NCBI GenBank assembly: GCA_016617855.1
Contig: JAECUM010004967.1
Location: forward strand, 92,407 to 156,406
Direction of reading: 5' to 3'
DNA from: Megalonaias nervosa
Lineage: Eukaryota > Mollusca > Bivalvia > Unionida > Unionidae
Length of the DNA: 64,000 nucleotides
Positions 1 to 64,000 of this stretch are shown one piece after another; the stretch's first letter is position 1; each line of letters starts with the position of its first letter. A model generated the notes under the pieces. It saw nothing but the letters and a program-made list of their open reading frames with translations. It searched no databases and was not told the origin of the DNA. Position numbers and translations under genes: made by a program.

Positions 1-307
1 TTTGGGGATAATACATATCTCAGCTTGAAAATGAAAATCAAGATTTTAATATCAAATATAATACAGCATGTATATATCTACAATAAATGTAAAACAATGT
101 ATCAGTTTCATTGCAACTTTATTTAGTTGCATATTGTGTGAACTCAACTATGAACTGCACTGACCCAGACTTCTTGTTGGCTAATGTGCTGGTAGATCAG
201 TGTCTGTGCTATTCATTTGAAATGATGAACAGAACAGTGCAGATTCTAATCTGCTGGAGCATTATCTGTGTTGTTACTTGTTATGCACAGTAAATATGTT
301 ATGTTAC

Positions 308-379
308 CATCTGATGACTCATAGTCCGAAGCAAGCTCATTCTCGGATTCTGATTGGCGAGAGTCCGCATCATCCTCAG
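308..379 (-). CDS. candidate small coding exon, acidic/serine-rich (host gene, minus strand)
   Basis: Read on the minus strand, this 72-base segment is preceded by a T-rich tract ending in AG and followed by GTAACA. In the frame that completes a phase-1 codon it is fully open and encodes 23 codons of acidic, serine-rich sequence (for example ADDADS-like and NELASDYESS). Both splice junctions are phase 1, the same phase as the minus-strand exons at 9,871-10,104, 17,028-17,099 and 24,339-25,911, so it could be a downstream exon of the same gene. The exon is short and rests on splice consensus plus composition only. It could be a chance open segment. Confidence 0.33.
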
Positions 380-1513
380 CTATTTATAAAAAATTGAAAG
401 AGGAATATAAAAGATTACATCATTTCTCCATTGGCTTTACCTACAGTTATAGTTATCATATAATGATTTAAAACATTTAAATTGTTATTGATTAATAAAT
501 AAAAGAGTCTATGCGGATCACTTATGACAAGATTCATCATTGTCAGATATAATTTTTAAGAGTCCCAAGAGGGTGTGATATACTCACATATAAAACTGAG
601 ACATGTCTAACTGTCAATGCAAATTTACATGTGTAGAGATCATGGGAAGGAAAGAAAAGATAGTAGCACTAAGTTCTGACATGGTCTAATGCTGGTGAGA
701 GTTATCTTTTATTCAATAACTGCCAACCAAATTATGTACCAAACCGCATTATACAGAGTACCATGATGTATTGAGAATAGCATAATATATGGAACTGGAA
801 TATAGCAGGTATTATCAAAATTTTTTAAACAATGTCGTTTTAAAAATGAAATGAAGATATAAAACTATGTTTCACCTTGTTATCTTTCAACCCTTATTAT
901 TATACATTAGTGAGATTTGGGTCATGGGGTATATAGTAGTACTGCATTATATTCTGAATTACATTTTAATGATTCGTGTTATAATAGGGAAGAGCTGAAT
1001 GTATGTATGTATGTATGTATGTATGTATGTATGTGGTTGGTGCATATTTTGTTCCAGTGAAACAGTTGATTTAATGTGTTGATGTTAAAGCATCACTTAC
1101 AGACTGGGAAATACATACTAGAACTTAACTTACATAAACTAACTTTACACAAAGTCTCATCAATTCTGTCTGAACTGCTAGACAGTTTTCTCAGTTTCCA
1201 AACAAGTTTCTCATTTCTAATTCTTTTTTAATAAAAGGCAAAAACAATAAAAATATTGATGTAAAGCTTGTTTTTTTTTCTATCCCTCTGTTCATAGAAT
1301 GATGAACAATATTTACATGAATACAGTGTCACAATCATACTGTCTTTCCAAAATGCATGTAGCATTTTACTTTAAGTACCTATGTGAACATTTGGCACCC
1401 ATTATGGGACTGAACAGTTTTTGCAGAGTTCTTCCTCCCCTTATCTGTGACATTACCTCCTCTACAAAAATCTCCAAATCTGTAAATAGGTGAACCTCAA
1501 AATACAAGTGCAT
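380..1513. other. AT-rich stretch without a recognisable gene
   Basis: I see no supported coding exon on either strand. The only structured feature is the GTAT microsatellite listed separately. Part of 100-290 resembles, on the opposite strand, the interior of the MITE at 18,508-18,740, so an old relative of that element may lie at the start of the window. Confidence 0.5.
1001..1034. repeat. (GTAT)n microsatellite
   Basis: About eight and a half uninterrupted copies of GTAT. Confidence 0.95.
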
Positions 1514-1755
1514 CCAAAATATCAATTGTAATTCATTCTGTAAAATGACACCAAATGAAATCCACAATATTGATCATAATTCATTCTGTGAAATAAGGCC
1601 AAATGAACTCCAAAATATCTATCATAATTCATTCTGTGCAAATCACCAAACGAAATCCACAATATCTGTCATAAGCCATCCTTTAAAATAACACCAAATG
1701 AAATCTACACTACTGATCATAATTCTTCCTGTAAAATAACACAAAGTTAATTCCA
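1514..1755. repeat. five-copy tandem repeat, about 48-bp unit
   Basis: Five diverged copies of a unit of about 48 bases with the shared core CATAATTCATTCTGT followed by AAAT-rich sequence and CCAAATGAAATCCA. Copies differ by several substitutions and small indels, so the array is old. The short open frames across it show no protein features. Confidence 0.8.
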
Positions 1756-2526
1756 CATATCACAAAATGATTTGAAATTTAAGATAAATATGTATTGGTA
1801 AGCAAATTGTACTAAACAATATTTATAAAGAAAATAAATATATAAGACACAGTCAGAGTGATAATGCATCTTCCTCTCCTTCCACAATGAAAATGAGACA
1901 CCTAGTTACCTGAGGAACAAGTGCATTATTCTGAAACTAATCATAGGAATTTGCTGAAACATGGTACAATCAATGTTTAGGGAGTTGAGGCAGCTTTTCA
2001 AAATAACATAAAATACACTTGAAATGAGAGTATTTGTAAACAATTTTAATAAATACTCTCAAGTGAAATCAATTTCTAGATTTTAGACCACTAAGGGTAC
2101 TGGTATAGGTTTTAGTAGTAACTACGCTGGAAGATCAGACACTACTTTCATGACTGTGGCTTTTGAATCTGAATTAAATGAAAAGTGATGTGCTCTACAA
2201 ATGGTTTTACAGTGAAAATATTTGATCTAACAGTAAATTATGTCGTTTAAAGGAATGACTCCCATTATGCTATCACTTCTGGCAACCTAGTGAACAGTGA
2301 AGTGCAGTACATCCAATTTTACATAATTTTCTTCAAATTAAATATAAAAAATAGGTCTGTTCCCCACATATGAAAATTATATTAGCCCCAGGCCTTATCA
2401 TTGAAGAAATATGGTACATTTGATGAATATTACTTTTTAAAATTAATAATAAATGTGTTTCTTTTCCTTTCAGCTTTTAGCTCATTATAAAATATTATAT
2501 TGGAGATTTTGCACACAACATATTCA

Positions 2527-2559
<33 letters not shown>

Positions 2560-4119
2560 TGTATTCAATATATGAATAAATTTTCCAATCATATTTCTAC
2601 GATGTTTGCAATGTGGCAGTTTATATCAATGTCTAGCACTGGGGCATCATGCCGCAGACATGTCAGGGGTCACGCTACCAATCGAAGTGGGTGGATAAGT
2701 TGCCTAAAAAATGTAAACTTCACCGCCTTCTGTTAGGAAAGCGAAAATAACTTCTCCCTATGATTTTTTAGAGGAACATTTAATGACTGTCCATTTTGAG
2801 ATGCTCCCTCGTCTTGGCCAGGTTAGTTCAGTGCTATATAGCTCAAGGCGAAATGTAGGCTTCAAGCCATCAAATCATTGGTGTTGATATCAATTACTCT
2901 GACAAACAAACTCTTGCGCATTCACATGCGTTTGATAGCTGATTGACAACTGGCAACTATTACCGCCCGATTTCCACAAGTTATCCTTTGATGATAAAGA
3001 CATAAAAACTTGTGTTTCCGAAACTTAAATTATGTAAATAGCAATTAGAGTTTTAAGAATGGAATCGGTAACATAAATATTTTAAATGCTGCGTGTACAT
3101 TATTTTCTTGATACAAATCGGTTTGAAGCCGTAAGTGAACCTGTAATAGGGAAATAGGCTAACATCGCTGTTCTGGGATGTACCGTTTTATTTGACTGTC
3201 TCATTTCGTAAACCATTGGGAAAATATGTTCAAGAAATATACAATGCATAGAAAGCAGAGTCTAAATATTACTTTATTAAAGATTTAGCTTTAAAATGCA
3301 TATACGGTACAATGCTATGATGTGGAATTTGGGAGACGCTACAAGGTCAACGTTGTACGAAAAAAAAGCAAAGCAAATACTATTAACCAATGGCTAATGT
3401 TACACCAAGTACGTAGACAAATAATAAAACCTTATATGTGCAATCCTATCAATTGACTGTCATAACAGAACTATAGAGTGCTTACATTAAGAAAACCCCT
3501 TTCTAAAAATAGATGCATTTGCATGTCGGCTATGTTGATTCAGTTGAGAAAAAAAAAGGGTTTAGTTCATTCATATACTGAATTTAATTCTTCAGTCCGC
3601 TATGAACAGTTACGGTAAAGTTTTATCGGCAAGAAAGAAATTAGGACGAACAGTATGATCTGAAAAATGTGTGCATTTGCTCTAATGTACATGATACAGA
3701 GGTTGTTTCAAACAAGCTTAGAAATATTTTCAAATGCCATTTTATAATGAACTTTCACAAAGCAAAAAGAAAAAAAATCTTGATTAAGGGTAGTTGATTA
3801 GCACTTGCACTAACTTGCAATTACAACACTGTAATCTAGCTACTCAGTTAAATTTCATTACAATGAATAGCTTCTGTTGTTCTCTTTTTAAGTCATACTG
3901 CCAAATTACACTGAATATGATTATGATAGTTTTTAAACATGCACCAAATGTGTTTATAATATAGATAGAACTCAGAAAATTTTCTACTTGAAAATAAAGT
4001 ATTGTTTACAACCAATATTAAATGCAAATATGCATATTGGGAAATAGATGACATAATTCAAATAAGAGAATGAAAACGACACACACACACACAGACACAC
4101 ATATATATATATATATATA
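1756..4119. other. non-coding stretch with a SINE fragment near 2,610-2,695
   Basis: No gene was found. An ATA/ATT trinucleotide run lies at 2,529-2,557. Bases 2,610-2,695 resemble the non-tRNA part of the SINE at 46,860-47,112 (shared words such as GTGGCAGTTTA and ATGTCTAG), so this is probably a truncated copy. A CA/TA simple repeat occupies 4,080-4,119, directly against the pogo-like element. Confidence 0.5.
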
Positions 4120-6095
4120 CTGTGACCCCGCTATAACACGGTAGTTGGGAGCCACGGAACTCGACCGTGTTAAAGACCGAACCGTGTTATAAGCAACCAG
4201 GTCAGTTAGCTGAAGAAAATGATGCATGTACCCCAAAAAATTTGCGGGCAGGGGGGGTAGGTAATAAATGAGGGCGCAAAAATACGTGCTTCATTGGCAC
4301 AGTTACCATCTTAAATCGATGCATATTAAATGAGAAATACACCTGTAGTGAACACAAAAGCCATACATATTTACTTTCTTCAGAGTATCAACACCGTGTA
4401 CTCACCCGCGAATCTCATTACATACATTGAATCCACAATACAAGTAATTCCATCGAAAATATGCACACACAGAGATTTAAAATATTCAATAATTTTATCA
4501 CAGGTCATCTAGGTCTGAATTCAGTGGGAAAAAATAGCACAGTAACGTAACGAATGATGAAGCACATTTACTTTTCAGTACGTCCCAAGTCGGTAAAAGT
4601 TAGTTTGGGTTTTAAGCTGACGTTGGTAGTGTTCTTAAGCATAAACTTTTTTCTTGCAAAAAGGAAACTTTCATGGCACGGTAAATGCGTTCCAGTCACG
4701 TTGGAAAATGAAACAATCCATCAGATTCCATTGCTTTTATTAAAGTTTGGTACTGACTTCCTTTAAAGAAAGGTTCTTTGTTTTTACTGAAGATTGTAGT
4801 CGACTTTCTTTGACAAAGGGTGCACGCGTTATTGAAGTCACCGCTAATGGACAGCTTTGGGGAACCAAACAAATGCCCGTTTCTTGTTGTGGCGGCAACA
4901 TCAGATAATTGTACTGCATGATTGAGACTGACTTTTTTTCATTTGCTTGGTACGTTTCCATAACAATCGGTACTTCAAAAGCAATCTGTTTGCTTTGAAA
5001 TTTCAGCAAACTATTTTATCTGCGTACATTTTTAAAAAAGGAATTGTAGTTATTGTAGTTACTGTTTCTCCCTACCTAGTGAATAGACCAAGTAAGATCT
5101 TGGGGGGGAGGGTCTTGTTTTTTTTGGGGGGGTGTTACATTTGTGGCAGCGGAGTTATGCTGCCTTCCACGAATGCATCAGAAATTTAAAAAAGGGTCAA
5201 CGGATGATAGAGACACAGGTGTTCTGGTTTGGTGACAGGGATTACTACAGAAAATGTGTTCTGAAGGATATAATTCTGAGTGAAAAGAAGAGGAATTTTA
5301 CTTAAAATCCACATACAAATGTCAGTCTATGTAAATAAATTAATTACTAGCGAGCGACTGAAACTCCGACAAAAGAAGGATTATGAGAAAATGCCTCGTC
5401 CGGTTGATCTCCGCTACCAGAAATGTCAACAAAAAAAAAGCGGATATCTCATAACATACAGTACTCATGCTAGATGTCAACATCAGCGGATTATGATATA
5501 ACAATGCACTGTTAAGATGGTTTGTCAATATGGACAAAGAATTTGTTTATGTAACAACAGATAAATTTTAGTGCATTTTATATCAGGTCTGTGGCTTCCC
5601 TTCATGGGGCCTCTGAATTTCTCTACTCCAGACCAATGGTTGTATATACAAGTTTAAACAGCCAACAATGTCGCCAATTAACTAAAATCGCCAGATGGTA
5701 TATTTTCCACCAATAAGGAAACAAAATCGCAATTTGTGACATTGGCAAAGCCCTGCACGGATCCTGAATAAACTTTTCACACGTTATTTTTCATATGTTT
5801 AAGAAGAAAAAAACTATTACTTCGTGTACGAGAAAAATAAATATAAAATTTCAGGAGCCACGCCACGATCGTCTTGTACTATTCATACGCGATCTCTTCC
5901 CCAAAATGATAATAAACTGTTTAGGTTTTTTTTTGTTCTTATAAGAAGATTTTTTTTTTTGTGTACAAGAAAAATACATGTATACGAAATTTAGGGAGCC
6001 ACACCACGACCGTGTTATATCCGAATTCGTGTTATAACAGAGTGTGTGTTATATCCGAATTCGTGTTATAACAGAGTGTGCTATAGCGGGTCACA
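4120..6095. mobile_element. pogo/Tigger-like DNA transposon, non-autonomous or decayed
   Basis: The two ends are inverted copies of TGTGACCC(C)GCTATA(A)CAC, and both abut TA-repeat DNA, as expected for insertion at TA. The terminal sequence resembles the ACCC-GCTATAACACGG style of pogo/Tigger termini. The subterminal motif (CG)TGTTATAA is repeated several times at both ends; at 6,021-6,080 a 39-40-base unit is directly duplicated. The roughly 1.97-kb interior has only short, unrecognisable open frames and no DDE transposase, so the copy is non-autonomous or heavily decayed. The superfamily call is recall-based; the structure is seen directly. Confidence 0.7.
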
Positions 6096-6115
6096 TATAT
6101 ATATATATATATATA

Positions 6116-6160
<45 letters not shown>
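6096..6160. repeat. (TA)n microsatellite
   Basis: Nearly pure TA dinucleotides with one GTA interruption, directly flanking the right end of the pogo-like element. Open frames reading as Ile-Tyr repeats here are not genes. Confidence 0.95.
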
Positions 6161-6161
<1 letters not shown>

Positions 6162-6261
6162 CGTGTCTCACTTTGCTCCCACTTCTCTCTGTTCAGCTCT
6201 CACTCCTTCCTGTTCTGTCCCAAAGGAGAAGTCACTTCTAAAATTCAAGTCTAGCTTGACC

Positions 6262-6470
6262 CCTGCATGTAGCATCATGTCCCAATGGTCACATTATCCT
6301 GACACCAGGCCAGCCAGTCCAAACACAAACCTCTTAATGCTGAGCGCCAAGCGAGGCAGCTGTTAGTACCATTTTGATAAGTTTTTGGTATGACTTGGTG
6401 GGGGTTTGAACCCGTGACCTCCCTCATAAGAGGCAGATGCTCTAACCACTTAGGCCACCGGAGCAGTCAG
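6262..6470 (-). mobile_element. tRNA-headed SINE (family A)
   Basis: Read on the minus strand, the element starts with a tRNA-like head: an A-box-like stretch containing GGCCTAAGTGGTTAGAGC and a B box GGGTTCAAACCC. A body shared with 46,860-47,112 follows (words GTCACATTATCCTGAC, CCAGGCC and AATGCTGAGC). Two related copies elsewhere in the window support a dispersed family. Transcription by RNA polymerase III from the internal boxes is expected for this class. The head is not a functional tRNA because the acceptor stem does not pair. Confidence 0.8.
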
Positions 6471-7382
6471 ATATATGAAGAGTAACATACTCTTGTTTCT
6501 AATGTACTCTATTATACTATTATAAGGCAACCACACCAAGCTATAATTTGGTATGTTTTTGGGTTCATCACGATGGATCACCGTAATCATAATTTTGCTG
6601 TTATCTTACAAATGTTCCTTCATTTGGAAGAGGGGTGAGTGTGGTCACCTTGTGTGACTTCAGATTTTGATGCCTAAAATGTCATAAACTGACATTCTGT
6701 GACACTTTATGATATATTTTGAATATTCTGACATTATTTTGTGATCTTCAATTTTATATCTCCCTGAGAACACCTGAGCACTTAACACTGACCTTTGACC
6801 TGCTGACTTGGTCAAAGAAAAATGGCATCAAGGACAAAAGTGTCCTCAACGATATGACACGATACCATTTGACTTACAACTGCATTGCATCCAATGATGT
6901 GATTAGCTGCTTACTAAAATTACCTTACTTTAAGTTTAGCATTACTTATGAAACTGACAAATTCCCAAACTCTACCAATCAGCAGTCAGTAAATTGTTGC
7001 TTCTTGCTGTTTGTTCGAAATTAATTTGGTTGCTAGTTATTTTTTTCTCACCCATGCGACAGAGGAATCTAGCTGTTTTGCTAACCTTACTTTTCTTATC
7101 TCAGTCTGGTTGTCTCAGACAGGTCATCTCAGTCTAGGTGTCCACGCGCTTGGAACTACTTTTAAAAAAATAAACCTTTGTTGTCTTCTGCTATGCCTGA
7201 CGTAGTTGTTCTAAAATCAAACAACAACAACAAACAAATATTTAACAAAACAACATAGTAACTTAAGGACTCTCCAATTTTGAGAAAACACCATACAAAA
7301 CATTTCGAGAGAGACAGACACATACACGCACACGATATTGAGCTTTTTGGTATTATGATAGTTCATTCCACATAGCATAGTC
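6471..7382. other. no gene seen
   Basis: AT-rich DNA with no supported exon or repeat. An open frame at 6,719-7,024 has no recognisable protein character. Confidence 0.4.
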
Positions 7383-7556
7383 AGTTTTATCCTAGCTGCA
7401 AGCTTGACTCAGTACATTTTCAGGTCAGAATCATTAAATGTAGCTAAAGCTACCTAACTAGTTTTAAATACTTCATGTGAAACAAATTATATATTTTTAG
7501 CTACATTTAATGACGCTGACCTGAAAATTGACTGTGCTACAGATAGGATAAAATTC
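7383..7556. mobile_element. foldback MITE / long hairpin
   Basis: Two arms of about 70-75 bases are inverted copies of each other. Both contain TTTTATCCTA(G/T)CTG, then ATTTTCAGGTCAG and TCATTAAATGTAGCTAAA, around a short AT-rich loop. Arm divergence is modest. This is the structure of a foldback MITE. No target duplication was recognised. Confidence 0.75.
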
Positions 7557-7559
7557 TCA

Positions 7560-7763
7560 ATGCTGTGTGAAATGAACTATGACAGAATCAGTGAACTTGA
7601 AAGTTTAGCACATGGTTATCCACCGGGGTCCGTATTTGGAGGGTCTTTTATACATGGAGGTACTTTTACAATTAATATTAATTACAACACAAGTATGTCA
7701 CAAACAGTTTCACCTCCTCTAAAGAAAAGGAGAGTTATGCATGATAGTGACATGGATCTCTGA
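7560..7763 (+). CDS. candidate terminal coding exon with a nuclear-localisation-like tail
   Basis: This open frame of 67 codons ends at a stop at 7,761-7,763. Its C-terminal third carries PPLKKRRV followed by an acidic/Met tail (HDSDMDL), which looks like a genuine nuclear-localisation signal and C-terminus. Upstream is a GGSFIHGGTFTININ stretch suggestive of a beta-strand repeat. It begins just after the foldback element, so an ATG start within it or an upstream splice could both apply. I do not recognise the gene. It may be the last exon of a host or transposon-derived gene. Confidence 0.35.
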   Translation: MLCEMNYDRISELESLAHGYPPGSVFGGSFIHGGTFTININYNTSMSQTVSPPLKKRRVMHDSDMDL

Positions 7764-8160
7764 TTACCCGTGAATAACCCAAGCACGGACACTCATGCTA
7801 CATGTATTTACACTACAACAGAGCTGTGGGCCAAGTACAGTTTCATTATGTACAATATAATTTTCTAAATTGGAACTAATGAAAATGAAACATTTTCTTG
7901 TAATAAATATTAACTATTTGTTGTTAATTTCATATAACATCCATATATTAAATGTGATAATACCTAAAAACTATGCAACGTTTAATGTTGTTATTTTGTT
8001 TTGACTCATGCATAAAAACTGTGTACTTCAGATGACACGTCACGCCACAGTCCTCATTAACATATTTGTATTAATGCACTGCATGTAAACATTGACGCGT
8101 GAACTATATTGCACAAGGGAGGAGTTCTTTCTTACTTTAAAGGATAATTTTGGGTGAGAA
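7764..8160. other. no gene seen
   Basis: AT-rich DNA following the candidate exon. It could be its 3' untranslated region, with AATAAATATT near 7,901 as a possible polyadenylation context, but nothing decides this. Confidence 0.3.
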
Positions 8161-8169
8161 AAATAATTA

Positions 8170-8304
8170 CGTTTGGGTTTGGACTAAGACAAGGAAATCC
8201 CAGTTGCGGGGTTACATTATACGTCTCCCCACGAGGCAAGCCTCGTGGGGAGACAAATAATGTAACCCCTTGACTGGGATTTCCTTGTCTCGGTCCAAAC
8301 CCCA
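8170..8304. mobile_element. near-perfect foldback element (about 65-bp arms)
   Basis: A palindrome centred at about 8,239 (CCACGAGGCAAGCCTCGTGG). The arms extend outward through GTCTCCCC, ATAATGTAACCCC, CTGGGATTTCC and CAAACC with few mismatches. The loop is essentially two bases. It is GC-richer than its surroundings, which marks it as a recent foldback MITE insertion. Confidence 0.85.
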
Positions 8305-8496
8305 ACATAGATTCTATATATCCCAGATTACTGGATTTCATGTAATGACACCTGCTGTTATTATACCTGTCTTACTAGACTGTTTTTCATGTTTCATGCC
8401 CCTTAATCCTCCTCAAACCTCATTTGTTAGTTTCCACTTACTAACATGTACAAATTAAGTTTGTAATAATTTTATTAATTTTTTGGAGATAGCAAA

Positions 8497-8558
8497 ATGG
8501 TTGAAGGAGAGGTACCACTAAATCAGTTTTACAGAAAATGCCATCCTAATGAGAAATT
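8497..8558 (+). CDS. candidate first coding exon
   Basis: An ATG in a good initiation context (GCAAAATGG) opens 20 codons (MVEGEVPLNQFYRKCHPNEK) that run into a consensus splice donor, TT|GTGAGT. No downstream partner exon was identified, so the call rests on start context and donor only. Confidence 0.22.
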
Positions 8559-9870
8559 GTGAGTATCTTGGCTCTGGCTGAATTGTTATAACTGCAAATG
8601 CAAAAGACAATTTTTCTTCACCAGTGTGATAAAATTGTTCATCTTCAATGTTGAATCCTCTTATAATTTATTGTGAAATATTTGCTATTTTTGCCGTTTG
8701 AAATCGGGTGCCATTTTTACTACCGTGTGTATTGGCTGTTTGACTTTCCACTAGGAGGCGATCAGGTTAATATCTTTCCAAATTCTTTCATATTTAGTAA
8801 TATTCGTGAAAACTTTGTCGCGAATTTCCCGAGTGTGTCCCAAAACCTATCAATACGGGTGAGATCTGCTGTTCTGGCAGTTGTGGTTCTGCTGGGTTCC
8901 AGTGGAGGTCTAAAGACCAAACAAACCAACAAAAGTCTCTAGGCCTATTTTCATCTCAAATGATAATCTCTTCAAGCATTAATAAGAAGGTAGACTAGTT
9001 ACTACGAACATATTAAATTTATTACTAATAATGAATATAATACTTCTCTCGAGTTGTTTCAACGTTTATTTCAGATAAAAGTTTCCACACAATGACACGC
9101 ATTGTCACATCAAACCCTCACAACACACTTGACACCTGGTTCCAGAGTGTGTCGCTACAAAACAACCAACCTGTCTCAGCCAACGCACGCAACATACTAT
9201 TGACATCTGGTTCCAGACTGTACCTCTAACATATTTATGACTGAACTCCAAAATACAAACCCAGGTCTGGTTCAGAACCTTGACTGACGCACAAAATCAT
9301 TGCCACTTCGGTACATCAAATAAGCAAATTCTGACAACTATTAACTTATTTTTCTGTGCAAAATTAGTTTGGGAATTGGAATTATTTGAATTATTATGAT
9401 GAATCAAAGATTTACGCTGATTTGCACATGAAATTTACCACCTATACCATTGTTGTCATTTCAACATGCTTTATCAAACATCTGTTATACTTATATTTCA
9501 CCATTTTGAGTACTAAATTTTGTGAGAAAACACATATAAGCCTGGAAGTCATATAATAAACTGTGTTGACTATTTATATTTGTTTTGTTTTGTCCTTTAT
9601 GATCCAAATAAGAACTTTTGTGGTGAATGCACCATTTCTTGACACTACAATACATTGGAGAGATCTTGTAAATGAAAAAGGTGTGAGCTGTCCAGCCATT
9701 CCATTTTATTTGGCCTTGACCCCTGACACGTTACAATATTTTCCCGGATGGAAAATTTAAACTTATATGAGATGAATAAATCTATAGGTCATTTCTTACA
9801 GGACACATTAGGCAAACTTTTTTTCTGCAAATCTATAGTGAAATCCTTCTCCAGACACAACCTATCTTAC
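8559..9870. other. no gene seen
   Basis: No exon or repeat that I can support. The region 9,100-9,300 contains loosely similar sentences (CCTGGTTCCAGA / CATCTGGTTCCAGA with CACGCA / GCACGC) suggesting an imperfect direct duplication of about 80 bases. Confidence 0.4.
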
Positions 9871-10104
9871 CATCAAGGGTGTTTATATTCTGCATTAGCT
9901 CCCTTGTGACATTGACGTCCGTCAGACTGTTGCTACGGTTATAAGAAGGTGGCTGAGTGTCCGTGTAAGGTCTTCCATCAGAATCAGTTCTGTCAACTTT
10001 CTCTCTTCTGTAGATCCCACCTGAATCATCTGCTGCATCATGTCTGGGGTTGCTAGACGATGGAAAAGCATGGTCACCAATGGAAGTGTCTGGTACACCA
10101 GAAT
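9871..10104 (-). CDS. candidate internal coding exon of a host gene (minus strand)
   Basis: On the minus strand a TCTTTACAG acceptor opens 77 codons with no stop, ending at GATG|GTAAGA, a strong donor. The other two frames are stopped, and both splice phases are 1. The protein is hydrophilic and serine/aspartate-rich, with tracts such as SSSNPRHDAADDSGGIY and TDTQPPSYNRSNS, ending in LTDVNVTRELMQNINTLD. It looks like an intracellular linker rather than a folded catalytic domain. Phase agreement allows it to belong to the same gene as the HEPN exon at 24,339-25,911. No family is recognised. Confidence 0.55.
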
Positions 10105-11365
10105 CTGTAAAGATTACCCTTATGAAAGTTTAATCTGCATTAAATCTGTTTTGGCATGGAAGTGGTTGGGTATTTCTGGTCTTATGTTGATCTGTCTTGA
10201 ATCTGTTTGAAATCTGGGTGAAACTGAAAGTCTTTAATCTTGGAAAAGTCTGGGTATTATCTGGAAATGGAGTACAGAATCGGAAAAATCTGGACTGCAC
10301 ATGAAAATCAAGTCTCTGCCTGGGTCTGGGTACAACAGTTTTCAGTTTGCAATGGATTTGTGTCATATCTATTTTAGCCAGGGTCTTTAATCTGGATATA
10401 GCCTGGAGATTTCTGTTACATGAAATAAAAAGCCAGAAAGACATGGATTGGACCTATAAATTAGGATTTAGTCTGGGAATTTGGGTCTGTTTCTATTTCT
10501 GTACACTGCAGAGCCCTTAAAAAGGCACAGTGAGCCTGGCAGAGAGGGATTTATGAGAAATGAAAATTCATGTTTGATGTCTTCCATTATTTCTGCACTC
10601 ACAATTTTCCCAGCAAGGCTATTCTAATCCCCCTTGATTCTCAAAATGAAAGTATTCCAAAACTGATCAGTTTTACATTGTTTTGTGTACCCTTGCTTAA
10701 CACACTGCTGATTGTTCAACGATATTTATAGTTTCAAAATCTCCAAATTTTTTTTGGGTTAATAATACATTTTTGTTGTAATTTTAATGGTACTAAGCCT
10801 CCTTCCACCATCTATAAGAATGCAAATCTGTAAGCAGGGCAGTGTTAGGTTCTCTAATATCCCTGTTACACAGTTCACATCTCCAGATGTATAATTACCA
10901 GTCAAACCTTGTTGTTTTATGCTGCACATTTCTAGTTGGTATATATCACAGACATTGTACGAGTCCCAAACAATTAACTCATTTTCTATTATTGACCGCA
11001 CACATGTCAAGTATGTCAATTTAAGGCAATTTGGAGGAAAATAGTTTAGGTTTCTTTTCAAGATTGCAAGGCAGGTATTTGCTTCTTGTCACATTTGAGC
11101 CTGGCTTCATGTCTTCAGGCTAATGTTCCCCCACTGTAAGGGTTCTGTTAGACTTCTTGAAGGATATAAGCTCCTAAGATATCTTAATAGGATAATTTGC
11201 TACAATTGCTCATTAAATATCACTTTTTAGCATTGATCTGCAATATGTATTCCCACATTATGACACATTCCTTGAGATGTTATGGTCACTGATTTTGATT
11301 CAAAGGCCACCACATTATGGCAAGCAATTAAGGTAAGTTTGTGCGATTAAGTGTTATACTACATA
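10105..11365. other. probable intron, no gene seen
   Basis: No supported exon. Bases 10,140-10,500 are enriched in TCTGG/GTCTGG words (diffuse, period about 20-25), probably a very old tandem array. Near 11,300-11,332 a plus-strand open stretch runs into AAG|GTAAGT. It is short, has no acceptor I can defend, and is not called. Confidence 0.4.
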
Positions 11366-11664
11366 TATAATAGGCAGTCAGCTGCAAAGAGACAGACTTG
11401 AGATTTAATAAAGTGGGGGAGATCATGTATGTACCACAAAAATAATAAAGGGCCAATCATAGTGCCCTGTGGCACATTCAGAATCAAAAGTCACTAATTT
11501 GGAATGATCACCATTAAGTAAAACTTTTGCATATGTTGTTTGGTGATAAACATACACAGCCAATGAAGAATTTCTTTATAGTACTGTAGTTTACTCAACA
11601 ATCTGTGATGAGCAACTGAACTGTATCAAACACTTTCTTAAAGTCAAGGATTATAACATCTGTT
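11366..11664 (-). pseudogene. decayed non-LTR retrotransposon reverse transcriptase fragment
   Basis: Minus-strand translation, shifting frames, gives the hallmarks of a Jockey/CR1-type LINE reverse transcriptase. These are TDVIILDFKKVFDTV (motif A, with the LDF-KAFDTV signature), then a stretch matching the VPQGT-GPLLF region (here degraded to CATGHYDWPFI-like codons in another frame), and finally a remnant of the LFADDC motif. Stops and frameshifts interrupt it, so it is inactive. Only about 100 codons of the domain remain. The LINE clade is not certain. Confidence 0.7.
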
Positions 11665-12213
11665 GCATATTATTATCAAAATTTCCCAAGAGATGATGTT
11701 GAAATTTACAGCTTTATTGACGACAGGTATACAAAGTGTTAAATATGCATCAGGTATTCAGTTTATATTCGACAGAAATATATTTTTCGATTCTTTTTCA
11801 ACTGACATCGTATTACACCTTCAAGAGATTTAAACTTTTGCCAGATCAATCTATGATGACAAGAAAGAAATATAATTTTTGAACAATACAGTTAGACGTT
11901 TCAACTGAAATTCAGTGCTTGTAACTTCCTTATTAAAATGAATAACAAAAAGGCAAAGTATCAATATTGTTGAGACATTTTTGTGCCTATGAGAAGTAAG
12001 AAATTAATATAAAGTTTTAATGTTATAGTACATGCAATAATAGATACTTTTGGAACTTTATTCTTTCTTTTTACTTGTGTGTTGTATTATATGCAACACA
12101 TGCACCTTTCGCACTTTTCAAAATGTATTTTGGGGTTTTAAAGTCTCTGCAGCAGATGTCATTGTTTATTTTACATTGTAGAAATGATGCTACTGTGTCT
12201 GAATTCAGATGTC
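11665..12213. other. no gene seen
   Basis: AT-rich DNA between the LINE fragment and the zinc-finger exon. Nothing supportable. Confidence 0.4.
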
Positions 12214-12483
12214 CTACACTCTGAATGTATTTTCTTCATCATCGAAAAATATCTCTCCCAGTCTGCAGTGTTCCTTCAGATCATATATGCCCGACGCCAC
12301 CACTTTAATGTCGTTACTGCATATTTTACAAAAAGCATGGGAGGATCCTAACTTTGATACATCTACAATGCCAGGGAAGACTCTAATCCAATCAGCCTGA
12401 AACCTGCCATGACCTCGGTCAGTGTCTTCAAGCTTGCGTTTCTTCCAGTTAGGCTCAGCCCTTTGATGGATGGAATATTTCAA
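12214..12483 (-). CDS. terminal exon with a degenerate C2HC/BED-like zinc finger
   Basis: The minus-strand exon is preceded by a good acceptor (TTTCTTTCACCTAG) and runs 89 codons to a stop. There is no ATG at its beginning, so it must be spliced from upstream. It contains a basic patch (NWKKRKLED), then RFQADWIRVFPGI, then a finger-like FCKICSNDI followed after 11 residues by DLKEHC. That layout is known from zinc-finger/transposase-derived proteins in invertebrates: an aromatic-rich lead, a CxxC pair and a later His/Cys. The second half of the finger has Cys where His is usual. The neighbouring exons on this strand do not share its phase, so it is probably a separate gene or domesticated transposon piece. 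Confidence 0.5.
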   Translation of the reverse strand: MKYSIHQRAEPNWKKRKLEDTDRGHGRFQADWIRVFPGIVDVSKLGSSHAFCKICSNDIKVVASGIYDLKEHCRLGEIFFDDEENTFRV

Positions 12484-14167
12484 CTAGGTGAAAGAAATAA
12501 AAAAAATAATTAAAAAATTTAGATTTGATATGTGATAGAAGATCTCCCAATTACAAATGTGTTGCGAATTTTATTATTTTCCCCATAAACACCAAGATAT
12601 TATGCCAGGAGCTATCCAAAAATTGAAATCTAAAAATAAAAAAAAATCAACAAAGTAGCTGTCCAGAAATTTGTACCTCGTAAGCTGTTGATCGTTTCTA
12701 TTAATTGCGTATCTGGTGTTTGAAAAGTTATGAATCTGCTATATGGTGTGCCAATTTTGGTCAAAACTGGATATGGCAGTGTTACATATTTTCAAGCCAC
12801 GAGAATGACGTCACTCAGTATCTGTACTACTTCCATCATGCTGGTAGTGCATCTTCCTGTTTGCATTACGTAAATTTAATTCAAAAATATGACAACACGA
12901 TAAAATCCGGTTCTAAATTCAGCAGACTATTTATTTTTAATTAGTATATTGTTAAAATGTTTAACAAATCTACTTTACCTCCACACAGAAAAGTTGGACG
13001 AATTACAGTTACACCACCACGACTGCCACACTATATAAAGTCTGAAAATTGAAGTCAACTGTATGCATTTGAGATCTTAATTAGGCAAGAGCAGCATTCA
13101 CACTACGCTTTCGCAATCACGTGAACACTAGCTCAGGTGCCACGAGTTTCTGGTCTAATGCATGAATGACATTTTTGATCGTAAATATAATATTAAGTGG
13201 CTATAGTTAGGTTACTAATAATGTAATAATTTAATAATAATTTATTAAAGTAATACATGAATAATTGTTTAGTTTAGTCAATTTAATCGTAATCAGTAAA
13301 TTTTGAAAATTTAGCTATGATATTTATTGGTAAAGTTAAATTAATAATATTAAACTGTTTAATGAGTGTTCTTTGCATTCGTTTAAGTTGTTTAAACATT
13401 TCTTATGTAATATGAATCATAAGTCCATTTTCCATTGCGTTAAGTCATCGTTTAATCCTATACAGTATGGCGAGTGTCCTTTCTCCCTGATCACTGGAAG
13501 GAGTCTCAATATCGCAATTTTGTCGATCTGTCCTTTCTCCCTGCTCAACAGGAAGGAGTCTCATCATCGCATATTGTATTCCATTTCTTTTGTATTTCAT
13601 TAATTTCTTTTAATATTCTTGCTCCATGGCCTTAATTCAAAGTCCGTTTCATTTCCGTTCGTTTGATTCTGTAATTCTTCCTCTGTTTATCTGACATTTT
13701 GGAACTAGGGGGCTTCTGTACTGAGTAAACTGCTTGCTGACAAGACGTTCCGTAATGTATGCATTTGATAGTAATAAGTATAAATAATAAAATAATAATG
13801 TATAAAATAAGAAAACATACTTACTACACAGGTAGTTGGTCAATATTAGAAATCCATGTGAGCGTCAAATTTCAGAGCGATAAACGACAAGATCTTCACA
13901 TGAAATTAAACTCGTTTCATTATCAGGCAAAGGAAAAGCGCAGTTTTGACTATGAAATGATTGGTTGTTTCTTTTTTCTTTTTTTTTTGTGGAGGGTGCT
14001 CTCCCTGGTTGATGTTTTCAGACCATTTAGGGAGGCCCTCCTGCCCTACATGTCAAGATTGTGCTATTGCATGTTTTTTCCTGTTTCTGTAATGCTTGTC
14101 AAGTATGGTATATATTATGTTATTATATTTATTTCTGTTCTGTAGTGTTGGTGTAATATGTTATATA
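12484..14167. other. no gene seen; short direct repeat at 13,465-13,575
   Basis: No supported exon. Around 13,465-13,575 a segment containing GTCCTTTCTCCCTG and GGAAGGAGTCTCA is present twice, about 60 bases apart, each copy with internal inverted character (CTCCCT / GGAAGGAG). Confidence 0.4.
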
Positions 14168-14172
14168 TCTTT

Positions 14173-14226
<54 letters not shown>

Positions 14227-15771
14227 TATATTGGTTCTCTACCAATCGTCCACATATTCATCTTCATGCACTTTGAGAAAATATTCTTCCATCATTTGGT
14301 ATTCTTCTTGTTCTTGTTCTTCTTTCTTTTTCCTTCTTCTCTCTCTCCTTTTGCCCCTTTCTGTTTCCCTCTCTTGTTCTGCTTTTTTGGTTGTTTCTGT
14401 AGGATGGGTTGTTTGTATTCCTGTTATTGGTTCTTGTGCCTGGATTTGTCGACTCTTTATTTGACTTTGTTGTTGTTGTTGTTGTTGTTGTCTATGTCTT
14501 GATTGTTGTTGTTGTTCTTTCATTACTGTTTCTGTCAAATTGGTTCTTGGGATTCCTGCTGCTAATATCTCTGTTTCTGTTGTCCCAGGAACTTGTTGAT
14601 TCTGTTTCCCTTGATTTTCTTTTTCTAGTATTCCTGTTTGTCTCTGGCTTGTTTCCTGTGACTTATTCTCTAGCACCTTTCTCTTTACTTGTTGTTGTTG
14701 ATTTTGCTGTTGCTGGTTCTGCCTCTGTCTTGGTTGTTGTTGGTGCTCTTTTGTTGTTGGTGGCATCAAAAGTGTTCTTTGGATTTCTACTGTGAGTACC
14801 TCGGTTGGTATTTGTAACTTTTGTTTCTCTTGTTGTTTATTTTCCTGTTCTTTCGTTTGTCGATCTATTTCTGTTAATTTATCCTCATTTCCCTTTCCTT
14901 GTCTTCTATCTTGTTGCAGTTGTAGGCCTATTTGTTGCTGGTTTACTGTTTTTCCTGATCTTTGTTTTGGAACCGGTTTCTCTGAAATGTTGGTAATGTT
15001 GCTTTTGTTTCCATTATTTGTCTCACTTGCTTCGTGTTGATTTTGCGAGTTTTTTGGACATTTATGAGGGTATGTCCAATTTGTCCACAACGATTACACT
15101 TCCTCTTGTATATACAACCCTTATACCATGATTTGGTGAAGAATCCATTTAAGAAAAAAGCTCTTTTAACTTCTGTCAATCTAGTCTTTTCAATTTCTAG
15201 TATCCGTATCCCATTGAAGATTTTGGTTAATGGGATCGTATCTAGTCGTGCTGCTATGACCTTTATTTTTAATTTCTCTTCAAATTTCTCTACTGTAGCT
15301 TGCAGCGGTATCTCTAGTGGAATGTCAGATAAATGAAGTTCAGCCGTTTGTTTTTTTTATTTTCTTCAACATGGGTGCTGGTTCTCTTACTGTCACAGTT
15401 TCTCCTGCTATAGTCATTTCTCCATATGGTAGTACTGGCACATTCCCTCTTGGTCTCACAATAAAGCCTTTGTATCTGACCGGGTTTAAGGAGTAGATCT
15501 TTGGAATGTAATCTGGATCTTTCACTTTTATTGCCACCATTACTGAGCATAAACTTGGCACTCTTTCCCTTGGTATTTTAGATGTATCTATTTCTTGGGC
15601 ACCTTCTATGTATTCACATTCCAAAAAGGAACCTTCTTCTGTCTCTATTCGTCTTGTTTTAAAGTATTCCTCAAGTTCTCTCATTCTTTTTCCGGTCCTT
15701 TGCTACACCATTTTTTCTCGTGCAGTTCTTGCCTCTCGTGAGTTATTCTCACTCTTTTCACTGTCCATTTT
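14168..15771 (-). pseudogene. retroelement ORF1/gag-like gene with CCHC knuckle, frameshifted, with poly(A) tail
   Basis: On the minus strand a protein begins at about 15,771 (MDSEKSENNSREAR), continues after a frameshift through 15,684-15,340, then through a segment with EIEKTRL and FFLNGFFTKSWYKG. It next reaches a zinc knuckle (CNRCGQIGHT) whose last Cys is in another frame, and ends in a long Gln/Lys-rich tail with the stop at 14,239. At least three frame changes are needed, so the copy is dead. A 50-base poly(T) on the plus strand at 14,175-14,224 is the poly(A) tail, only about 15 bases past the stop. This is typical of a retrotransposed LINE ORF1 or gag-like transcript. It could alternatively be a processed pseudogene of a host CCHC protein. 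The hydrophobic plus-strand frames over it are antisense artefacts. Confidence 0.65.
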
Positions 15772-17027
15772 GTAGCTCTCTCATGTACTTTTACATGTAT
15801 TGTGTGTAATAATTTTTGTTATAGTTTTTAGTCTATGATTCTAATATTCCCATTCGAAATGGTAATCCATTTTTTCACTTCCAAGTCTGCTTGGTCCTGG
15901 CCATTACTAGCCTAAAAATTACATGAAACGTTGTTGCAAGTAAAGCAACTCCCTCGAGGTGTCACGTGTTCCCATACCAATCATTGGTTGTTTCAGGCCA
16001 CCCTGATCTCGTTGAATTCTCGCTCTAAAATAAACTGTCCCGAGTCCCGGATTCATACAAAACGAAAAAAAGTAAAAATAATAAATAAATAAATATATTA
16101 TTTATGAAAAAAAAACGTACAAAACGGTTGTACGGACGTACACTGACCAAAATGGAAAAATCATACAAATTACGGGTAAACCGTACTAGTTGACACCTAT
16201 GCAATTCAGGAAGTCTTTGAAACACGCTTCTCCACAATGATACTATCTGAAACAAAGCTCTTTATTTGACAAAGTATTTTTAATATACCTGTATACAAGT
16301 ATGTCTGCATAATGTATTGATCATCATAATTTGACTTCCTCATTTATCTGTAGAGTATGCATAATTCATCACCTAACCATATAATGTTTATGTTTATATG
16401 TGCTCTGAAACATTTGCAAATGTTATGATTTTTATAATATAAAATAATGGGTTGTAGGCATTTATAATTCAATACATCCATATCATTCAAGCTTGTCAAT
16501 TTTAACCTTAAGAGCATCTGAATTTAAAATTAAATACATCCACATCATTCAAGCTTGTCAGTTTTAACCGTAAGAGCATCTGAATTGAAAGCAATGGGTG
16601 GTTTAATAATTTATGTAATGATGGTTATGGCGTCTGAGATGGTAGTTTATTTTTTTAAAAACTTTGGTGGGGTGGTCTGAGCCATGATGCATACAGAGCA
16701 TTATTTTTGTGTGGTTATTGTGTCTGAAGACATAAAATCTCACTTGGTTCAGTGTTGTCAGTTTGTTGCTCATTGGGGTAGGTGTTAGGATGTTGGATTT
16801 TCACAACTGAAAATAGGGTCTTTTGTAGCTGAGCAAGGATACATGCAGTCTAAAAGACAATTGTATCATGCAGGCTCAACAGCAAGGATAGGTGATAGGT
16901 TTATCAATAATTTTCATGGATGGAAAGACTATTTCTGCAGACTTGCACTCTCGACTCTGTTTTTGATGTGTCTTTAAAATTATGAACGTGAAAACAACAA
17001 TTAAAAAAAACAAAAACATTTGCTTAC
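15772..17027. other. no gene seen; 68-bp direct repeat at 16,484-16,590
   Basis: No supported exon. A unit beginning ACATCCA(T/C)ATCATTCAAGC and ending AAGAGCATCTGAATT is present twice in tandem at 16,484-16,590. Confidence 0.5.
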
Positions 17028-17099
17028 TTAAAATTCGTTCTTCCACTTTTGCTACTCTTTGTTTGAGCTCAACCCTTTCCAAATGATGCCTTGTGAATT
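17028..17099 (-). CDS. candidate small coiled-coil exon of the HEPN gene
   Basis: A minus-strand acceptor TTTTTCCAG and donor TTAA|GTAAGC enclose 72 bases. Read in the phase left by the HEPN exon donor at 24,339 (phase 1), it encodes an uninterrupted charged helix, including LERVELKQRVAKVEERIL, with heptad-like spacing. It leaves phase 1 again. If the donor is not used, the frame continues to a stop at 16,876 through a hydrophobic stretch (FLFFLIVVFTFIIL) that could be a C-terminal membrane anchor. Both forms are possible and could be alternative transcripts. Confidence 0.55.
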
Positions 17100-18083
17100 C
17101 TGGAAAAATAAGTAATGATATGAGTCAATTAACATTCACAAACTGATTACAGAGACAAAATTCTTACTGATCTAGCAGTTAACTTCATTTGTCAAAAAGT
17201 CATTTAAGTCCTCAATTCACAAAATTCTAATGTACCATTGTATGCTGGACTTGACCTCGTCCATAACTGAGTTCATTTCTGTTTGACCTGACTGTCTTTT
17301 TTTTTAATTTCATTTATGTAAACAACTAATAATAGCTTCATTATTCTCTATGTGAATGAGCTTATTATCAGAATTATTATTCAGGTAAACAAGAAGGCGT
17401 AAATATGTTGACAGGGTCAGGGTTTTTGAGATTTTTAAGTGAATTTTGTAGGCTATTGTTTTGTAAATAAATAAGGCTCATTAGATCATTCTAGAAGATT
17501 ATTTTCCATTAGGTAATGGTTGTTTTTAGAAAATGCTAATTGTGACCCGAGGTCAAGCAGAGAACTATATTATCTTGTGACTGAAAGGATTTTACCAGTC
17601 ATGCTTTAACATACAGCACTTTAAGTTGTGTTATGTTGTGACCAGCTTGGGCTGAATTTTATTTTCTTCAAATTATTGAATTCAAGTGATTATTTTCTCT
17701 GGAAATACAAAGGTGCTCTTACAAAATTCTTGGATAAAGACATTCACTGTAATTTATACTGAATTCAAACCTGGAATAATATTTCTGTGATTCAACAAGA
17801 GACTGTTGACACATCAGTACTTCGTAGGCTATAACAGACACGTCATTGCCTTCAATTTTGGATCTCTTTGGGACTTGAACCGAGTTTCATTCAGGACTTT
17901 TTATTACTAGGACTTGTGTCTTTAATTCTTGGAATATTTTTTATTTTATTCACAATACCGAAAGTTCTTTTTTCTCATTTTTCAATTTGTATTCTAGGGA
18001 AATAAATTATTTGTTAAATTTTACAAAGTTTGTTGTCTTCACTCTTTTCTGTTACTTATTTTAAGAGTATAGACTTGTATCGT

Positions 18084-18145
<62 letters not shown>

Positions 18146-18507
18146 GTGTGTGTGTGTTTCAAAAATGGATGATCCTCCTAAATCAATTAGGGCAGCCTGA
18201 CTGCTGCCCCAGTTTCCATTCGTAACCCCCATCACTTTTATTGTGAAATATTCCAACCCGTAGAGAGAGAATCTTGCTGACCAGAATTTTTGTACTGTTC
18301 CATTCATATCCATAACATTTTTTACTGTATCAGAATGGTAATTTTTACACTTTTTCTAACCTTAAGTCATCTTTTTCATCATTAAAGTGCAACATTGCTT
18401 TCAGAGTAATAACAATAGTAAAAGCAACTAATCAGGTTCTCCAATGTGCATGCACATACAAAAAGTTTACAAGAGAGCATACAGCTCCAACAATTTCATT
18501 GTGATGG
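17100..18507. other. probable intron; (TA)n at 18,088-18,140
   Basis: No exon was seen. A pure TA run of about 26 units followed by a short GT run lies at 18,088-18,160. Confidence 0.5.
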
Positions 18508-18740
18508 ATACTGTATTTACTCGCTTATAAGTCACCTCCAATTGCAAACAATATATATATATATATATCCAGAATTACCATGTCATAATACACATGCAGA
18601 TCAGGGTCAATGATATTCTTTCTATTGATTACTCCTAACAAACTGCACAGATCAATATCTGTTGGCGCATTATGCAATGGCAGATCTGAGTCTGCGCAGT
18701 TTGCAGTTGAACTCATCTTATAGGCGAGTAAATACAGTAT
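18508..18740. mobile_element. MITE with 24-bp terminal inverted repeats
   Basis: The ends are inverted copies of ATACTGTATTTACTCGC(T/C)TATAAG with one mismatch, separated by about 185 bases. The interior includes a small TA run and a short open frame with no recognisable function. The terminal sequence style (TACTGTA...ACTCGC.TATAAG) is of the pogo/Tc1-mariner MITE type and differs from the 4,120-6,095 element. Sequence at 100-290 resembles part of its interior. Confidence 0.85.
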
Positions 18741-19486
18741 TTATTCCTTTCTTGATCAGAAATTTGGTTTTGGTTAGCTGTTGGATACCTGACAATTCGT
18801 ACTAGTAATGACTGCTACATATATTTTGTGCACTGAATTTGTTAAACTGAACTCGAACCAGATATACATCAGCCATGCTTTGCATGTAGTCTTGTGGTCT
18901 AGCATCAAAAATACTAAATTGCTTCTTGACAACTTTACTTGTCATGGGTCAAATCATATTTTGTCATAAAATTCTATTTCGTGCTTTTTCTAAAAGGAAT
19001 AGTTTTTAATAATGTTCAGTATTTTTGTTTGTTGTTTTTTCTTCTGCTTTGTTACTATGCTTCAAAAATTCATATCATTTAAAACAGAATGGAACTTTAT
19101 AATAACTGTGTGTGTGCACATACATTAACTTTTAACTTTGATTCATGGAAATAATCATGAAAACGACTTTTTAATTTGTTGCAGCATATCACACTTTTAA
19201 AAATCTTAAAGAGGCTACACCGGCAAGTTATGCATAATACGGATTATGAATTTGGGTCAATTTCTACTGGTATGACACATTACACAGTTAATATTCACTT
19301 TTTTGTCGAGCTGAACTTTTAATTGGCATGATATACGTGTATTCAATATTGTGCTGACGTGCTGTGTAATCCTATATATACAATACATTCATGTTCAATT
19401 AATTATTTTTGAACTAGTATTTAGAAATCTACAGTAATTATTGTTAGTTAATTCTTTTGTGACATTAATAACTGTAGATTATACAC
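18741..19486. other. no gene seen
   Basis: AT-rich DNA between the MITE and the satellite array. No supported feature. Confidence 0.4.
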
Positions 19487-22400
19487 TCTGTGGTGTGATC
19501 TCATTTGTACCATTAACACTCTGTAGACTATACACTCTGAGGTTCAATCTCGTTTGTACCATTAATACTCTGTAGACTATACACTGGTTCGATCTCCTTT
19601 GTACGATTAATACCTCTGTAGACTATACACTCTGTGGTTCGATCTCATTTGTACCATTAATACTCTGAAGACTATACACTCTGTGGTTCGATCTCGTTGT
19701 ACCATTAATACTCTGTAGACTATACACTCTGTGGTTCGATCTCATTTGTACCATTAATACTCTGAAGACTATACACTCTGTGGTTTGATCTCGTTGTACC
19801 ATTAACACTCTGTAGACTATACACTCTGTGGTTTGATCTCGTTTGTACCATTAATGCTCACTCTGTGGTTCGATCAGGTTTGTACCATTAATACTCTGAA
19901 GATTATACACTCTGTGGTTCGATCTCGTTTGCACCATTAATACTCTGAAGGCTATACACTGTGGTTTGATCTCGTTTGCACCATTAATACTCTGAAGACT
20001 ATACACTCTGTGGTTCAATCTCGTTTGCACCATTAATACTCTGTAGACTAAATACTCTGTGGTTCAATCTCGTTTGCACCATTTTTGCTCTGTAGACTAT
20101 ACACTCTGTGGTTCGATCTCATTTGTACCATTAATACTCTGTAGACTATACACTCTGTGGTTCGATCTTGTTTGTACCATTAATACTCTGAAGGCGATAC
20201 ACTCTGTGGTTCGATCTCGTTTGAACGATTAATAGCTTTGTAGACTATACACTCTGTGGCACGATCTTGTTTGTACCATTAATACCCTGAAGACTATATA
20301 CTCTGTGGTTCGATCCCCTTTGTACCATTAATAGCTCTGTAGACTATACACTCTATGGTTCGATCTCGTTTGTACCATTATTACTCTGTAGACTATACAC
20401 TGGTTCAATCTCCTTTGTACGATTAATGCCTCTGTAGACTATACACTCTGTGGTTTGATCTCATTTGTACCATTAATAATCTGAAGACTATACACTCTGT
20501 GGTTCAATCTCGTTGTACCATTAACACTCTGTAGACTATGCACTCTGAGGTTCGATCTCATTGTACCATTAATACTCTGTAGACTATACACTCTATGGTT
20601 CGATCTCGTTGTACCATTAATACTCTGTAGACTATACACTCTGTGGTTCGATCTCATTGTACCATTAATACTCTGTACACTATACACTCTGTGGTTCGAT
20701 CTCGTTATACCATTAATACTCTGTAGACTATACACTCTGTGGTTCGATCTCATTTGTACCATTAATACTCTGAAGACTATACACTCTGTGGTTTGATCTC
20801 GTTGTACCATTAACACTCTGTAGACTATACACTCTGTGGTTTGATCTCATTTGTACCATTAATGCTCACTCTGTGGTTCGATCAGGTTTGTACCATTAAT
20901 ACTCTCAAGACTATACACTCTGTGGTTCGATCTCGTTTGCACCATTAATACTCTGAAGGCTATACACTGTGGTTTGATCTCGTTTGCACCATTAATACTC
21001 TGAAGACTATACACTCTGTGGTTCAATCTCGTTTGCACCATTAATACTCTGTAGACTAAATACTCTGTGGTTCAATCTCGTTTGCACCATTTTTGCTCTG
21101 TAGACTATACACTCTGTGGTTCGACCTCATTTGTACCATTAATACTCTGTAGACTATACACTCTGTGGTTCGATCTTGTTTGTACCATTAATACTCTGAA
21201 GGCGATACACTCTGTGGTTCGATCTCGTTTGAACGATTAATAACTCTGTAGACTATACACTCTGTGGCACGATCTTGTTTGTACCATTACTAGCTCTGTA
21301 GACTATACACTGTGGCTCGATCTCGTTTGTACCATTAATACCCTGAAGACTATATACTCTGTGGTTCGATCCCCTTTGTACCATTAATAGCTCTGTAGAC
21401 TATACACTCTATGGTTCGATCTCGTTTGTACCATTATTACTCTGTAGACTATACACTGGTTCAATCTCCTTTGTACGATTAATACCTCTGTAGACTATAC
21501 ACTCTGTGGTTCGATCTCATTTGTACCATTAATAATCTGAAGACTATACACTCTGTGGTTCAATCTCGTTGTACCATTAACACTCTGTAGACTATGCACT
21601 CTGAGGTTCGATCTCATTGTACCATTAATACTCTGTAGACTATACACTCTATGGTTCGATCTCGTTGTACCATTAATACTCTGTAGACTATACACTCTGT
21701 GGTTCGATCTCATTGTACCATTAACACTCTGAAGACTATACACCCTGTGGTTCAATCTCGTTGTACCATTAATACTCTGTACACTATACACTCTGTGGTT
21801 CAATCTCGTTTGTACCATTAATACTCTGTACACTATACACTCTGTGGTTCGATCTCATTTGTACCATTAATACTCACTCTGTGGTTCGATCAGGTTTGTA
21901 CCATTAATACTCTGAAGACTATACACTCTGTGGTTCAATCTCGTTTTTGCACCATTAATACTCTGAAGGCTATACACTGTGGTTTGATCTCGCTTGCACC
22001 ATTAATACTCTGAAGACTATACACTCTGTGGTTCAATCTCGTTTGCACCATTAATACTCTGTAGACTATACACTGTGGTTCGATCTCGTTTGCAACATTA
22101 ATACTCTGAAGACTATACACTCTGTGGCTCGATCTCGTTTGCACCATTAATACTCTGTAGACTATATACTCTGTGGTTCAATCTCGTTTGCACCATTAAT
22201 ACTCTGTAGACTATATACTCTGTGGTTCGATCTTGTTTGTACCATTAACACTCTGAAGACTATACACCCTGTGGTTCGATCTCATTTGTACCATTAATAC
22301 TCTGTACACTATACACTCTGTGGTTCGATCTCGTTTGTACCATTAATACTCTGAAGGCTATGCACTCTGGTTTGATCTCATTTGTACCATTAATACTCTG

Positions 22401-22876
22401 AAGGCTATACACTCTGTGGTTCGATCTCGTTTGCACCATTATACTCTGTAGACTATATACTCTGTGGTTCGATCTCATTTGTACCATTAATACTCTGTAG
22501 ACTATACACTGGTTCGATCTCGTTTGTACGATTAATACTCTGTAGACTCTACTCTCTGTGGTTTGATCTCGTTTGTACCATTAATACTCTGAAGACTATA
22601 TACTCTGTGGTTCAATCTCGTTTGTACCATTAATACTCTGAAGACTATATACTCTGTGGTTCGATCTCGTTGTACCATTAATACTCTGTAGACTATACAC
22701 TCTGTGGTTTGATCTCGTTTAACCGTTAATACTCTGTAGACTATACACTCTGTGGTTCGATCTCGTTTGTACCATTGATACTCTGTAGACTATACACTCT
22801 GTGGTTCGATCGCGTTTGTACCATAAATAGCTCTGTAGACTATACACTCTGTGGTTCGATCCTGTTTTTGTACAAT
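19487..22876. repeat. 49-bp satellite array (about 69 copies) with 1,008-bp higher-order repeat
   Basis: The monomer is about 49 bases, with the cores ACTCTGTAGACTATACACTC, TGTGGTTCGATCTCGTTTGT and ACCATTAAT. A rare junction variant, (G/A)CTCACTCTGTGGTTCGATCAGG, recurs at 19,856, 20,864 and 21,872, exactly 1,008 bases apart. Its neighbours repeat in the same order, so blocks of about 20-21 monomers have been duplicated. Monomer variants include loss of one T before GTACC, GCACC for GTACC, and AAGACT for TAGACT. The apparent proteins on the minus strand, such as repeats of HRVYSLQSIN, are translations of the satellite. Confidence 0.97.
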
Positions 22877-23441
22877 GCTTTAAACTTAATTATTCATAAT
22901 CTTTATGGCAATGGTGATTTAATCATTTTCTTTACTTAGTTTGACTCTTTCAGCAAGTCAGATGAGTATATATGTTATGGGATAACTGAAAAACCTAAAA
23001 TAAAAATAAAATATCAGAAAAATATGAATTCATACTTCTCAACTCATTAGTACATTTTTGAAAGCATAATTCAGAAGTGGAAGCTGGAGATTTTGTCAAA
23101 AAGTACGCATAATTTACTTCAAGAATGTGTGACAAATGTAGATTGACCATTAAATTCCATACAAAAAAACCTCAAGAACATACATATATTTTTGACTCTT
23201 ATGTGTCTAGTCTTACTTATTTCTGGTAAAAATATATGTGGATGCTGACAAACAGAAATTACATACAACATCCCTTTCAGAAAGCTCCAACTGTTTTGTG
23301 GCAAGGGACAAAATTAAAATTCATGAACTTAATGCTGTTGATTGTAGTATTCAGAATGTCAGATTAATTACTGATTTAATTTCGTTTCTAAATAATATCT
23401 GGCTCTCTTCATCAAACATTATGCTATGCACTACACGTAAT

Positions 23442-23481
<40 letters not shown>

Positions 23482-24338
23482 TAAAGCCAAGGAAGACATT
23501 TTAAAGTTCTCCTTGGCCAAGAACATATCTAATCACTTCAAATTACCAAATGTCAGAATTCTCAATTTCTTTCAAAATGGTAGTTTTACTAATATATATG
23601 CATCTTTCATTTTAAAAGTTAAACGCAATTTAGCATAATAATGTTTTAGCTCTTGAAGTCAAGTGTCTTTCTTTTAAATAATACCCCCTTGGAACTGAAC
23701 ATTAGACATTTTGTATTTCTTATGCTTGTTAGAGGCGAGAGCTTAACGTTTGCAACATTACAATTCTGTGTTACCTCGAACCCCTTTAGATATTACTATG
23801 CTAACACAGTTTGAGACACATTAGTGTATCCCACTGTAAAAAAGCATTACTATTTTTTTCGGATTTTTCCTGAAGATTTACTCGCATTCAATAAAAAAAA
23901 CAGAACTAAAGCCTAAAAAGTAAATAAAATGTTTACTGAGTTTATCCTCTTGGCTTTTGCTTAGGGTGACAAAGCAAACCTGTGTGATTTTGATTAATTC
24001 TGGCAAGGCGACTTGCTCTGAAAATTACAAGCATTGCAGTCAAATATAACTATGACCCAAAACTGTAACATAACCTATACTTATGTTTTTTTGTTGGTGT
24101 ATCCTGTATACATAAGTATGATGGTCTTGGTGAATTAGGACTCAGACAGAACTAATTTGCTGGATTCGATCAAAATTTACAAAAAATGTAGGCAGTATAT
24201 AAGGAACTGACATAATGTTGTCATGGTTTTATGTTATTTTAGGTATCTTGATAAACACCTAGGTGAAGTCAAAGCATCACGTTTTAAATGTGGATCTGAA
24301 TAAAAGAAAAATATACAGAAGTCAGTAAAAGGTATTAC
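22877..24338. other. probable intron; (CT)n at 23,441-23,479
   Basis: No exon was recognised. A CT dinucleotide run of about 19 units lies near 23,441-23,479. The donor of the HEPN exon (GTAATA on the minus strand) is at 24,338. Confidence 0.5.
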
Positions 24339-25911
24339 CTTGTTTTATATCTTGTATCATGTTCTTCATATCTTGTATCTCTGACATGAGATCAGCTTGT
24401 TGCTGAGGCAAATCTTGAACTTTTTCATTCAGTGTTTGAAGATATCCGAGGCAGTTTTCTTCTGTTTCTCGATCTAAATTCTGTAAGTCGCTTTTATACC
24501 AATTGATAAGCTCCAGCTGAAGTTTTATTTCCACACGAGCATCAAAGGAACACGTTTTTAATTCGGTTATTTTTTGTTGAATTTCTTGCTGGATTTCATC
24601 TCCCAGAGGCATGGAAAGTCTATACAAAACAACCTCCAGTACGGCCCAAATCTTTTCAAAGTCATAAGTCGTTAGGACAGCATGTGCTATGTGACCAACG
24701 TAATCATTTCTGTAGTTTGTTATTCTCAGTAAGTCTGCGCCCATAGAATGGTCCGTATCCAACATTTTACCTTTCCAACCAAACTCGGGTGGACAAACTG
24801 AGCAAACATTCCTCAGTAGAATACATAATAATGTAATGTCAAATAATTGCAGGTTAATTTTATCATGAGATGGAAACATCAGTGACCACTGTGGTTCTGT
24901 GATATTTCTGCGTGTTTTTAATTTTTGCAAGTCAGATGCCTTTGAATGAAAGAAATTTTGGATTTGCAGATCAGATACAGAAGCGAAGTGCATGAGTTTC
25001 TCACACCATTTCCTTGCGAGATCCTGTAGATCCGCTGTCGATCCACCAACTTGTTGTAACTGATGACTCCATTTAGTCAGCTTCTTTTGTAGTCTATTGT
25101 GCCATTCTTTACAAATATCATTAATGTTTACCTGAAATATGTTGTGTACTCCAGGGAGGTCATTCTTCACATCTGTTAAGAGACTTTGCAAAACCATCTG
25201 ATTAAGACATCTTGGAATATTTAGCGCCCATGAATCGATAAGTTCGTCAATTTTTGGTTGCCATGAGGTGAAAAAAGTATGTATGCTTATTTGTATTGTG
25301 CGAAAAGAGTTCCCTTCATTTTGATGACAGGAATTTAGGGCATTTGCTGGGTCTCCTATGTCTTGTTTGAAAGTTGACAAAAGAGTAATTGTACTTTTAT
25401 CGTGTCCTTCCAGTAGATCCAACAGAACCAACTGATTCACATAGCACAGATGGATAAATTCTTTTGTCCAGTTCCTTACATATGTCAACATTGATGTATG
25501 TTCCAATACAAGACTTTGTATTTCATTTGACCACTTGCTCAGTGTGTTCTGCTGTGCTGCATTATTACTTACTGCAGCTTGTAAATCCATTTCCCATCTT
25601 CCCAGAGCAGATAGCTGCTGTTTTATTCTCATAGGTGAGACTGTAATGTCACGCCTCCATTTGGAAAGCAATGGCTGATAAATTTGCTGACTTGCTGCAT
25701 CAAGTGTCAAACATTTCTGCTGAAGTAAAGTAAATAACACTTTCAGATCGTCCGACCAACAGTGCTTATTTACTCTTTCCAGCCAAAGGTCATGGTAGTC
25801 ACTAAAACTGCATGTCTTTATACAAAAATTTAGGAGCCTTTGAAGTACTTTGTTTCCGACATTAACTAAACAGTTTGCAAATCTGAACCAGTTTAGTATT
25901 TCGTCATCCAT
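24339..25911 (-). CDS. large exon of a DZIP3-like HEPN-domain protein
   Basis: The minus-strand frame opens with ATG at 25,911 and runs 524 codons to a donor CAAG|GTAATA; read-through would reach a stop at 24,322. Residues 1-330 are all-helical, with Trp recurring in W-x2-(D/E)-x-(I/L)-like helices (LSKWRRDI, LGRWEMDL, LSKWSNEI, VRNWTKEF, LTKWSHQL), which suggests degenerate helical repeats. Residues about 345-435 match the DZIP3-like HEPN domain common in mollusc genomes: DITLLCILLRN, then RITNYRNDYVGH with the HEPN R-x4-6-H signature (R401/H407), then FEKIWAVLE. The C-terminus is coiled coil (EIQDMKNMIQDIK). HEPN domains of this kind are thought to act in RNA binding or cleavage and immune signalling. 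The exact function here is unknown. Exons at 17,028 and beyond fit its splice phase. Confidence 0.7.
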
Positions 25912-27605
25912 TCTCTTTCACTATTTTATAAACTTTTCAAGAAGATAAATATCATCTAGGATTGTATATAAGAAGACTTGAAGTAGATCTGTAATGAGAA
26001 CAGAAAATACTGAACATTAGAAGTAAATCAGAATGGAAGTACTCAACTGCTGTATACTGAACCTGTTATATCAACCAACATTTACCAAGCTGTTGTACAA
26101 TCGAGTACATTTGCAACACTTTCTTTGATGTAATTATTCTCCCACACTTCTCTATTGCACCCCTTCCACTAACCCATGTTTCTCTATAAAACCCCTGCAA
26201 TCAGACTCCCACATTAACCAAATCCTTGAGTAGGAACGGACATTTAAAACACTATTCATGCTCTAATCGCTACAAGGAAATGCCCACATCAACCTGTATG
26301 CATGGGCTTGATAAAAAAAAACAAAAAAAAACAGGTGCCCCTCAATGGGCACGCCATTGCGTTTAAGGTCGAAAGTTTTGAATACATGGTGCAATTAAGG
26401 CATTGATAAAATGTTTATATTATGTGGCTATAATACACTTTTCAACACAGTCTGCGAAAATAACCATGCGGAAAGTAAAAGAAATGTAATATAAAACATA
26501 GTACTAACAAGTCATGCAAGGCTTAATCAATGATACCAGTTACTAGCAGATCTAGAACAAGCCCGCAGATGGTATTAATAACGAAATAACAGCACCAAAG
26601 CAAACATAGGGATAATATGGTGGCGATAAACTGAAGACCTAACCGGGTATGCCAATGAAATTGCATCGCCAAAGATTACCAGTCGGTCTTGGCCCCATCA
26701 GATATTAGGTTCTGCCCGTAAATTCATTATGCATAGGGAGGCAAACTCTCCTATGTACTGAGGTAGAAAGAGTACTCTGGTTACAAGAGAAGACCAGTCT
26801 GCCAACATCACTCCTACCTTCCTAATGAACACTTCAAAGAGTTGAATTCCATTATCCATCCCGAGCTTTTGTTGCCCCAAGACCTCTGGTGCCCCATCCG
26901 CCCTGGCCCCCTCCCCCCATTTGTAACCTACTTCCAAACAGGGACTAAGTCCTCCTAGTACCAAGAGGCAGTAGTACAAGATTTATCAACATGTTACATT
27001 TACAAATTAAGCACCAAATTAGCAGAATCTGATATCATATAGAAACAGCTTGTGCAAGTGATTGAGCTTTACAAAAAGTTGCATTTCAATTAAAATTTTA
27101 TTATGGTAAATGTACGTTGATCTTTACTGAATGAATTGTAGACCGTGATACTCTCCCTCTACTGTATGGTTGTGTAATGTACAAAATTTGTATAGCATAT
27201 GCATACAAAAGTAGTAAAAGTGCAATGAGTTAAGCTATAGAGATTCGCTTGGAGGTGTGCATGTAAGATACAATATAGCGCATATTTTCAAAATCAACCA
27301 TGCTGTAATAATGACCATTTCTACTATTAGATCTATAACAATTCTCAGTGGTTTTAATTTTGTTTGCAGCTAATATGAACTGATTTATCTAACTGTTACG
27401 ATTCAATGGTCTTAACCTAAGTAATAGAAAAAGCAAATCTAATTTTTTTTAATATAAAATGCAACAAATAAGTTAATATTCCAAGTTAAAAAATGAAACT
27501 TTAAGAGGAACTTAAAGTACTGTGGATTGAATCCCAGATAATCCTAAACATTCTACCAGAAGTCCAAAGTACTGAGTTTTCCGAATGAAATCCAGTGGTG
27601 TTCCC
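25912..27605. other. no gene seen; possible degraded repeat at 26,330-26,980
   Basis: Upstream region of the HEPN exon. Bases 26,330-26,980 are GC-richer than their surroundings. The minus strand has a 93-codon open frame (26,698-26,979) with protein-like stretches such as LFLPQYIGEFASLCIMNL. I do not recognise it; it may be an old transposon coding fragment. Confidence 0.35.
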
Positions 27606-27850
27606 AAGCAGCAGGAAGGGTGAACAGACAACTTTTTGCCTGGACCGTTAAGTAAAAATAAATGAAAAAAAATAAGGTCAATAATGATAAACCGAACCTT
27701 CTAACAATATTATTACAGTATAGTTTGAAAAAACGGATAATAAATAATTTTAGTTAGCTCATTTTTGTTAATTTATTTTTGACTTTTGTTATATTGTGTT
27801 TATTTTACTCGCGGGTCACTCAATTTTTGTCATTCACCCTTCCTGCTGCT
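27606..27850. repeat. outer inverted-motif segment flanking the left end of the viral element
   Basis: AGCAGCAGGAAGGGTGAAC at 27,607 is inverted at 27,833-27,850 as TTCACCCTTCCTGCTGCT, enclosing about 210 AT-rich bases. The inner copy is the outer tip of the left terminal inverted repeat. The outer copy continues into CAGACAAC, like the sequence just outside the right terminus (AGACATTTGG). The same motif starts each tandem unit at 43,901-44,339. Confidence 0.7.
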
Positions 27851-28182
27851 ATGAATTTATCCAGATCAGATATTGCATGTATATACATGAAGTGAGTCAT
27901 ACATACATGTACTGAGATAGGTATGCGTACCGATTTTTCAAGGACATGTGTGGTAGTTCAAACAATAGTTGTGTTTATCGTCAGCGAAGATAGGTATTTG
28001 TGTGCAGTTTATTTCCGTGTTTTAATTTTAAATATAATACATTTTAATCGGTTCATACATATAATGGCAAAATATCTTAATAAAATTATAAATATTTATT
28101 TATTTGTAAATCAGATATCAAATGCTATTGCACAATAATTACATATAATAATTTCTAAAACGTATATTTGTAGTCGAGTTCG

Positions 28183-28239
28183 TTAGCTCAATGTTAAAGT
28201 TGTTGGAAACTTTAATACTGATGTTTGCGGTTCGACCCC
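28183..28239 (+). promoter_or_regulatory. tRNA-like A and B boxes inside the terminal repeat
   Basis: TTAGCTCAATGTTAAAG resembles an A box and GGTTCGACCCC a B box, with a small AAAGTT/AACTTT stem between them. The spacing is compatible with an RNA polymerase III internal promoter. The right repeat carries the same elements on the minus strand near 43,510-43,566. No acceptor stem pairs, so this is not a tRNA gene. The resemblance may be coincidental. Confidence 0.3.
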
Positions 28240-28302
28240 AGATCTCGCCGAGATGGGTTCGGGTCCCCGGGTCGCCCACGTCTTTTTAATAATTGGGGGG
28301 AG

Positions 28303-28406
28303 GCATCCCCTGAGATTTCGATAAATCACCACGTATCTCGTGGTCGGATTCCATTTTGGATTCTACCCCGGGGTTTCGTGGGGGTTTTATCGAAATCGCA
28401 ATGCCT
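28303..28406. repeat. long imperfect palindrome within the terminal repeat
   Basis: GCAT...GATTTCGATAAA...CCACG is inverted downstream as CGTGGGGGTTTTATCGAAATC...ATGC, giving a stem of roughly 25-30 bases with an inner CACG/CGTG hairpin. It is conserved in both terminal repeats (43,357-43,458 on the right). This suggests a role in replication, packaging or end-processing rather than chance. Confidence 0.75.
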
Positions 28407-28828
28407 AGACAGCCTTCTGAATTGCTAATATTTCACTTTCGTCGATTAGAAATTCGCCGTGAGGTGTGTCTATGCAATACCCCCCCCCCAAAATAATCAG
28501 TAGTATGCCTTGAGTTCTCTGCCCCATGGAAGAACCCCCAAATAAACATCCAGAAAGGGTGTTAGCCAAAAGAAACAGAACATGGGTGTGCCGCATAATA
28601 GTCATAAGAGAGAGAATGACAATGTAAGGACCCCATGAAAGTCACACAGGCTATCGAGGGGTTCCATTGAAGGGTAATCGCTGGGATCTACTGATTATTT
28701 TTGATAAATTAAAATACAGACAAACATGCATACATAGAAAGAGGAAATAATTCTCTAGCAGAGGAGGAGCAGAGTTATCGCGCTTTATTAAGTATTTTTG
28801 GTGATTTCAAATTCAATTAAATATCTAT

Positions 28829-28849
28829 TATAAATATTATTTAATAATG
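28829..28849 (+). promoter_or_regulatory. start-proximal AT-rich box of the first viral gene
   Basis: TATAAATATTAT followed by TTAATAATG places a TATAAATATTAT box directly at the start codon at 28,847. It is a variant of the identical 16-base box found at 31,794 and 41,754. Confidence 0.5.
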
Positions 28850-29851
28850 AATATTGGAGAACCACACTCAACTAGATTAGCACGAGAAAGACTAGAAGCA
28901 ATTAGAAAATATTTACCTGTTCGTGATGCTGTCAAGCAACAATTACAACAACGACAAGAATCTCATGTTGAATTTGAGGAGGATACAAAACAATTATTTA
29001 AACCTATTACTGAGACCACTAAAGGTATTCAACCTGTGTTAGAGAAAACCTCTGAAGAAACTGGAAAAATAGCAAAAAGAACAAAACAGACAAAAAAGAT
29101 TCTTAGAGAACTTCCAGCCGAAATATCTGCTGCGATGCCAGTCCCGGAAATATCTGAAGATGCAGACCAGGCAGAAGAAGGTGCTGAAGCACTATCTCCT
29201 GAACCAAAATCAACAGTTAAATTGATAGATAAATTTCATGAAGAAACTGTTAAGATAATTAATAGACTTAAACTACAAGAATTATCTGAATTTGCTTTTG
29301 ATAGTTTTAGTCAAAGAGGTAAATTAATGAAATCTGAATATGTTAAAGATATTAAAACCCGTGACCAGTGGCAAAAAACATTATATCGCATGCGCATGAA
29401 TGTTGAGCAAGCTAGAGCTGATGATCCATTATATCAGAAATATATTGAGGAAATTGATCATTTAATCCGATTAAAAAAAGAGGAGAAAAAACAAATTAAA
29501 AAACCTTCAAAACAAACAGCACCAAAATCACAAATACCAGTTCTATCTCCTACACCAAAGAAAACAACATCATCGAAACCAAGTGAAGAGGAAGAAGAAG
29601 AATTTCAAGACGCTCCCGGTGTAATTGGAAGTGGTTTAGGAAGTGGTCTTATTACTTGTCCCAATAATATCCTTGCTGATGTCGATCGATTAGAAATTCT
29701 CATCGGAGGAAAACGAGCTGGTAATAATTCCCCAGAAATTATTAATGAGGCGGCTGATATTTGCAGACGATTATTTACCGGTGGTATCATGGACGTTGAT
29801 GTTTATCAGTCTCTTATTAATGAAATTGCCGATGACTACTACAGCGACTGA
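28847..29851 (+). CDS. viral coiled-coil virion-associated protein (putative)
   Basis: First gene of the rightward block, 334 residues, starting at an ATG just downstream of a TATAAATATTAT box. The N-terminal two thirds is highly charged and helical (RARERLEAIRKYLP-like, EEDTKQLFKPITETTKGI). It is followed by an acidic run (SEEEEEEFQDAP near residue 250), a GSGLGSGL glycine linker, and a conserved-looking C-terminal helical segment (LEILIGGKRAGNNSPEIINEA). Proteins with this charged coil and the IRAGN-like C-terminal motif recur next to capsid genes in animal Polinton/adintovirus-like elements, by recall. A scaffold or internal virion role is inferred. The next gene overlaps its last 20 bases. 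Confidence 0.6.
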   Translation: MNIGEPHSTRLARERLEAIRKYLPVRDAVKQQLQQRQESHVEFEEDTKQLFKPITETTKGIQPVLEKTSEETGKIAKRTKQTKKILRELPAEISAAMPVPEISEDADQAEEGAEALSPEPKSTVKLIDKFHEETVKIINRLKLQELSEFAFDSFSQRGKLMKSEYVKDIKTRDQWQKTLYRMRMNVEQARADDPLYQKYIEEIDHLIRLKKEEKKQIKKPSKQTAPKSQIPVLSPTPKKTTSSKPSEEEEEEFQDAPGVIGSGLGSGLITCPNNILADVDRLEILIGGKRAGNNSPEIINEAADICRRLFTGGIMDVDVYQSLINEIADDYYSD

Positions 29852-30374
29852 GTATGTAATTAAATACAATTACTATAATAAAATGATCGTACATAGTACT
29901 CAACGTGGACCAACTATGGTCAGGGTGATAAATTCACGATTACCAGTATATAAAACGACATACGGAAATGGACTAGGTGATGTTGTTCAGGATCTATTTA
30001 GAAGGATAGCCCCAAAAGCAATACCGATTGCAAAGCAACTGGGAATGAAAGCTATTGATGTTGTTCGTGAAAAAGGTATTGGTGCTGTTGGTAATGTTGC
30101 TGGTAAAGCATTTTCAGCGATTAAAGATAGGTTAACACGATTAATACGCAGACCTGTGGTCCGACCTCAACCAGTAAAATTACCTAGTACAGAAGTAATG
30201 CCTGCAAATGTCAGTAAAATAATAAATCAAGTTGCTAATCAAAAACTAGCAGAGTTGGATGATGTGCCTTTATCAGAAAAAGAAAAAAATATAACCTCTA
30301 GTCTGATAGCAGGAAGTGGTCTCACTTCCCGAAGTGGTCTCACTTCCCGAAGTAATCTTCGTTTTAGACGATAA
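29832..30374 (+). CDS. viral basic core/minor virion protein, adenovirus pX/pVI-like (putative)
   Basis: I place the start at the ATG at 29,832, which overlaps the upstream stop by 20 bases; the frame is open further upstream but without a better start. The protein is 180 residues and strongly basic. It has an internal VYKTTYGNGLGDVVQDLFRR segment, an amphipathic or hydrophobic helix with AIPIAKQLGMKAIDVV, an RLTRLIRRPVVRP patch, and a C-terminal SGLTSR repeat made by an exact 18-base duplication. The YGNGLG-x-LF arrangement followed by basic helices is seen in core/minor proteins of midsize eukaryotic DNA viruses. A DNA-condensing or membrane-active virion role is inferred. Confidence 0.55.
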   Translation: MTTTATEYVIKYNYYNKMIVHSTQRGPTMVRVINSRLPVYKTTYGNGLGDVVQDLFRRIAPKAIPIAKQLGMKAIDVVREKGIGAVGNVAGKAFSAIKDRLTRLIRRPVVRPQPVKLPSTEVMPANVSKIINQVANQKLAELDDVPLSEKEKNITSSLIAGSGLTSRSGLTSRSNLRFRR

Positions 30375-30388
30375 TAAATATAATAAAG

Positions 30389-31783
30389 ATGTTCAAACGT
30401 ATATCTGATCCTGCATTTGACATGGACGCACCAGTAATTAAAGATGAGTCTGTGCGTGATTATCAGTATTATTCTTACGACGCACGAATTCCAGATCAGC
30501 GTGGACGAATCGAACTACAGGTTCAGGATACAAGTAGATATTTCTTACCCGCTGAAGCATTTATTGAAGTCGAAGGTGAAATTTTAAATATTGCTAATCC
30601 TTCAGCACCAGTAGCATATGGAGACGATGTTAATGTCGGTTTTGTTAATAATGGTATTATGGCATTATTTGACAGTGCAACGTACATGATTGACGGAAAA
30701 AATATTGAATCTATTCAGAAAGATGTTGATGTTGCAACAACAATACTTGGTCTTGCAAGATATAGTGATGATTATTCAAGATCAGCTGGTCCATCAATGA
30801 TGTTTGCAAAAGATACAACTGATTCTCCAGAGTATCGACAATATGAAATAGGACAACCAAGAAATTTTGCTAGAAACGCCAATGCGGATGTACAAAGTAT
30901 GATTATTAATGTAGATCCAGATTTCAACTTAGGATTTAGATCACGTCGAGAAATGTTGCGTGGTGGAAGAAGAGCATTTTCATGTGTGATTCCACTATCA
31001 CATATATTTGGATTTTGTAGAAATGTCAGAAAAGTCATTTTCGGAGCTAAGCATACAGTTGTACTTGTACGAAAAGCAACTGACAATGATGCAATATGGA
31101 GACTCGCTGGTGATGCTGGCAAAGTAATTCTTACAAAACTTTCATTGTGGATGCCGGTGATGACTCCATCAATAACTGAAGAAGATCGTCTACTCTCTTT
31201 TATGAATCAAGGTGGTAAATCAGCATTATCGTGGTTAACAATGACCACAGATGCTATCCAGAGTAATATTAATGGTTTTTTTACGTGGCAAATAGCATCA
31301 CAACAAGGTGTTTCTGCACCACGACATATATTTATTGCATTTCAAGATGCTGCACGGGTGGATGATCAAACACGTAGTATTATGACATTTGATAATCTTG
31401 GTGTTTCCGAAGTTTCCTTAAGAATAAATGGACATCAAGAACCATCCGAAGATATTTTACTGAATTTCGATGAAAATCATGTAGCACGTGTATATCACCG
31501 TCTAATGACGTTCATGGGACGTGATCAAAATGTTGATACTGGTTTACAAATATCACAATTGGATTTTACAACCTTATACCCAATTTATTATTTTTCGCTC
31601 GAACATTTAGATTTAACCAGACAATCTGTAGTCGATATACATTTTCGAGCTCATGTTAATAGAGATATTGGAATTATCCCTAATTACAGGGCAATTGCTG
31701 TCATACTCAGCGATAAATCGATGTTACTTGAAGGTGCTGGTGGACGAGTGAGAGTCGTTGATGCTCCAGTAGAAAACATGTAA
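30389..31783 (+). CDS. putative double-jelly-roll major capsid protein
   Basis: 464 residues, intact, starting 14 bases after the previous stop behind an AT-rich leader (AAATATAATAAAG). Beta-rich pattern throughout: an N-terminal strand set (GRIELQVQDTSRYFLPAEAF), a middle block (RAFSCVIPLSHIFGFCRNV followed by KVIFGAKHTVVLVRKATDND), and a C-terminal block (TLYPIYYFSLEHLDLTRQS, then VDIHFRAHVN). Length, position between core-like protein and protease, and the VIPL.HIFGF...KHTVVLVR signature fit the capsid protein of animal Polinton/adintovirus-like elements. I cannot model the fold here, so double jelly-roll is inferred from context and pattern. The frame has no damage. Confidence 0.68.
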   Translation: MFKRISDPAFDMDAPVIKDESVRDYQYYSYDARIPDQRGRIELQVQDTSRYFLPAEAFIEVEGEILNIANPSAPVAYGDDVNVGFVNNGIMALFDSATYMIDGKNIESIQKDVDVATTILGLARYSDDYSRSAGPSMMFAKDTTDSPEYRQYEIGQPRNFARNANADVQSMIINVDPDFNLGFRSRREMLRGGRRAFSCVIPLSHIFGFCRNVRKVIFGAKHTVVLVRKATDNDAIWRLAGDAGKVILTKLSLWMPVMTPSITEEDRLLSFMNQGGKSALSWLTMTTDAIQSNINGFFTWQIASQQGVSAPRHIFIAFQDAARVDDQTRSIMTFDNLGVSEVSLRINGHQEPSEDILLNFDENHVARVYHRLMTFMGRDQNVDTGLQISQLDFTTLYPIYYFSLEHLDLTRQSVVDIHFRAHVNRDIGIIPNYRAIAVILSDKSMLLEGAGGRVRVVDAPVENM

Positions 31784-31793
31784 TTAGATTATT

Positions 31794-31809
31794 TATAAAT
31801 ATTATAATG
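31794..31809 (+). promoter_or_regulatory. 16-bp viral start-proximal promoter box
   Basis: TATAAATATTATAATG ends in the ATG of the gene at 31,807. Exactly the same 16 bases occur on the minus strand at 41,754-41,769, ending in the ATG of the integrase gene. A close variant precedes the first gene at 28,847. Sharing between an early-type and a structural gene suggests a general viral promoter or initiation element. Confidence 0.65.
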
Positions 31810-32382
31810 TCGTATAATAATGTTAGTGTTAGTCTGACTCCTGGTCAGATTAAAAGGATACAATCAGCATCAAAAAATAATTGTGGATTAAAAATATTGC
31901 TAAAGAAAGATCAGATGAGCGGCTCAAATAAATTATCGCTTACAGAACGTCAGCTCGGGCATTTCAATGAAGCAAAAAAATCAAATAAAGGTATAAAACT
32001 TAATCTTTCTGCGGGTGCCATTAAAGATATTATTAAGACGGGTGGTATATTTCCACTTCTTGCTGCTATACCAGCATTAATTGCCGCTGCAGCCCCAGCT
32101 GTTGCAAAAGCAGCTGCATTAGGCGCCGTTGGAACCGCTGCTGGAATGGCATTAAAGAAAGCAACAGGAAAGGGAATCAAAAAAAAAAAGGGGAAGGGGT
32201 CTAAGATTACCAGGGACTCCACATTCATGGTACGGAAAAGGCCTAAGATTACCAGGGACAATTTACTAATATCTCCTATGTCCAATTTTGATTTACTAGA
32301 TGCTGCTAAAAAATTAAAAATAAAAAATTTTAGAGGTGTTTTTATGCGCGATCAATTACCAAAACAGCCAAAACAATATTGA
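31807..32382 (+). CDS. viral virion protein with glycine/alanine membrane-active segment; N-terminal part of the protease-bearing gene
   Basis: 191 residues, starting at the ATG of the shared 16-base box. The N-terminal domain (VSLTPGQIKRIQSA, KLSLTERQLGHFNEA, IKLNLSAGAIKDI) has repeated TPGQ/TERQ/SAGA-type helices. An alanine-rich hydrophobic stretch follows (FPLLAAIPALIAAAAPAVAK), then a Lys/Gly-rich patch and duplicated SKITRD/PKITRD boxes. The C-terminal NFDLLDAAKKL ... NFRGVFMRDQLP is the segment that in related viral proteases sits directly before the catalytic domain. Here the frame stops within 10 codons, while the catalytic domain is open in the +1 frame from 32,336. Either a recoding event or a one-base indel separates the two. 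Confidence 0.6.
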   Translation: MSYNNVSVSLTPGQIKRIQSASKNNCGLKILLKKDQMSGSNKLSLTERQLGHFNEAKKSNKGIKLNLSAGAIKDIIKTGGIFPLLAAIPALIAAAAPAVAKAAALGAVGTAAGMALKKATGKGIKKKKGKGSKITRDSTFMVRKRPKITRDNLLISPMSNFDLLDAAKKLKIKNFRGVFMRDQLPKQPKQY

Positions 32383-32692
32383 AACAGGTATTATTAATCT
32401 CGATGAAAATTCTGGTCCAGGCACGCATTGGGTCGGATATGCAATTGATCCACGTGGAATTATTTATTTTGATTCATATGGACTAGCTCCACCAAAAGAA
32501 TTCTTAAAGTATATTAGTTGCTATCAAAGTATTCCAATATGGTATTCAACATTACCTACACAAACATTAACCGATCCACCAATATGTGGTCGAGAAGTAC
32601 TTAATGTACTTGATGTTATATCAAAATCAACAAAACCCCCCCACAAAGTTGTACATGAATATACTACGACGTCATATTTAAACAGACATTAG
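32336..32692 (+). CDS. adenain-like maturation cysteine protease domain (frame-split)
   Basis: The catalytic domain is read in the +1 frame relative to the upstream gene. It contains GTHWVGY (catalytic His), IIYFDSYG (Asp) and DPPICGREVLNVL (catalytic Cys region), the arrangement of adenovirus-type proteases that cleave capsid precursors. The open frame has no ATG anywhere; the nominal start is a GTG inside the upstream gene. It therefore cannot be made by ordinary initiation and depends on a frame change near 32,360-32,382, or is broken in this copy. The domain is otherwise undamaged through its stop at 32,690. Length (about 105 catalytic residues after the junction) is short relative to the roughly 200 of adenain. 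Confidence 0.75.
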   Translation: MFLCAINYQNSQNNIETGIINLDENSGPGTHWVGYAIDPRGIIYFDSYGLAPPKEFLKYISCYQSIPIWYSTLPTQTLTDPPICGREVLNVLDVISKSTKPPHKVVHEYTTTSYLNRH

Positions 32693-32700
32693 TAAATATA

Positions 32701-33819
32701 ATGGTGGATATTTATGGAAGATCTTCCCGTAGAGGTCATCAGCAGGCTGATTTATCTAAGTATGCAACTCTTGATCAACTCAGAAATGAAATTGATGATT
32801 TATTAAATCTCGCAAGTGTGGATCAAAATGAAGTTGTTTTTCAGGATAAACAAGGACGATTAAAAACAAGTAATATACAACTACCAGATGTTCTTATAAG
32901 AATTCCAACTGCAGCCGCTGATAATATTGTTACCTTCTCTGCTCAAGGTAAAATACAAGATTCTGGTACATCACTCAGTAATTATATTAAGAAATCCGGC
33001 GATGTATTTACAGGCGCTATTATTATGAATCAGAATAAAATTACAGATCTTGGAAATCCAACCGCAGATGCAGACGCCGCAACAAAGAAATATGTCGACG
33101 ATCAAGAATCTAAGTACGTATTAACCAACCGCGGTATAATGCGTGCATTTCTCGACATGAATAACAACAGCATTACTAATCTCAGAAGACCAGAGACAGA
33201 TTTTGATGCAGTTAATAAAAAATACGTCGATGATAAGAAAGTTCCAATCAATAATGAAATAACAGCACTTAAAAATGAATTTTTTAGTCACGTGAATACG
33301 TTTTCAATTTTTAACAGAAACATAAACAAACTTAAAAATGATTTTTTTGGAAACCCATCAAAGGTTGATATAAAACTTGATGATATTAATAAAAAATTAA
33401 TTGATATAGAAGCAAAACTTTATACATTAAATAGAGAAAAATTTAGTTTAGAAAGTGATATTACTGAAATTAATAAAAAAATAAATCGATATATAATCCC
33501 CCACAGTTCGATTAAAAATATCGTATACACAGTAGCATCAGGACAATCAACATGGACACCACAAAATAATAATATCAAATATACCGCAGAAATTACTGGT
33601 ATTTACAGGCTGTCCGTATTTAGTGATGAAAGATTTGCTATAATTAACAGAAATATATTGCGTCATTCAACTGATTCTCTCTCTGGAGTTGTATCTATAT
33701 TGTTAAGAAAAGATGTTGAAGAAACATTTACACTGAGAATATATGATCAAAAAATAACCTCAGTGCCTTATTGGTGGCATATGGAATTTGTGGCTGAAAC
33801 ACCGCAATTAGTCACTTAA
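32701..33819 (+). CDS. viral trimeric fibre-like attachment protein (putative)
   Basis: 372 residues with an ATG in the leader TTAGTAAATATAATGG. Two imperfect fibre-shaft repeats are visible: residues about 100-137 (GDVFTGAIIMNQNKI ... DADAATKKYVDD) and about 148-178 (LDMNNNSITNL ... DFDAVNKKYVDD). The G-x-M-x-N-x-I-x-LG-P-x-D-x-DAA-KYVD pattern is well known from phage tail fibres and some eukaryotic virus fibres. A coiled coil follows (residues about 185-270, for example KLIDIEAKLYTLNREK), then a beta-rich C-terminal head (SGQSTWTPQNNNIKYTAEI). Attachment to the host cell surface is inferred from this shaft-plus-head layout. The frame is intact. Confidence 0.7.
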   Translation: MVDIYGRSSRRGHQQADLSKYATLDQLRNEIDDLLNLASVDQNEVVFQDKQGRLKTSNIQLPDVLIRIPTAAADNIVTFSAQGKIQDSGTSLSNYIKKSGDVFTGAIIMNQNKITDLGNPTADADAATKKYVDDQESKYVLTNRGIMRAFLDMNNNSITNLRRPETDFDAVNKKYVDDKKVPINNEITALKNEFFSHVNTFSIFNRNINKLKNDFFGNPSKVDIKLDDINKKLIDIEAKLYTLNREKFSLESDITEINKKINRYIIPHSSIKNIVYTVASGQSTWTPQNNNIKYTAEITGIYRLSVFSDERFAIINRNILRHSTDSLSGVVSILLRKDVEETFTLRIYDQKITSVPYWWHMEFVAETPQLVT

Positions 33820-33829
33820 TATAATAATA

Positions 33830-34366
33830 ATGGATCAACCTCAGTCTCGCATTGACGTTCAACTTTACAGATGCAATCAAGTATGTGAACGTCTGACTAA
33901 ACTAAATAATTTTATCGACTATTATAACACGAAAATAAAAAAATACAAAAGACGTATAGTTGTTATCGATGTAGTTGTTTACTCGGTTTCTGCTGTTATT
34001 ACTGGAACAGGATTATTATTATCAACATTGACGATGACAGCACCTACTATTATAACCATTATTGTTTCAGCATCAACGACTATTGCTGGTGTTCTAGGTA
34101 TTATAACCAAAAAGATACATACTTGTACAAATGCTAAATTGCACGATTATATGATTAAATTACACACAGTGGTAGAGGCATGTTCTAAATTATCTTTATA
34201 TATTTCTTCGTGTGTCAGTGATGGTGAAATATCTGATACTGAATTCGCGATGATGATGAAAACTTATGATGATGCTTTTAAAGTGATCGCAAATGATTTT
34301 AATGAATTAAATAACAACAATAATAATAATGACAGACAGGGAATTACTTCAGCAGATCGTCACTAA
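33830..34366 (+). CDS. small viral membrane protein with hydrophobic hairpin
   Basis: 178 residues; ATG preceded by TTAATATAATAATA. Residues about 45-95 form two adjacent transmembrane helices (IDVVVYSVSAVITGTGLLLS and TIITIIVSASTTIAGVLGII) separated by a short loop. Helical soluble regions lie on both sides, and an Asn run encoded by AAT/AAC repeats is near the C-terminus. Helix-hairpin membrane proteins of this size are common beside fibre and capsid genes in adintovirus/Polinton-like elements. An internal membrane or entry-related role is possible but unproven. The last 38 bases overlap the next gene. Confidence 0.55.
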   Translation: MDQPQSRIDVQLYRCNQVCERLTKLNNFIDYYNTKIKKYKRRIVVIDVVVYSVSAVITGTGLLLSTLTMTAPTIITIIVSASTTIAGVLGIITKKIHTCTNAKLHDYMIKLHTVVEACSKLSLYISSCVSDGEISDTEFAMMMKTYDDAFKVIANDFNELNNNNNNNDRQGITSADRH

Positions 34367-34946
34367 TACAACTCCGTCAAAAACTACGATGATATCGTTA
34401 AGTTCGACCAATCCTGAGTTTAGTGTCAATTTTCCAACCGCAATTCCTGCAAAAGAAATAGCATTAGCACAATTGCGAGTTTATTATAGTTGGCCCAATA
34501 TTAGATCAAAACCATTTGGTGGACTACAGCCAAATAATTCATTAATATTTGCTAATAAGAATAAACCTGATGGAACTCCTGATTGGCAAATAGTTTCTAT
34601 TCCAACGGGCAGTTATCAAATAGAGCAGATTAATGACGAGTTTCAACGCAGAATTAAATCTATTACAGGAAAAGAATCAAAAATAGCAATTACTGTCTAC
34701 GAACCAACACTATCTGCGGTTATTGAAATAAATTCCCCTGATTACTCCGTAGATATTTATCAAAGTTCGATTAGATCAGTATTAGGTTGGCCTGAATATC
34801 CACCGGTTTATCAAGTACCACCAGAACCACAGAGATCTGATTTTGTCATAGATGTTAAAAAATTTATAAAACCTCCAGAATATCGAACAGAAAAAATGCT
34901 TACCCATGGCGACGATATTTTGGTGATGGAGTTATACATTATATAG
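34329..34946 (+). CDS. putative minor capsid/penton-like protein, N-terminal part (frame-split)
   Basis: 205 residues with ATG at 34,329 inside the tail of the membrane-protein gene. It has beta-rich sequence with ALAQLRVYYSWPNI, a NNSLIFANKNK segment, and IPTGSYQIEQINDEFQRRI, a set recurring in a conserved structural protein of animal Polinton-like elements (by recall). The frame ends at 34,944-34,946, but the -1 frame is open from 34,859 through 35,836. It carries sequence that looks like the rest of the same protein. No good start codon serves that second part before 35,183. Confidence 0.5.
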   Translation: MTDRELLQQIVTNTTPSKTTMISLSSTNPEFSVNFPTAIPAKEIALAQLRVYYSWPNIRSKPFGGLQPNNSLIFANKNKPDGTPDWQIVSIPTGSYQIEQINDEFQRRIKSITGKESKIAITVYEPTLSAVIEINSPDYSVDIYQSSIRSVLGWPEYPPVYQVPPEPQRSDFVIDVKKFIKPPEYRTEKMLTHGDDILVMELYII

Positions 34947-35836
34947 ATAAAACAGAAACCCATTTTACAAAAATAGTTGATGGTAAAAAAGGTAAAATAA
35001 TAGTACTTGATGTTGATGAAATAAATTCATATGCTAATACAATTAAGTCTGAACACGGACGTATACTTGATTATCTAAGAAATTTATTTTCCAACATTAG
35101 CAATTCCTACAACGATGACTTAAAAAATCAAATAATTGAAGTAATACAACATTTGAATCAAGTTGCTTCAGACCTAGATTTCATGAATGATATTATTGTT
35201 AACAGAGAAAAAAAATTAGTGAACATAACAGCAGATAGACGATATAAAGATTTATTATATATAGTTAATGAAGACGGTCCACCTCGAGGTGTTAGAGCAA
35301 ATCTTCTGTTCACAACAGTATTTCTAAAACATTTCGGAATTACGCGAGAACAACTATCAACATTTATAATTCCTGGATTTAATTCTGAAGAGCTAAAGAA
35401 ATCAGTTAATGATCTTATTGATGAACAATTTAAAAGAATATGTGATTCATGGAAAAAATTAATACCTACACCAACCATTCTTAAATATAATAATGATCCA
35501 CACGGTGGTGGTCGACATATCTCACCTGGTATTGTTAATATAACAACAACAATTGCAGTCAATCTGGTATGTGACGTAATTGATGACAGTTATCAAGTAG
35601 ATCTTTCAAAATCTAATCACCGCAGTGGCACTGCGGAACAGGGGTATATACTATATTCATTTAGCCCTAAAGACCCGCCCGGTTGGTTAATTGTGTCTGA
35701 ACCAATTAACCCAATTTATTTACGAGTTCATAATCCATTTCTGACAAGAATAAATTTCAAACTCACTGACCAGGCAGGAAATATTTTGGATCTAAGACAA
35801 GAATCTCTTAATATTAATTTATATATACGCTCGTAG
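34859..35836 (+). CDS. C-terminal part of the split minor capsid/penton-like protein
   Basis: The open frame starts without an ATG; the first in-frame ATG is at 35,183, giving 217 residues if used alone. The region 34,922-35,180 reads as plausible protein (GDGVIHYIDKTETHF, then a helical stretch), implying that translation enters from the upstream frame by a -1 shift near 34,917-34,925 (GATATTTTGG). The C-terminus is a beta domain with HGGGRHISPGIVNI, then PGWLIVSEPINPIYLRV and ITFKLTDQAGN-like sequence ending in NINLYIRS. This is the kind of terminal strand set seen in virion proteins. Function as penton or spike base is inferred only. Confidence 0.45.
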   Translation, partial: KIYKTSRISNRKNAYPWRRYFGDGVIHYIDKTETHFTKIVDGKKGKIIVLDVDEINSYANTIKSEHGRILDYLRNLFSNISNSYNDDLKNQIIEVIQHLNQVASDLDFMNDIIVNREKKLVNITADRRYKDLLYIVNEDGPPRGVRANLLFTTVFLKHFGITREQLSTFIIPGFNSEELKKSVNDLIDEQFKRICDSWKKLIPTPTILKYNNDPHGGGRHISPGIVNITTTIAVNLVCDVIDDSYQVDLSKSNHRSGTAEQGYILYSFSPKDPPGWLIVSEPINPIYLRVHNPFLTRINFKLTDQAGNILDLRQESLNINLYIRS

Positions 35837-35995
35837 AACGTCTGATTAAATATTTCCTAATATAATAAGGGAAAAAATAATCTGATTCTGAAATAATATA
35901 TTTTTTTTAATCTGATGGGTTTATGGGGACTACATTTTTTTAAATAATTATTCAGAGACTGATATTATTTATTTTAAAGAAATAATTATTATATA
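35837..35995. other. AT-rich intergenic region of the viral element
   Basis: About 160 bases without coding sequence, the longest gap among the element's genes. It has T-runs (ATATATTTTTTTTAATCTGATG) and direct duplication of TCTGATT/AATCTGAT words. It could hold a terminator for the rightward block and the promoter of the gene at 35,996. Confidence 0.4.
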
Positions 35996-36409
35996 ATGAA
36001 CCAAGAAAATATAAATAATATTATTTCTGCTATTAAAAAATTAAAACATAACAGAATAAATCTATCTGATAATCTCGATCCTGAAAAAATATTATGCGAT
36101 TATGAAATATTAAAACAAAGAAAAATTGACAATAAATACACATTACCATCCAATTATAAATTTGTAAAATCAATTTATCAGTCTATGTTAGAATCCTTGT
36201 CAATGGTAAATGACAAACAGGTAAAACTATTTGCGCCTCTTGCACGTTCGATCGAAAATATTAGATCCGAACTATCTCGTGAATACGAGAAAAAGAAGAT
36301 CGTGGATAATCGTGTAATGCAATTAAGAAAGATTATATTATTTGATTCTGTCAAAAATGAAAGTGACACTGAGAGCAGCGACGGTGAAGGTACTCATGGT
36401 AAAATATAG
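35996..36409 (+). CDS. small viral protein of unknown function
   Basis: 137 residues; ATG preceded by ATTATTATATA. Charged, helical (IISAIKKLKHNRINL, SIENIRSELSREYEKKKI), with an acidic C-terminal tail (NESDTESSDGEG). I do not recognise the family. It lies between the structural block and the leftward homing endonuclease gene, with convergent stops 40 bases apart. Confidence 0.6.
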   Translation: MNQENINNIISAIKKLKHNRINLSDNLDPEKILCDYEILKQRKIDNKYTLPSNYKFVKSIYQSMLESLSMVNDKQVKLFAPLARSIENIRSELSREYEKKKIVDNRVMQLRKIILFDSVKNESDTESSDGEGTHGKI

Positions 36410-36448
36410 AGTCGAACTATATACAATTTATTTATTAAGAGCACAGAA

Positions 36449-36949
36449 TTAGATATATTCAAATATTATCCACTGATTATATGTTTTCGAAAATGCTGAT
36501 CTAGTAATATTATTTGCAACAAATTGCACCGATCGTGTATGTATACTAAAATATTTTGCAGCCGCATACATCGATTTAAAAGTTATTTCTTGGCCTGTTT
36601 CTACATTTATGGATTTAATAGCTCTTCTTGCAAACTTTTTACATTTTCCAGTATTTCCGGATTTACAATTTTGACTCTGTGTAGTAATACGTAGATTTCC
36701 AAGTGAATTGTCAAGCTTATTGCCGTTGATGTGGTCAATCACATATCCATCTTTGATGACCCCAAAATAACATTCAAATATGAATTTATGCGAGTAATAA
36801 TGTTTATTTCCATTGGTATTAAAACTAAAATAACCAGTATTATTAATATTACCGACTGGTTTTTTCAATCTACAGTGTCTGATTACACCATCTCGGGATG
36901 CTTCATAATTTTTTATTATTGGATGTTTCACAAATTCGTTTTGCTCCAT
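36449..36949 (-). CDS. HNH homing endonuclease with NUMOD-type DNA-binding motifs
   Basis: 166 residues, ATG on the minus strand behind ATTATTATATAA. Domains in order: an N-terminal NUMOD4-like motif (IIKNYEASRDGVIRH); an HNH nuclease core (SHKFIFECYF, DGYVIDHINGNKLDNS and LGNLRITTQSQN, with the H-N-N triad); and a C-terminal NUMOD1-like helix-turn-helix (EITFKSMYAAAKYFSI). This is the architecture of free-standing phage and NCLDV homing endonucleases that cut a cognate site and spread by repair. It is not inside an intron here; it occupies an intergenic position, so it is probably a selfish insertion or co-opted nuclease. The frame is intact. Confidence 0.82.
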   Translation of the reverse strand: MEQNEFVKHPIIKNYEASRDGVIRHCRLKKPVGNINNTGYFSFNTNGNKHYYSHKFIFECYFGVIKDGYVIDHINGNKLDNSLGNLRITTQSQNCKSGNTGKCKKFARRAIKSINVETGQEITFKSMYAAAKYFSIHTRSVQFVANNITRSAFSKTYNQWIIFEYI

Positions 36950-36962
36950 TTATATAATAATA

Positions 36963-37268
36963 TTATTTGTCTAAATCATTATTTTGAAATCTAACTAGAT
37001 AATCTTCTTCTGTCTTTATAGGAGAGTCAGTATTATTTTTTTTGTCATAATATCGTTTTAATTCCCTGTATTTTTTTCCTCCACATTTTAGACACAATTG
37101 AGTTTTTCCTCTGACTCCAACACCACATTGAATACACGGTATTGGTCCTGTACTTCCATTTTTGATACTTTGTGCATGATATCCGCAGTATTTGTTCACG
37201 CACGGTTTATTACAAAGAGAAATATATCCAATTCTGAGCCAAACACATTTGTTCTTTGTTTCAAACAT
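36963..37268 (-). CDS. viral zinc-ribbon protein, function unknown
   Basis: 101 residues starting at ATG behind TATATATA. It carries a Cys/His cluster (CNKPCVNKYCGYH) and a zinc-ribbon pair (CIQCG ... LCLKCGGKKYRE) and ends in a charged tail. Two metal sites are likely. The layout suggests a nucleic-acid-binding regulator. It starts 44 bases from the divergent replicase gene, so the two may share a promoter region. Confidence 0.6.
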   Translation of the reverse strand: MFETKNKCVWLRIGYISLCNKPCVNKYCGYHAQSIKNGSTGPIPCIQCGVGVRGKTQLCLKCGGKKYRELKRYYDKKNNTDSPIKTEEDYLVRFQNNDLDK

Positions 37269-37312
37269 TATATATATACTAAAATTTTAATTTAAATACT
37301 TGTCTTAATTAT
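37269..37312. promoter_or_regulatory. divergent promoter region between zinc-ribbon gene and replicase
   Basis: 44 AT-only-like bases between two divergent start codons. On the minus side the start is preceded by TAGTATATATA and on the plus side by TGTCTTAATT. No longer spacer exists, so both promoters must lie here or in the adjacent coding DNA. Confidence 0.5.
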
Positions 37313-38002
37313 ATGGAGGAATTATCGGCAATTGAACCTTCCCATGCTAGATTTGATCTTGACAGATTATCAGAATATAAATTTAGTACTTTGATGCAAG
37401 ATCTGGCATTAACAGATGAGGATATAATCGAACGTATTCGTGAAGCAAAAAATGAATTTCGTGACGATGGTGCTGCTCATGTATGGTCAACATTCAGAGT
37501 CGGAAATGTTACTAATATGATGAATGACGAACGAGGAAAAATAATTATTAATCACCTTGATGATCAAAAATATTTTATTTTAATAAAATTTATTGTAAAT
37601 ACAAAAGAAGATATTTGGATTATTCGTGACAAACGCGATCCAGTACACATACAATCAGGAAATAATACTGTTCTCTTAAATAATAAATCTAAACCCGGAA
37701 TACTAACAGGTGTTGACAAATTATATTATATACAGAGTTATCCAGCAACTGCAGTTGTATATGGAATATTTCCGTTGAATAATAAACCCGACGTCGGGGA
37801 TCTAAAACCTATGAAATTGTCAGAATCAAGAATAAACTGTGTAGCTGAACGAGTTACAGAACATTTTACAAATGCGATACGTGGTAATGGTTTAACAGAT
37901 TTACGACGTAAAAAAATAAATACTTGGGCAGAATCAGTTAAAGATACCGGAGCATCTATTAAAGATGTCGCTGAACTAGAAAAGAAATTAAATTCCCAAT
38001 AA
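37313..38002 (+). CDS. viral replicase, N-terminal part (frame-split)
   Basis: 229 residues from an ATG at 37,313. Mixed alpha/beta with RLSEYKFSTLMQDL, AHVWSTFRVGNVTNMMNDE and KYFILIKFIV, ending in a helix (IKDVAELEKKL). It has no motif I can assign. The frame stops at 38,000-38,002, while the -1 frame becomes open at 37,975 and continues without an ATG into the polymerase-helicase part. The two look like one gene interrupted in an A-rich overlap of about 25 bases. As a separate protein it could be a replication accessory factor. Confidence 0.5.
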   Translation: MEELSAIEPSHARFDLDRLSEYKFSTLMQDLALTDEDIIERIREAKNEFRDDGAAHVWSTFRVGNVTNMMNDERGKIIINHLDDQKYFILIKFIVNTKEDIWIIRDKRDPVHIQSGNNTVLLNNKSKPGILTGVDKLYYIQSYPATAVVYGIFPLNNKPDVGDLKPMKLSESRINCVAERVTEHFTNAIRGNGLTDLRRKKINTWAESVKDTGASIKDVAELEKKLNSQ

Positions 38003-40851
38003 CAGTAAAAACGCTGACGGGAGAGATTTTATATAAACCAAAATACACAAAAAATGGAGCTCCAATAGATATTATTGATCATAATTCGCACGCATGGACC
38101 TCAGCAGTAACAATATTTCCACGAGATAGAAAAGTTAAATTTTATGATGGTCATATATTTGATTTTATCAAAAATATCAGTAAAAGTGACCCTGTGTCTG
38201 TTTGGTTATTTCAGAGTTCGGAATATGATCATTACGATCAGTTTGTACGGCCTAATGGTGATATTTACCGTACAGAATCTCTTAATGTAGAAATGGAAAA
38301 TCTTGCGCTGAAATATACTTCAGACGATGTCAAAATTAGACAATTATTAAATAATTGTTTTACAGTTCCATCCGTAGCAGCTCATTTCGCTCAGGAGAAA
38401 AATTTATGGAAACCAACACGATATGAATTTCTTGAAGATATCCATAAAAGTTGCGTAGAATACGGACACGGAGGATTATGGAATACTAAATACAACTATA
38501 GTGACATTATATCCGTCGATATGGTGGCATGTTATCCTGGAAGTTTTCTTGGATACGGAGAATGTTCTAAATACTTTAAGAGATTCGGACATCCATCACA
38601 CGAAATGACCAGGGTTGCAATAAACGGACATTTACCAGATTTTGATTTAACAGGATTTGCTCATGTAGAATCATTCGAATTTGCAGAAAATCTCCATCCG
38701 ATTACTTATATTTGGTTTGGAAGACATTTTTCAGAGCGATGTTGGGTTCCAATAGTACTATTGCGATATATGCTTGATGTTGGAATTTTAATATCTTTAC
38801 AGGTGAGTGAGGCGATTATATCATATAGTCCACAGAAACAAATTTGGTTACCAGAACCAAATAGATTTAATACTGATGATGCCAGGAAAGAATTTCCTGA
38901 TCTTAATGAAGATGATATTATTAAAATTACTAATAATATACGTAAATGCAGAGACGAGCATGATGAAAAACTTGCAAAAGATCTTGGTAGAAAGATAATT
39001 GGTAAATTTACTCAAGGAGGAGCCTATGATCATAAAAGATACTGTACAAGATTAATTATGGACGATGCTGAACTCGATTTTATAATTGCTGATACAACAG
39101 AAAAAAATATATTTATAAATCGGAGTAATGCTTATTTGTCAGACGGAACCAAACTAGGTACAATTGTGAGTTATCTTGATGGTGACTCACCACAATTTAC
39201 TCATTTAAGATCATCTATGTTGGCATATGTTTCTATAAATCTACTGTCTATGATAAATAGATTTTCTCGTGATGCTGTCAGAGTCGCCACGGATTCGTTT
39301 TATATAAATAAAAAATATACGGATTTATTAAAACCACTACTTGGTAATGGTGAATGGGGATCATGGAGAATAAAACAAGAAAATATACTTAGTTATTCTG
39401 AATCTGCCGACGTTGAAATTAAGGAAATATATCACAAAAATAATAATCAAATATCAAAATCATCAGCACCATCTGTATATGATCCTATATCTAGACATAA
39501 AACTGTTTATCTTAATGGATGCGGTGGTTCAGGTAAAACAACTCGTGTGATTAAATTATTCATGAATAATAATTCAGATATAATTGTTTTGACACCGACA
39601 CATAAACTTGCCAGAGAAATAAAAGAACGAGGAGTAAAATCGTGTACTTATCATAGTTTCTTTAGATGGTGTGGAGACACATGGACTCCTGAGAGAATGG
39701 GTGAAAAATATATACCTAAATATATTATATGGGACGAGATATGCACGGTGCCGTTAGAAATATTAAAAACATTTCTTGAATGGTTATTGACGAAAAATAC
39801 TGCTGTGATAATGTGCGGTGATCATGGTCAACCACCACCCTTTATTGGACAGTCTCCACATGAATGGTTGAAGAATAATGTAGATTATTATGAAGAAATA
39901 AATGATGACCATAGAGCTATTGATGAACCACTGAAGGAATTTAAAAGACTAATCAGACTACAACCAGACAGAGTACAATGTGAAATAATGCGAGGAGTAA
40001 TTCCAGAGACTTCTATGAGTGATTTTCTAAATTTATGGAATCCTGCTGATTTAATAGTTGCAAGTAGAAAGATAGTTCGTGATGAACTACAGAATAAATT
40101 ATTTCTGTTACATAAAGAAAAGTTTTCAGATCTACCTGTACCATTGTGTTATCGCCCAGCAGATACTCGACGACAGAATATTGATGTTGAAATTCCTGGT
40201 GGAGATACTGAAAGTGTCCGAGTACAGAATCTTGTCTTGAATGATATTGTTTTAGTCGATATTAATGTCGTTGAGAATGCGCTGAATATGAATAAATCAC
40301 CGTGGACATTAGGATATGCTATAACAATCCATTCTTCACAGGGGTTAACTATTTCTGATACAAATATTTGGATTATAGATGATCGGATCGAATGGTCGAA
40401 TTTAGTTTATCTCGCAGTTTCTAGAGTCAGAAGAATATCTCAACTACATAGGGTTATTATTAATTTTACAGAAAATAATGATCAGACTGTTAATAATGAC
40501 GTAATAAGAAAAAAACTATCTGGTTATAAGCAGTGTGACAAAAAAAATAAACGTGATTTTGATATTAATGTTGAATTTATTATAAAACTAAAACAACTAC
40601 AGAATAATAATTGCGCAAGTTGCAATTGTAATATGTTGTGGCAATATTCGAATAATAATCCAAGACAATTTACCGTAGACAGAATTAATAATGATCTTGG
40701 TCATACACGTGATAATGTGATGCTGACCTGTCTCGAGTGTAATCGACGTCGGGGCGCTGCACGCCCTGGTTCTGGTTATGTAATTGTATGTGGTGGTAAT
40801 TGTGTGTCTTCAGGGATTACCTGTAATTGTTCACGTACAAATCCACGTTGA
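37975..40851 (+). CDS. viral replicase: short family B polymerase + SF1 helicase + HNH motif
   Basis: Open from 37,975 to a stop at 40,849. The first GTG (38,194) is internal to plausible protein and the first ATG is at 38,293, so entry from the upstream frame is likely. Residues numbered from 38,194: motif A VDMVACYPG (D109), motif B RKIIGKFTQGG (266-276) and motif C ATDSFYIN (365-372) are reminiscent of family B polymerases. Motif C has Ala for the first Asp but keeps the second (D367), the residue known to bind metal. Then a superfamily 1 helicase: Walker A GCGGSGKTT (442), Walker B IIWDEI (D514), GDHGQPPP (542), IHSSQG (about 712) and LAVSRVRR (about 740). The C-terminus has an HNH-like zinc module (CxC ... 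DRINND ... CLECNRRRG). The last 76 bases overlap the opposing integrase gene. Confidence 0.75.
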   Translation, partial: TRKEIKFPITVKTLTGEILYKPKYTKNGAPIDIIDHNSHAWTSAVTIFPRDRKVKFYDGHIFDFIKNISKSDPVSVWLFQSSEYDHYDQFVRPNGDIYRTESLNVEMENLALKYTSDDVKIRQLLNNCFTVPSVAAHFAQEKNLWKPTRYEFLEDIHKSCVEYGHGGLWNTKYNYSDIISVDMVACYPGSFLGYGECSKYFKRFGHPSHEMTRVAINGHLPDFDLTGFAHVESFEFAENLHPITYIWFGRHFSERCWVPIVLLRYMLDVGILISLQVSEAIISYSPQKQIWLPEPNRFNTDDARKEFPDLNEDDIIKITNNIRKCRDEHDEKLAKDLGRKIIGKFTQGGAYDHKRYCTRLIMDDAELDFIIADTTEKNIFINRSNAYLSDGTKLGTIVSYLDGDSPQFTHLRSSMLAYVSINLLSMINRFSRDAVRVATDSFYINKKYTDLLKPLLGNGEWGSWRIKQENILSYSESADVEIKEIYHKNNNQISKSSAPSVYDPISRHKTVYLNGCGGSGKTTRVIKLFMNNNSDIIVLTPTHKLAREIKERGVKSCTYHSFFRWCGDTWTPERMGEKYIPKYIIWDEICTVPLEILKTFLEWLLTKNTAVIMCGDHGQPPPFIGQSPHEWLKNNVDYYEEINDDHRAIDEPLKEFKRLIRLQPDRVQCEIMRGVIPETSMSDFLNLWNPADLIVASRKIVRDELQNKLFLLHKEKFSDLPVPLCYRPADTRRQNIDVEIPGGDTESVRVQNLVLNDIVLVDINVVENALNMNKSPWTLGYAITIHSSQGLTISDTNIWIIDDRIEWSNLVYLAVSRVRRISQLHRVIINFTENNDQTVNNDVIRKKLSGYKQCDKKNKRDFDINVEFIIKLKQLQNNNCASCNCNMLWQYSNNNPRQFTVDRINNDLGHTRDNVMLTCLECNRRRGAARPGSGYVIVCGGNCVSSGITCNCSRTNPR

Positions 40852-41756
40852 GGGGCTGTAGAATCTAATCTGTAAATTGGAGGTCTACCAGTGGATCTAA
40901 CCACACTAGAAATTGTATGTGTAGTCACGCTCCAGATAGGATCGGTTGTTCTTTTTTTACCACCTTCAAGTTCACCAGGTTCGTATAAATATCTTACAAT
41001 TACATTACCTAATACTGGTTGAGGTTGATGTCTGTCATTACTACGGGGTATATATTTTTTTGTAATCGCATTAGAAGGTTTCATGGAAGTTGAACGAGTA
41101 ATTTCATTATTTAATGCAGATATCACACTTGGTAACCTCGCAACCCATTCACGAGATCTCTCACCGGATTTAAAGTCAGTAGATATTTCTTTTGCATATT
41201 GGTATCCAAATAACCGCTCGGCAAGTGTTCGATTAAATCGTTCAACAATTGCCTGATCTCGATGAATTTCAGTATGTCCTCGTCTGATTTTAACATTATG
41301 TTTCTTCATCAACAATAATACTGTACCAAGAAATTCTTTGCCCGGATCAACCTGTAATAATTGTGGCCATCGCAAAGGTCCTCGATGATAAATTCGTTCG
41401 AACGCAGATGCAACTTCGGATGCTGTCTTTGTTGATAATGGTTCAGCATCTTTATATTTACTTGCAACATCAACGACAGTTAATGCGTATTTGTATGTGC
41501 GTGATTTTCGTCCACGTGTTTTAACAGTATCATGTGGTAAAAACAAAATATCTGCTTGATGAACCTCATTAGGGACACTGACATCAAAATGTGAATATTG
41601 AATATTTTTAGGTGGTGGTAGATAAATTTGCCATATTGCCTGTCGTGCTAACCACGCTGCAGCAACAGAACGTGAGACTTTTGCTGCTTCAGATAATTTA
41701 GTAATCGCTGATTTGCCTCTCCAATATCCTCTTGGGCTATAATAAATGGATTCCAT
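40776..41756 (-). CDS. DDE integrase (retroviral/Polinton type)
   Basis: 326 residues from ATG at 41,756, which ends the shared 16-base box. The catalytic core has D69 (HQADILFL), D137 (LLQVDPGKEF) and E172 (QAIVERFNRTLAE), giving the D,D35E spacing of retroviral and Polinton integrases. The N-terminal domain is a helical segment rather than a clear HHCC finger. The C-terminus has an SH3/chromo-like element (VRYLYEPGELEGGKKR, DPIWSVTTHTI) typical of Polinton integrases. It catalyses strand transfer of the element ends into host DNA. All three acidic residues are present and the frame is intact, so the enzyme may be functional. It is convergent with the replicase. Confidence 0.9.
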   Translation of the reverse strand: MESIYYSPRGYWRGKSAITKLSEAAKVSRSVAAAWLARQAIWQIYLPPPKNIQYSHFDVSVPNEVHQADILFLPHDTVKTRGRKSRTYKYALTVVDVASKYKDAEPLSTKTASEVASAFERIYHRGPLRWPQLLQVDPGKEFLGTVLLLMKKHNVKIRRGHTEIHRDQAIVERFNRTLAERLFGYQYAKEISTDFKSGERSREWVARLPSVISALNNEITRSTSMKPSNAITKKYIPRSNDRHQPQPVLGNVIVRYLYEPGELEGGKKRTTDPIWSVTTHTISSVVRSTGRPPIYRLDSTAPQRGFVREQLQVIPEDTQLPPHTIT

Positions 41757-41769
41757 TATAATATTTATA
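41754..41769 (-). promoter_or_regulatory. 16-bp viral start-proximal promoter box (integrase)
   Basis: The minus-strand sequence TATAAATATTATAATG ends in the integrase start codon and is identical over 16 bases to 31,794-31,809. Confidence 0.65.
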
Positions 41770-41797
41770 TAATTAATTACCAGCCCCTAACATTATT

Positions 41798-42289
41798 TTA
41801 CTTTTCATGGCAGATTTTACTAGAAAAACTAACTAATTTATCTCTGACAGATTTATTTGGTATAGAATTTAATGCATGAATCCATTTTACATCTGCGAGA
41901 TGCCTTTGTTGTAAATCTTTACTTTTATACGCAACATCATGAACATGACACACTTGATCAATCTTATTTACTGGATGCTCTCCTGGTCTTGGCTGATCTT
42001 GATTATCAAGTCGAATGTCAAGTCGGGTTCCAGGACCACAATAATTATACCCTGGTAAGTGTTTTTCCCCCGGATATTTAGCCCACGGAGTTCCAGGTAA
42101 TTTTCCTAATAAAGCGGCTATATCTCCACCTGTCTTTGTCCCTGAATCAGACATGGAGATAAATTTATATTTTTTCGTGCCGCATTTTACACATTTACCT
42201 GTTAATGCACGTCGTTTATTTTTTGTTATTATTGTTGTCAGTCCAGTAGTGGGTGTAGATAATCTACATCGAACACAATATAGACTCAT
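41798..42289 (-). CDS. zinc-ribbon / phospholipase A2-domain virion protein
   Basis: 163 residues; I chose the ATG at 42,289, because the longer frame to 42,355 runs into the divergent ATPase gene. N-terminus: a small zinc ribbon (YCVRCR, C5/C8, and CVKCG, C33/C36) like the DUF5679 domain of large DNA viruses. Middle: YNYCGPGTRLD, a calcium-loop motif, followed by HPVNKIDQVCHVHDVAYKSK with the catalytic His-Asp pair (H117/D118). This is the parvovirus VP1-type phospholipase A2 signature. In parvoviruses that domain breaches the endosomal membrane, and related domains occur in adintovirus-like elements. Role in entry is inferred. The frame is intact. Confidence 0.82.
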   Translation of the reverse strand: MSLYCVRCRLSTPTTGLTTIITKNKRRALTGKCVKCGTKKYKFISMSDSGTKTGGDIAALLGKLPGTPWAKYPGEKHLPGYNYCGPGTRLDIRLDNQDQPRPGEHPVNKIDQVCHVHDVAYKSKDLQQRHLADVKWIHALNSIPNKSVRDKLVSFSSKICHEK

Positions 42290-42301
42290 GTTATTAATAA
42301 T
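42290..42301. promoter_or_regulatory. 12-bp divergent start region (PLA2 gene / ATPase gene)
   Basis: Only GTTATTAATAAT separates two divergent ATG codons. It is nearly palindromic (ATTATTAATAAT), so a single box could serve both genes. Confidence 0.45.
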
Positions 42302-42970
42302 ATGGATATAATTGATTTTTCGGCGACACGAAAACAGGAACCAGTAAAGCACCATTCAGCATTACCAAATTCGATAAGAATGATTATAATAGGTCCGTCT
42401 GGATCAGGTAAAACACAACTATTATTAAATTTAATAATGCGGTGGTTAAAATGGAGTAAATTGTATTTAGTAGCACCATCCGTAGATGATCAACACTGTT
42501 ACAAAATACTTAAAGATTTTAATGAAAATGCAAAATTGCTGAATGAAGACGGTGATGATGTTGTTGACTTTATCACAGATATTGATGAAGCCCCATCTGT
42601 AGATGACCTAAATGGATTTATTAATAATTTAGTGGTGTACGATGATATTATGTTGGACAGACAAACAAATCCAGCTAGAATATTTTCTCGAGGTAGACAC
42701 AAGAATACAGATGTTATATACGTCACACAAAGATATACACAAATACCCAAAGTGATCAGAGACAACTGCAATATTTTGGTTGTGTTTAATGGAGTAGATA
42801 ATTATACTTTACAGAATATTTATTATACTTGGTGTTCAGGGGATATGGATATGATGAAATTCAGAAACTTTTTTGCTCAAGCACAAGCTGTTACGTTTGG
42901 ATTTATTACAATAAATCTACATGATCCAAGATCCAGATATCGTATAGGTCTAGATAAAATCTTTGGTTAA
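42302..42970 (+). CDS. A32-type genome-packaging ATPase
   Basis: 222 residues from ATG at 42,302. Walker A is IIIGPSGSGKTQ (residues about 28-39) and Walker B is NLVVYDDIML (about 109-118); a downstream VIYVTQRYTQIPKVIRDNCN contains the sensor-like Gln/Arg region of the FtsK/HerA-A32 family. The family drives viral DNA into preformed capsids and is a hallmark of Polinton, adintovirus and NCLDV genomes. Length is normal for the family (about 200-260). The stop lies eight bases before the right terminal repeat, so this is the last gene of the element. The frame is intact. Confidence 0.9.
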   Translation: MDIIDFSATRKQEPVKHHSALPNSIRMIIIGPSGSGKTQLLLNLIMRWLKWSKLYLVAPSVDDQHCYKILKDFNENAKLLNEDGDDVVDFITDIDEAPSVDDLNGFINNLVVYDDIMLDRQTNPARIFSRGRHKNTDVIYVTQRYTQIPKVIRDNCNILVVFNGVDNYTLQNIYYTWCSGDMDMMKFRNFFAQAQAVTFGFITINLHDPRSRYRIGLDKIFG

Positions 42971-42978
42971 TCTGTGAT

Positions 42979-43917
42979 TAACTCTGCTCCTCCTCTGCTA
43001 GAGAATTATTTCCCCTTCTATGTATGTCTGTATGTATGCATGTTTGTCTGTATTTTAACTTATCAAAAATAATCAGTAGATCCCAGCGATTACCCTTCAA
43101 TGGAACCCCTCGATAGCCTGTGTGACTTTCATGGGGTCCTTACATTGTCATTCTCTCTCTCTTATGACTATTATGCGGCACACCCATGTTCTGTTTCTTT
43201 TGGCTAACACCCTTTCTGGATGTTTATTTGGGGGTTCTTCCATGGGGCAGAGAGCTCAAGGCATGCTACTGATTATTTTAGGGGGTAAATTTGCATAGAC
43301 ACACCTCCCGGCGAATTTCTAATCGACGAAAGCGAAATATTAGCATTTCAGAAGGTTGTCTAGGCATTGCGATTTCGATAAACCCCCACGAAACCCCGGG
43401 GTAGAATTCCAAAATAGAATCCGACCACGAGATACGTGGTGGTTTATCGAAATCTCAGGGGATGCCTCCCCCCCCCCCCTACTTATTAAAAGATATGGGC
43501 GACCCGGGGCGAACCGCAAACATCAGTGTTAAAGTTTCCAGCAACTTTAACATTGAGCTAACGAACTCGACTACGGATATATGTTTTAGAAATTATTATA
43601 TGTGATTATTGTGCAATAGCATTTGATATCTGATTTTACAAATAAATAAATATTTATAATTTTATTAAGATATTTTGCCATTATATGTATGAACCGATTA
43701 AAATGTATTATATTTAAAATTAAAACACGGAAATAAACTGCACACAAATACACGGACTATCGATAAACACAACTATTGTTTGAACTACTACGTCACACGT
43801 CCTTGAAAAATCGGTACGCATACCTATCTCAGTACATATATTATGTATGACTCACTTCACACTGTATATACATGCAATAGTTGATCTGGATAAATTCATA
43901 GCAGCAGGGAGGGTGAA
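42979..43917 (-). repeat. right terminal inverted repeat of the viral element (about 939 bp)
   Basis: Inverted copy of 27,833-28,777, from CTGCTCCTCCTCTGCTAGAG at its inner end to GCAGCAGGGAGGGTGAA at the tip. It shares the long palindrome (43,357-43,458) and the tRNA-like boxes. Differences include a longer C run at 43,470 and small indels, consistent with independent mutation after insertion. Confidence 0.92.
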
Positions 43918-44360
43918 CCAAGACATTTGGTAATGAATATATTTGCCTGATGATTAAGACAAATGATTTCGCGGTAGGCAGTCGAACCTTACACATTTGT
44001 CTTAATCATAATGCAAACTTTGCTCGAAAACCAAGTTGTAGGGTCCACCGCAGCAAGGGGGGTGGACAGACATTTGGTAATGAATATGTTTGCCTGATGA
44101 TTAAGACAAATGATTTCGCGGTAGGCAGTCGAACCTTACACATTTGTCTTAATCATCATTTCAAAATTTGCTCGAAACCAATTTGTAGGGTCCACCGCAG
44201 CAAAGGGGGGTGGACAGACATTTGATAATGAATATATTTGCCTGATGATTAAGACAAATGATTTCGCGGTACGGCAGTCGAACCCTACAGTTTGTCTTAA
44301 TCATCAATGTAAAATTTGCTCGAAACCAATTTGTAGGGTCCCCCCCCCCCTCCTGCTGCT
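43901..44360. repeat. three tandem units (143-149 bp) continuing from the right viral terminus
   Basis: Units start at GCAGCA near 43,901, 44,050 and 44,197 and share CATTTGGTAATGAATAT, TTTGCCTGATGATTAAGAC and GCGGTAGGCAGTCGAACC. Inside each is a hairpin: GATTAAGACAAATG inverted as CATTTGTCTTAATC. The first unit begins inside the viral terminal repeat (its last 17 bases). The array ends in CCCTCCTGCTGCT, an inverted copy of its own start motif, at about 44,350-44,360. The open frame across it is a translation of the repeat. Confidence 0.85.
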
Positions 44361-45785
44361 CACCGCTTTAGTCGATTTTCAGTGACTCGAACATACACAC
44401 TTTAGGTGGCAGGGGTTAGTTTCGTAAATTGGCCCCTGGCAAACTTCTTAACTTAAGACTATGGTGTGACTTTTTCAGCTATTATTGTTTACTAATTAAA
44501 GATATGGATATATTTGTAAACTAGGTGTTTCGGGCTTGTGTTGTTCTTGAAATTGATGTCAGGCATGTACACTTTCCATGGTTAATCTGCAGTATGTAGA
44601 TAGTGAAATACCAATAGTCAGCTAGGAAGAAGAGCTAGCCTCCCTTGTTATTTTAGCGCAAAAGTCTCTATGGTGACTTGTCGCATTTTTATAACAGCAA
44701 GACTTTGTCTATAAAAATCATATCAATATCTCACATACAAGGGAGCGTACCTACAAGGGAGAGCAAAAGTTAATCCGAGAAGCGTTCTTTTGAGGAATTT
44801 ATAGAAATTTGGTAGGTATCCGTTTTTGGTTTATATGATTTTACAACAAAGTACATGCTTTGATATGGTATACTTTTAATACCAATACTATTCATGTTAC
44901 CTATGCTTAAAGATGTGTGAATTTATACAAGGTCAACATATGAATTAAAACAGAAGTTAACTTGTTCTTGGTGGGTACAACCATACCAGTAGCTTATATT
45001 CTGGATACAAGGGAAAAGTATGTTGTATCATCTGCGTATTAAGCGAATATCTTTATATGACTCTAACTCAAGGGTCTAACACATTACTAAATTTTAAGAT
45101 CTGTTTCTTGATGTAATGAAGCATAACTTTAAACTATCGAAATTTCAATTGTTTTATCAAACTTGGCAATATTAAATGCTCCAAACATTTTATCTGTAAA
45201 AGATAGTTTATTCCTGTTTCTTTTGAATTACACAAAGGAAACAAAAACTGGCAAGAACTTGCTATACCCATTCAAGTTTTAACTACCGTGCTTGAAATGA
45301 ATACGCAATTTACTTTTTTATGGTATGTTTAAATGTTAAATGCAATAATAGCACTCCAAATACTTTTTTATCATATTGGGGTCACAAAAAATCCTACTTA
45401 CAGACCTGGGGGAATGCATGCTACGTTTACATAGGAAGCATTACCTCAAATTTTACAGAGACTCCAAACTTGCTTAAGTTTCTACTTGGCACCAGGGACT
45501 TAGTCACTAGGACGGGGATTTGTAAAGAAAATAAAATGCAAAAGATATTTCAAGATTATGAAGCTGTTGGATAATAATGATTGGAAAGAGAAACGTTTGC
45601 CAATAACAGACTTCAGTTATTTTATATGGTTTTCATGTTGTTATCCGAATGTTAAAATTCATGGATTCCAAGGGTTACAAATGCTCGATAACTACAAATG
45701 AAATGATGGGTTAAAATTAAGACCAATGTAGGAAAACAATTAGAATGTGATTTGTTTATTGTTTCTTTTCTACTTCCATACAACC

Positions 45786-45852
<67 letters not shown>

Positions 45853-45905
45853 TTTGTGTGCTATAAGGATTTACGTACAATGGCCGACACACACACACAC
45901 ACACA

Positions 45906-45978
<73 letters not shown>

Positions 45979-46789
45979 AAAATGATCAAATCATATTTCA
46001 TTACGATCAACTCGAATTTGTTATTAGTATTTTAACATGTAATTACCCATTCCTCCAATTCTTTAATTCTTTTACACGTTGTAACACTTGTGAAAGAGTC
46101 CCAACTAACAATTTTGTAAAGTAAATATTATTATTTAAGCACTGAATTCACTTAAAGAAAATCTGGAATGAGGAGTCTCATCATCATGACAGTATATTCA
46201 TCAACTTATGTGTCCTATCTTCTCCAGTACTGTGAAGGGAATGGTTATAACACATAAATACGTGAAGTAGAAGTAAAGAAAGGCTGGGTGGCAATGAGGA
46301 TCAAACTCAGGACCATTAGTACCACATTTAAGCATAATGACCACTAGACCAATAGGTCATGACCAGCCAGGTTGTGATCTTAAATACCTTGACCATTGTA
46401 TTTAGTCACCCCAGTACTTGGACAGTCACCAACATAATTTATATAGTTAACATTGCATTTATTTGTAGTGGTAGTCAATAACGAAGTTAGTACCATTAAT
46501 GTAGGTAGAAATAATACTGATAGTACTAATATCAGTAACGGCGGTAGTAGTAGAACAATTATTAGCTAAATGGATAGATGGAGTAATGCTACTAATAGTG
46601 ATCAAAACGACAGTTTGACTAGACGTAGTAAGTAGCAGTAGTAACTGTAATATTAATGGCAGCAATATCAATCAGCAGTAGTATTTGTACAGTAGAAAAC
46701 GAAGAAACTAAATGTAATAAAAGTAGAATAAATACTAATAATATCTGCGAGCTAGTAATTGTACAGTATAGAAAATGAAGAAACTAGTA
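44361..46789. other. non-coding region with a diverged dispersed repeat and microsatellites
   Basis: No gene. Bases about 44,640-45,060 and 46,140-46,440 are diverged copies of a repeat also found at 47,770-48,960 and 54,150-55,220 (shared sentences such as GCACTGAATTCA, CTCAGGACCATTAGTACC, ATTATCTGGATTGCG). The minus strand of 46,280-46,380 has a tRNA-like head (TTGGTCTAGTGGTCATTATGC and GAGTTTGATCC). A degenerate AGT/AAT trinucleotide tract lies at 46,465-46,800. Confidence 0.6.
45787..45974. repeat. compound (TA)n-(CA)n-(TA)n microsatellite
   Basis: TA run at 45,787-45,849, CA runs at 45,889-45,934, and TA run at 45,935-45,974. Confidence 0.95.
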
Positions 46790-46859
46790 CTAGTAATAGT
46801 AGAGTGTTTGTGATTTGGACTTTGTAAGTAACTTGAACAATCCTGCAGTCATATCCCTA

Positions 46860-47112
46860 CAACGTCTGTAGTGTGGCAGTTTACAGTGATGTCTAGAACT
46901 GGGACATCATGCAGCAGACACGTAGCAAATGTCCCGCCCAGTCACATTATCCTGACTCCAGGCCGACCAGTTCTAACACGAACAGGCTAATGCTGAGCAA
47001 GGCAGTGTTATTACCATTTTTATAAGCCTTTGGTATAACTCGGCCGGAGTTTGAACCCACGACCTCCCGCATTTGAGTCGGACTCTCTAACCACTAGGCC
47101 ACCGGAGCGATA
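46860..47112 (-). mobile_element. tRNA-headed SINE (family A), left arm only
   Basis: Minus-strand head CGCTCCGGTGGCCTAGTGGTTAGAG with B box GGGTTCAAACTCC, and a body matching 6,262-6,470. The corresponding place in the right arm (about 63,645-63,910) lacks this element, so it inserted after the arms formed or was lost from one. Confidence 0.75.
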
Positions 47113-47212
47113 CAGTAATAGATAAAGTAATGCTATTAGTAACAACGAAAGCAGCAGCTGTAGAATACGAAAACGTTGACAGTTATGGTAATAGTTGAAG
47201 TTGTTGTTGTTG

Positions 47213-47336
47213 ATGTAGGGTTTAACGTACCCACGTTAGCCGAACCTAAGACTCGAACCCATGCAGACAGAGGTGAGATGGCAGTGTTCCGTAACAGTGA
47301 GCGCTGCAGACCACTAGGCCACTCGGGGACCCAATA
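47213..47336 (-). mobile_element. tRNA-headed SINE (family B) fragment
   Basis: Minus-strand head GGTCCCCGAGTGGCCTAGTGG and B box GGGTTCGAGTC. Related to the element at 63,668-63,900 (both contain CCCACGCAGACAG/CCATGCAGACAG and GGTGAGATGGCAGTG), which lies in the same rather than inverted orientation. Confidence 0.65.
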
Positions 47337-49392
47337 GTTGAAGTAATTCGAGTAGTATTAGTATCAATATCGGTAGTAGAAGTAGTAGCAGTAGTAGTAG
47401 TACTTGTTAGTAGTAATAGTAATAGCATTAGTAGTGGCCTTATAAGTTATAATTACTAGAAATAGTGAAGGTAGTCGAGGTATGTAGTTACATTTATGAG
47501 CCTACATTCAGAGATGAACCGACGGATGTACAATTTGGAAGATATGTATGCAGCATTGCGCGGTAATTTTCCATTTATGCCTTTTATTCTTGTTTTCCAT
47601 TCTGTCTATTCATGTACAGACTAATTCACTTGAACTAGATACACATCTCCCAGGTTTACACTGTAAATTTGTACTAGCATTCCTCCACTGATAAGACTAA
47701 ACGGTTAGGTCACGTTTATAATGCAGCTCGTTGCTACGTATTTGAAAAACTCGTTGCAAGGATTAATCGTTTTGTTTATAGCAACATGATTTGGTCTGCG
47801 GAAAAGAGACACGCACGTATTTTAACACCAAAGAGAGCGACGATCTTAATTCGAACAGCTGACTGCTTTAGGGACTGATACAAATTTTGTAAGTATAATT
47901 TATCTTGCTTATGATTTTGTAACAAAGTACATGTTTTGGCATCGTATATTTTGTCTGTGATTTTATTAAAAAAAGTACATGTTTTGGCATGGTATATTAT
48001 TTCTGTTTTTGATTTTGTAACAAAGTATGTGTTTTGGCATGATGTATTTTCTAGAACAAATGCCATTTATAATGCCAATGTGAATTGCTACGGAGTCAAT
48101 GTTTGAATTCAAAATGTCTTTACTTTGTTTTTAGTAGGTACACCAAATACCGCGTGTAAAATGTTGGGGCCCAGGGAAAAGTATTTTTATTATCTGGATT
48201 TCGTATTGAAAGGGCATCTTTATTTGGTTTTATCTGAATTGCTTGTTAAAAGGGCAAATTTATTTTGCATCACCTGGATTGCAAATTAAAGGACATTTTA
48301 ATTTTGTACAATCTGGATTGCTTTTTTAAGGGGCATCTTGTTTTGGATAATATCAGTCATGAGGCGGATTTGGTAAGGTCGACAGGCTCTGATTCTAATG
48401 TTACTAGTTCGAATACCTGTCCTGGCCATGTAAGGACTGCATCGGTTTTGTCTACGGATCGCCCATTATATGTTGATGTTCTGTTAAACACTAATTTAGT
48501 CATTTGTATTGTATGCAATTAAGTTAAAACGAAGTATTAATACTTTAATTGAAAGAAAACCCTATGATCAGGAAAGGGTACGATGATACGTCAAAGTTTG
48601 ATTCGCAGAATCTGAATTTTAACTACCTGACTTACCCATTTATCACTTTGATTTGAGACCTGCGAAAGAGGTCCACTTGACAATTCTGTACAGTTATGAT
48701 TATCTTTAAGGCAATTAATTCATTTCAAGAAAATTTACAGTGTCGAGTCTCAGCATATATATTTATTTCTGAGTCAAACTTTCCGATGACATGCATAAAA
48801 TGAGCATAACACACGAAGTTGCACAAAATAACAAGAAAGGTTTGGTGTCAATGAATATAACACTCAGGACCATTAACACTAAATTCGGAGATAAAGACCT
48901 CTAGACTAATGGGTGTAGACCAGGTAATTTTGTGATCTTGACTCCTGCACGTAGGCGCCCAAGCACCTTGTCATTGACTCACAATTATCTCAAGGCCCAG
49001 ATATACCAGTCAAACGCCAAACGTCTCTCAAATATCACCAGCTTCAATTCCTGTATGTTGAAATACTTCCAAATGTCAGGGGGCATACGTAAGTTGCCAC
49101 CTCTTGGAATCACTTAGACATATTTAGTAAGTGACAGGTTTTGTAAAAACTGCAAAGACCTTGAATGTATTACATCCTAGCTAACACTGGCATATAACAT
49201 TCAAATAATTTAGTGTAGCTGACTAATATTGTTGTATAAGATTTCAATTATGAATTTACTACAAAGTGACTAACACTACAGTAATCTTTCAAAGGAGTTG
49301 AAATGCATGAAGTGTACTTCTTGTGGTTGCAGAAAGTCTTATATTGCTGTAGCTCTGACTTACTGATCTTAATGATGGTCTTGGCATCAAGT

Positions 49393-49430
<38 letters not shown>

Positions 49431-50784
49431 CGTCGAGAATTTAGCACTAATTGACAAAATTAACCCAAACTATATATGGTAGTAAAATTGGATGTCAATG
49501 TTTTATTTATGATAACAAAGTATGCTTTGGAGGAAACTTTAACATGTTAAATACATTGTGGAAAAATGGCATAAAAATTGTCCTTATTCAGTTAAAGTTA
49601 CAAGAGAGAGAGAGAGGGGGAGCTGTTTAATTATTCCCTTATTAAGCTGTAAAAGCATCAATGTGATTCTAATAAAGAGTTTTGAAATATACGAAGATCT
49701 ATGAAGTTTACTTGGTCTTTATGAAATGCATTGAATATGTATTACATTTTAGTTTGATATATTTTAATATATAAAATGAATAATTTTGACTGCTTTCCTA
49801 TGTCAAATTTAACAACACCGTGCAAAATCTAATGCACAATCAGCAAATACAAGACACGAAAAATGTTATTCCTTTTGGCGGTATCTCACGGTGTCCTCTT
49901 TTCAATAAGCTTTCTAGCAGTTCAGCTTACCCTGACAAGAATTTATACATGTCTTACGGTTATCAGAATATACACCCGTACGGTTCAGTTTATCGATAAT
50001 CCGATACTTTTAATCCAGTATCTAAACTGTCAGATTCCGTAAACGTTGCACGTGAGATCTTTGCTAATACGGCATTATTATTCCATTCGTCCTGCTAGTC
50101 TCTTAATGGTAACACAACAATTCCGTTGGTTATGTTTGTCTTCTCAGACTGTCTATCTTTCTCTCCCTCTCTCTTAATGGGAATATATACATAACGGGTT
50201 TTGACGTTTCGATACAACAACCTCATACACTGCTGACGCTTTATTTGTTGAAGACACTTATGTAATAAACCGGATTAAAAACATAGCAGAGTCAGACTTT
50301 TGTATGCATACTATACACATTTATTTAAGATGCAAGATTCAAATAAACTGAGCATTCAGCAGTGCTCAAGATTCATGGAAATATGTTGTGGAAATTCTAA
50401 TTTGACATTAGGTCTGACATTTGAGCATTTTGCTTGTACGGTTGATTTTTATCCTTGCTTGCAGTCGCTGATGTGAAGGGGAAAAAATCGCCAACTTTTT
50501 GTATCTGTATGACTTGACTCACACGTAGTTTATTATTTATTATTGACTATGGGAAAAGGGGGTGGGGTGTACTATTAATAAGATTCTCCTTATGCATATA
50601 ATATACAATCTCGGGCCGAAAACGATGTATCACTTAGAATTCTCGTAGGTAATGTTGAGTTAATAGGACTGAAGCAGATCAGGGGAAACGACTTGTCCTG
50701 TGGCTGTTTCCGACACAAAAAATGGCTGTGTCCCTTGGACGGCGTCCTAATCGACGACTACTTGAAGTTGGATGTGTGTGTTTG
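47337..50784. other. non-coding part of the left arm
   Basis: No gene. A dispersed-repeat copy (47,770-48,960) contains tRNA-like boxes near 48,360-48,420. GA-dinucleotide tracts lie at 49,394-49,423 and 49,601-49,618. A degenerate AGT trinucleotide tract lies at 47,345-47,440. Everything recurs inverted in the right arm. Confidence 0.6.
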
Positions 50785-50933
50785 CATGGGCGCCCGCAGG
50801 ATTGTTTGCAGGGGGGTCAGGACTTTGTGCAGGTGGGTCAGGATTTTCAGTCAGTCAGTCACGGTCGGGAGAGTCAGTATGATTTCCTGGGGGGTCACGT
50901 GACTCCCCCTGACCCATGCTGCGGGCGCCCATG
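50785..50933. mobile_element. GC-rich foldback MITE (left-arm copy)
   Basis: CATGGGCGCCCGCAG is inverted at its right end as CTGCGGGCGCCCATG. GGGTCAGG words lie inside in opposite orientations, so the whole 149 bases fold back. It is much GC-richer than its surroundings. The right-arm copy is at 60,076-60,361. Confidence 0.85.
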
Positions 50934-52029
50934 TGTGTTGGGGGGTGGGCTGAAAATATATTTATCAGATCGAAAGTTTCAGTCTAAGAAAGTGATATTT
51001 GAATATAACAAAATACATTCAATGATCACACATGCATTTATCGAATTGATTATGTGTGATATGAGGTGATAATTATTTTCAACCAATGATCACATAGCGA
51101 AATTGTTAATGCGATGCAAATAATTGCAAAATAAATATTAAGTAAATCATAGAAATAACTAAATTCTAAAATTAGAGTAGACACACATGTCTTGCTATAT
51201 TGACTCATAAACCTGGCTGTTACGTGCTGCTGTACATACCCAACGAATTTGGGCATCGAATGGTCTGTTATCTCCTTGCTTATGCACCCGCTTTCTGGCT
51301 ATCGATTCGAAATGTAACGGGTATACAATACTATATAGTTTGAAATTTGCTATAAAACTGTTGGAAGCTGGAAGACTTGGAAAATTGTTGGAATATCCTA
51401 ACTAGTCTTGGGACTATAAATCTATGCAAAATTAATTATTAATTCTAACTATAAAGATATACTTGTTGAAATTATTATCAGGGGTAAATACTTTATTGAC
51501 AATTTATCCAAAATCCGTTGCTGAACCACAATTTGGTAACTCGTATAGCCATCTGTACGGATAGACTAGACTGGACCTATCTTGCGCATGGTCAGTGAGA
51601 TATCAACAGCAATGGCAGCGATCAACGATGGTTGCACTCAGTGATGGATCCAATTAAGCCCAGTATTTTCTATAAGGATCGATGACGTCTATTCAATATT
51701 ATTCAGTATTATCTCCGATAATCAAATATGATCTCCGCAATCGCCCCAAGCTATAAAGCTTATCCTTATCATATCAAATTTGTAAATGCGTCCTTCGACA
51801 TGGTCAGTAGGTCAGAGTACATGTACACATTGCGTATACCGTAATCAGTTAATAGTTTCAGCGACCATTATATTTTTAACTGTAACTAATGTTCTTACTA
51901 TTTGAAAAATGTAATTGCTGAAAAACAAAAATCAGTTGTGTAGTGTAATTATTCTGGTGATCTTATATGTCGCTGATTTCACGAATTTTCTTCAGTTAGG
52001 GGCCTACCTTAAAGATTAGGAAATCTCTG

Positions 52030-52083
<54 letters not shown>

Positions 52084-52850
52084 TTCTGTGTAAGAATTTA
52101 CAGATGTATTTTATGTAACACTAAAAGTTGAAGGGAATCCAAGGAAACGAGATAAAATTCAAGATCACCATTTGTGGTTTGTCGAATTTATTTTGGGTGG
52201 TGCACAGACGGGATTTTCATTCGTATTCGTAGTTAGATTGAAATTCTTTCAGGATATCAGGTCAGCACGTAAGAAGTCATGGCCAAACATTAAACGATTG
52301 GAACATTTTGATTACTTTTTGTAACAAGACACATCATCCCGTTCTATGAATAAGTTGATTTAGCATCAACGTTTACTATGGGACAAGGCATATATGAAAT
52401 GAGAAGATATACAAATCAGTATGTGAATACCATCCTTTAGGAAAGACTCCACTATCAAGAGTTATTCCTTTCTCAAATTTATCAAATATTATTTATGTAA
52501 TTATTCACAGATTCATCAGTTGAATTATCCAAAATGTAAAAGTAATTTCTCTTCCAGACTGTTGTTTAATGAATGACCACAGTAACGATTGAAAGATGTT
52601 CTAAATGACATGATAATATGTCACAGTTAAGTAATCTATAATGGTTATTTGAAGGTGGGAATTTTTGTTTAGAAATTACATTCAGTGTATGTCAGAATGT
52701 TAAAATTTCTTAATATAATTTATCTTGCACCTTCTTTCCTAATTTGTTTTAAAAATGGAAAATACACCTAATAAGGATATGAATGGGTATGGTAGATAAA
52801 TGTCCAAAAACATCAAATAGTTGTAATACTTATTTTGCCATTGAGGCTTT
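50934..52850. other. non-coding part of the left arm; (CA)n at 52,032-52,081
   Basis: No gene. A CA dinucleotide run of about 25 units lies at 52,032-52,081. The 68-codon minus-strand frame at 51,050-51,256 is conserved with one residue change in the other arm, but recent duplication explains this. Confidence 0.5.
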
Positions 52851-53705
52851 TCTACTTATTAATTTGTTGTATCATCTTGTGAGCAAACTGTTGTATTACT
52901 TATCTTGCTATTGAGACTTTTCTATTTATCACTTTATTGTATCCTCTTGTGAGCAAACTGTTGTATTACTTACCTTGCTATTGAGACTTTTCTATTTATC
53001 AGTTTATTGTATCCTCTTGTGAGCAAACTGTTGTATTACTTATCTTGCCATTGAGGCTTTTCTATTTATTAATTTATTGTAGTCTCTTGTGAGCAAACTG
53101 TTGTATTACTGATCTTGCCATTGAGGCCTTTCTATTTATTAATTTATTTTAGTCTCTTGTGAACAAACGGTTGTATTACTTACCTTGCTATTGAGACTTT
53201 CTAGGTATTAATTTGATTTGCCCAATTGACAGCATACAGGTAAGATACTTATCTTTCCAATGAGTTTCCTTTCTATGTATTAATTTGATTTGCCCAATTG
53301 ACAGCATACAGGTATGATACTTATCTTTCCACTGAGTTTCCTTTAAAGGTATTAATTTGATTTGCCCAACTGACAGCATACCGGTATGATACTTATCTTT
53401 CCACTGAGTTTCCTTTCAAGGTATTAATTTGATTTGCCCAACTGACAGCATACCGGTATGATACTTATCTTTCCACTGAGTTTCCTTTCTAGGTATTAAT
53501 TTGATTTGCCCAATTGACAGCATACAGGTATGATACTTATCTTTCCACTGTGTTTCCTTTCTAGGTATTAATTTGATTTGCCCAACTGACAGCATACAGG
53601 TATGATACTTATCTTTCCACTGAGTTTCCTTTAAAGGTATTAATTTGATTTGACCAATTGACAGCATACAGGTAAGATACTTATCTTTCCAATGAGTTTC
53701 GTCAC
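52851..53705. repeat. two adjacent related 71-72-bp minisatellites (left arm)
   Basis: First array (about 52,851-53,205): units with TTGCCATTGAGGCTTTTCTA and GTGAGCAAACTGTTGTATTA. Second array (about 53,206-53,705): units with ATCTTTCCACTGAGTTTCC, TTAATTTGATTTGCCCAA and TGACAGCATACAGGTATGA. The two units align with each other in length and layout, so one probably derives from the other. The minus-strand repeats of GQIKLIPRKETQWKDKYHT are translations of the second array. Confidence 0.9.
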
Positions 53706-55332
53706 TAGTTATTAATTTTACTTACCCTCATGTCATCATGCAGATATACTATTTATTTTTCCATTGAAATGTTTATAGTTATTAAATTTAGTCTATTGGC
53801 AGTAATCTTTGCCTTCCAAATTGTCATACATTTAAACCTTATTGTAAATATTATGTTGCTATATTTTCCATGCAGAGTACTAGCTCTGCGACCAAAAATA
53901 AAGTTTATAAATTTATTTCATAATGATCAACATAAATGTAGTATTAATAGTTTTAATTTTAAATATTCGCTCCTTAAAGAATTTTATTACCATTCTAACA
54001 CATGAATGTAGACCCCAATCAGATAACATGATCGGTAAAAAGTGCAGATACAAAATATCCGACTTTTACCATGTGACTTATTTATTTCTTATTCACATCT
54101 GGAGACATATGAAAAAAGTCGATGTGATAATTCTGTAATGTTATCATTGTTTTTAAGCACTGAATTCAATTAAAAGAAGATTTGGAGAGAAATTTTGAAG
54201 AGAAGAAAGGTTTGGTTCCAATGAGGATCATACTCAGGACCATTAGTACCAAATTTAGGCATGAAGCCCACTACACTGATAGGTCAGGACCGTCTAGGTT
54301 TTAAGACCTTGCATATCTTGACCACTGTATTTAGGTACGCCAGCACCTGAGCATTCAACCCCAGAATCTCTGTAATTTATCTTGCATATATTAGTAGCGG
54401 TAGTAAGTGACGACGTTAGTAGCAGTAATAACGGTAGAAGTATTACTAATAATAATAACAACATCAGCAGTAGTAGCAGTAGTATAAACATTAGTAACTA
54501 TAGTAATAGAAAAAGTCATACGACTAATAGCACTGATAAGACTATAATCTGACTGGATTAAGTCCCTTTTATGATACAGCTTGTTGCTTCGTGCTGCAGT
54601 GAGCAGTCGTATTGTTTATAGCAATACGACTTTGTCTGGGGGAAAAAAAAAACAATTTCCTCTGCACTGAAGAGATCGCACAATTTACTTCGAAAAGCTG
54701 ATTTAGTAAGGTATTGATATAAATGCTGTAAGTATCATTTATAGGTACATGATTTTGCAACAAATTACATTGTTTGGTCTTTTCTAAATCAAACACCATT
54801 CATAATACCTGTGCTCACAGGTGTATAGCACTCCTTGGAGTCTATGTATGAATTTTAAACTGATATTAACTTGCATTTAGTAGGTACAGCCAAAACCGCG
54901 TATGAAATTCTCGCTTCTGGGGACAATTATGTGTATTATCTGGATTGCGTGTTAAAAGGAAGTCTTTATTTTTGTATTATCTGTAGTGAGTTTAAAATAT
55001 GCCTTCAGTTTGCATAATGGCCATTTTGAGGCTGGTTATTGAAGGCTTAATGGTCAGAGTGACAGACTCTCAAGTCACAATGTTGCTGGTTCTAATCGTG
55101 CCCAGATTAAACCGGGACTGCATCCTTTGTTTCTCAGAATAGCCTATCGCGTGTTCATGTGCTGTTAAACACTCAATTTGTCAGTTGTATTGCATGCAGA
55201 TCAATTGCAATTTAGCATTAATAATTTTTTTGTATCATTCATGCTTCTAAAATAATTGATAAAAAGGTTGCAAAATAACAGAAACTTCCTGATTTGGTCC
55301 CAGGTGTTTTTTTTTTTTTTTTTTTTTTTTTT
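53706..55332. other. non-coding inner end of the left arm
   Basis: No gene. Bases 54,150-55,220 are another diverged copy of the dispersed repeat, including a tRNA-like head near 54,230-54,300 and another near 55,040-55,100. Poly(T) at 55,308-55,332 ends the arm. Confidence 0.6.
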
Positions 55333-55620
55333 ATACTCATTTCCCCCATAGTACTGAAGACATAAAACGCATAAATAAATAAAAATAATATCATGGTGCT
55401 AAGATCTGGCAGTCCAGATATTCTTTAAGTGAATTCATTGCTTAGAGAACAATCATAACATTAGAAATTTTTATGCGGACCTCTTTCGCGTGTGTCAAAA
55501 TCCGGATAAGAAATTTATCAGTTACGTGGTAGAAACTCTGATATTATGCAAATGACACTTTGTTGAATCATCATATATGTTCGGGATCTCTGTCTGTGTT
55601 TTAAACTGTTAATCAAAACA
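55333..55620. other. spacer of the giant inverted repeat
   Basis: About 288 unique bases between the poly(T) and poly(A) ends of the arms. Its sequence (for example TAAGTGAATTCATTGC and GCGGACCTCTTTCGC) matches 62,450-62,560 in the same orientation as the right arm. It is therefore a continuation of the dispersed repeat, present on one side only. Confidence 0.8.
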
Positions 55621-57255
55621 CAAAAAAAAAAAAAAAAAAAAAAAACACCTGGGACCAAATCAGGAAGTTTCTGTTATTTTGCAACCTTTTTATCAATTAT
55701 TTTAGAAGCATGAATGATACAAAAAAATTATTAATGCTAAATTGCAATTGATCTGCATGCAATACAACTGACAAATTGAGTGTTTAACAGCACATGAACA
55801 CGCGATAGGCTATTCTGAGAAACAAAGGATGCAGTCCCGGTTTAATCTGGGCACGATTAGAACCAGCAACATTGTGACTTGAGAGTCTGTCGCTCTGACC
55901 ATTAAGCCTTCACGAACCAGCCTCAAAATGGCCATTATGCAAACTGAAGGCATATTTTAAACTCACTACAGATAATACAAAAATAAAGACTTCCTTTTAA
56001 CACGCAATCCAGATAATACACATAATTGTCCCCAGAAGCGAGAATTTCATACGCGGTTTTGGCTGTACCTACTAAATGCAAGTTAATATCAGTTTAAAAT
56101 TCGTACATAGACTCCAAGGAGTCTACCTGTGAGCACAGGTATTATGAATGGTGTTTGATTTAGAAAAGACCAAACAATGTAATTTGTTGCAAAATCATGT
56201 ACCTATAAATGATACTTACAACATTTATATCAATACCTTACTAAATCAGCTTTTCGAAGTAAATTGTGCGATCTCTTCAGTGCAGAGGAAATTGTCTTTT
56301 TTTCCCCCAGACAAAGTCGTATTGCTATAAACAATACGACTGCTCACTGCAGTACGAAGCAACAAGCTGTATCATAAAAGGGACTTAATCCAGTCAGATT
56401 ATAGTCTTATCAGTGCTATTAGTCGTATGACTTTTTCTATTACTATAGTTACTAATGTTTATACTACTGCTACTACTGCTGATGTTGTTATTATTATTAG
56501 TAATACTTCTACCGTTATTACTGCTACTAACGTCGTCACTTACTACCGCTACTAATATATGCAAGATAAATTACAGAGATTCTGGGGTTGAATGCTCAGG
56601 TGCTGGCGTACCTAAATACAGTGGTCAAGATATGCAAGGTCTTAAAACCTAGACGGTCCTGACCTATCAGTGTAGTGGGCTTCATGCCTAAGTTTGGTAG
56701 TAATGGTCCTGAGTATGATCCTCATTGGAACCAAACCTTTCTTCTCTTCAAAATTTCTCTCCAAATCTTCTTTTAATTGAATTCAGTGCTTAAAAACAAT
56801 AACATTACAGAATTATCACATCGACTTTTTTCATATGTCTCCAGATGTGAATAAGAAATAAATAAGTCACATGGTAAAAGTCGGATATTTTGTATCTGCA
56901 CTTTTTACCGATCATGTTATCTGATTGGGGTCTACATTCATGTGTTAGAATGGTAATAAAATTCTTTAAGGAGCGAATATTTAAAATTAAAACTATTAAT
57001 ACTACATTTATGTTGATCATTATGAAATAAATTTATAAACTTTATTTTTGGTCGCAGAGCTAGTACTCTGCATGGAAAATATAGCAACATAATATTTACA
57101 ATAAGGTTTAAATGTATGACAATTTGGAAGGCAAAGATTACTGCCAATAGACTAAATTTAATAACTATAAACATTTCAATGGAAAAATAAATAGTATATC
57201 TGCATGATGACATGATGGTAAGTAAAATTAATAACTAGTGACGAAACTCATTGGA

Positions 57256-58190
57256 AAGATAAGTATCTTACCTGTATGCTGTCAATTGGTCAAATCAAAT
57301 TAATACCTAGAAACGAAACTCAGTGGAAAGATAAGTATCATACCTGTATGCTGTCAGTTGGGCAAATCAAATTAATACCTAGAAAGGAAACACAGTGGAA
57401 AGATAAGTATCATACCTGTATGCAGTCAATTGGGCAAATCAAATTAATACCTAGAAAGGAAACTCAGTGGAAAGATAAGTATCATACCGGTATGCTGTCA
57501 GTTGGGCAAATCAAATTAATACCTTTAAAGGAAACTCAGTGGAAAGATAAGTATCATACCGGTATGCTGTCAGTTGGGCAAATCAAATTAATACCTTTAA
57601 AGGAAACTCAGTGGAAAGATAAGTATCATACCTGTATGCTGTCAATTGGGCAAATCAAATTAATACATAGAAAGGAAACTCATTGGAAAGATAAGTATCT
57701 TACCTGTATGCTGTCAGTTGGGCAAATAAAATTTATACCTAGAAAGGAAACTCATTGGAAAGATAAGTATCATACCTGTATGCTGTCAGTTGGCCAAATC
57801 AAATTAATACCTAGAAAGTCTCAATAGCAAGGTAAGTAATACAACCGTTTGTTCACAAGAGACTAAAATAAATTAATAAATAGAAAGGCCTCAATGGCAA
57901 GATCAGTAATACAACAGTTTGCTCACAAGAGACTACAATAAATTAATAAATGGAAAAGCCTCAATGGCAAGATAAGTAATACAACAGTTTGCTCACAAGA
58001 GGATACAATAAACTGATAAATAGAAAAGTCTCAATAGCAAGGTAAGTAATACAACAGTTTGCTCACAAGAGGATACAATAAAGTGATAAATAGAAAAGTC
58101 TCAATAGCAAGATAAGTAATACAACAGTTTGCTCACAAGATGATACAACAAATTAATAAGTAGAAAAGCCTCAATGGCAAAATAAGTATT
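57256..58190. repeat. two related 71-72-bp minisatellites (right arm)
   Basis: Inverted counterpart of 52,851-53,705. The GGTAAGATACTTATCT-type array holds about eight units here against about seven in the left arm. That is why a longer open frame, of about seven and a half 24-residue repeats, appears on the plus strand. The second array follows to about 58,190. Confidence 0.9.
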
Positions 58191-58928
58191 ACAACTATTT
58201 GATGTTTTTGGACATTTATCTACCATACCCATTCATATCCTTATTAGGTGTATTTTCCATTTTTAAAACAAATTAGGAAAGAAGGTGCAAGATAAATTAT
58301 ATTAAGAAATTTTAACATTCTGGCATACACTGAATGTAATTTCTAAACAAAAATTCCCACCTTCAAATAACCATTATAGATTACTTAACTGTGACATCTT
58401 ATCATGTCATTTAGAACATCTTTTAATCGTTACTGTGGTCATTCATTTAACAACAGTCTGGAAGAGAAATTACTTTTACATTTTGGATAATTCAACTGAT
58501 GAATCTGTGAATAATTACATAAATAATATTTGATAAATTTGAGAAAGGAATAACTCTTGATAGTGGAGTCTTTCCTAAAGGATGGTATTCACATACTGAT
58601 TTGTATATCTTCTCATTTCATATATGCCTTGTCCCATAGTAAACATTGATGCTAAATCAACTTATTCATAGAACGGGATGATGTGTCTTGTTACAAAAAG
58701 TAATCAAAATGTTCCAATCGTTTAATGTTTGGCCATGACTTCTTACGTGCTGACCTGATATCCTGAAAGAATTTCAATCTAACTACGAATACGAATGAAA
58801 ATCCCGTCTGTGCACCACCCAAAATAAATTCGACAAACCACAAATGGTGATCTTGAATTTTATCTCGTTTCCTTGGATTCCCTTCAACTTTTAGTGTCGC
58901 ATAAAATACATCTGTAAATTCTTACACA

Positions 58929-58979
<51 letters not shown>

Positions 58980-60075
58980 CAGAGATTTCCTAATCTTTAA
59001 GGTAGGCCCCTAACTGAAGAAAATTCGTGAAATCAGCGACATATAAGATCACCAGAATAATTACACTACACAACTGATTTTTGTTTTTCAGCAATTACAT
59101 TTTTCAAATAGTAAGAATATTAGTTACAGTTAAAAATATAATGGTCGCTGGAACTATTAACTGATTACGGTATACGCAATGTGTACATGTACTCCGACCT
59201 ACTGACCATGTCGAAGGACGCATTTACAAATTTGATATGATAAGGATAAGCTTTATAGCTTGGAGCGATTGCGGAGATCATATTTGATTATCGGAGATAA
59301 TACTGAATAATATTGAATAGACGTCATCGATCCTTATAGAAAATACTGGGCTTAATTGGATCCATCACTGAGTGCAACCATCGTTGATCGCTGCCATTGC
59401 TGTTGATAGCTCACTGACCATGCGCAAGATAGGTCCAGTCTAGTCTATCCGCACAGATGGCTATACGAGTTACCAAATTGTGGTTCAGCAACGGATTTTG
59501 GATAAATTGTCAATAAAGTATTTACCCCTGATATTAATTTCAACAAGTATATCTTTATAGTCAGAATTAATAATTAATTTTGCATAGATTTATAGTCCCA
59601 AGACTAGTTAGGATATTCCAACAATTTTCCAAGTCTTCCAGCTTCCAACAGTTTTATAGCAAATTTCAAACTATATAGTATTGTATACCCGTTACATTTC
59701 GAATCGATAGCCAGAAAGCGGGTGCATAAGCAAGGAGGTAACAGACCATTCGATGCCCAAATTCGTTGGGTATGTACAGCAGCACGTAACAGCCAGGTTT
59801 ATGAGTCAATATAGCAAGACATATGTGTCTACTCTAATTTTAGAGTTTAGTTATTTCTATGATTTACTTAATATTTATTTTGCAATTATTTGTATCGCTT
59901 TAACAATTTCGCTATGTGATCATTGGTTGAAAATAATTATCACCTCATATCACACATAATCAGTTCGATAAATGCATGTGTGATCATTGAATGTATTTTG
60001 TAATATTCAAATATCACTTTCTTAGACTGAAACTTTCGATCTGATAAATATATTTTCAGCCCACCCCCCAACACA
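58191..60075. other. non-coding part of the right arm; (GT)n at 58,931-58,977
   Basis: No gene. Inverted counterpart of 50,934-52,850. The GT tract matches the CA tract of the other arm but differs in length. Confidence 0.5.
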
Positions 60076-60132
60076 CATGGGCGCCCGCAGCATGGGTCAG
60101 GGGGAGTCACGTGACCCCCCAGGAAATCATAC

Positions 60133-60172
<40 letters not shown>

Positions 60173-60361
60173 AGTTTAATTATGCAAATGAAGCTGAAAA
60201 TATGTCACAAGATTCTGTTCAAAACGTTTAATAAATATTAGCTTTAGTCTCAGACTGCTTCTTATACTAACTCTCCCGACCGTGACTGACTGACTGAAAA
60301 TCCTGACCCACCTGCACAAAGTCCTGACCCCCCCCTGCAAACAATCCTGCGGGCGCCCATG
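60076..60361. mobile_element. GC-rich foldback MITE with a 130-bp insertion (right-arm copy)
   Basis: Same ends as the left-arm copy (CATGGGCGCCCGCAG). After CAGGAAATCATACTG it contains a (TA)n run (60,137-60,169) and about 100 further bases absent from the left arm. CTCTCCCGACCGTGAC then resumes the shared sequence at about 60,271. The insertion is AT-rich and may be a small transposon or microsatellite-driven expansion. Confidence 0.8.
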
Positions 60362-61521
60362 CAAACACACACATCCAACTTCAAGTAGTCGTCGATTAGG
60401 ACGCCGTCCAAGGGACACAGCCATTTTTTGTGTCGGAAACAGCCACAGGACAAGTCGTTTCCCCTGATCTGCTTCAGTCCTATTAACTCAACATTACCTA
60501 CGAGAATTCTAAGTGATACATCGTTTTCGGCCCGAGATTGTATATTATATGCATAAGGAGAATCTTATTAATAGTACACCCCACCCCCTTTTCCCATAGT
60601 TAATAATAAATAATAAACTACGTGTGAGTCAAGTCATACAGATACAAAAAGTTGGAGATTTTTTCCCCTTCACATCAGCGACTGCAAGCAAGGATGAAAA
60701 TCAACCGTACAAGCAAAATGCTCAAATGTCAGACCTAATGTCAAATTAGAATTTCCACAACATATTTCCATGAATCTTGAGCGCTGCTGAATGCTCAGTT
60801 TATTTGAATCTTGCATCTTAAATAAATGTGTATAGTATGCATACAAAAGTCTGACTCTGCTATGTTTTTAATCCAGTTTATTACATAAGTGTCTTCAACA
60901 AATAAAGCGTCAGCAGTGTATGAGGTTGTTGTATCGAAACGTCAAAACCCGTTATGTATATATTCCCATTAAGAGAGAGGGAGAGAAAGATAGACAGTCT
61001 GAGAAGACAAACATAACCAACGGAATTGTTGTGTTACCATTAAGAGACTAGCAGGACGAATGGAATAATAATGCCGTATTAGCAAAGATCTCACGTGCAA
61101 CGTTTACGGAATCTGACAGTTTAGATACTGGATTAAAAGTATCGGATTATCGATAAACCGAACCGTACGGATGTATATTCTGATAACCGTAAGACATGTA
61201 TAAATTCTTGTCAGGGTAAGCTGAACTGTTAGAAAGCTTATTGAAAAGAGGACACCGTGAGATACCGCCAAAAGGAATAACATTTTTCGTGTCTTGTATT
61301 TGCTGATTGTGCATTAGATTTTGCACGGTGTTGTTAAATTTGACATAGGAAAGCAGTGAAAATTATTCATTTTATATATTAAAATATATCAAACTAAAAT
61401 GTAATACATATTCAATGCATTTCATAAAGACCAAGTAAACTTCATTGATCTTCGTACATTTCAAAACTCTTTATTAGAATCACATTGATGCTTTTACAGC
61501 TTAATAAGGGAATAATTAAAC

Positions 61522-61562
<41 letters not shown>

Positions 61563-61733
61563 AACTTTAACTGAATAAGGACAATTTTTATGCCATTTTT
61601 CCACAATGTATTTAACATGTTAAAGTTTCCTCCAAAGCATACTTTGTTACCATAAATAAAACATTGACATCCAATTTTACTACCATATATAGTTTGGGTT
61701 AATTTTGTCAATTAGTGCTAAATTCTCGACGTA

Positions 61734-61781
<48 letters not shown>

Positions 61782-63667
61782 ACTTGATGCCAAGACCATC
61801 ATTAAGATCAGTAAGTCAGAGCTACAGCAATATAAGACTTTCTGCAACCACAAGAAGTACACTTCATGCATTTCAACTCCTTTGAAAGATTACTGTAGTG
61901 TTAGTCACTTTGTAGTAAATTCATAATTGAAATCTTATACAACAATATTAGTCAGCTACACTAAATTATTTGAATGTTATATGGCAGTGTTAGCTAGGAT
62001 GTAATACATTCAAGGTCTTTGCAGTTTTTACAAAACCTGTCACTTACTAAATATGTCTAAGTGATTCCAAGAGGTGGCAACTTACGTATGCCCCCTGACA
62101 TTTGGAAGTATTTCAACATACAGGAATTGAAGCTGGTGATATTTGAGAGACGTTTGGCGTTTGACTGGTATATCTGGGCCTTGAGATAATTGTGAGTCAA
62201 TGACAAGGTGCTTGGGCGCCTACGTGCAGGAGTCAAGATCACAAAATTACCTGGTCTACACCCATTAGTCTAGAGGTCTTTATCTCCGAATTTAGTGTTA
62301 ATGGTCCTGAGTGTTATATTCATTGACACCAAACCTTTCTTGTTATTTTGTGCAACTTCGTGTGTTATGCTCATTTTATGCATGTCATCGGAAAGTTTGA
62401 CTCAGAAATAAATATATATGCTGAGACTCGACATTGTAAATTTTCTTGAAATGAATTAATTGCCTTAAAGATAATCATAACTGTACAGAATTGTCAAGTG
62501 GACCTCTTTCGCAGGTCTCAAATCAAAGTGATAAATGGGTAAGTCAGGTAGTTAAAATTCAGATTCTGCGAATCAAACTTTGACGTATCATCGTATCCTT
62601 TCCTGATCATAGGGTTTTCTTTCAATTAAAGTATTAATACTTCGTTTTAACTTAATTGCATACAATACAAATGACTAAATTAGTGTTTAACAGAACATCA
62701 ACATATAATGGGCGATCCGTAGACAAAACCGATGCAGTCCTTACATGGCCAGGACAGGTATTCGAACTAGTAACATTAGAATCAGAGCCTGTCGACCTTA
62801 CCAAATCCGCCTCATGACTGATATTATCCAAAACAAGATGCCCCTTAAAAAAGCAATCCAGATTGTACAAAATTAAAATGTCCTTTAATTTGCAATCCAG
62901 GTGATGCAAAATAAATTTGCCCTTTTAACAAGCAATTCAGATAAAACCAAATAAAGATGCCCTTTCAATACGAAATCCAGATAATAAAAATACTTTTCCC
63001 TGGGCCCCAACATTTTACACGCGGTATTTGGTGTACCTACTAAAAACAAAGTAAAGACATTTTGAATTCAAACATTGACTCCGTAGCAATTCACATTGGC
63101 ATTATAAATGGCATTTGTTCTAGAAAATACATCATGCCAAAACACATATTTTGTTACAAAATATACCATGCCAAAATATGTACTTTGTTATAAAATCATA
63201 AACAAGAGAAATTATACTTACAAAATTTGTATCAGTAACCTAAAGAAGTCAGCTGTTCGAATTAAGTCCGTCGCCCTCTTTGGTGTTAAAATACGTGCGT
63301 GTCTCTTTTCCGCAGACCAAATCATGTTGCTATAAACAAAACAACTAATCCTTGCAACGAGGTTTTCAAATACGTAGCAACGAGCTGCGTTACAAGAGTG
63401 ACCTAACCATTTAATCTTATCAGTGGAGGAATGCTAGTGCAAACTTACAGTGTAGACCTGAGAGATGTGTATCTAGTTCAAGTGAATTAGTCTGTACATG
63501 AATAGACAGATTGGAAAACAATAATAAAAAACATAAATGAAAAATTACCGTGCAATGCTGCTACATAACTTCCAAATTGTATATCCGTCGGTCCCTCTCT
63601 GAATGTAGGCTCATAAACGTAACTACATACCTTGACTACCTTCACTGTTACTAGTTCTTGTTGTTGT
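60362..63667. other. non-coding part of the right arm; CT tracts at 61,524-61,560 and 61,739-61,779
   Basis: No gene. Inverted counterpart of 47,460-50,784. Contains the dispersed repeat at about 62,220-63,400. Confidence 0.6.
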
Positions 63668-63900
63668 TGTGGTGGTGTTTAACGCCATTTTTCAGCACAC
63701 GATAGGCTATACATGGCGGCCAGTATTAATGGTGGAGGAAGAACCCGGGAAAACCTTGGAAAGAACCACCGACCCACGAGAAGCTACTGGCAAGCTTTCT
63801 CACATACCCACATTGGCCGAATCCGAGGCTCGAACCCACGCAGACAGGGGTGAGATGGCAGTGATCCTTAACGGAAAGCGGAGACATGTCGCAGTTCTAA
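63668..63900 (-). mobile_element. tRNA-headed SINE (family B), longer copy
   Basis: Contains GGTGTTTAACGCC, TACATGGCGGCCAGTATTAA, GGTGGAGGAAGAACCCGGG and, on the minus strand, the B box GGGTTCGAGCC of a tRNA-like head. It shares the head half with 47,213-47,336. Its orientation relative to the window is the same as that copy, not inverted as arm symmetry would require. Confidence 0.65.
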
Positions 63901-64000
63901 ACATCACTATCAAATGCCACACTGCAGACGTCGTAGGGATATGACTGCAGGATTGTTCAAGTTACTTACAAAGTCCAAATCACAAACACTCTACTATTAC

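What the first reader, a model, noticed from the sequence alone, without database searches (positions are those of the whole stretch)
27833..43917. Complete 16-kb endogenous adintovirus/Polinton-like virus with long inverted repeats
Integrase with D,D35E, A32 ATPase, adenain-like protease, capsid candidate, fibre and PLA2 protein lie between 0.94-kb inverted repeats, and most frames are intact. The combination identifies an integrated animal virus whose replicase differs from classical Polintons. This is the strongest candidate for an undescribed system in the window.
Basis: partly seen in the sequence, partly recalled or inferred. Interest (0 to 1): 0.9.

Follow-up and report, generated by a model that had tools for sequence, protein, structure and literature searches.

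The report
Integrated DNA virus with fused replicase
A 16.8-kb DNA virus built into an animal genome (probably a bivalve mollusc) belongs with the polinton-like viruses; it carries an unusual polymerase-helicase replicase and has many closely similar sister copies, so it looks like a virus lineage that was active not long ago.

The parts
27607..27849 (.). left terminal module, 243 bp, bounded by inverted tips AGCAGCAGGAAGGGTGAA...TTCACCCTTCCTGCTGCT
   Evidence: 40 places scored in the genome at 89-100%
27850..28777 (.). left core terminal inverted repeat (long type)
28847..29851 (+). 334-aa ORF, no family above cut-off
29745..30374 (+). 209-aa ORF, no family
30389..31783 (+). [quoted passage not shown]
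   Evidence: PF21738 E 2e-19; AlphaFold2 pLDDT 87.9; DJR matches
31807..32382 (+). hydrophobic basic 191-aa ORF, pVI/pX-like by look only; its end may belong to the protease
   Evidence: inference
32336..32692 (+). adenain-like protease piece
   Evidence: PF00770 E 0.005, below cut-off
32701..33819 (+). fibre, phage tail-fibre-like repeats
   Evidence: phrog_2710 E 4.7e-14 and others
33830..34366 (+). 178-aa ORF with hydrophobic stretches, faint SLATT similarity
   Evidence: PF18181 E 0.034, below cut-off
34329..34946 (+). 205-aa ORF, penton (minor capsid) candidate by position only
   Evidence: no family or PDB sequence hit
35153..35836 (+). 227-aa ORF, unknown
35996..36409 (+). 137-aa ORF, unknown
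36449..36949 (-). free-standing HNH endonuclease
   Evidence: PF13392 E 1.2e-12; phrog_59 E 2.5e-22
36963..37268 (-). 101-aa cysteine-rich ORF
37313..38002 (+). replicase, N-terminal piece with the putative vOTU Cys box (37838)
   Evidence: tblastn with relatives
37975..40851 (+). replicase, main piece (listed ORF starts at GTG 38194): His box 38080, palm motifs A/B/C, SF1 helicase, HNH
40776..41756 (-). rve integrase, D69, D137, E172
   Evidence: PF00665 E 2.9e-7, 31.1 bits against cut-off 32.6; 3868 relatives, whose listed members carry PF00665
41798..42355 (-). PLA2-like domain (YNYCGPGT, HDVAY) with N-terminal DUF5679
   Evidence: PF08398 E 1.7e-11, PF18930 E 6.4e-11
42302..42970 (+). A32-type packaging ATPase
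   Evidence: PF04665 E 4.3e-13
42979..43899 (.). right core terminal inverted repeat
43900..44360 (.). right terminal module: tip, 148-bp unit x3, outer tip CCTGCTGCT

Best explanation
An integrated polinton-like virus (PLV) of an animal, probably a bivalve mollusc, from a family that inserted many times and not long ago. Shown by computation: DJR capsid fold, packaging-ATPase family, rve integrase with D,D,E, palm PolB fused to an SF1 helicase, long inverted termini, 5-bp target duplications in 5 of 16 copies, selection against amino-acid change in the capsid. Inferred: a linear genome copied by protein priming from its ends by a replicase of the order TP - vOTU protease - palm - SF1 helicase - HNH; packaged by the A32-type ATPase into a DJR capsid matured by the adenain-like protease; entry with the fibre, membrane passage helped by the PLA2 and possibly by the hydrophobic proteins; insertion by the integrase with a 5-bp stagger at the AGCAGC tips. 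The copy in the window is itself damaged and probably a chimera of two insertions, most likely made by the assembler.
Against: No virion, transcript or extracellular genome was looked at or seen; two scans of viral contigs, with the replicase and the capsid alignments, found no relative. The genome tool scores only the best candidates, so the share of intact copies is biased upward. The protease match is below Pfam's cut-off; penton, terminal protein and vOTU were not shown by fold. 11 of 16 copies, the window among them, lack a target duplication. The host species was not identified; bivalve rests on relatives and one host gene.
Confidence: 0.82

Rival explanations
1. A true adintovirus (family Eupolintoviridae, formerly Adintoviridae).
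For: Animal genome, rve integrase, hexon, adenain-like protease piece; the hexon finds the Trichoplax MELD virus hexon at 35% identity, E 1.6e-65; putative vOTU boxes before the palm.
Against: The replicase is a palm fused to an SF1 helicase and HNH; about 146 residues between the His box and motif A leave no room for an exonuclease domain (domain size recalled); no chromodomain model at E up to 1; the target duplication is 5 bp, not the 6 bp of vertebrate Mavericks.
Confidence: 0.07
2. A self-synthesising transposon that spreads inside the genome without virions; capsid genes are passengers.
For: Many copies in one genome; integrase and target duplications; no relative found in the viral-contig collection.
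Against: Capsid open in 83 of 91 scored copies and dN/dS 0.20 between eight copies spread down the ranking, which asks for selection on the capsid during spread. Both samples lean towards open copies.
Confidence: 0.1
3. Exogenous virus or a parasite's genome that contaminated the assembly.
For: MAGs of bacteria recalled as clam symbionts carry relatives, a sign that such sequences travel in assemblies.
Against: Copies sit in different flanks, five with their own target duplications; an element-free paralogue of the left flank lies on the same contig; a host-type HEPN_DZIP3 gene lies 1.7 kb from the left edge.
Confidence: 0.03
4. About the window copy only: it is one genuine insertion whose unlike ends arose by biological recombination (ectopic exchange or flipping between inverted repeats) and not by assembly.
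For: Other copies also combine unlike ends (C5406, C7558, C53925).
Against: The left flank is present twice, 99.95% over 4000 bp, once beside a left and once beside a right element end, as expected of mis-joined contigs; the repeats differ by 6-8% here, but by 0-3.1% in five of six copies with like ends (the sixth, C2090, has one block at 2.4% and one at 6.6%).
Confidence: 0.2

Closest known systems
Tlr1 element (Tetrahymena) and PLVs with pPolB-S1H ('Tlr1-like helicase') replicases
   Same: Palm of the protein-primed PolB with the first motif-C Asp replaced, C-terminal SF1 helicase and homing-type endonuclease (PMC11071308 passages and section 10; PMC12721341 abstract and passages); rve integrase, ATPase and capsid genes in Tlr1 (PMC4642659 passages).
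   Different: Animal host; HNH instead of Tlr1's GIY-YIG; PLA2-DUF5679 protein; modular termini.
Trichoplax MELD virus
   Same: Hexon 35% identical over 96%.
   Different: Its replicase was not at hand and was not compared.
Unnamed proteins of Sinanodonta, Potamilus, Elysia and glomeromycete fungi
   Same: Replicase: Sinanodonta 50%, Elysia 37-38%, fungi 29-47% over varying parts; capsid: Sinanodonta 56% over 61%, Potamilus 70% over 44%. The window's replicase groups with P0001-P0004 and Sinanodonta at 100% SH-aLRT.
   Different: Fungal replicases form a separate clade; the elements around these proteins were not examined.
Vertebrate Mavericks / adintoviruses (Eupolintoviridae)
   Same: rve integrase, DJR capsid, ATPase; trinucleotide-repeat end motif, (AGT)2//(ACT)2 there, (AGC)2//(GCT)2 here (PMC8097293 passages).
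   Different: Replicase class; 5-bp instead of 6-bp target duplications.

Membership tests
PLV with Tlr1-like replicase (pPolB-S1H) | DJR major capsid protein | tested here: met
PLV with Tlr1-like replicase (pPolB-S1H) | FtsK/A32-type packaging ATPase | tested here: met
   PF04665 E 4.3e-13
PLV with Tlr1-like replicase (pPolB-S1H) | Protein-primed PolB palm followed by SF1 helicase in one protein, no exonuclease | tested here: met
   absence of the exonuclease rests on lack of room
PLV with Tlr1-like replicase (pPolB-S1H) | Motif C with the first Asp changed, motifs A and B kept | tested here: met
   DMVACYP, GKFTQGG, ATDSFY
PLV with Tlr1-like replicase (pPolB-S1H) | vOTU with catalytic Cys and His before the palm | tested here: inconclusive
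   Conserved NCV and HNxHAW boxes, in different frames of this copy; not modelled, the assignment is mine
PLV with Tlr1-like replicase (pPolB-S1H) | Single jelly-roll minor capsid (penton) | not tested
   candidate 34329-34946 by position; no family or PDB sequence hit; no model made
PLV with Tlr1-like replicase (pPolB-S1H) | Ulp1/adenain-like protease | tested here: inconclusive
   PF00770 E 0.005, 17.0 bits against cut-off 21.3
Adintovirus (Eupolintoviridae) | Distinctive PolB with N-terminal OTU-like domain (definition read), of Polinton type with exonuclease | tested here: not met
   palm-only and fused to SF1 helicase and HNH; the OTU part alone may be present
Adintovirus (Eupolintoviridae) | Hexon reciprocally recognisable by BLASTp | tested here: inconclusive
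   No hit named adintovirus among 64, most hits unnamed; reference hexons not at hand
Adintovirus (Eupolintoviridae) | rve integrase with C-terminal chromodomain | tested here: inconclusive
   rve present, no chromodomain model at E up to 1; a divergent one is not excluded
Maverick/Polinton (vertebrate type) | 6-bp target site duplication | tested here: not met
   5 bp in 5 of 16 copies; 6 bp in 0 of 15
Non-viral transposon without capsid genes | no capsid gene | tested here: not met

The most novel reading that the evidence does not exclude
A family-level lineage of animal viruses, separate from the Eupolintoviridae, that replicates with a Tlr1-type protein-primed polymerase-helicase, is still infectious in bivalves, and builds its genome ends from exchangeable terminal modules bounded by inverted AGCAGC tips.
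Probability: 0.35. Interest if true: 0.7.

Novelty: new variant of a known kind. Interest (0 to 1): 0.55.

Why it matters
Tlr1-type replicases are described from protist PLVs and transpovirons in the papers I could read; here one belongs to a large family of closely similar copies in an animal genome, with the capsid gene under selection. If copies are as young as their open frames suggest, virions, host defence and integration of a PLV could be studied in a living animal, and the exchangeable terminal modules give a way to follow how protein-primed linear genomes change their ends.

Tried and rejected
Two viral-contig scans (replicase alignment, capsid alignment) gave 28 and 10 pattern matches and no relative; genome contigs gave one archaeal MAG contig (L009). 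PDB sequence search gave nothing for the capsid or the penton candidate. The first dN/dS estimate (0.02 among seven best-ranked copies) was set aside as biased by ranking; eight copies spread over the ranking were used instead. Those eight were chosen among copies without a listed stop, which biases the ratio downward somewhat; two of them lack two codons. The hypothesis that the flanking 148-bp array is a host satellite was dropped, since it sits between inner and outer tips as a terminal module and recurs at both ends of another copy. The idea that C2090_L/C311_R is the missing partner of the left flank (shared TCCCA) was not supported: those two share only 70 bases and the element-free paralogue continues otherwise; the paralogue, of which about 0.9 kb beyond the break was read, does not continue into the window's right flank either. 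Of 29 copies put into the end analysis (window plus 28), 13 gave no readable pair of tips; C10952 was dropped beforehand because its contig ends, and C3376 was dropped because one tip is cut short. The replicase tree holds the window and 77 of 89 relatives; P0060, P0062 and P0080-P0089 were left out.

Full report
What is there. Six-frame reading of 27-45 kb shows a compact set of long ORFs between inverted repeats of about 0.94 kb, 92% identical in two gapped blocks. Family searches give a double jelly-roll capsid (PF21738, 2e-19), an rve integrase (2.9e-7, just under Pfam's cut-off), an A32-type ATPase (4.3e-13), a PLA2-like domain with DUF5679 (1.7e-11 and 6.4e-11), an SF1 helicase (AAA_19, 2.4e-11), a free HNH endonuclease (1.2e-12), a weak adenain match (0.005, under the cut-off) and phage tail-fibre-like repeats (phrog_2710, 4.7e-14).

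Where the element ends. At the outer tips 5 of 16 copies with both tips readable, window included, have exact 5-bp direct repeats (TAGGC, GGGAT, GATGA, CGGTG, TTTCT). With one truncated-tip copy left out (5 of 15), shuffled pairings give 0.07 on average and shifted offsets give none. A paralogue of the left flank (87% and 85% in two parts), 103 kb upstream on the same contig and without an element, parts from the window exactly at 27606, while the window goes on with AGCAGCAGG. The element as assembled is thus 27607-44360, 16,754 bp. Published PLVs have 5-6 bp target duplications, and vertebrate Mavericks 6 bp with (AGT)2//(ACT)2 ends (PMC12220804 and PMC8097293, passages). Two core-repeat lengths occur, about 0.93 kb and about 45 bp.

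The window copy. It has unlike end modules and no target duplication (TTCCCA left, CACCGC right), and its repeats differ by 6-8%; of six copies with like ends five differ by 0-3.1% and one, C2090, has blocks at 2.4% and 6.6%. Its left flank recurs at 99.95% over 4 kb on contig C5406, where it adjoins the right end of an element, and the element-free paralogue does not continue into the window's right flank. Mis-joining of near-identical copies by the assembler explains all this; biological recombination is the alternative. Its replicase frame is broken. The protease region is spread over two or more frames in all eight copies looked at, in six patterns; broken frames, sequencing error and overlapping genes are not told apart.

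The family in the genome. The genome is 2.19 Gb in 54,709 contigs. Only the best candidates are scored, so counts are lower bounds and the share of open frames is biased upward: 91 capsids, 83 without stop; 123 integrases, 109 without stop; 51 replicases, 43 without stop in the matched part and 24 of them with an open frame of 1184-1189 codons; 40 left-type terminal modules. On 17 contigs listed for both capsid and integrase, 16 have the expected order and strand, 11 of them at 10.38-10.75 kb; C3207 does not fit. Eight capsid genes taken at steps down the ranking, copies with listed stops passed over, differ by 0.7-4.2%, with mean dN 0.0146, mean dS 0.074, ratio 0.20. That points to spread through working capsids; the same argument was made for cyprinid Mavericks, where the ratio is far lower (PMC8097293, passages). 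Gene linkage seems to hold in relatives: seven replicase hits share the exact length of their contig with an integrase hit and one (37,906 bases) with a capsid hit (judged by length only, and only the best 120 of 3868 integrase hits are listed).

Host. A DZIP3-type HEPN gene lies at 24325-25917 (PF18738, 2.1e-29); named relatives of capsid and replicase include unionid mussels, and integrase relatives appear in MAGs of Thiodiazotropha, which I recall as clam symbionts. Other named replicase relatives are from the sea slug Elysia and from fungi. A bivalve is likely; the species was not determined.

Known or new. PLVs, their DJR capsids, phage-like fibres and SLATT proteins (PMC12220804, section 13 part 1 read) and pPolB-S1H replicases are known. 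Searches listed no report of this replicase class in animal genomes; I saw listings and passages of these papers, and Starrett 2021 and Krupovic 2016 could not be read, so this is weak evidence of absence. I file it as a new variant of a known kind.

Noticed in passing
window 52820-53718 and 57225-58195, nested in 47912-48354 and 62828-63196: Two pairs of minisatellite arrays whose units read as reverse complements of each other, nested symmetrically: perhaps another large element with array-type inverted ends.
   Followed up: no
window 19456-22861: 3.4-kb satellite array, 49-bp unit, about 71 copies.
   Followed up: no
window 24325-25917 (-): HEPN_DZIP3 protein, 531 aa, single open frame, 1.7 kb from the virus edge.
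   Followed up: partly
window 14239-15702 (-): ORFs with a CCHC-like knuckle, perhaps remains of a retroelement gag; no Pfam hit for the two pieces tested.
   Followed up: partly
window 27392-27606: The last 215 bases before the virus edge belong to a dispersed repeat, over 30 places at 76-82%; none of the other fetched copy ends carries it except the duplicate on C5406 and the paralogue.
   Followed up: partly
G000:C4158:15902-17192: Paralogue of the element's left flank on the same contig, about 103 kb upstream, with about 277 bp between its two matched parts that the flank lacks.
   Followed up: partly
L009: Contig binned as a Diapherotrites archaeon MAG carries a 44% relative of the replicase; perhaps mis-binned viral or eukaryotic DNA.
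   Followed up: no
window 27607-27849 and 43900-44360: Terminal modules differ in kind between copies and ends though bounded by the same inverted tips; how modules are exchanged or gained is unexplained.
   Followed up: partly
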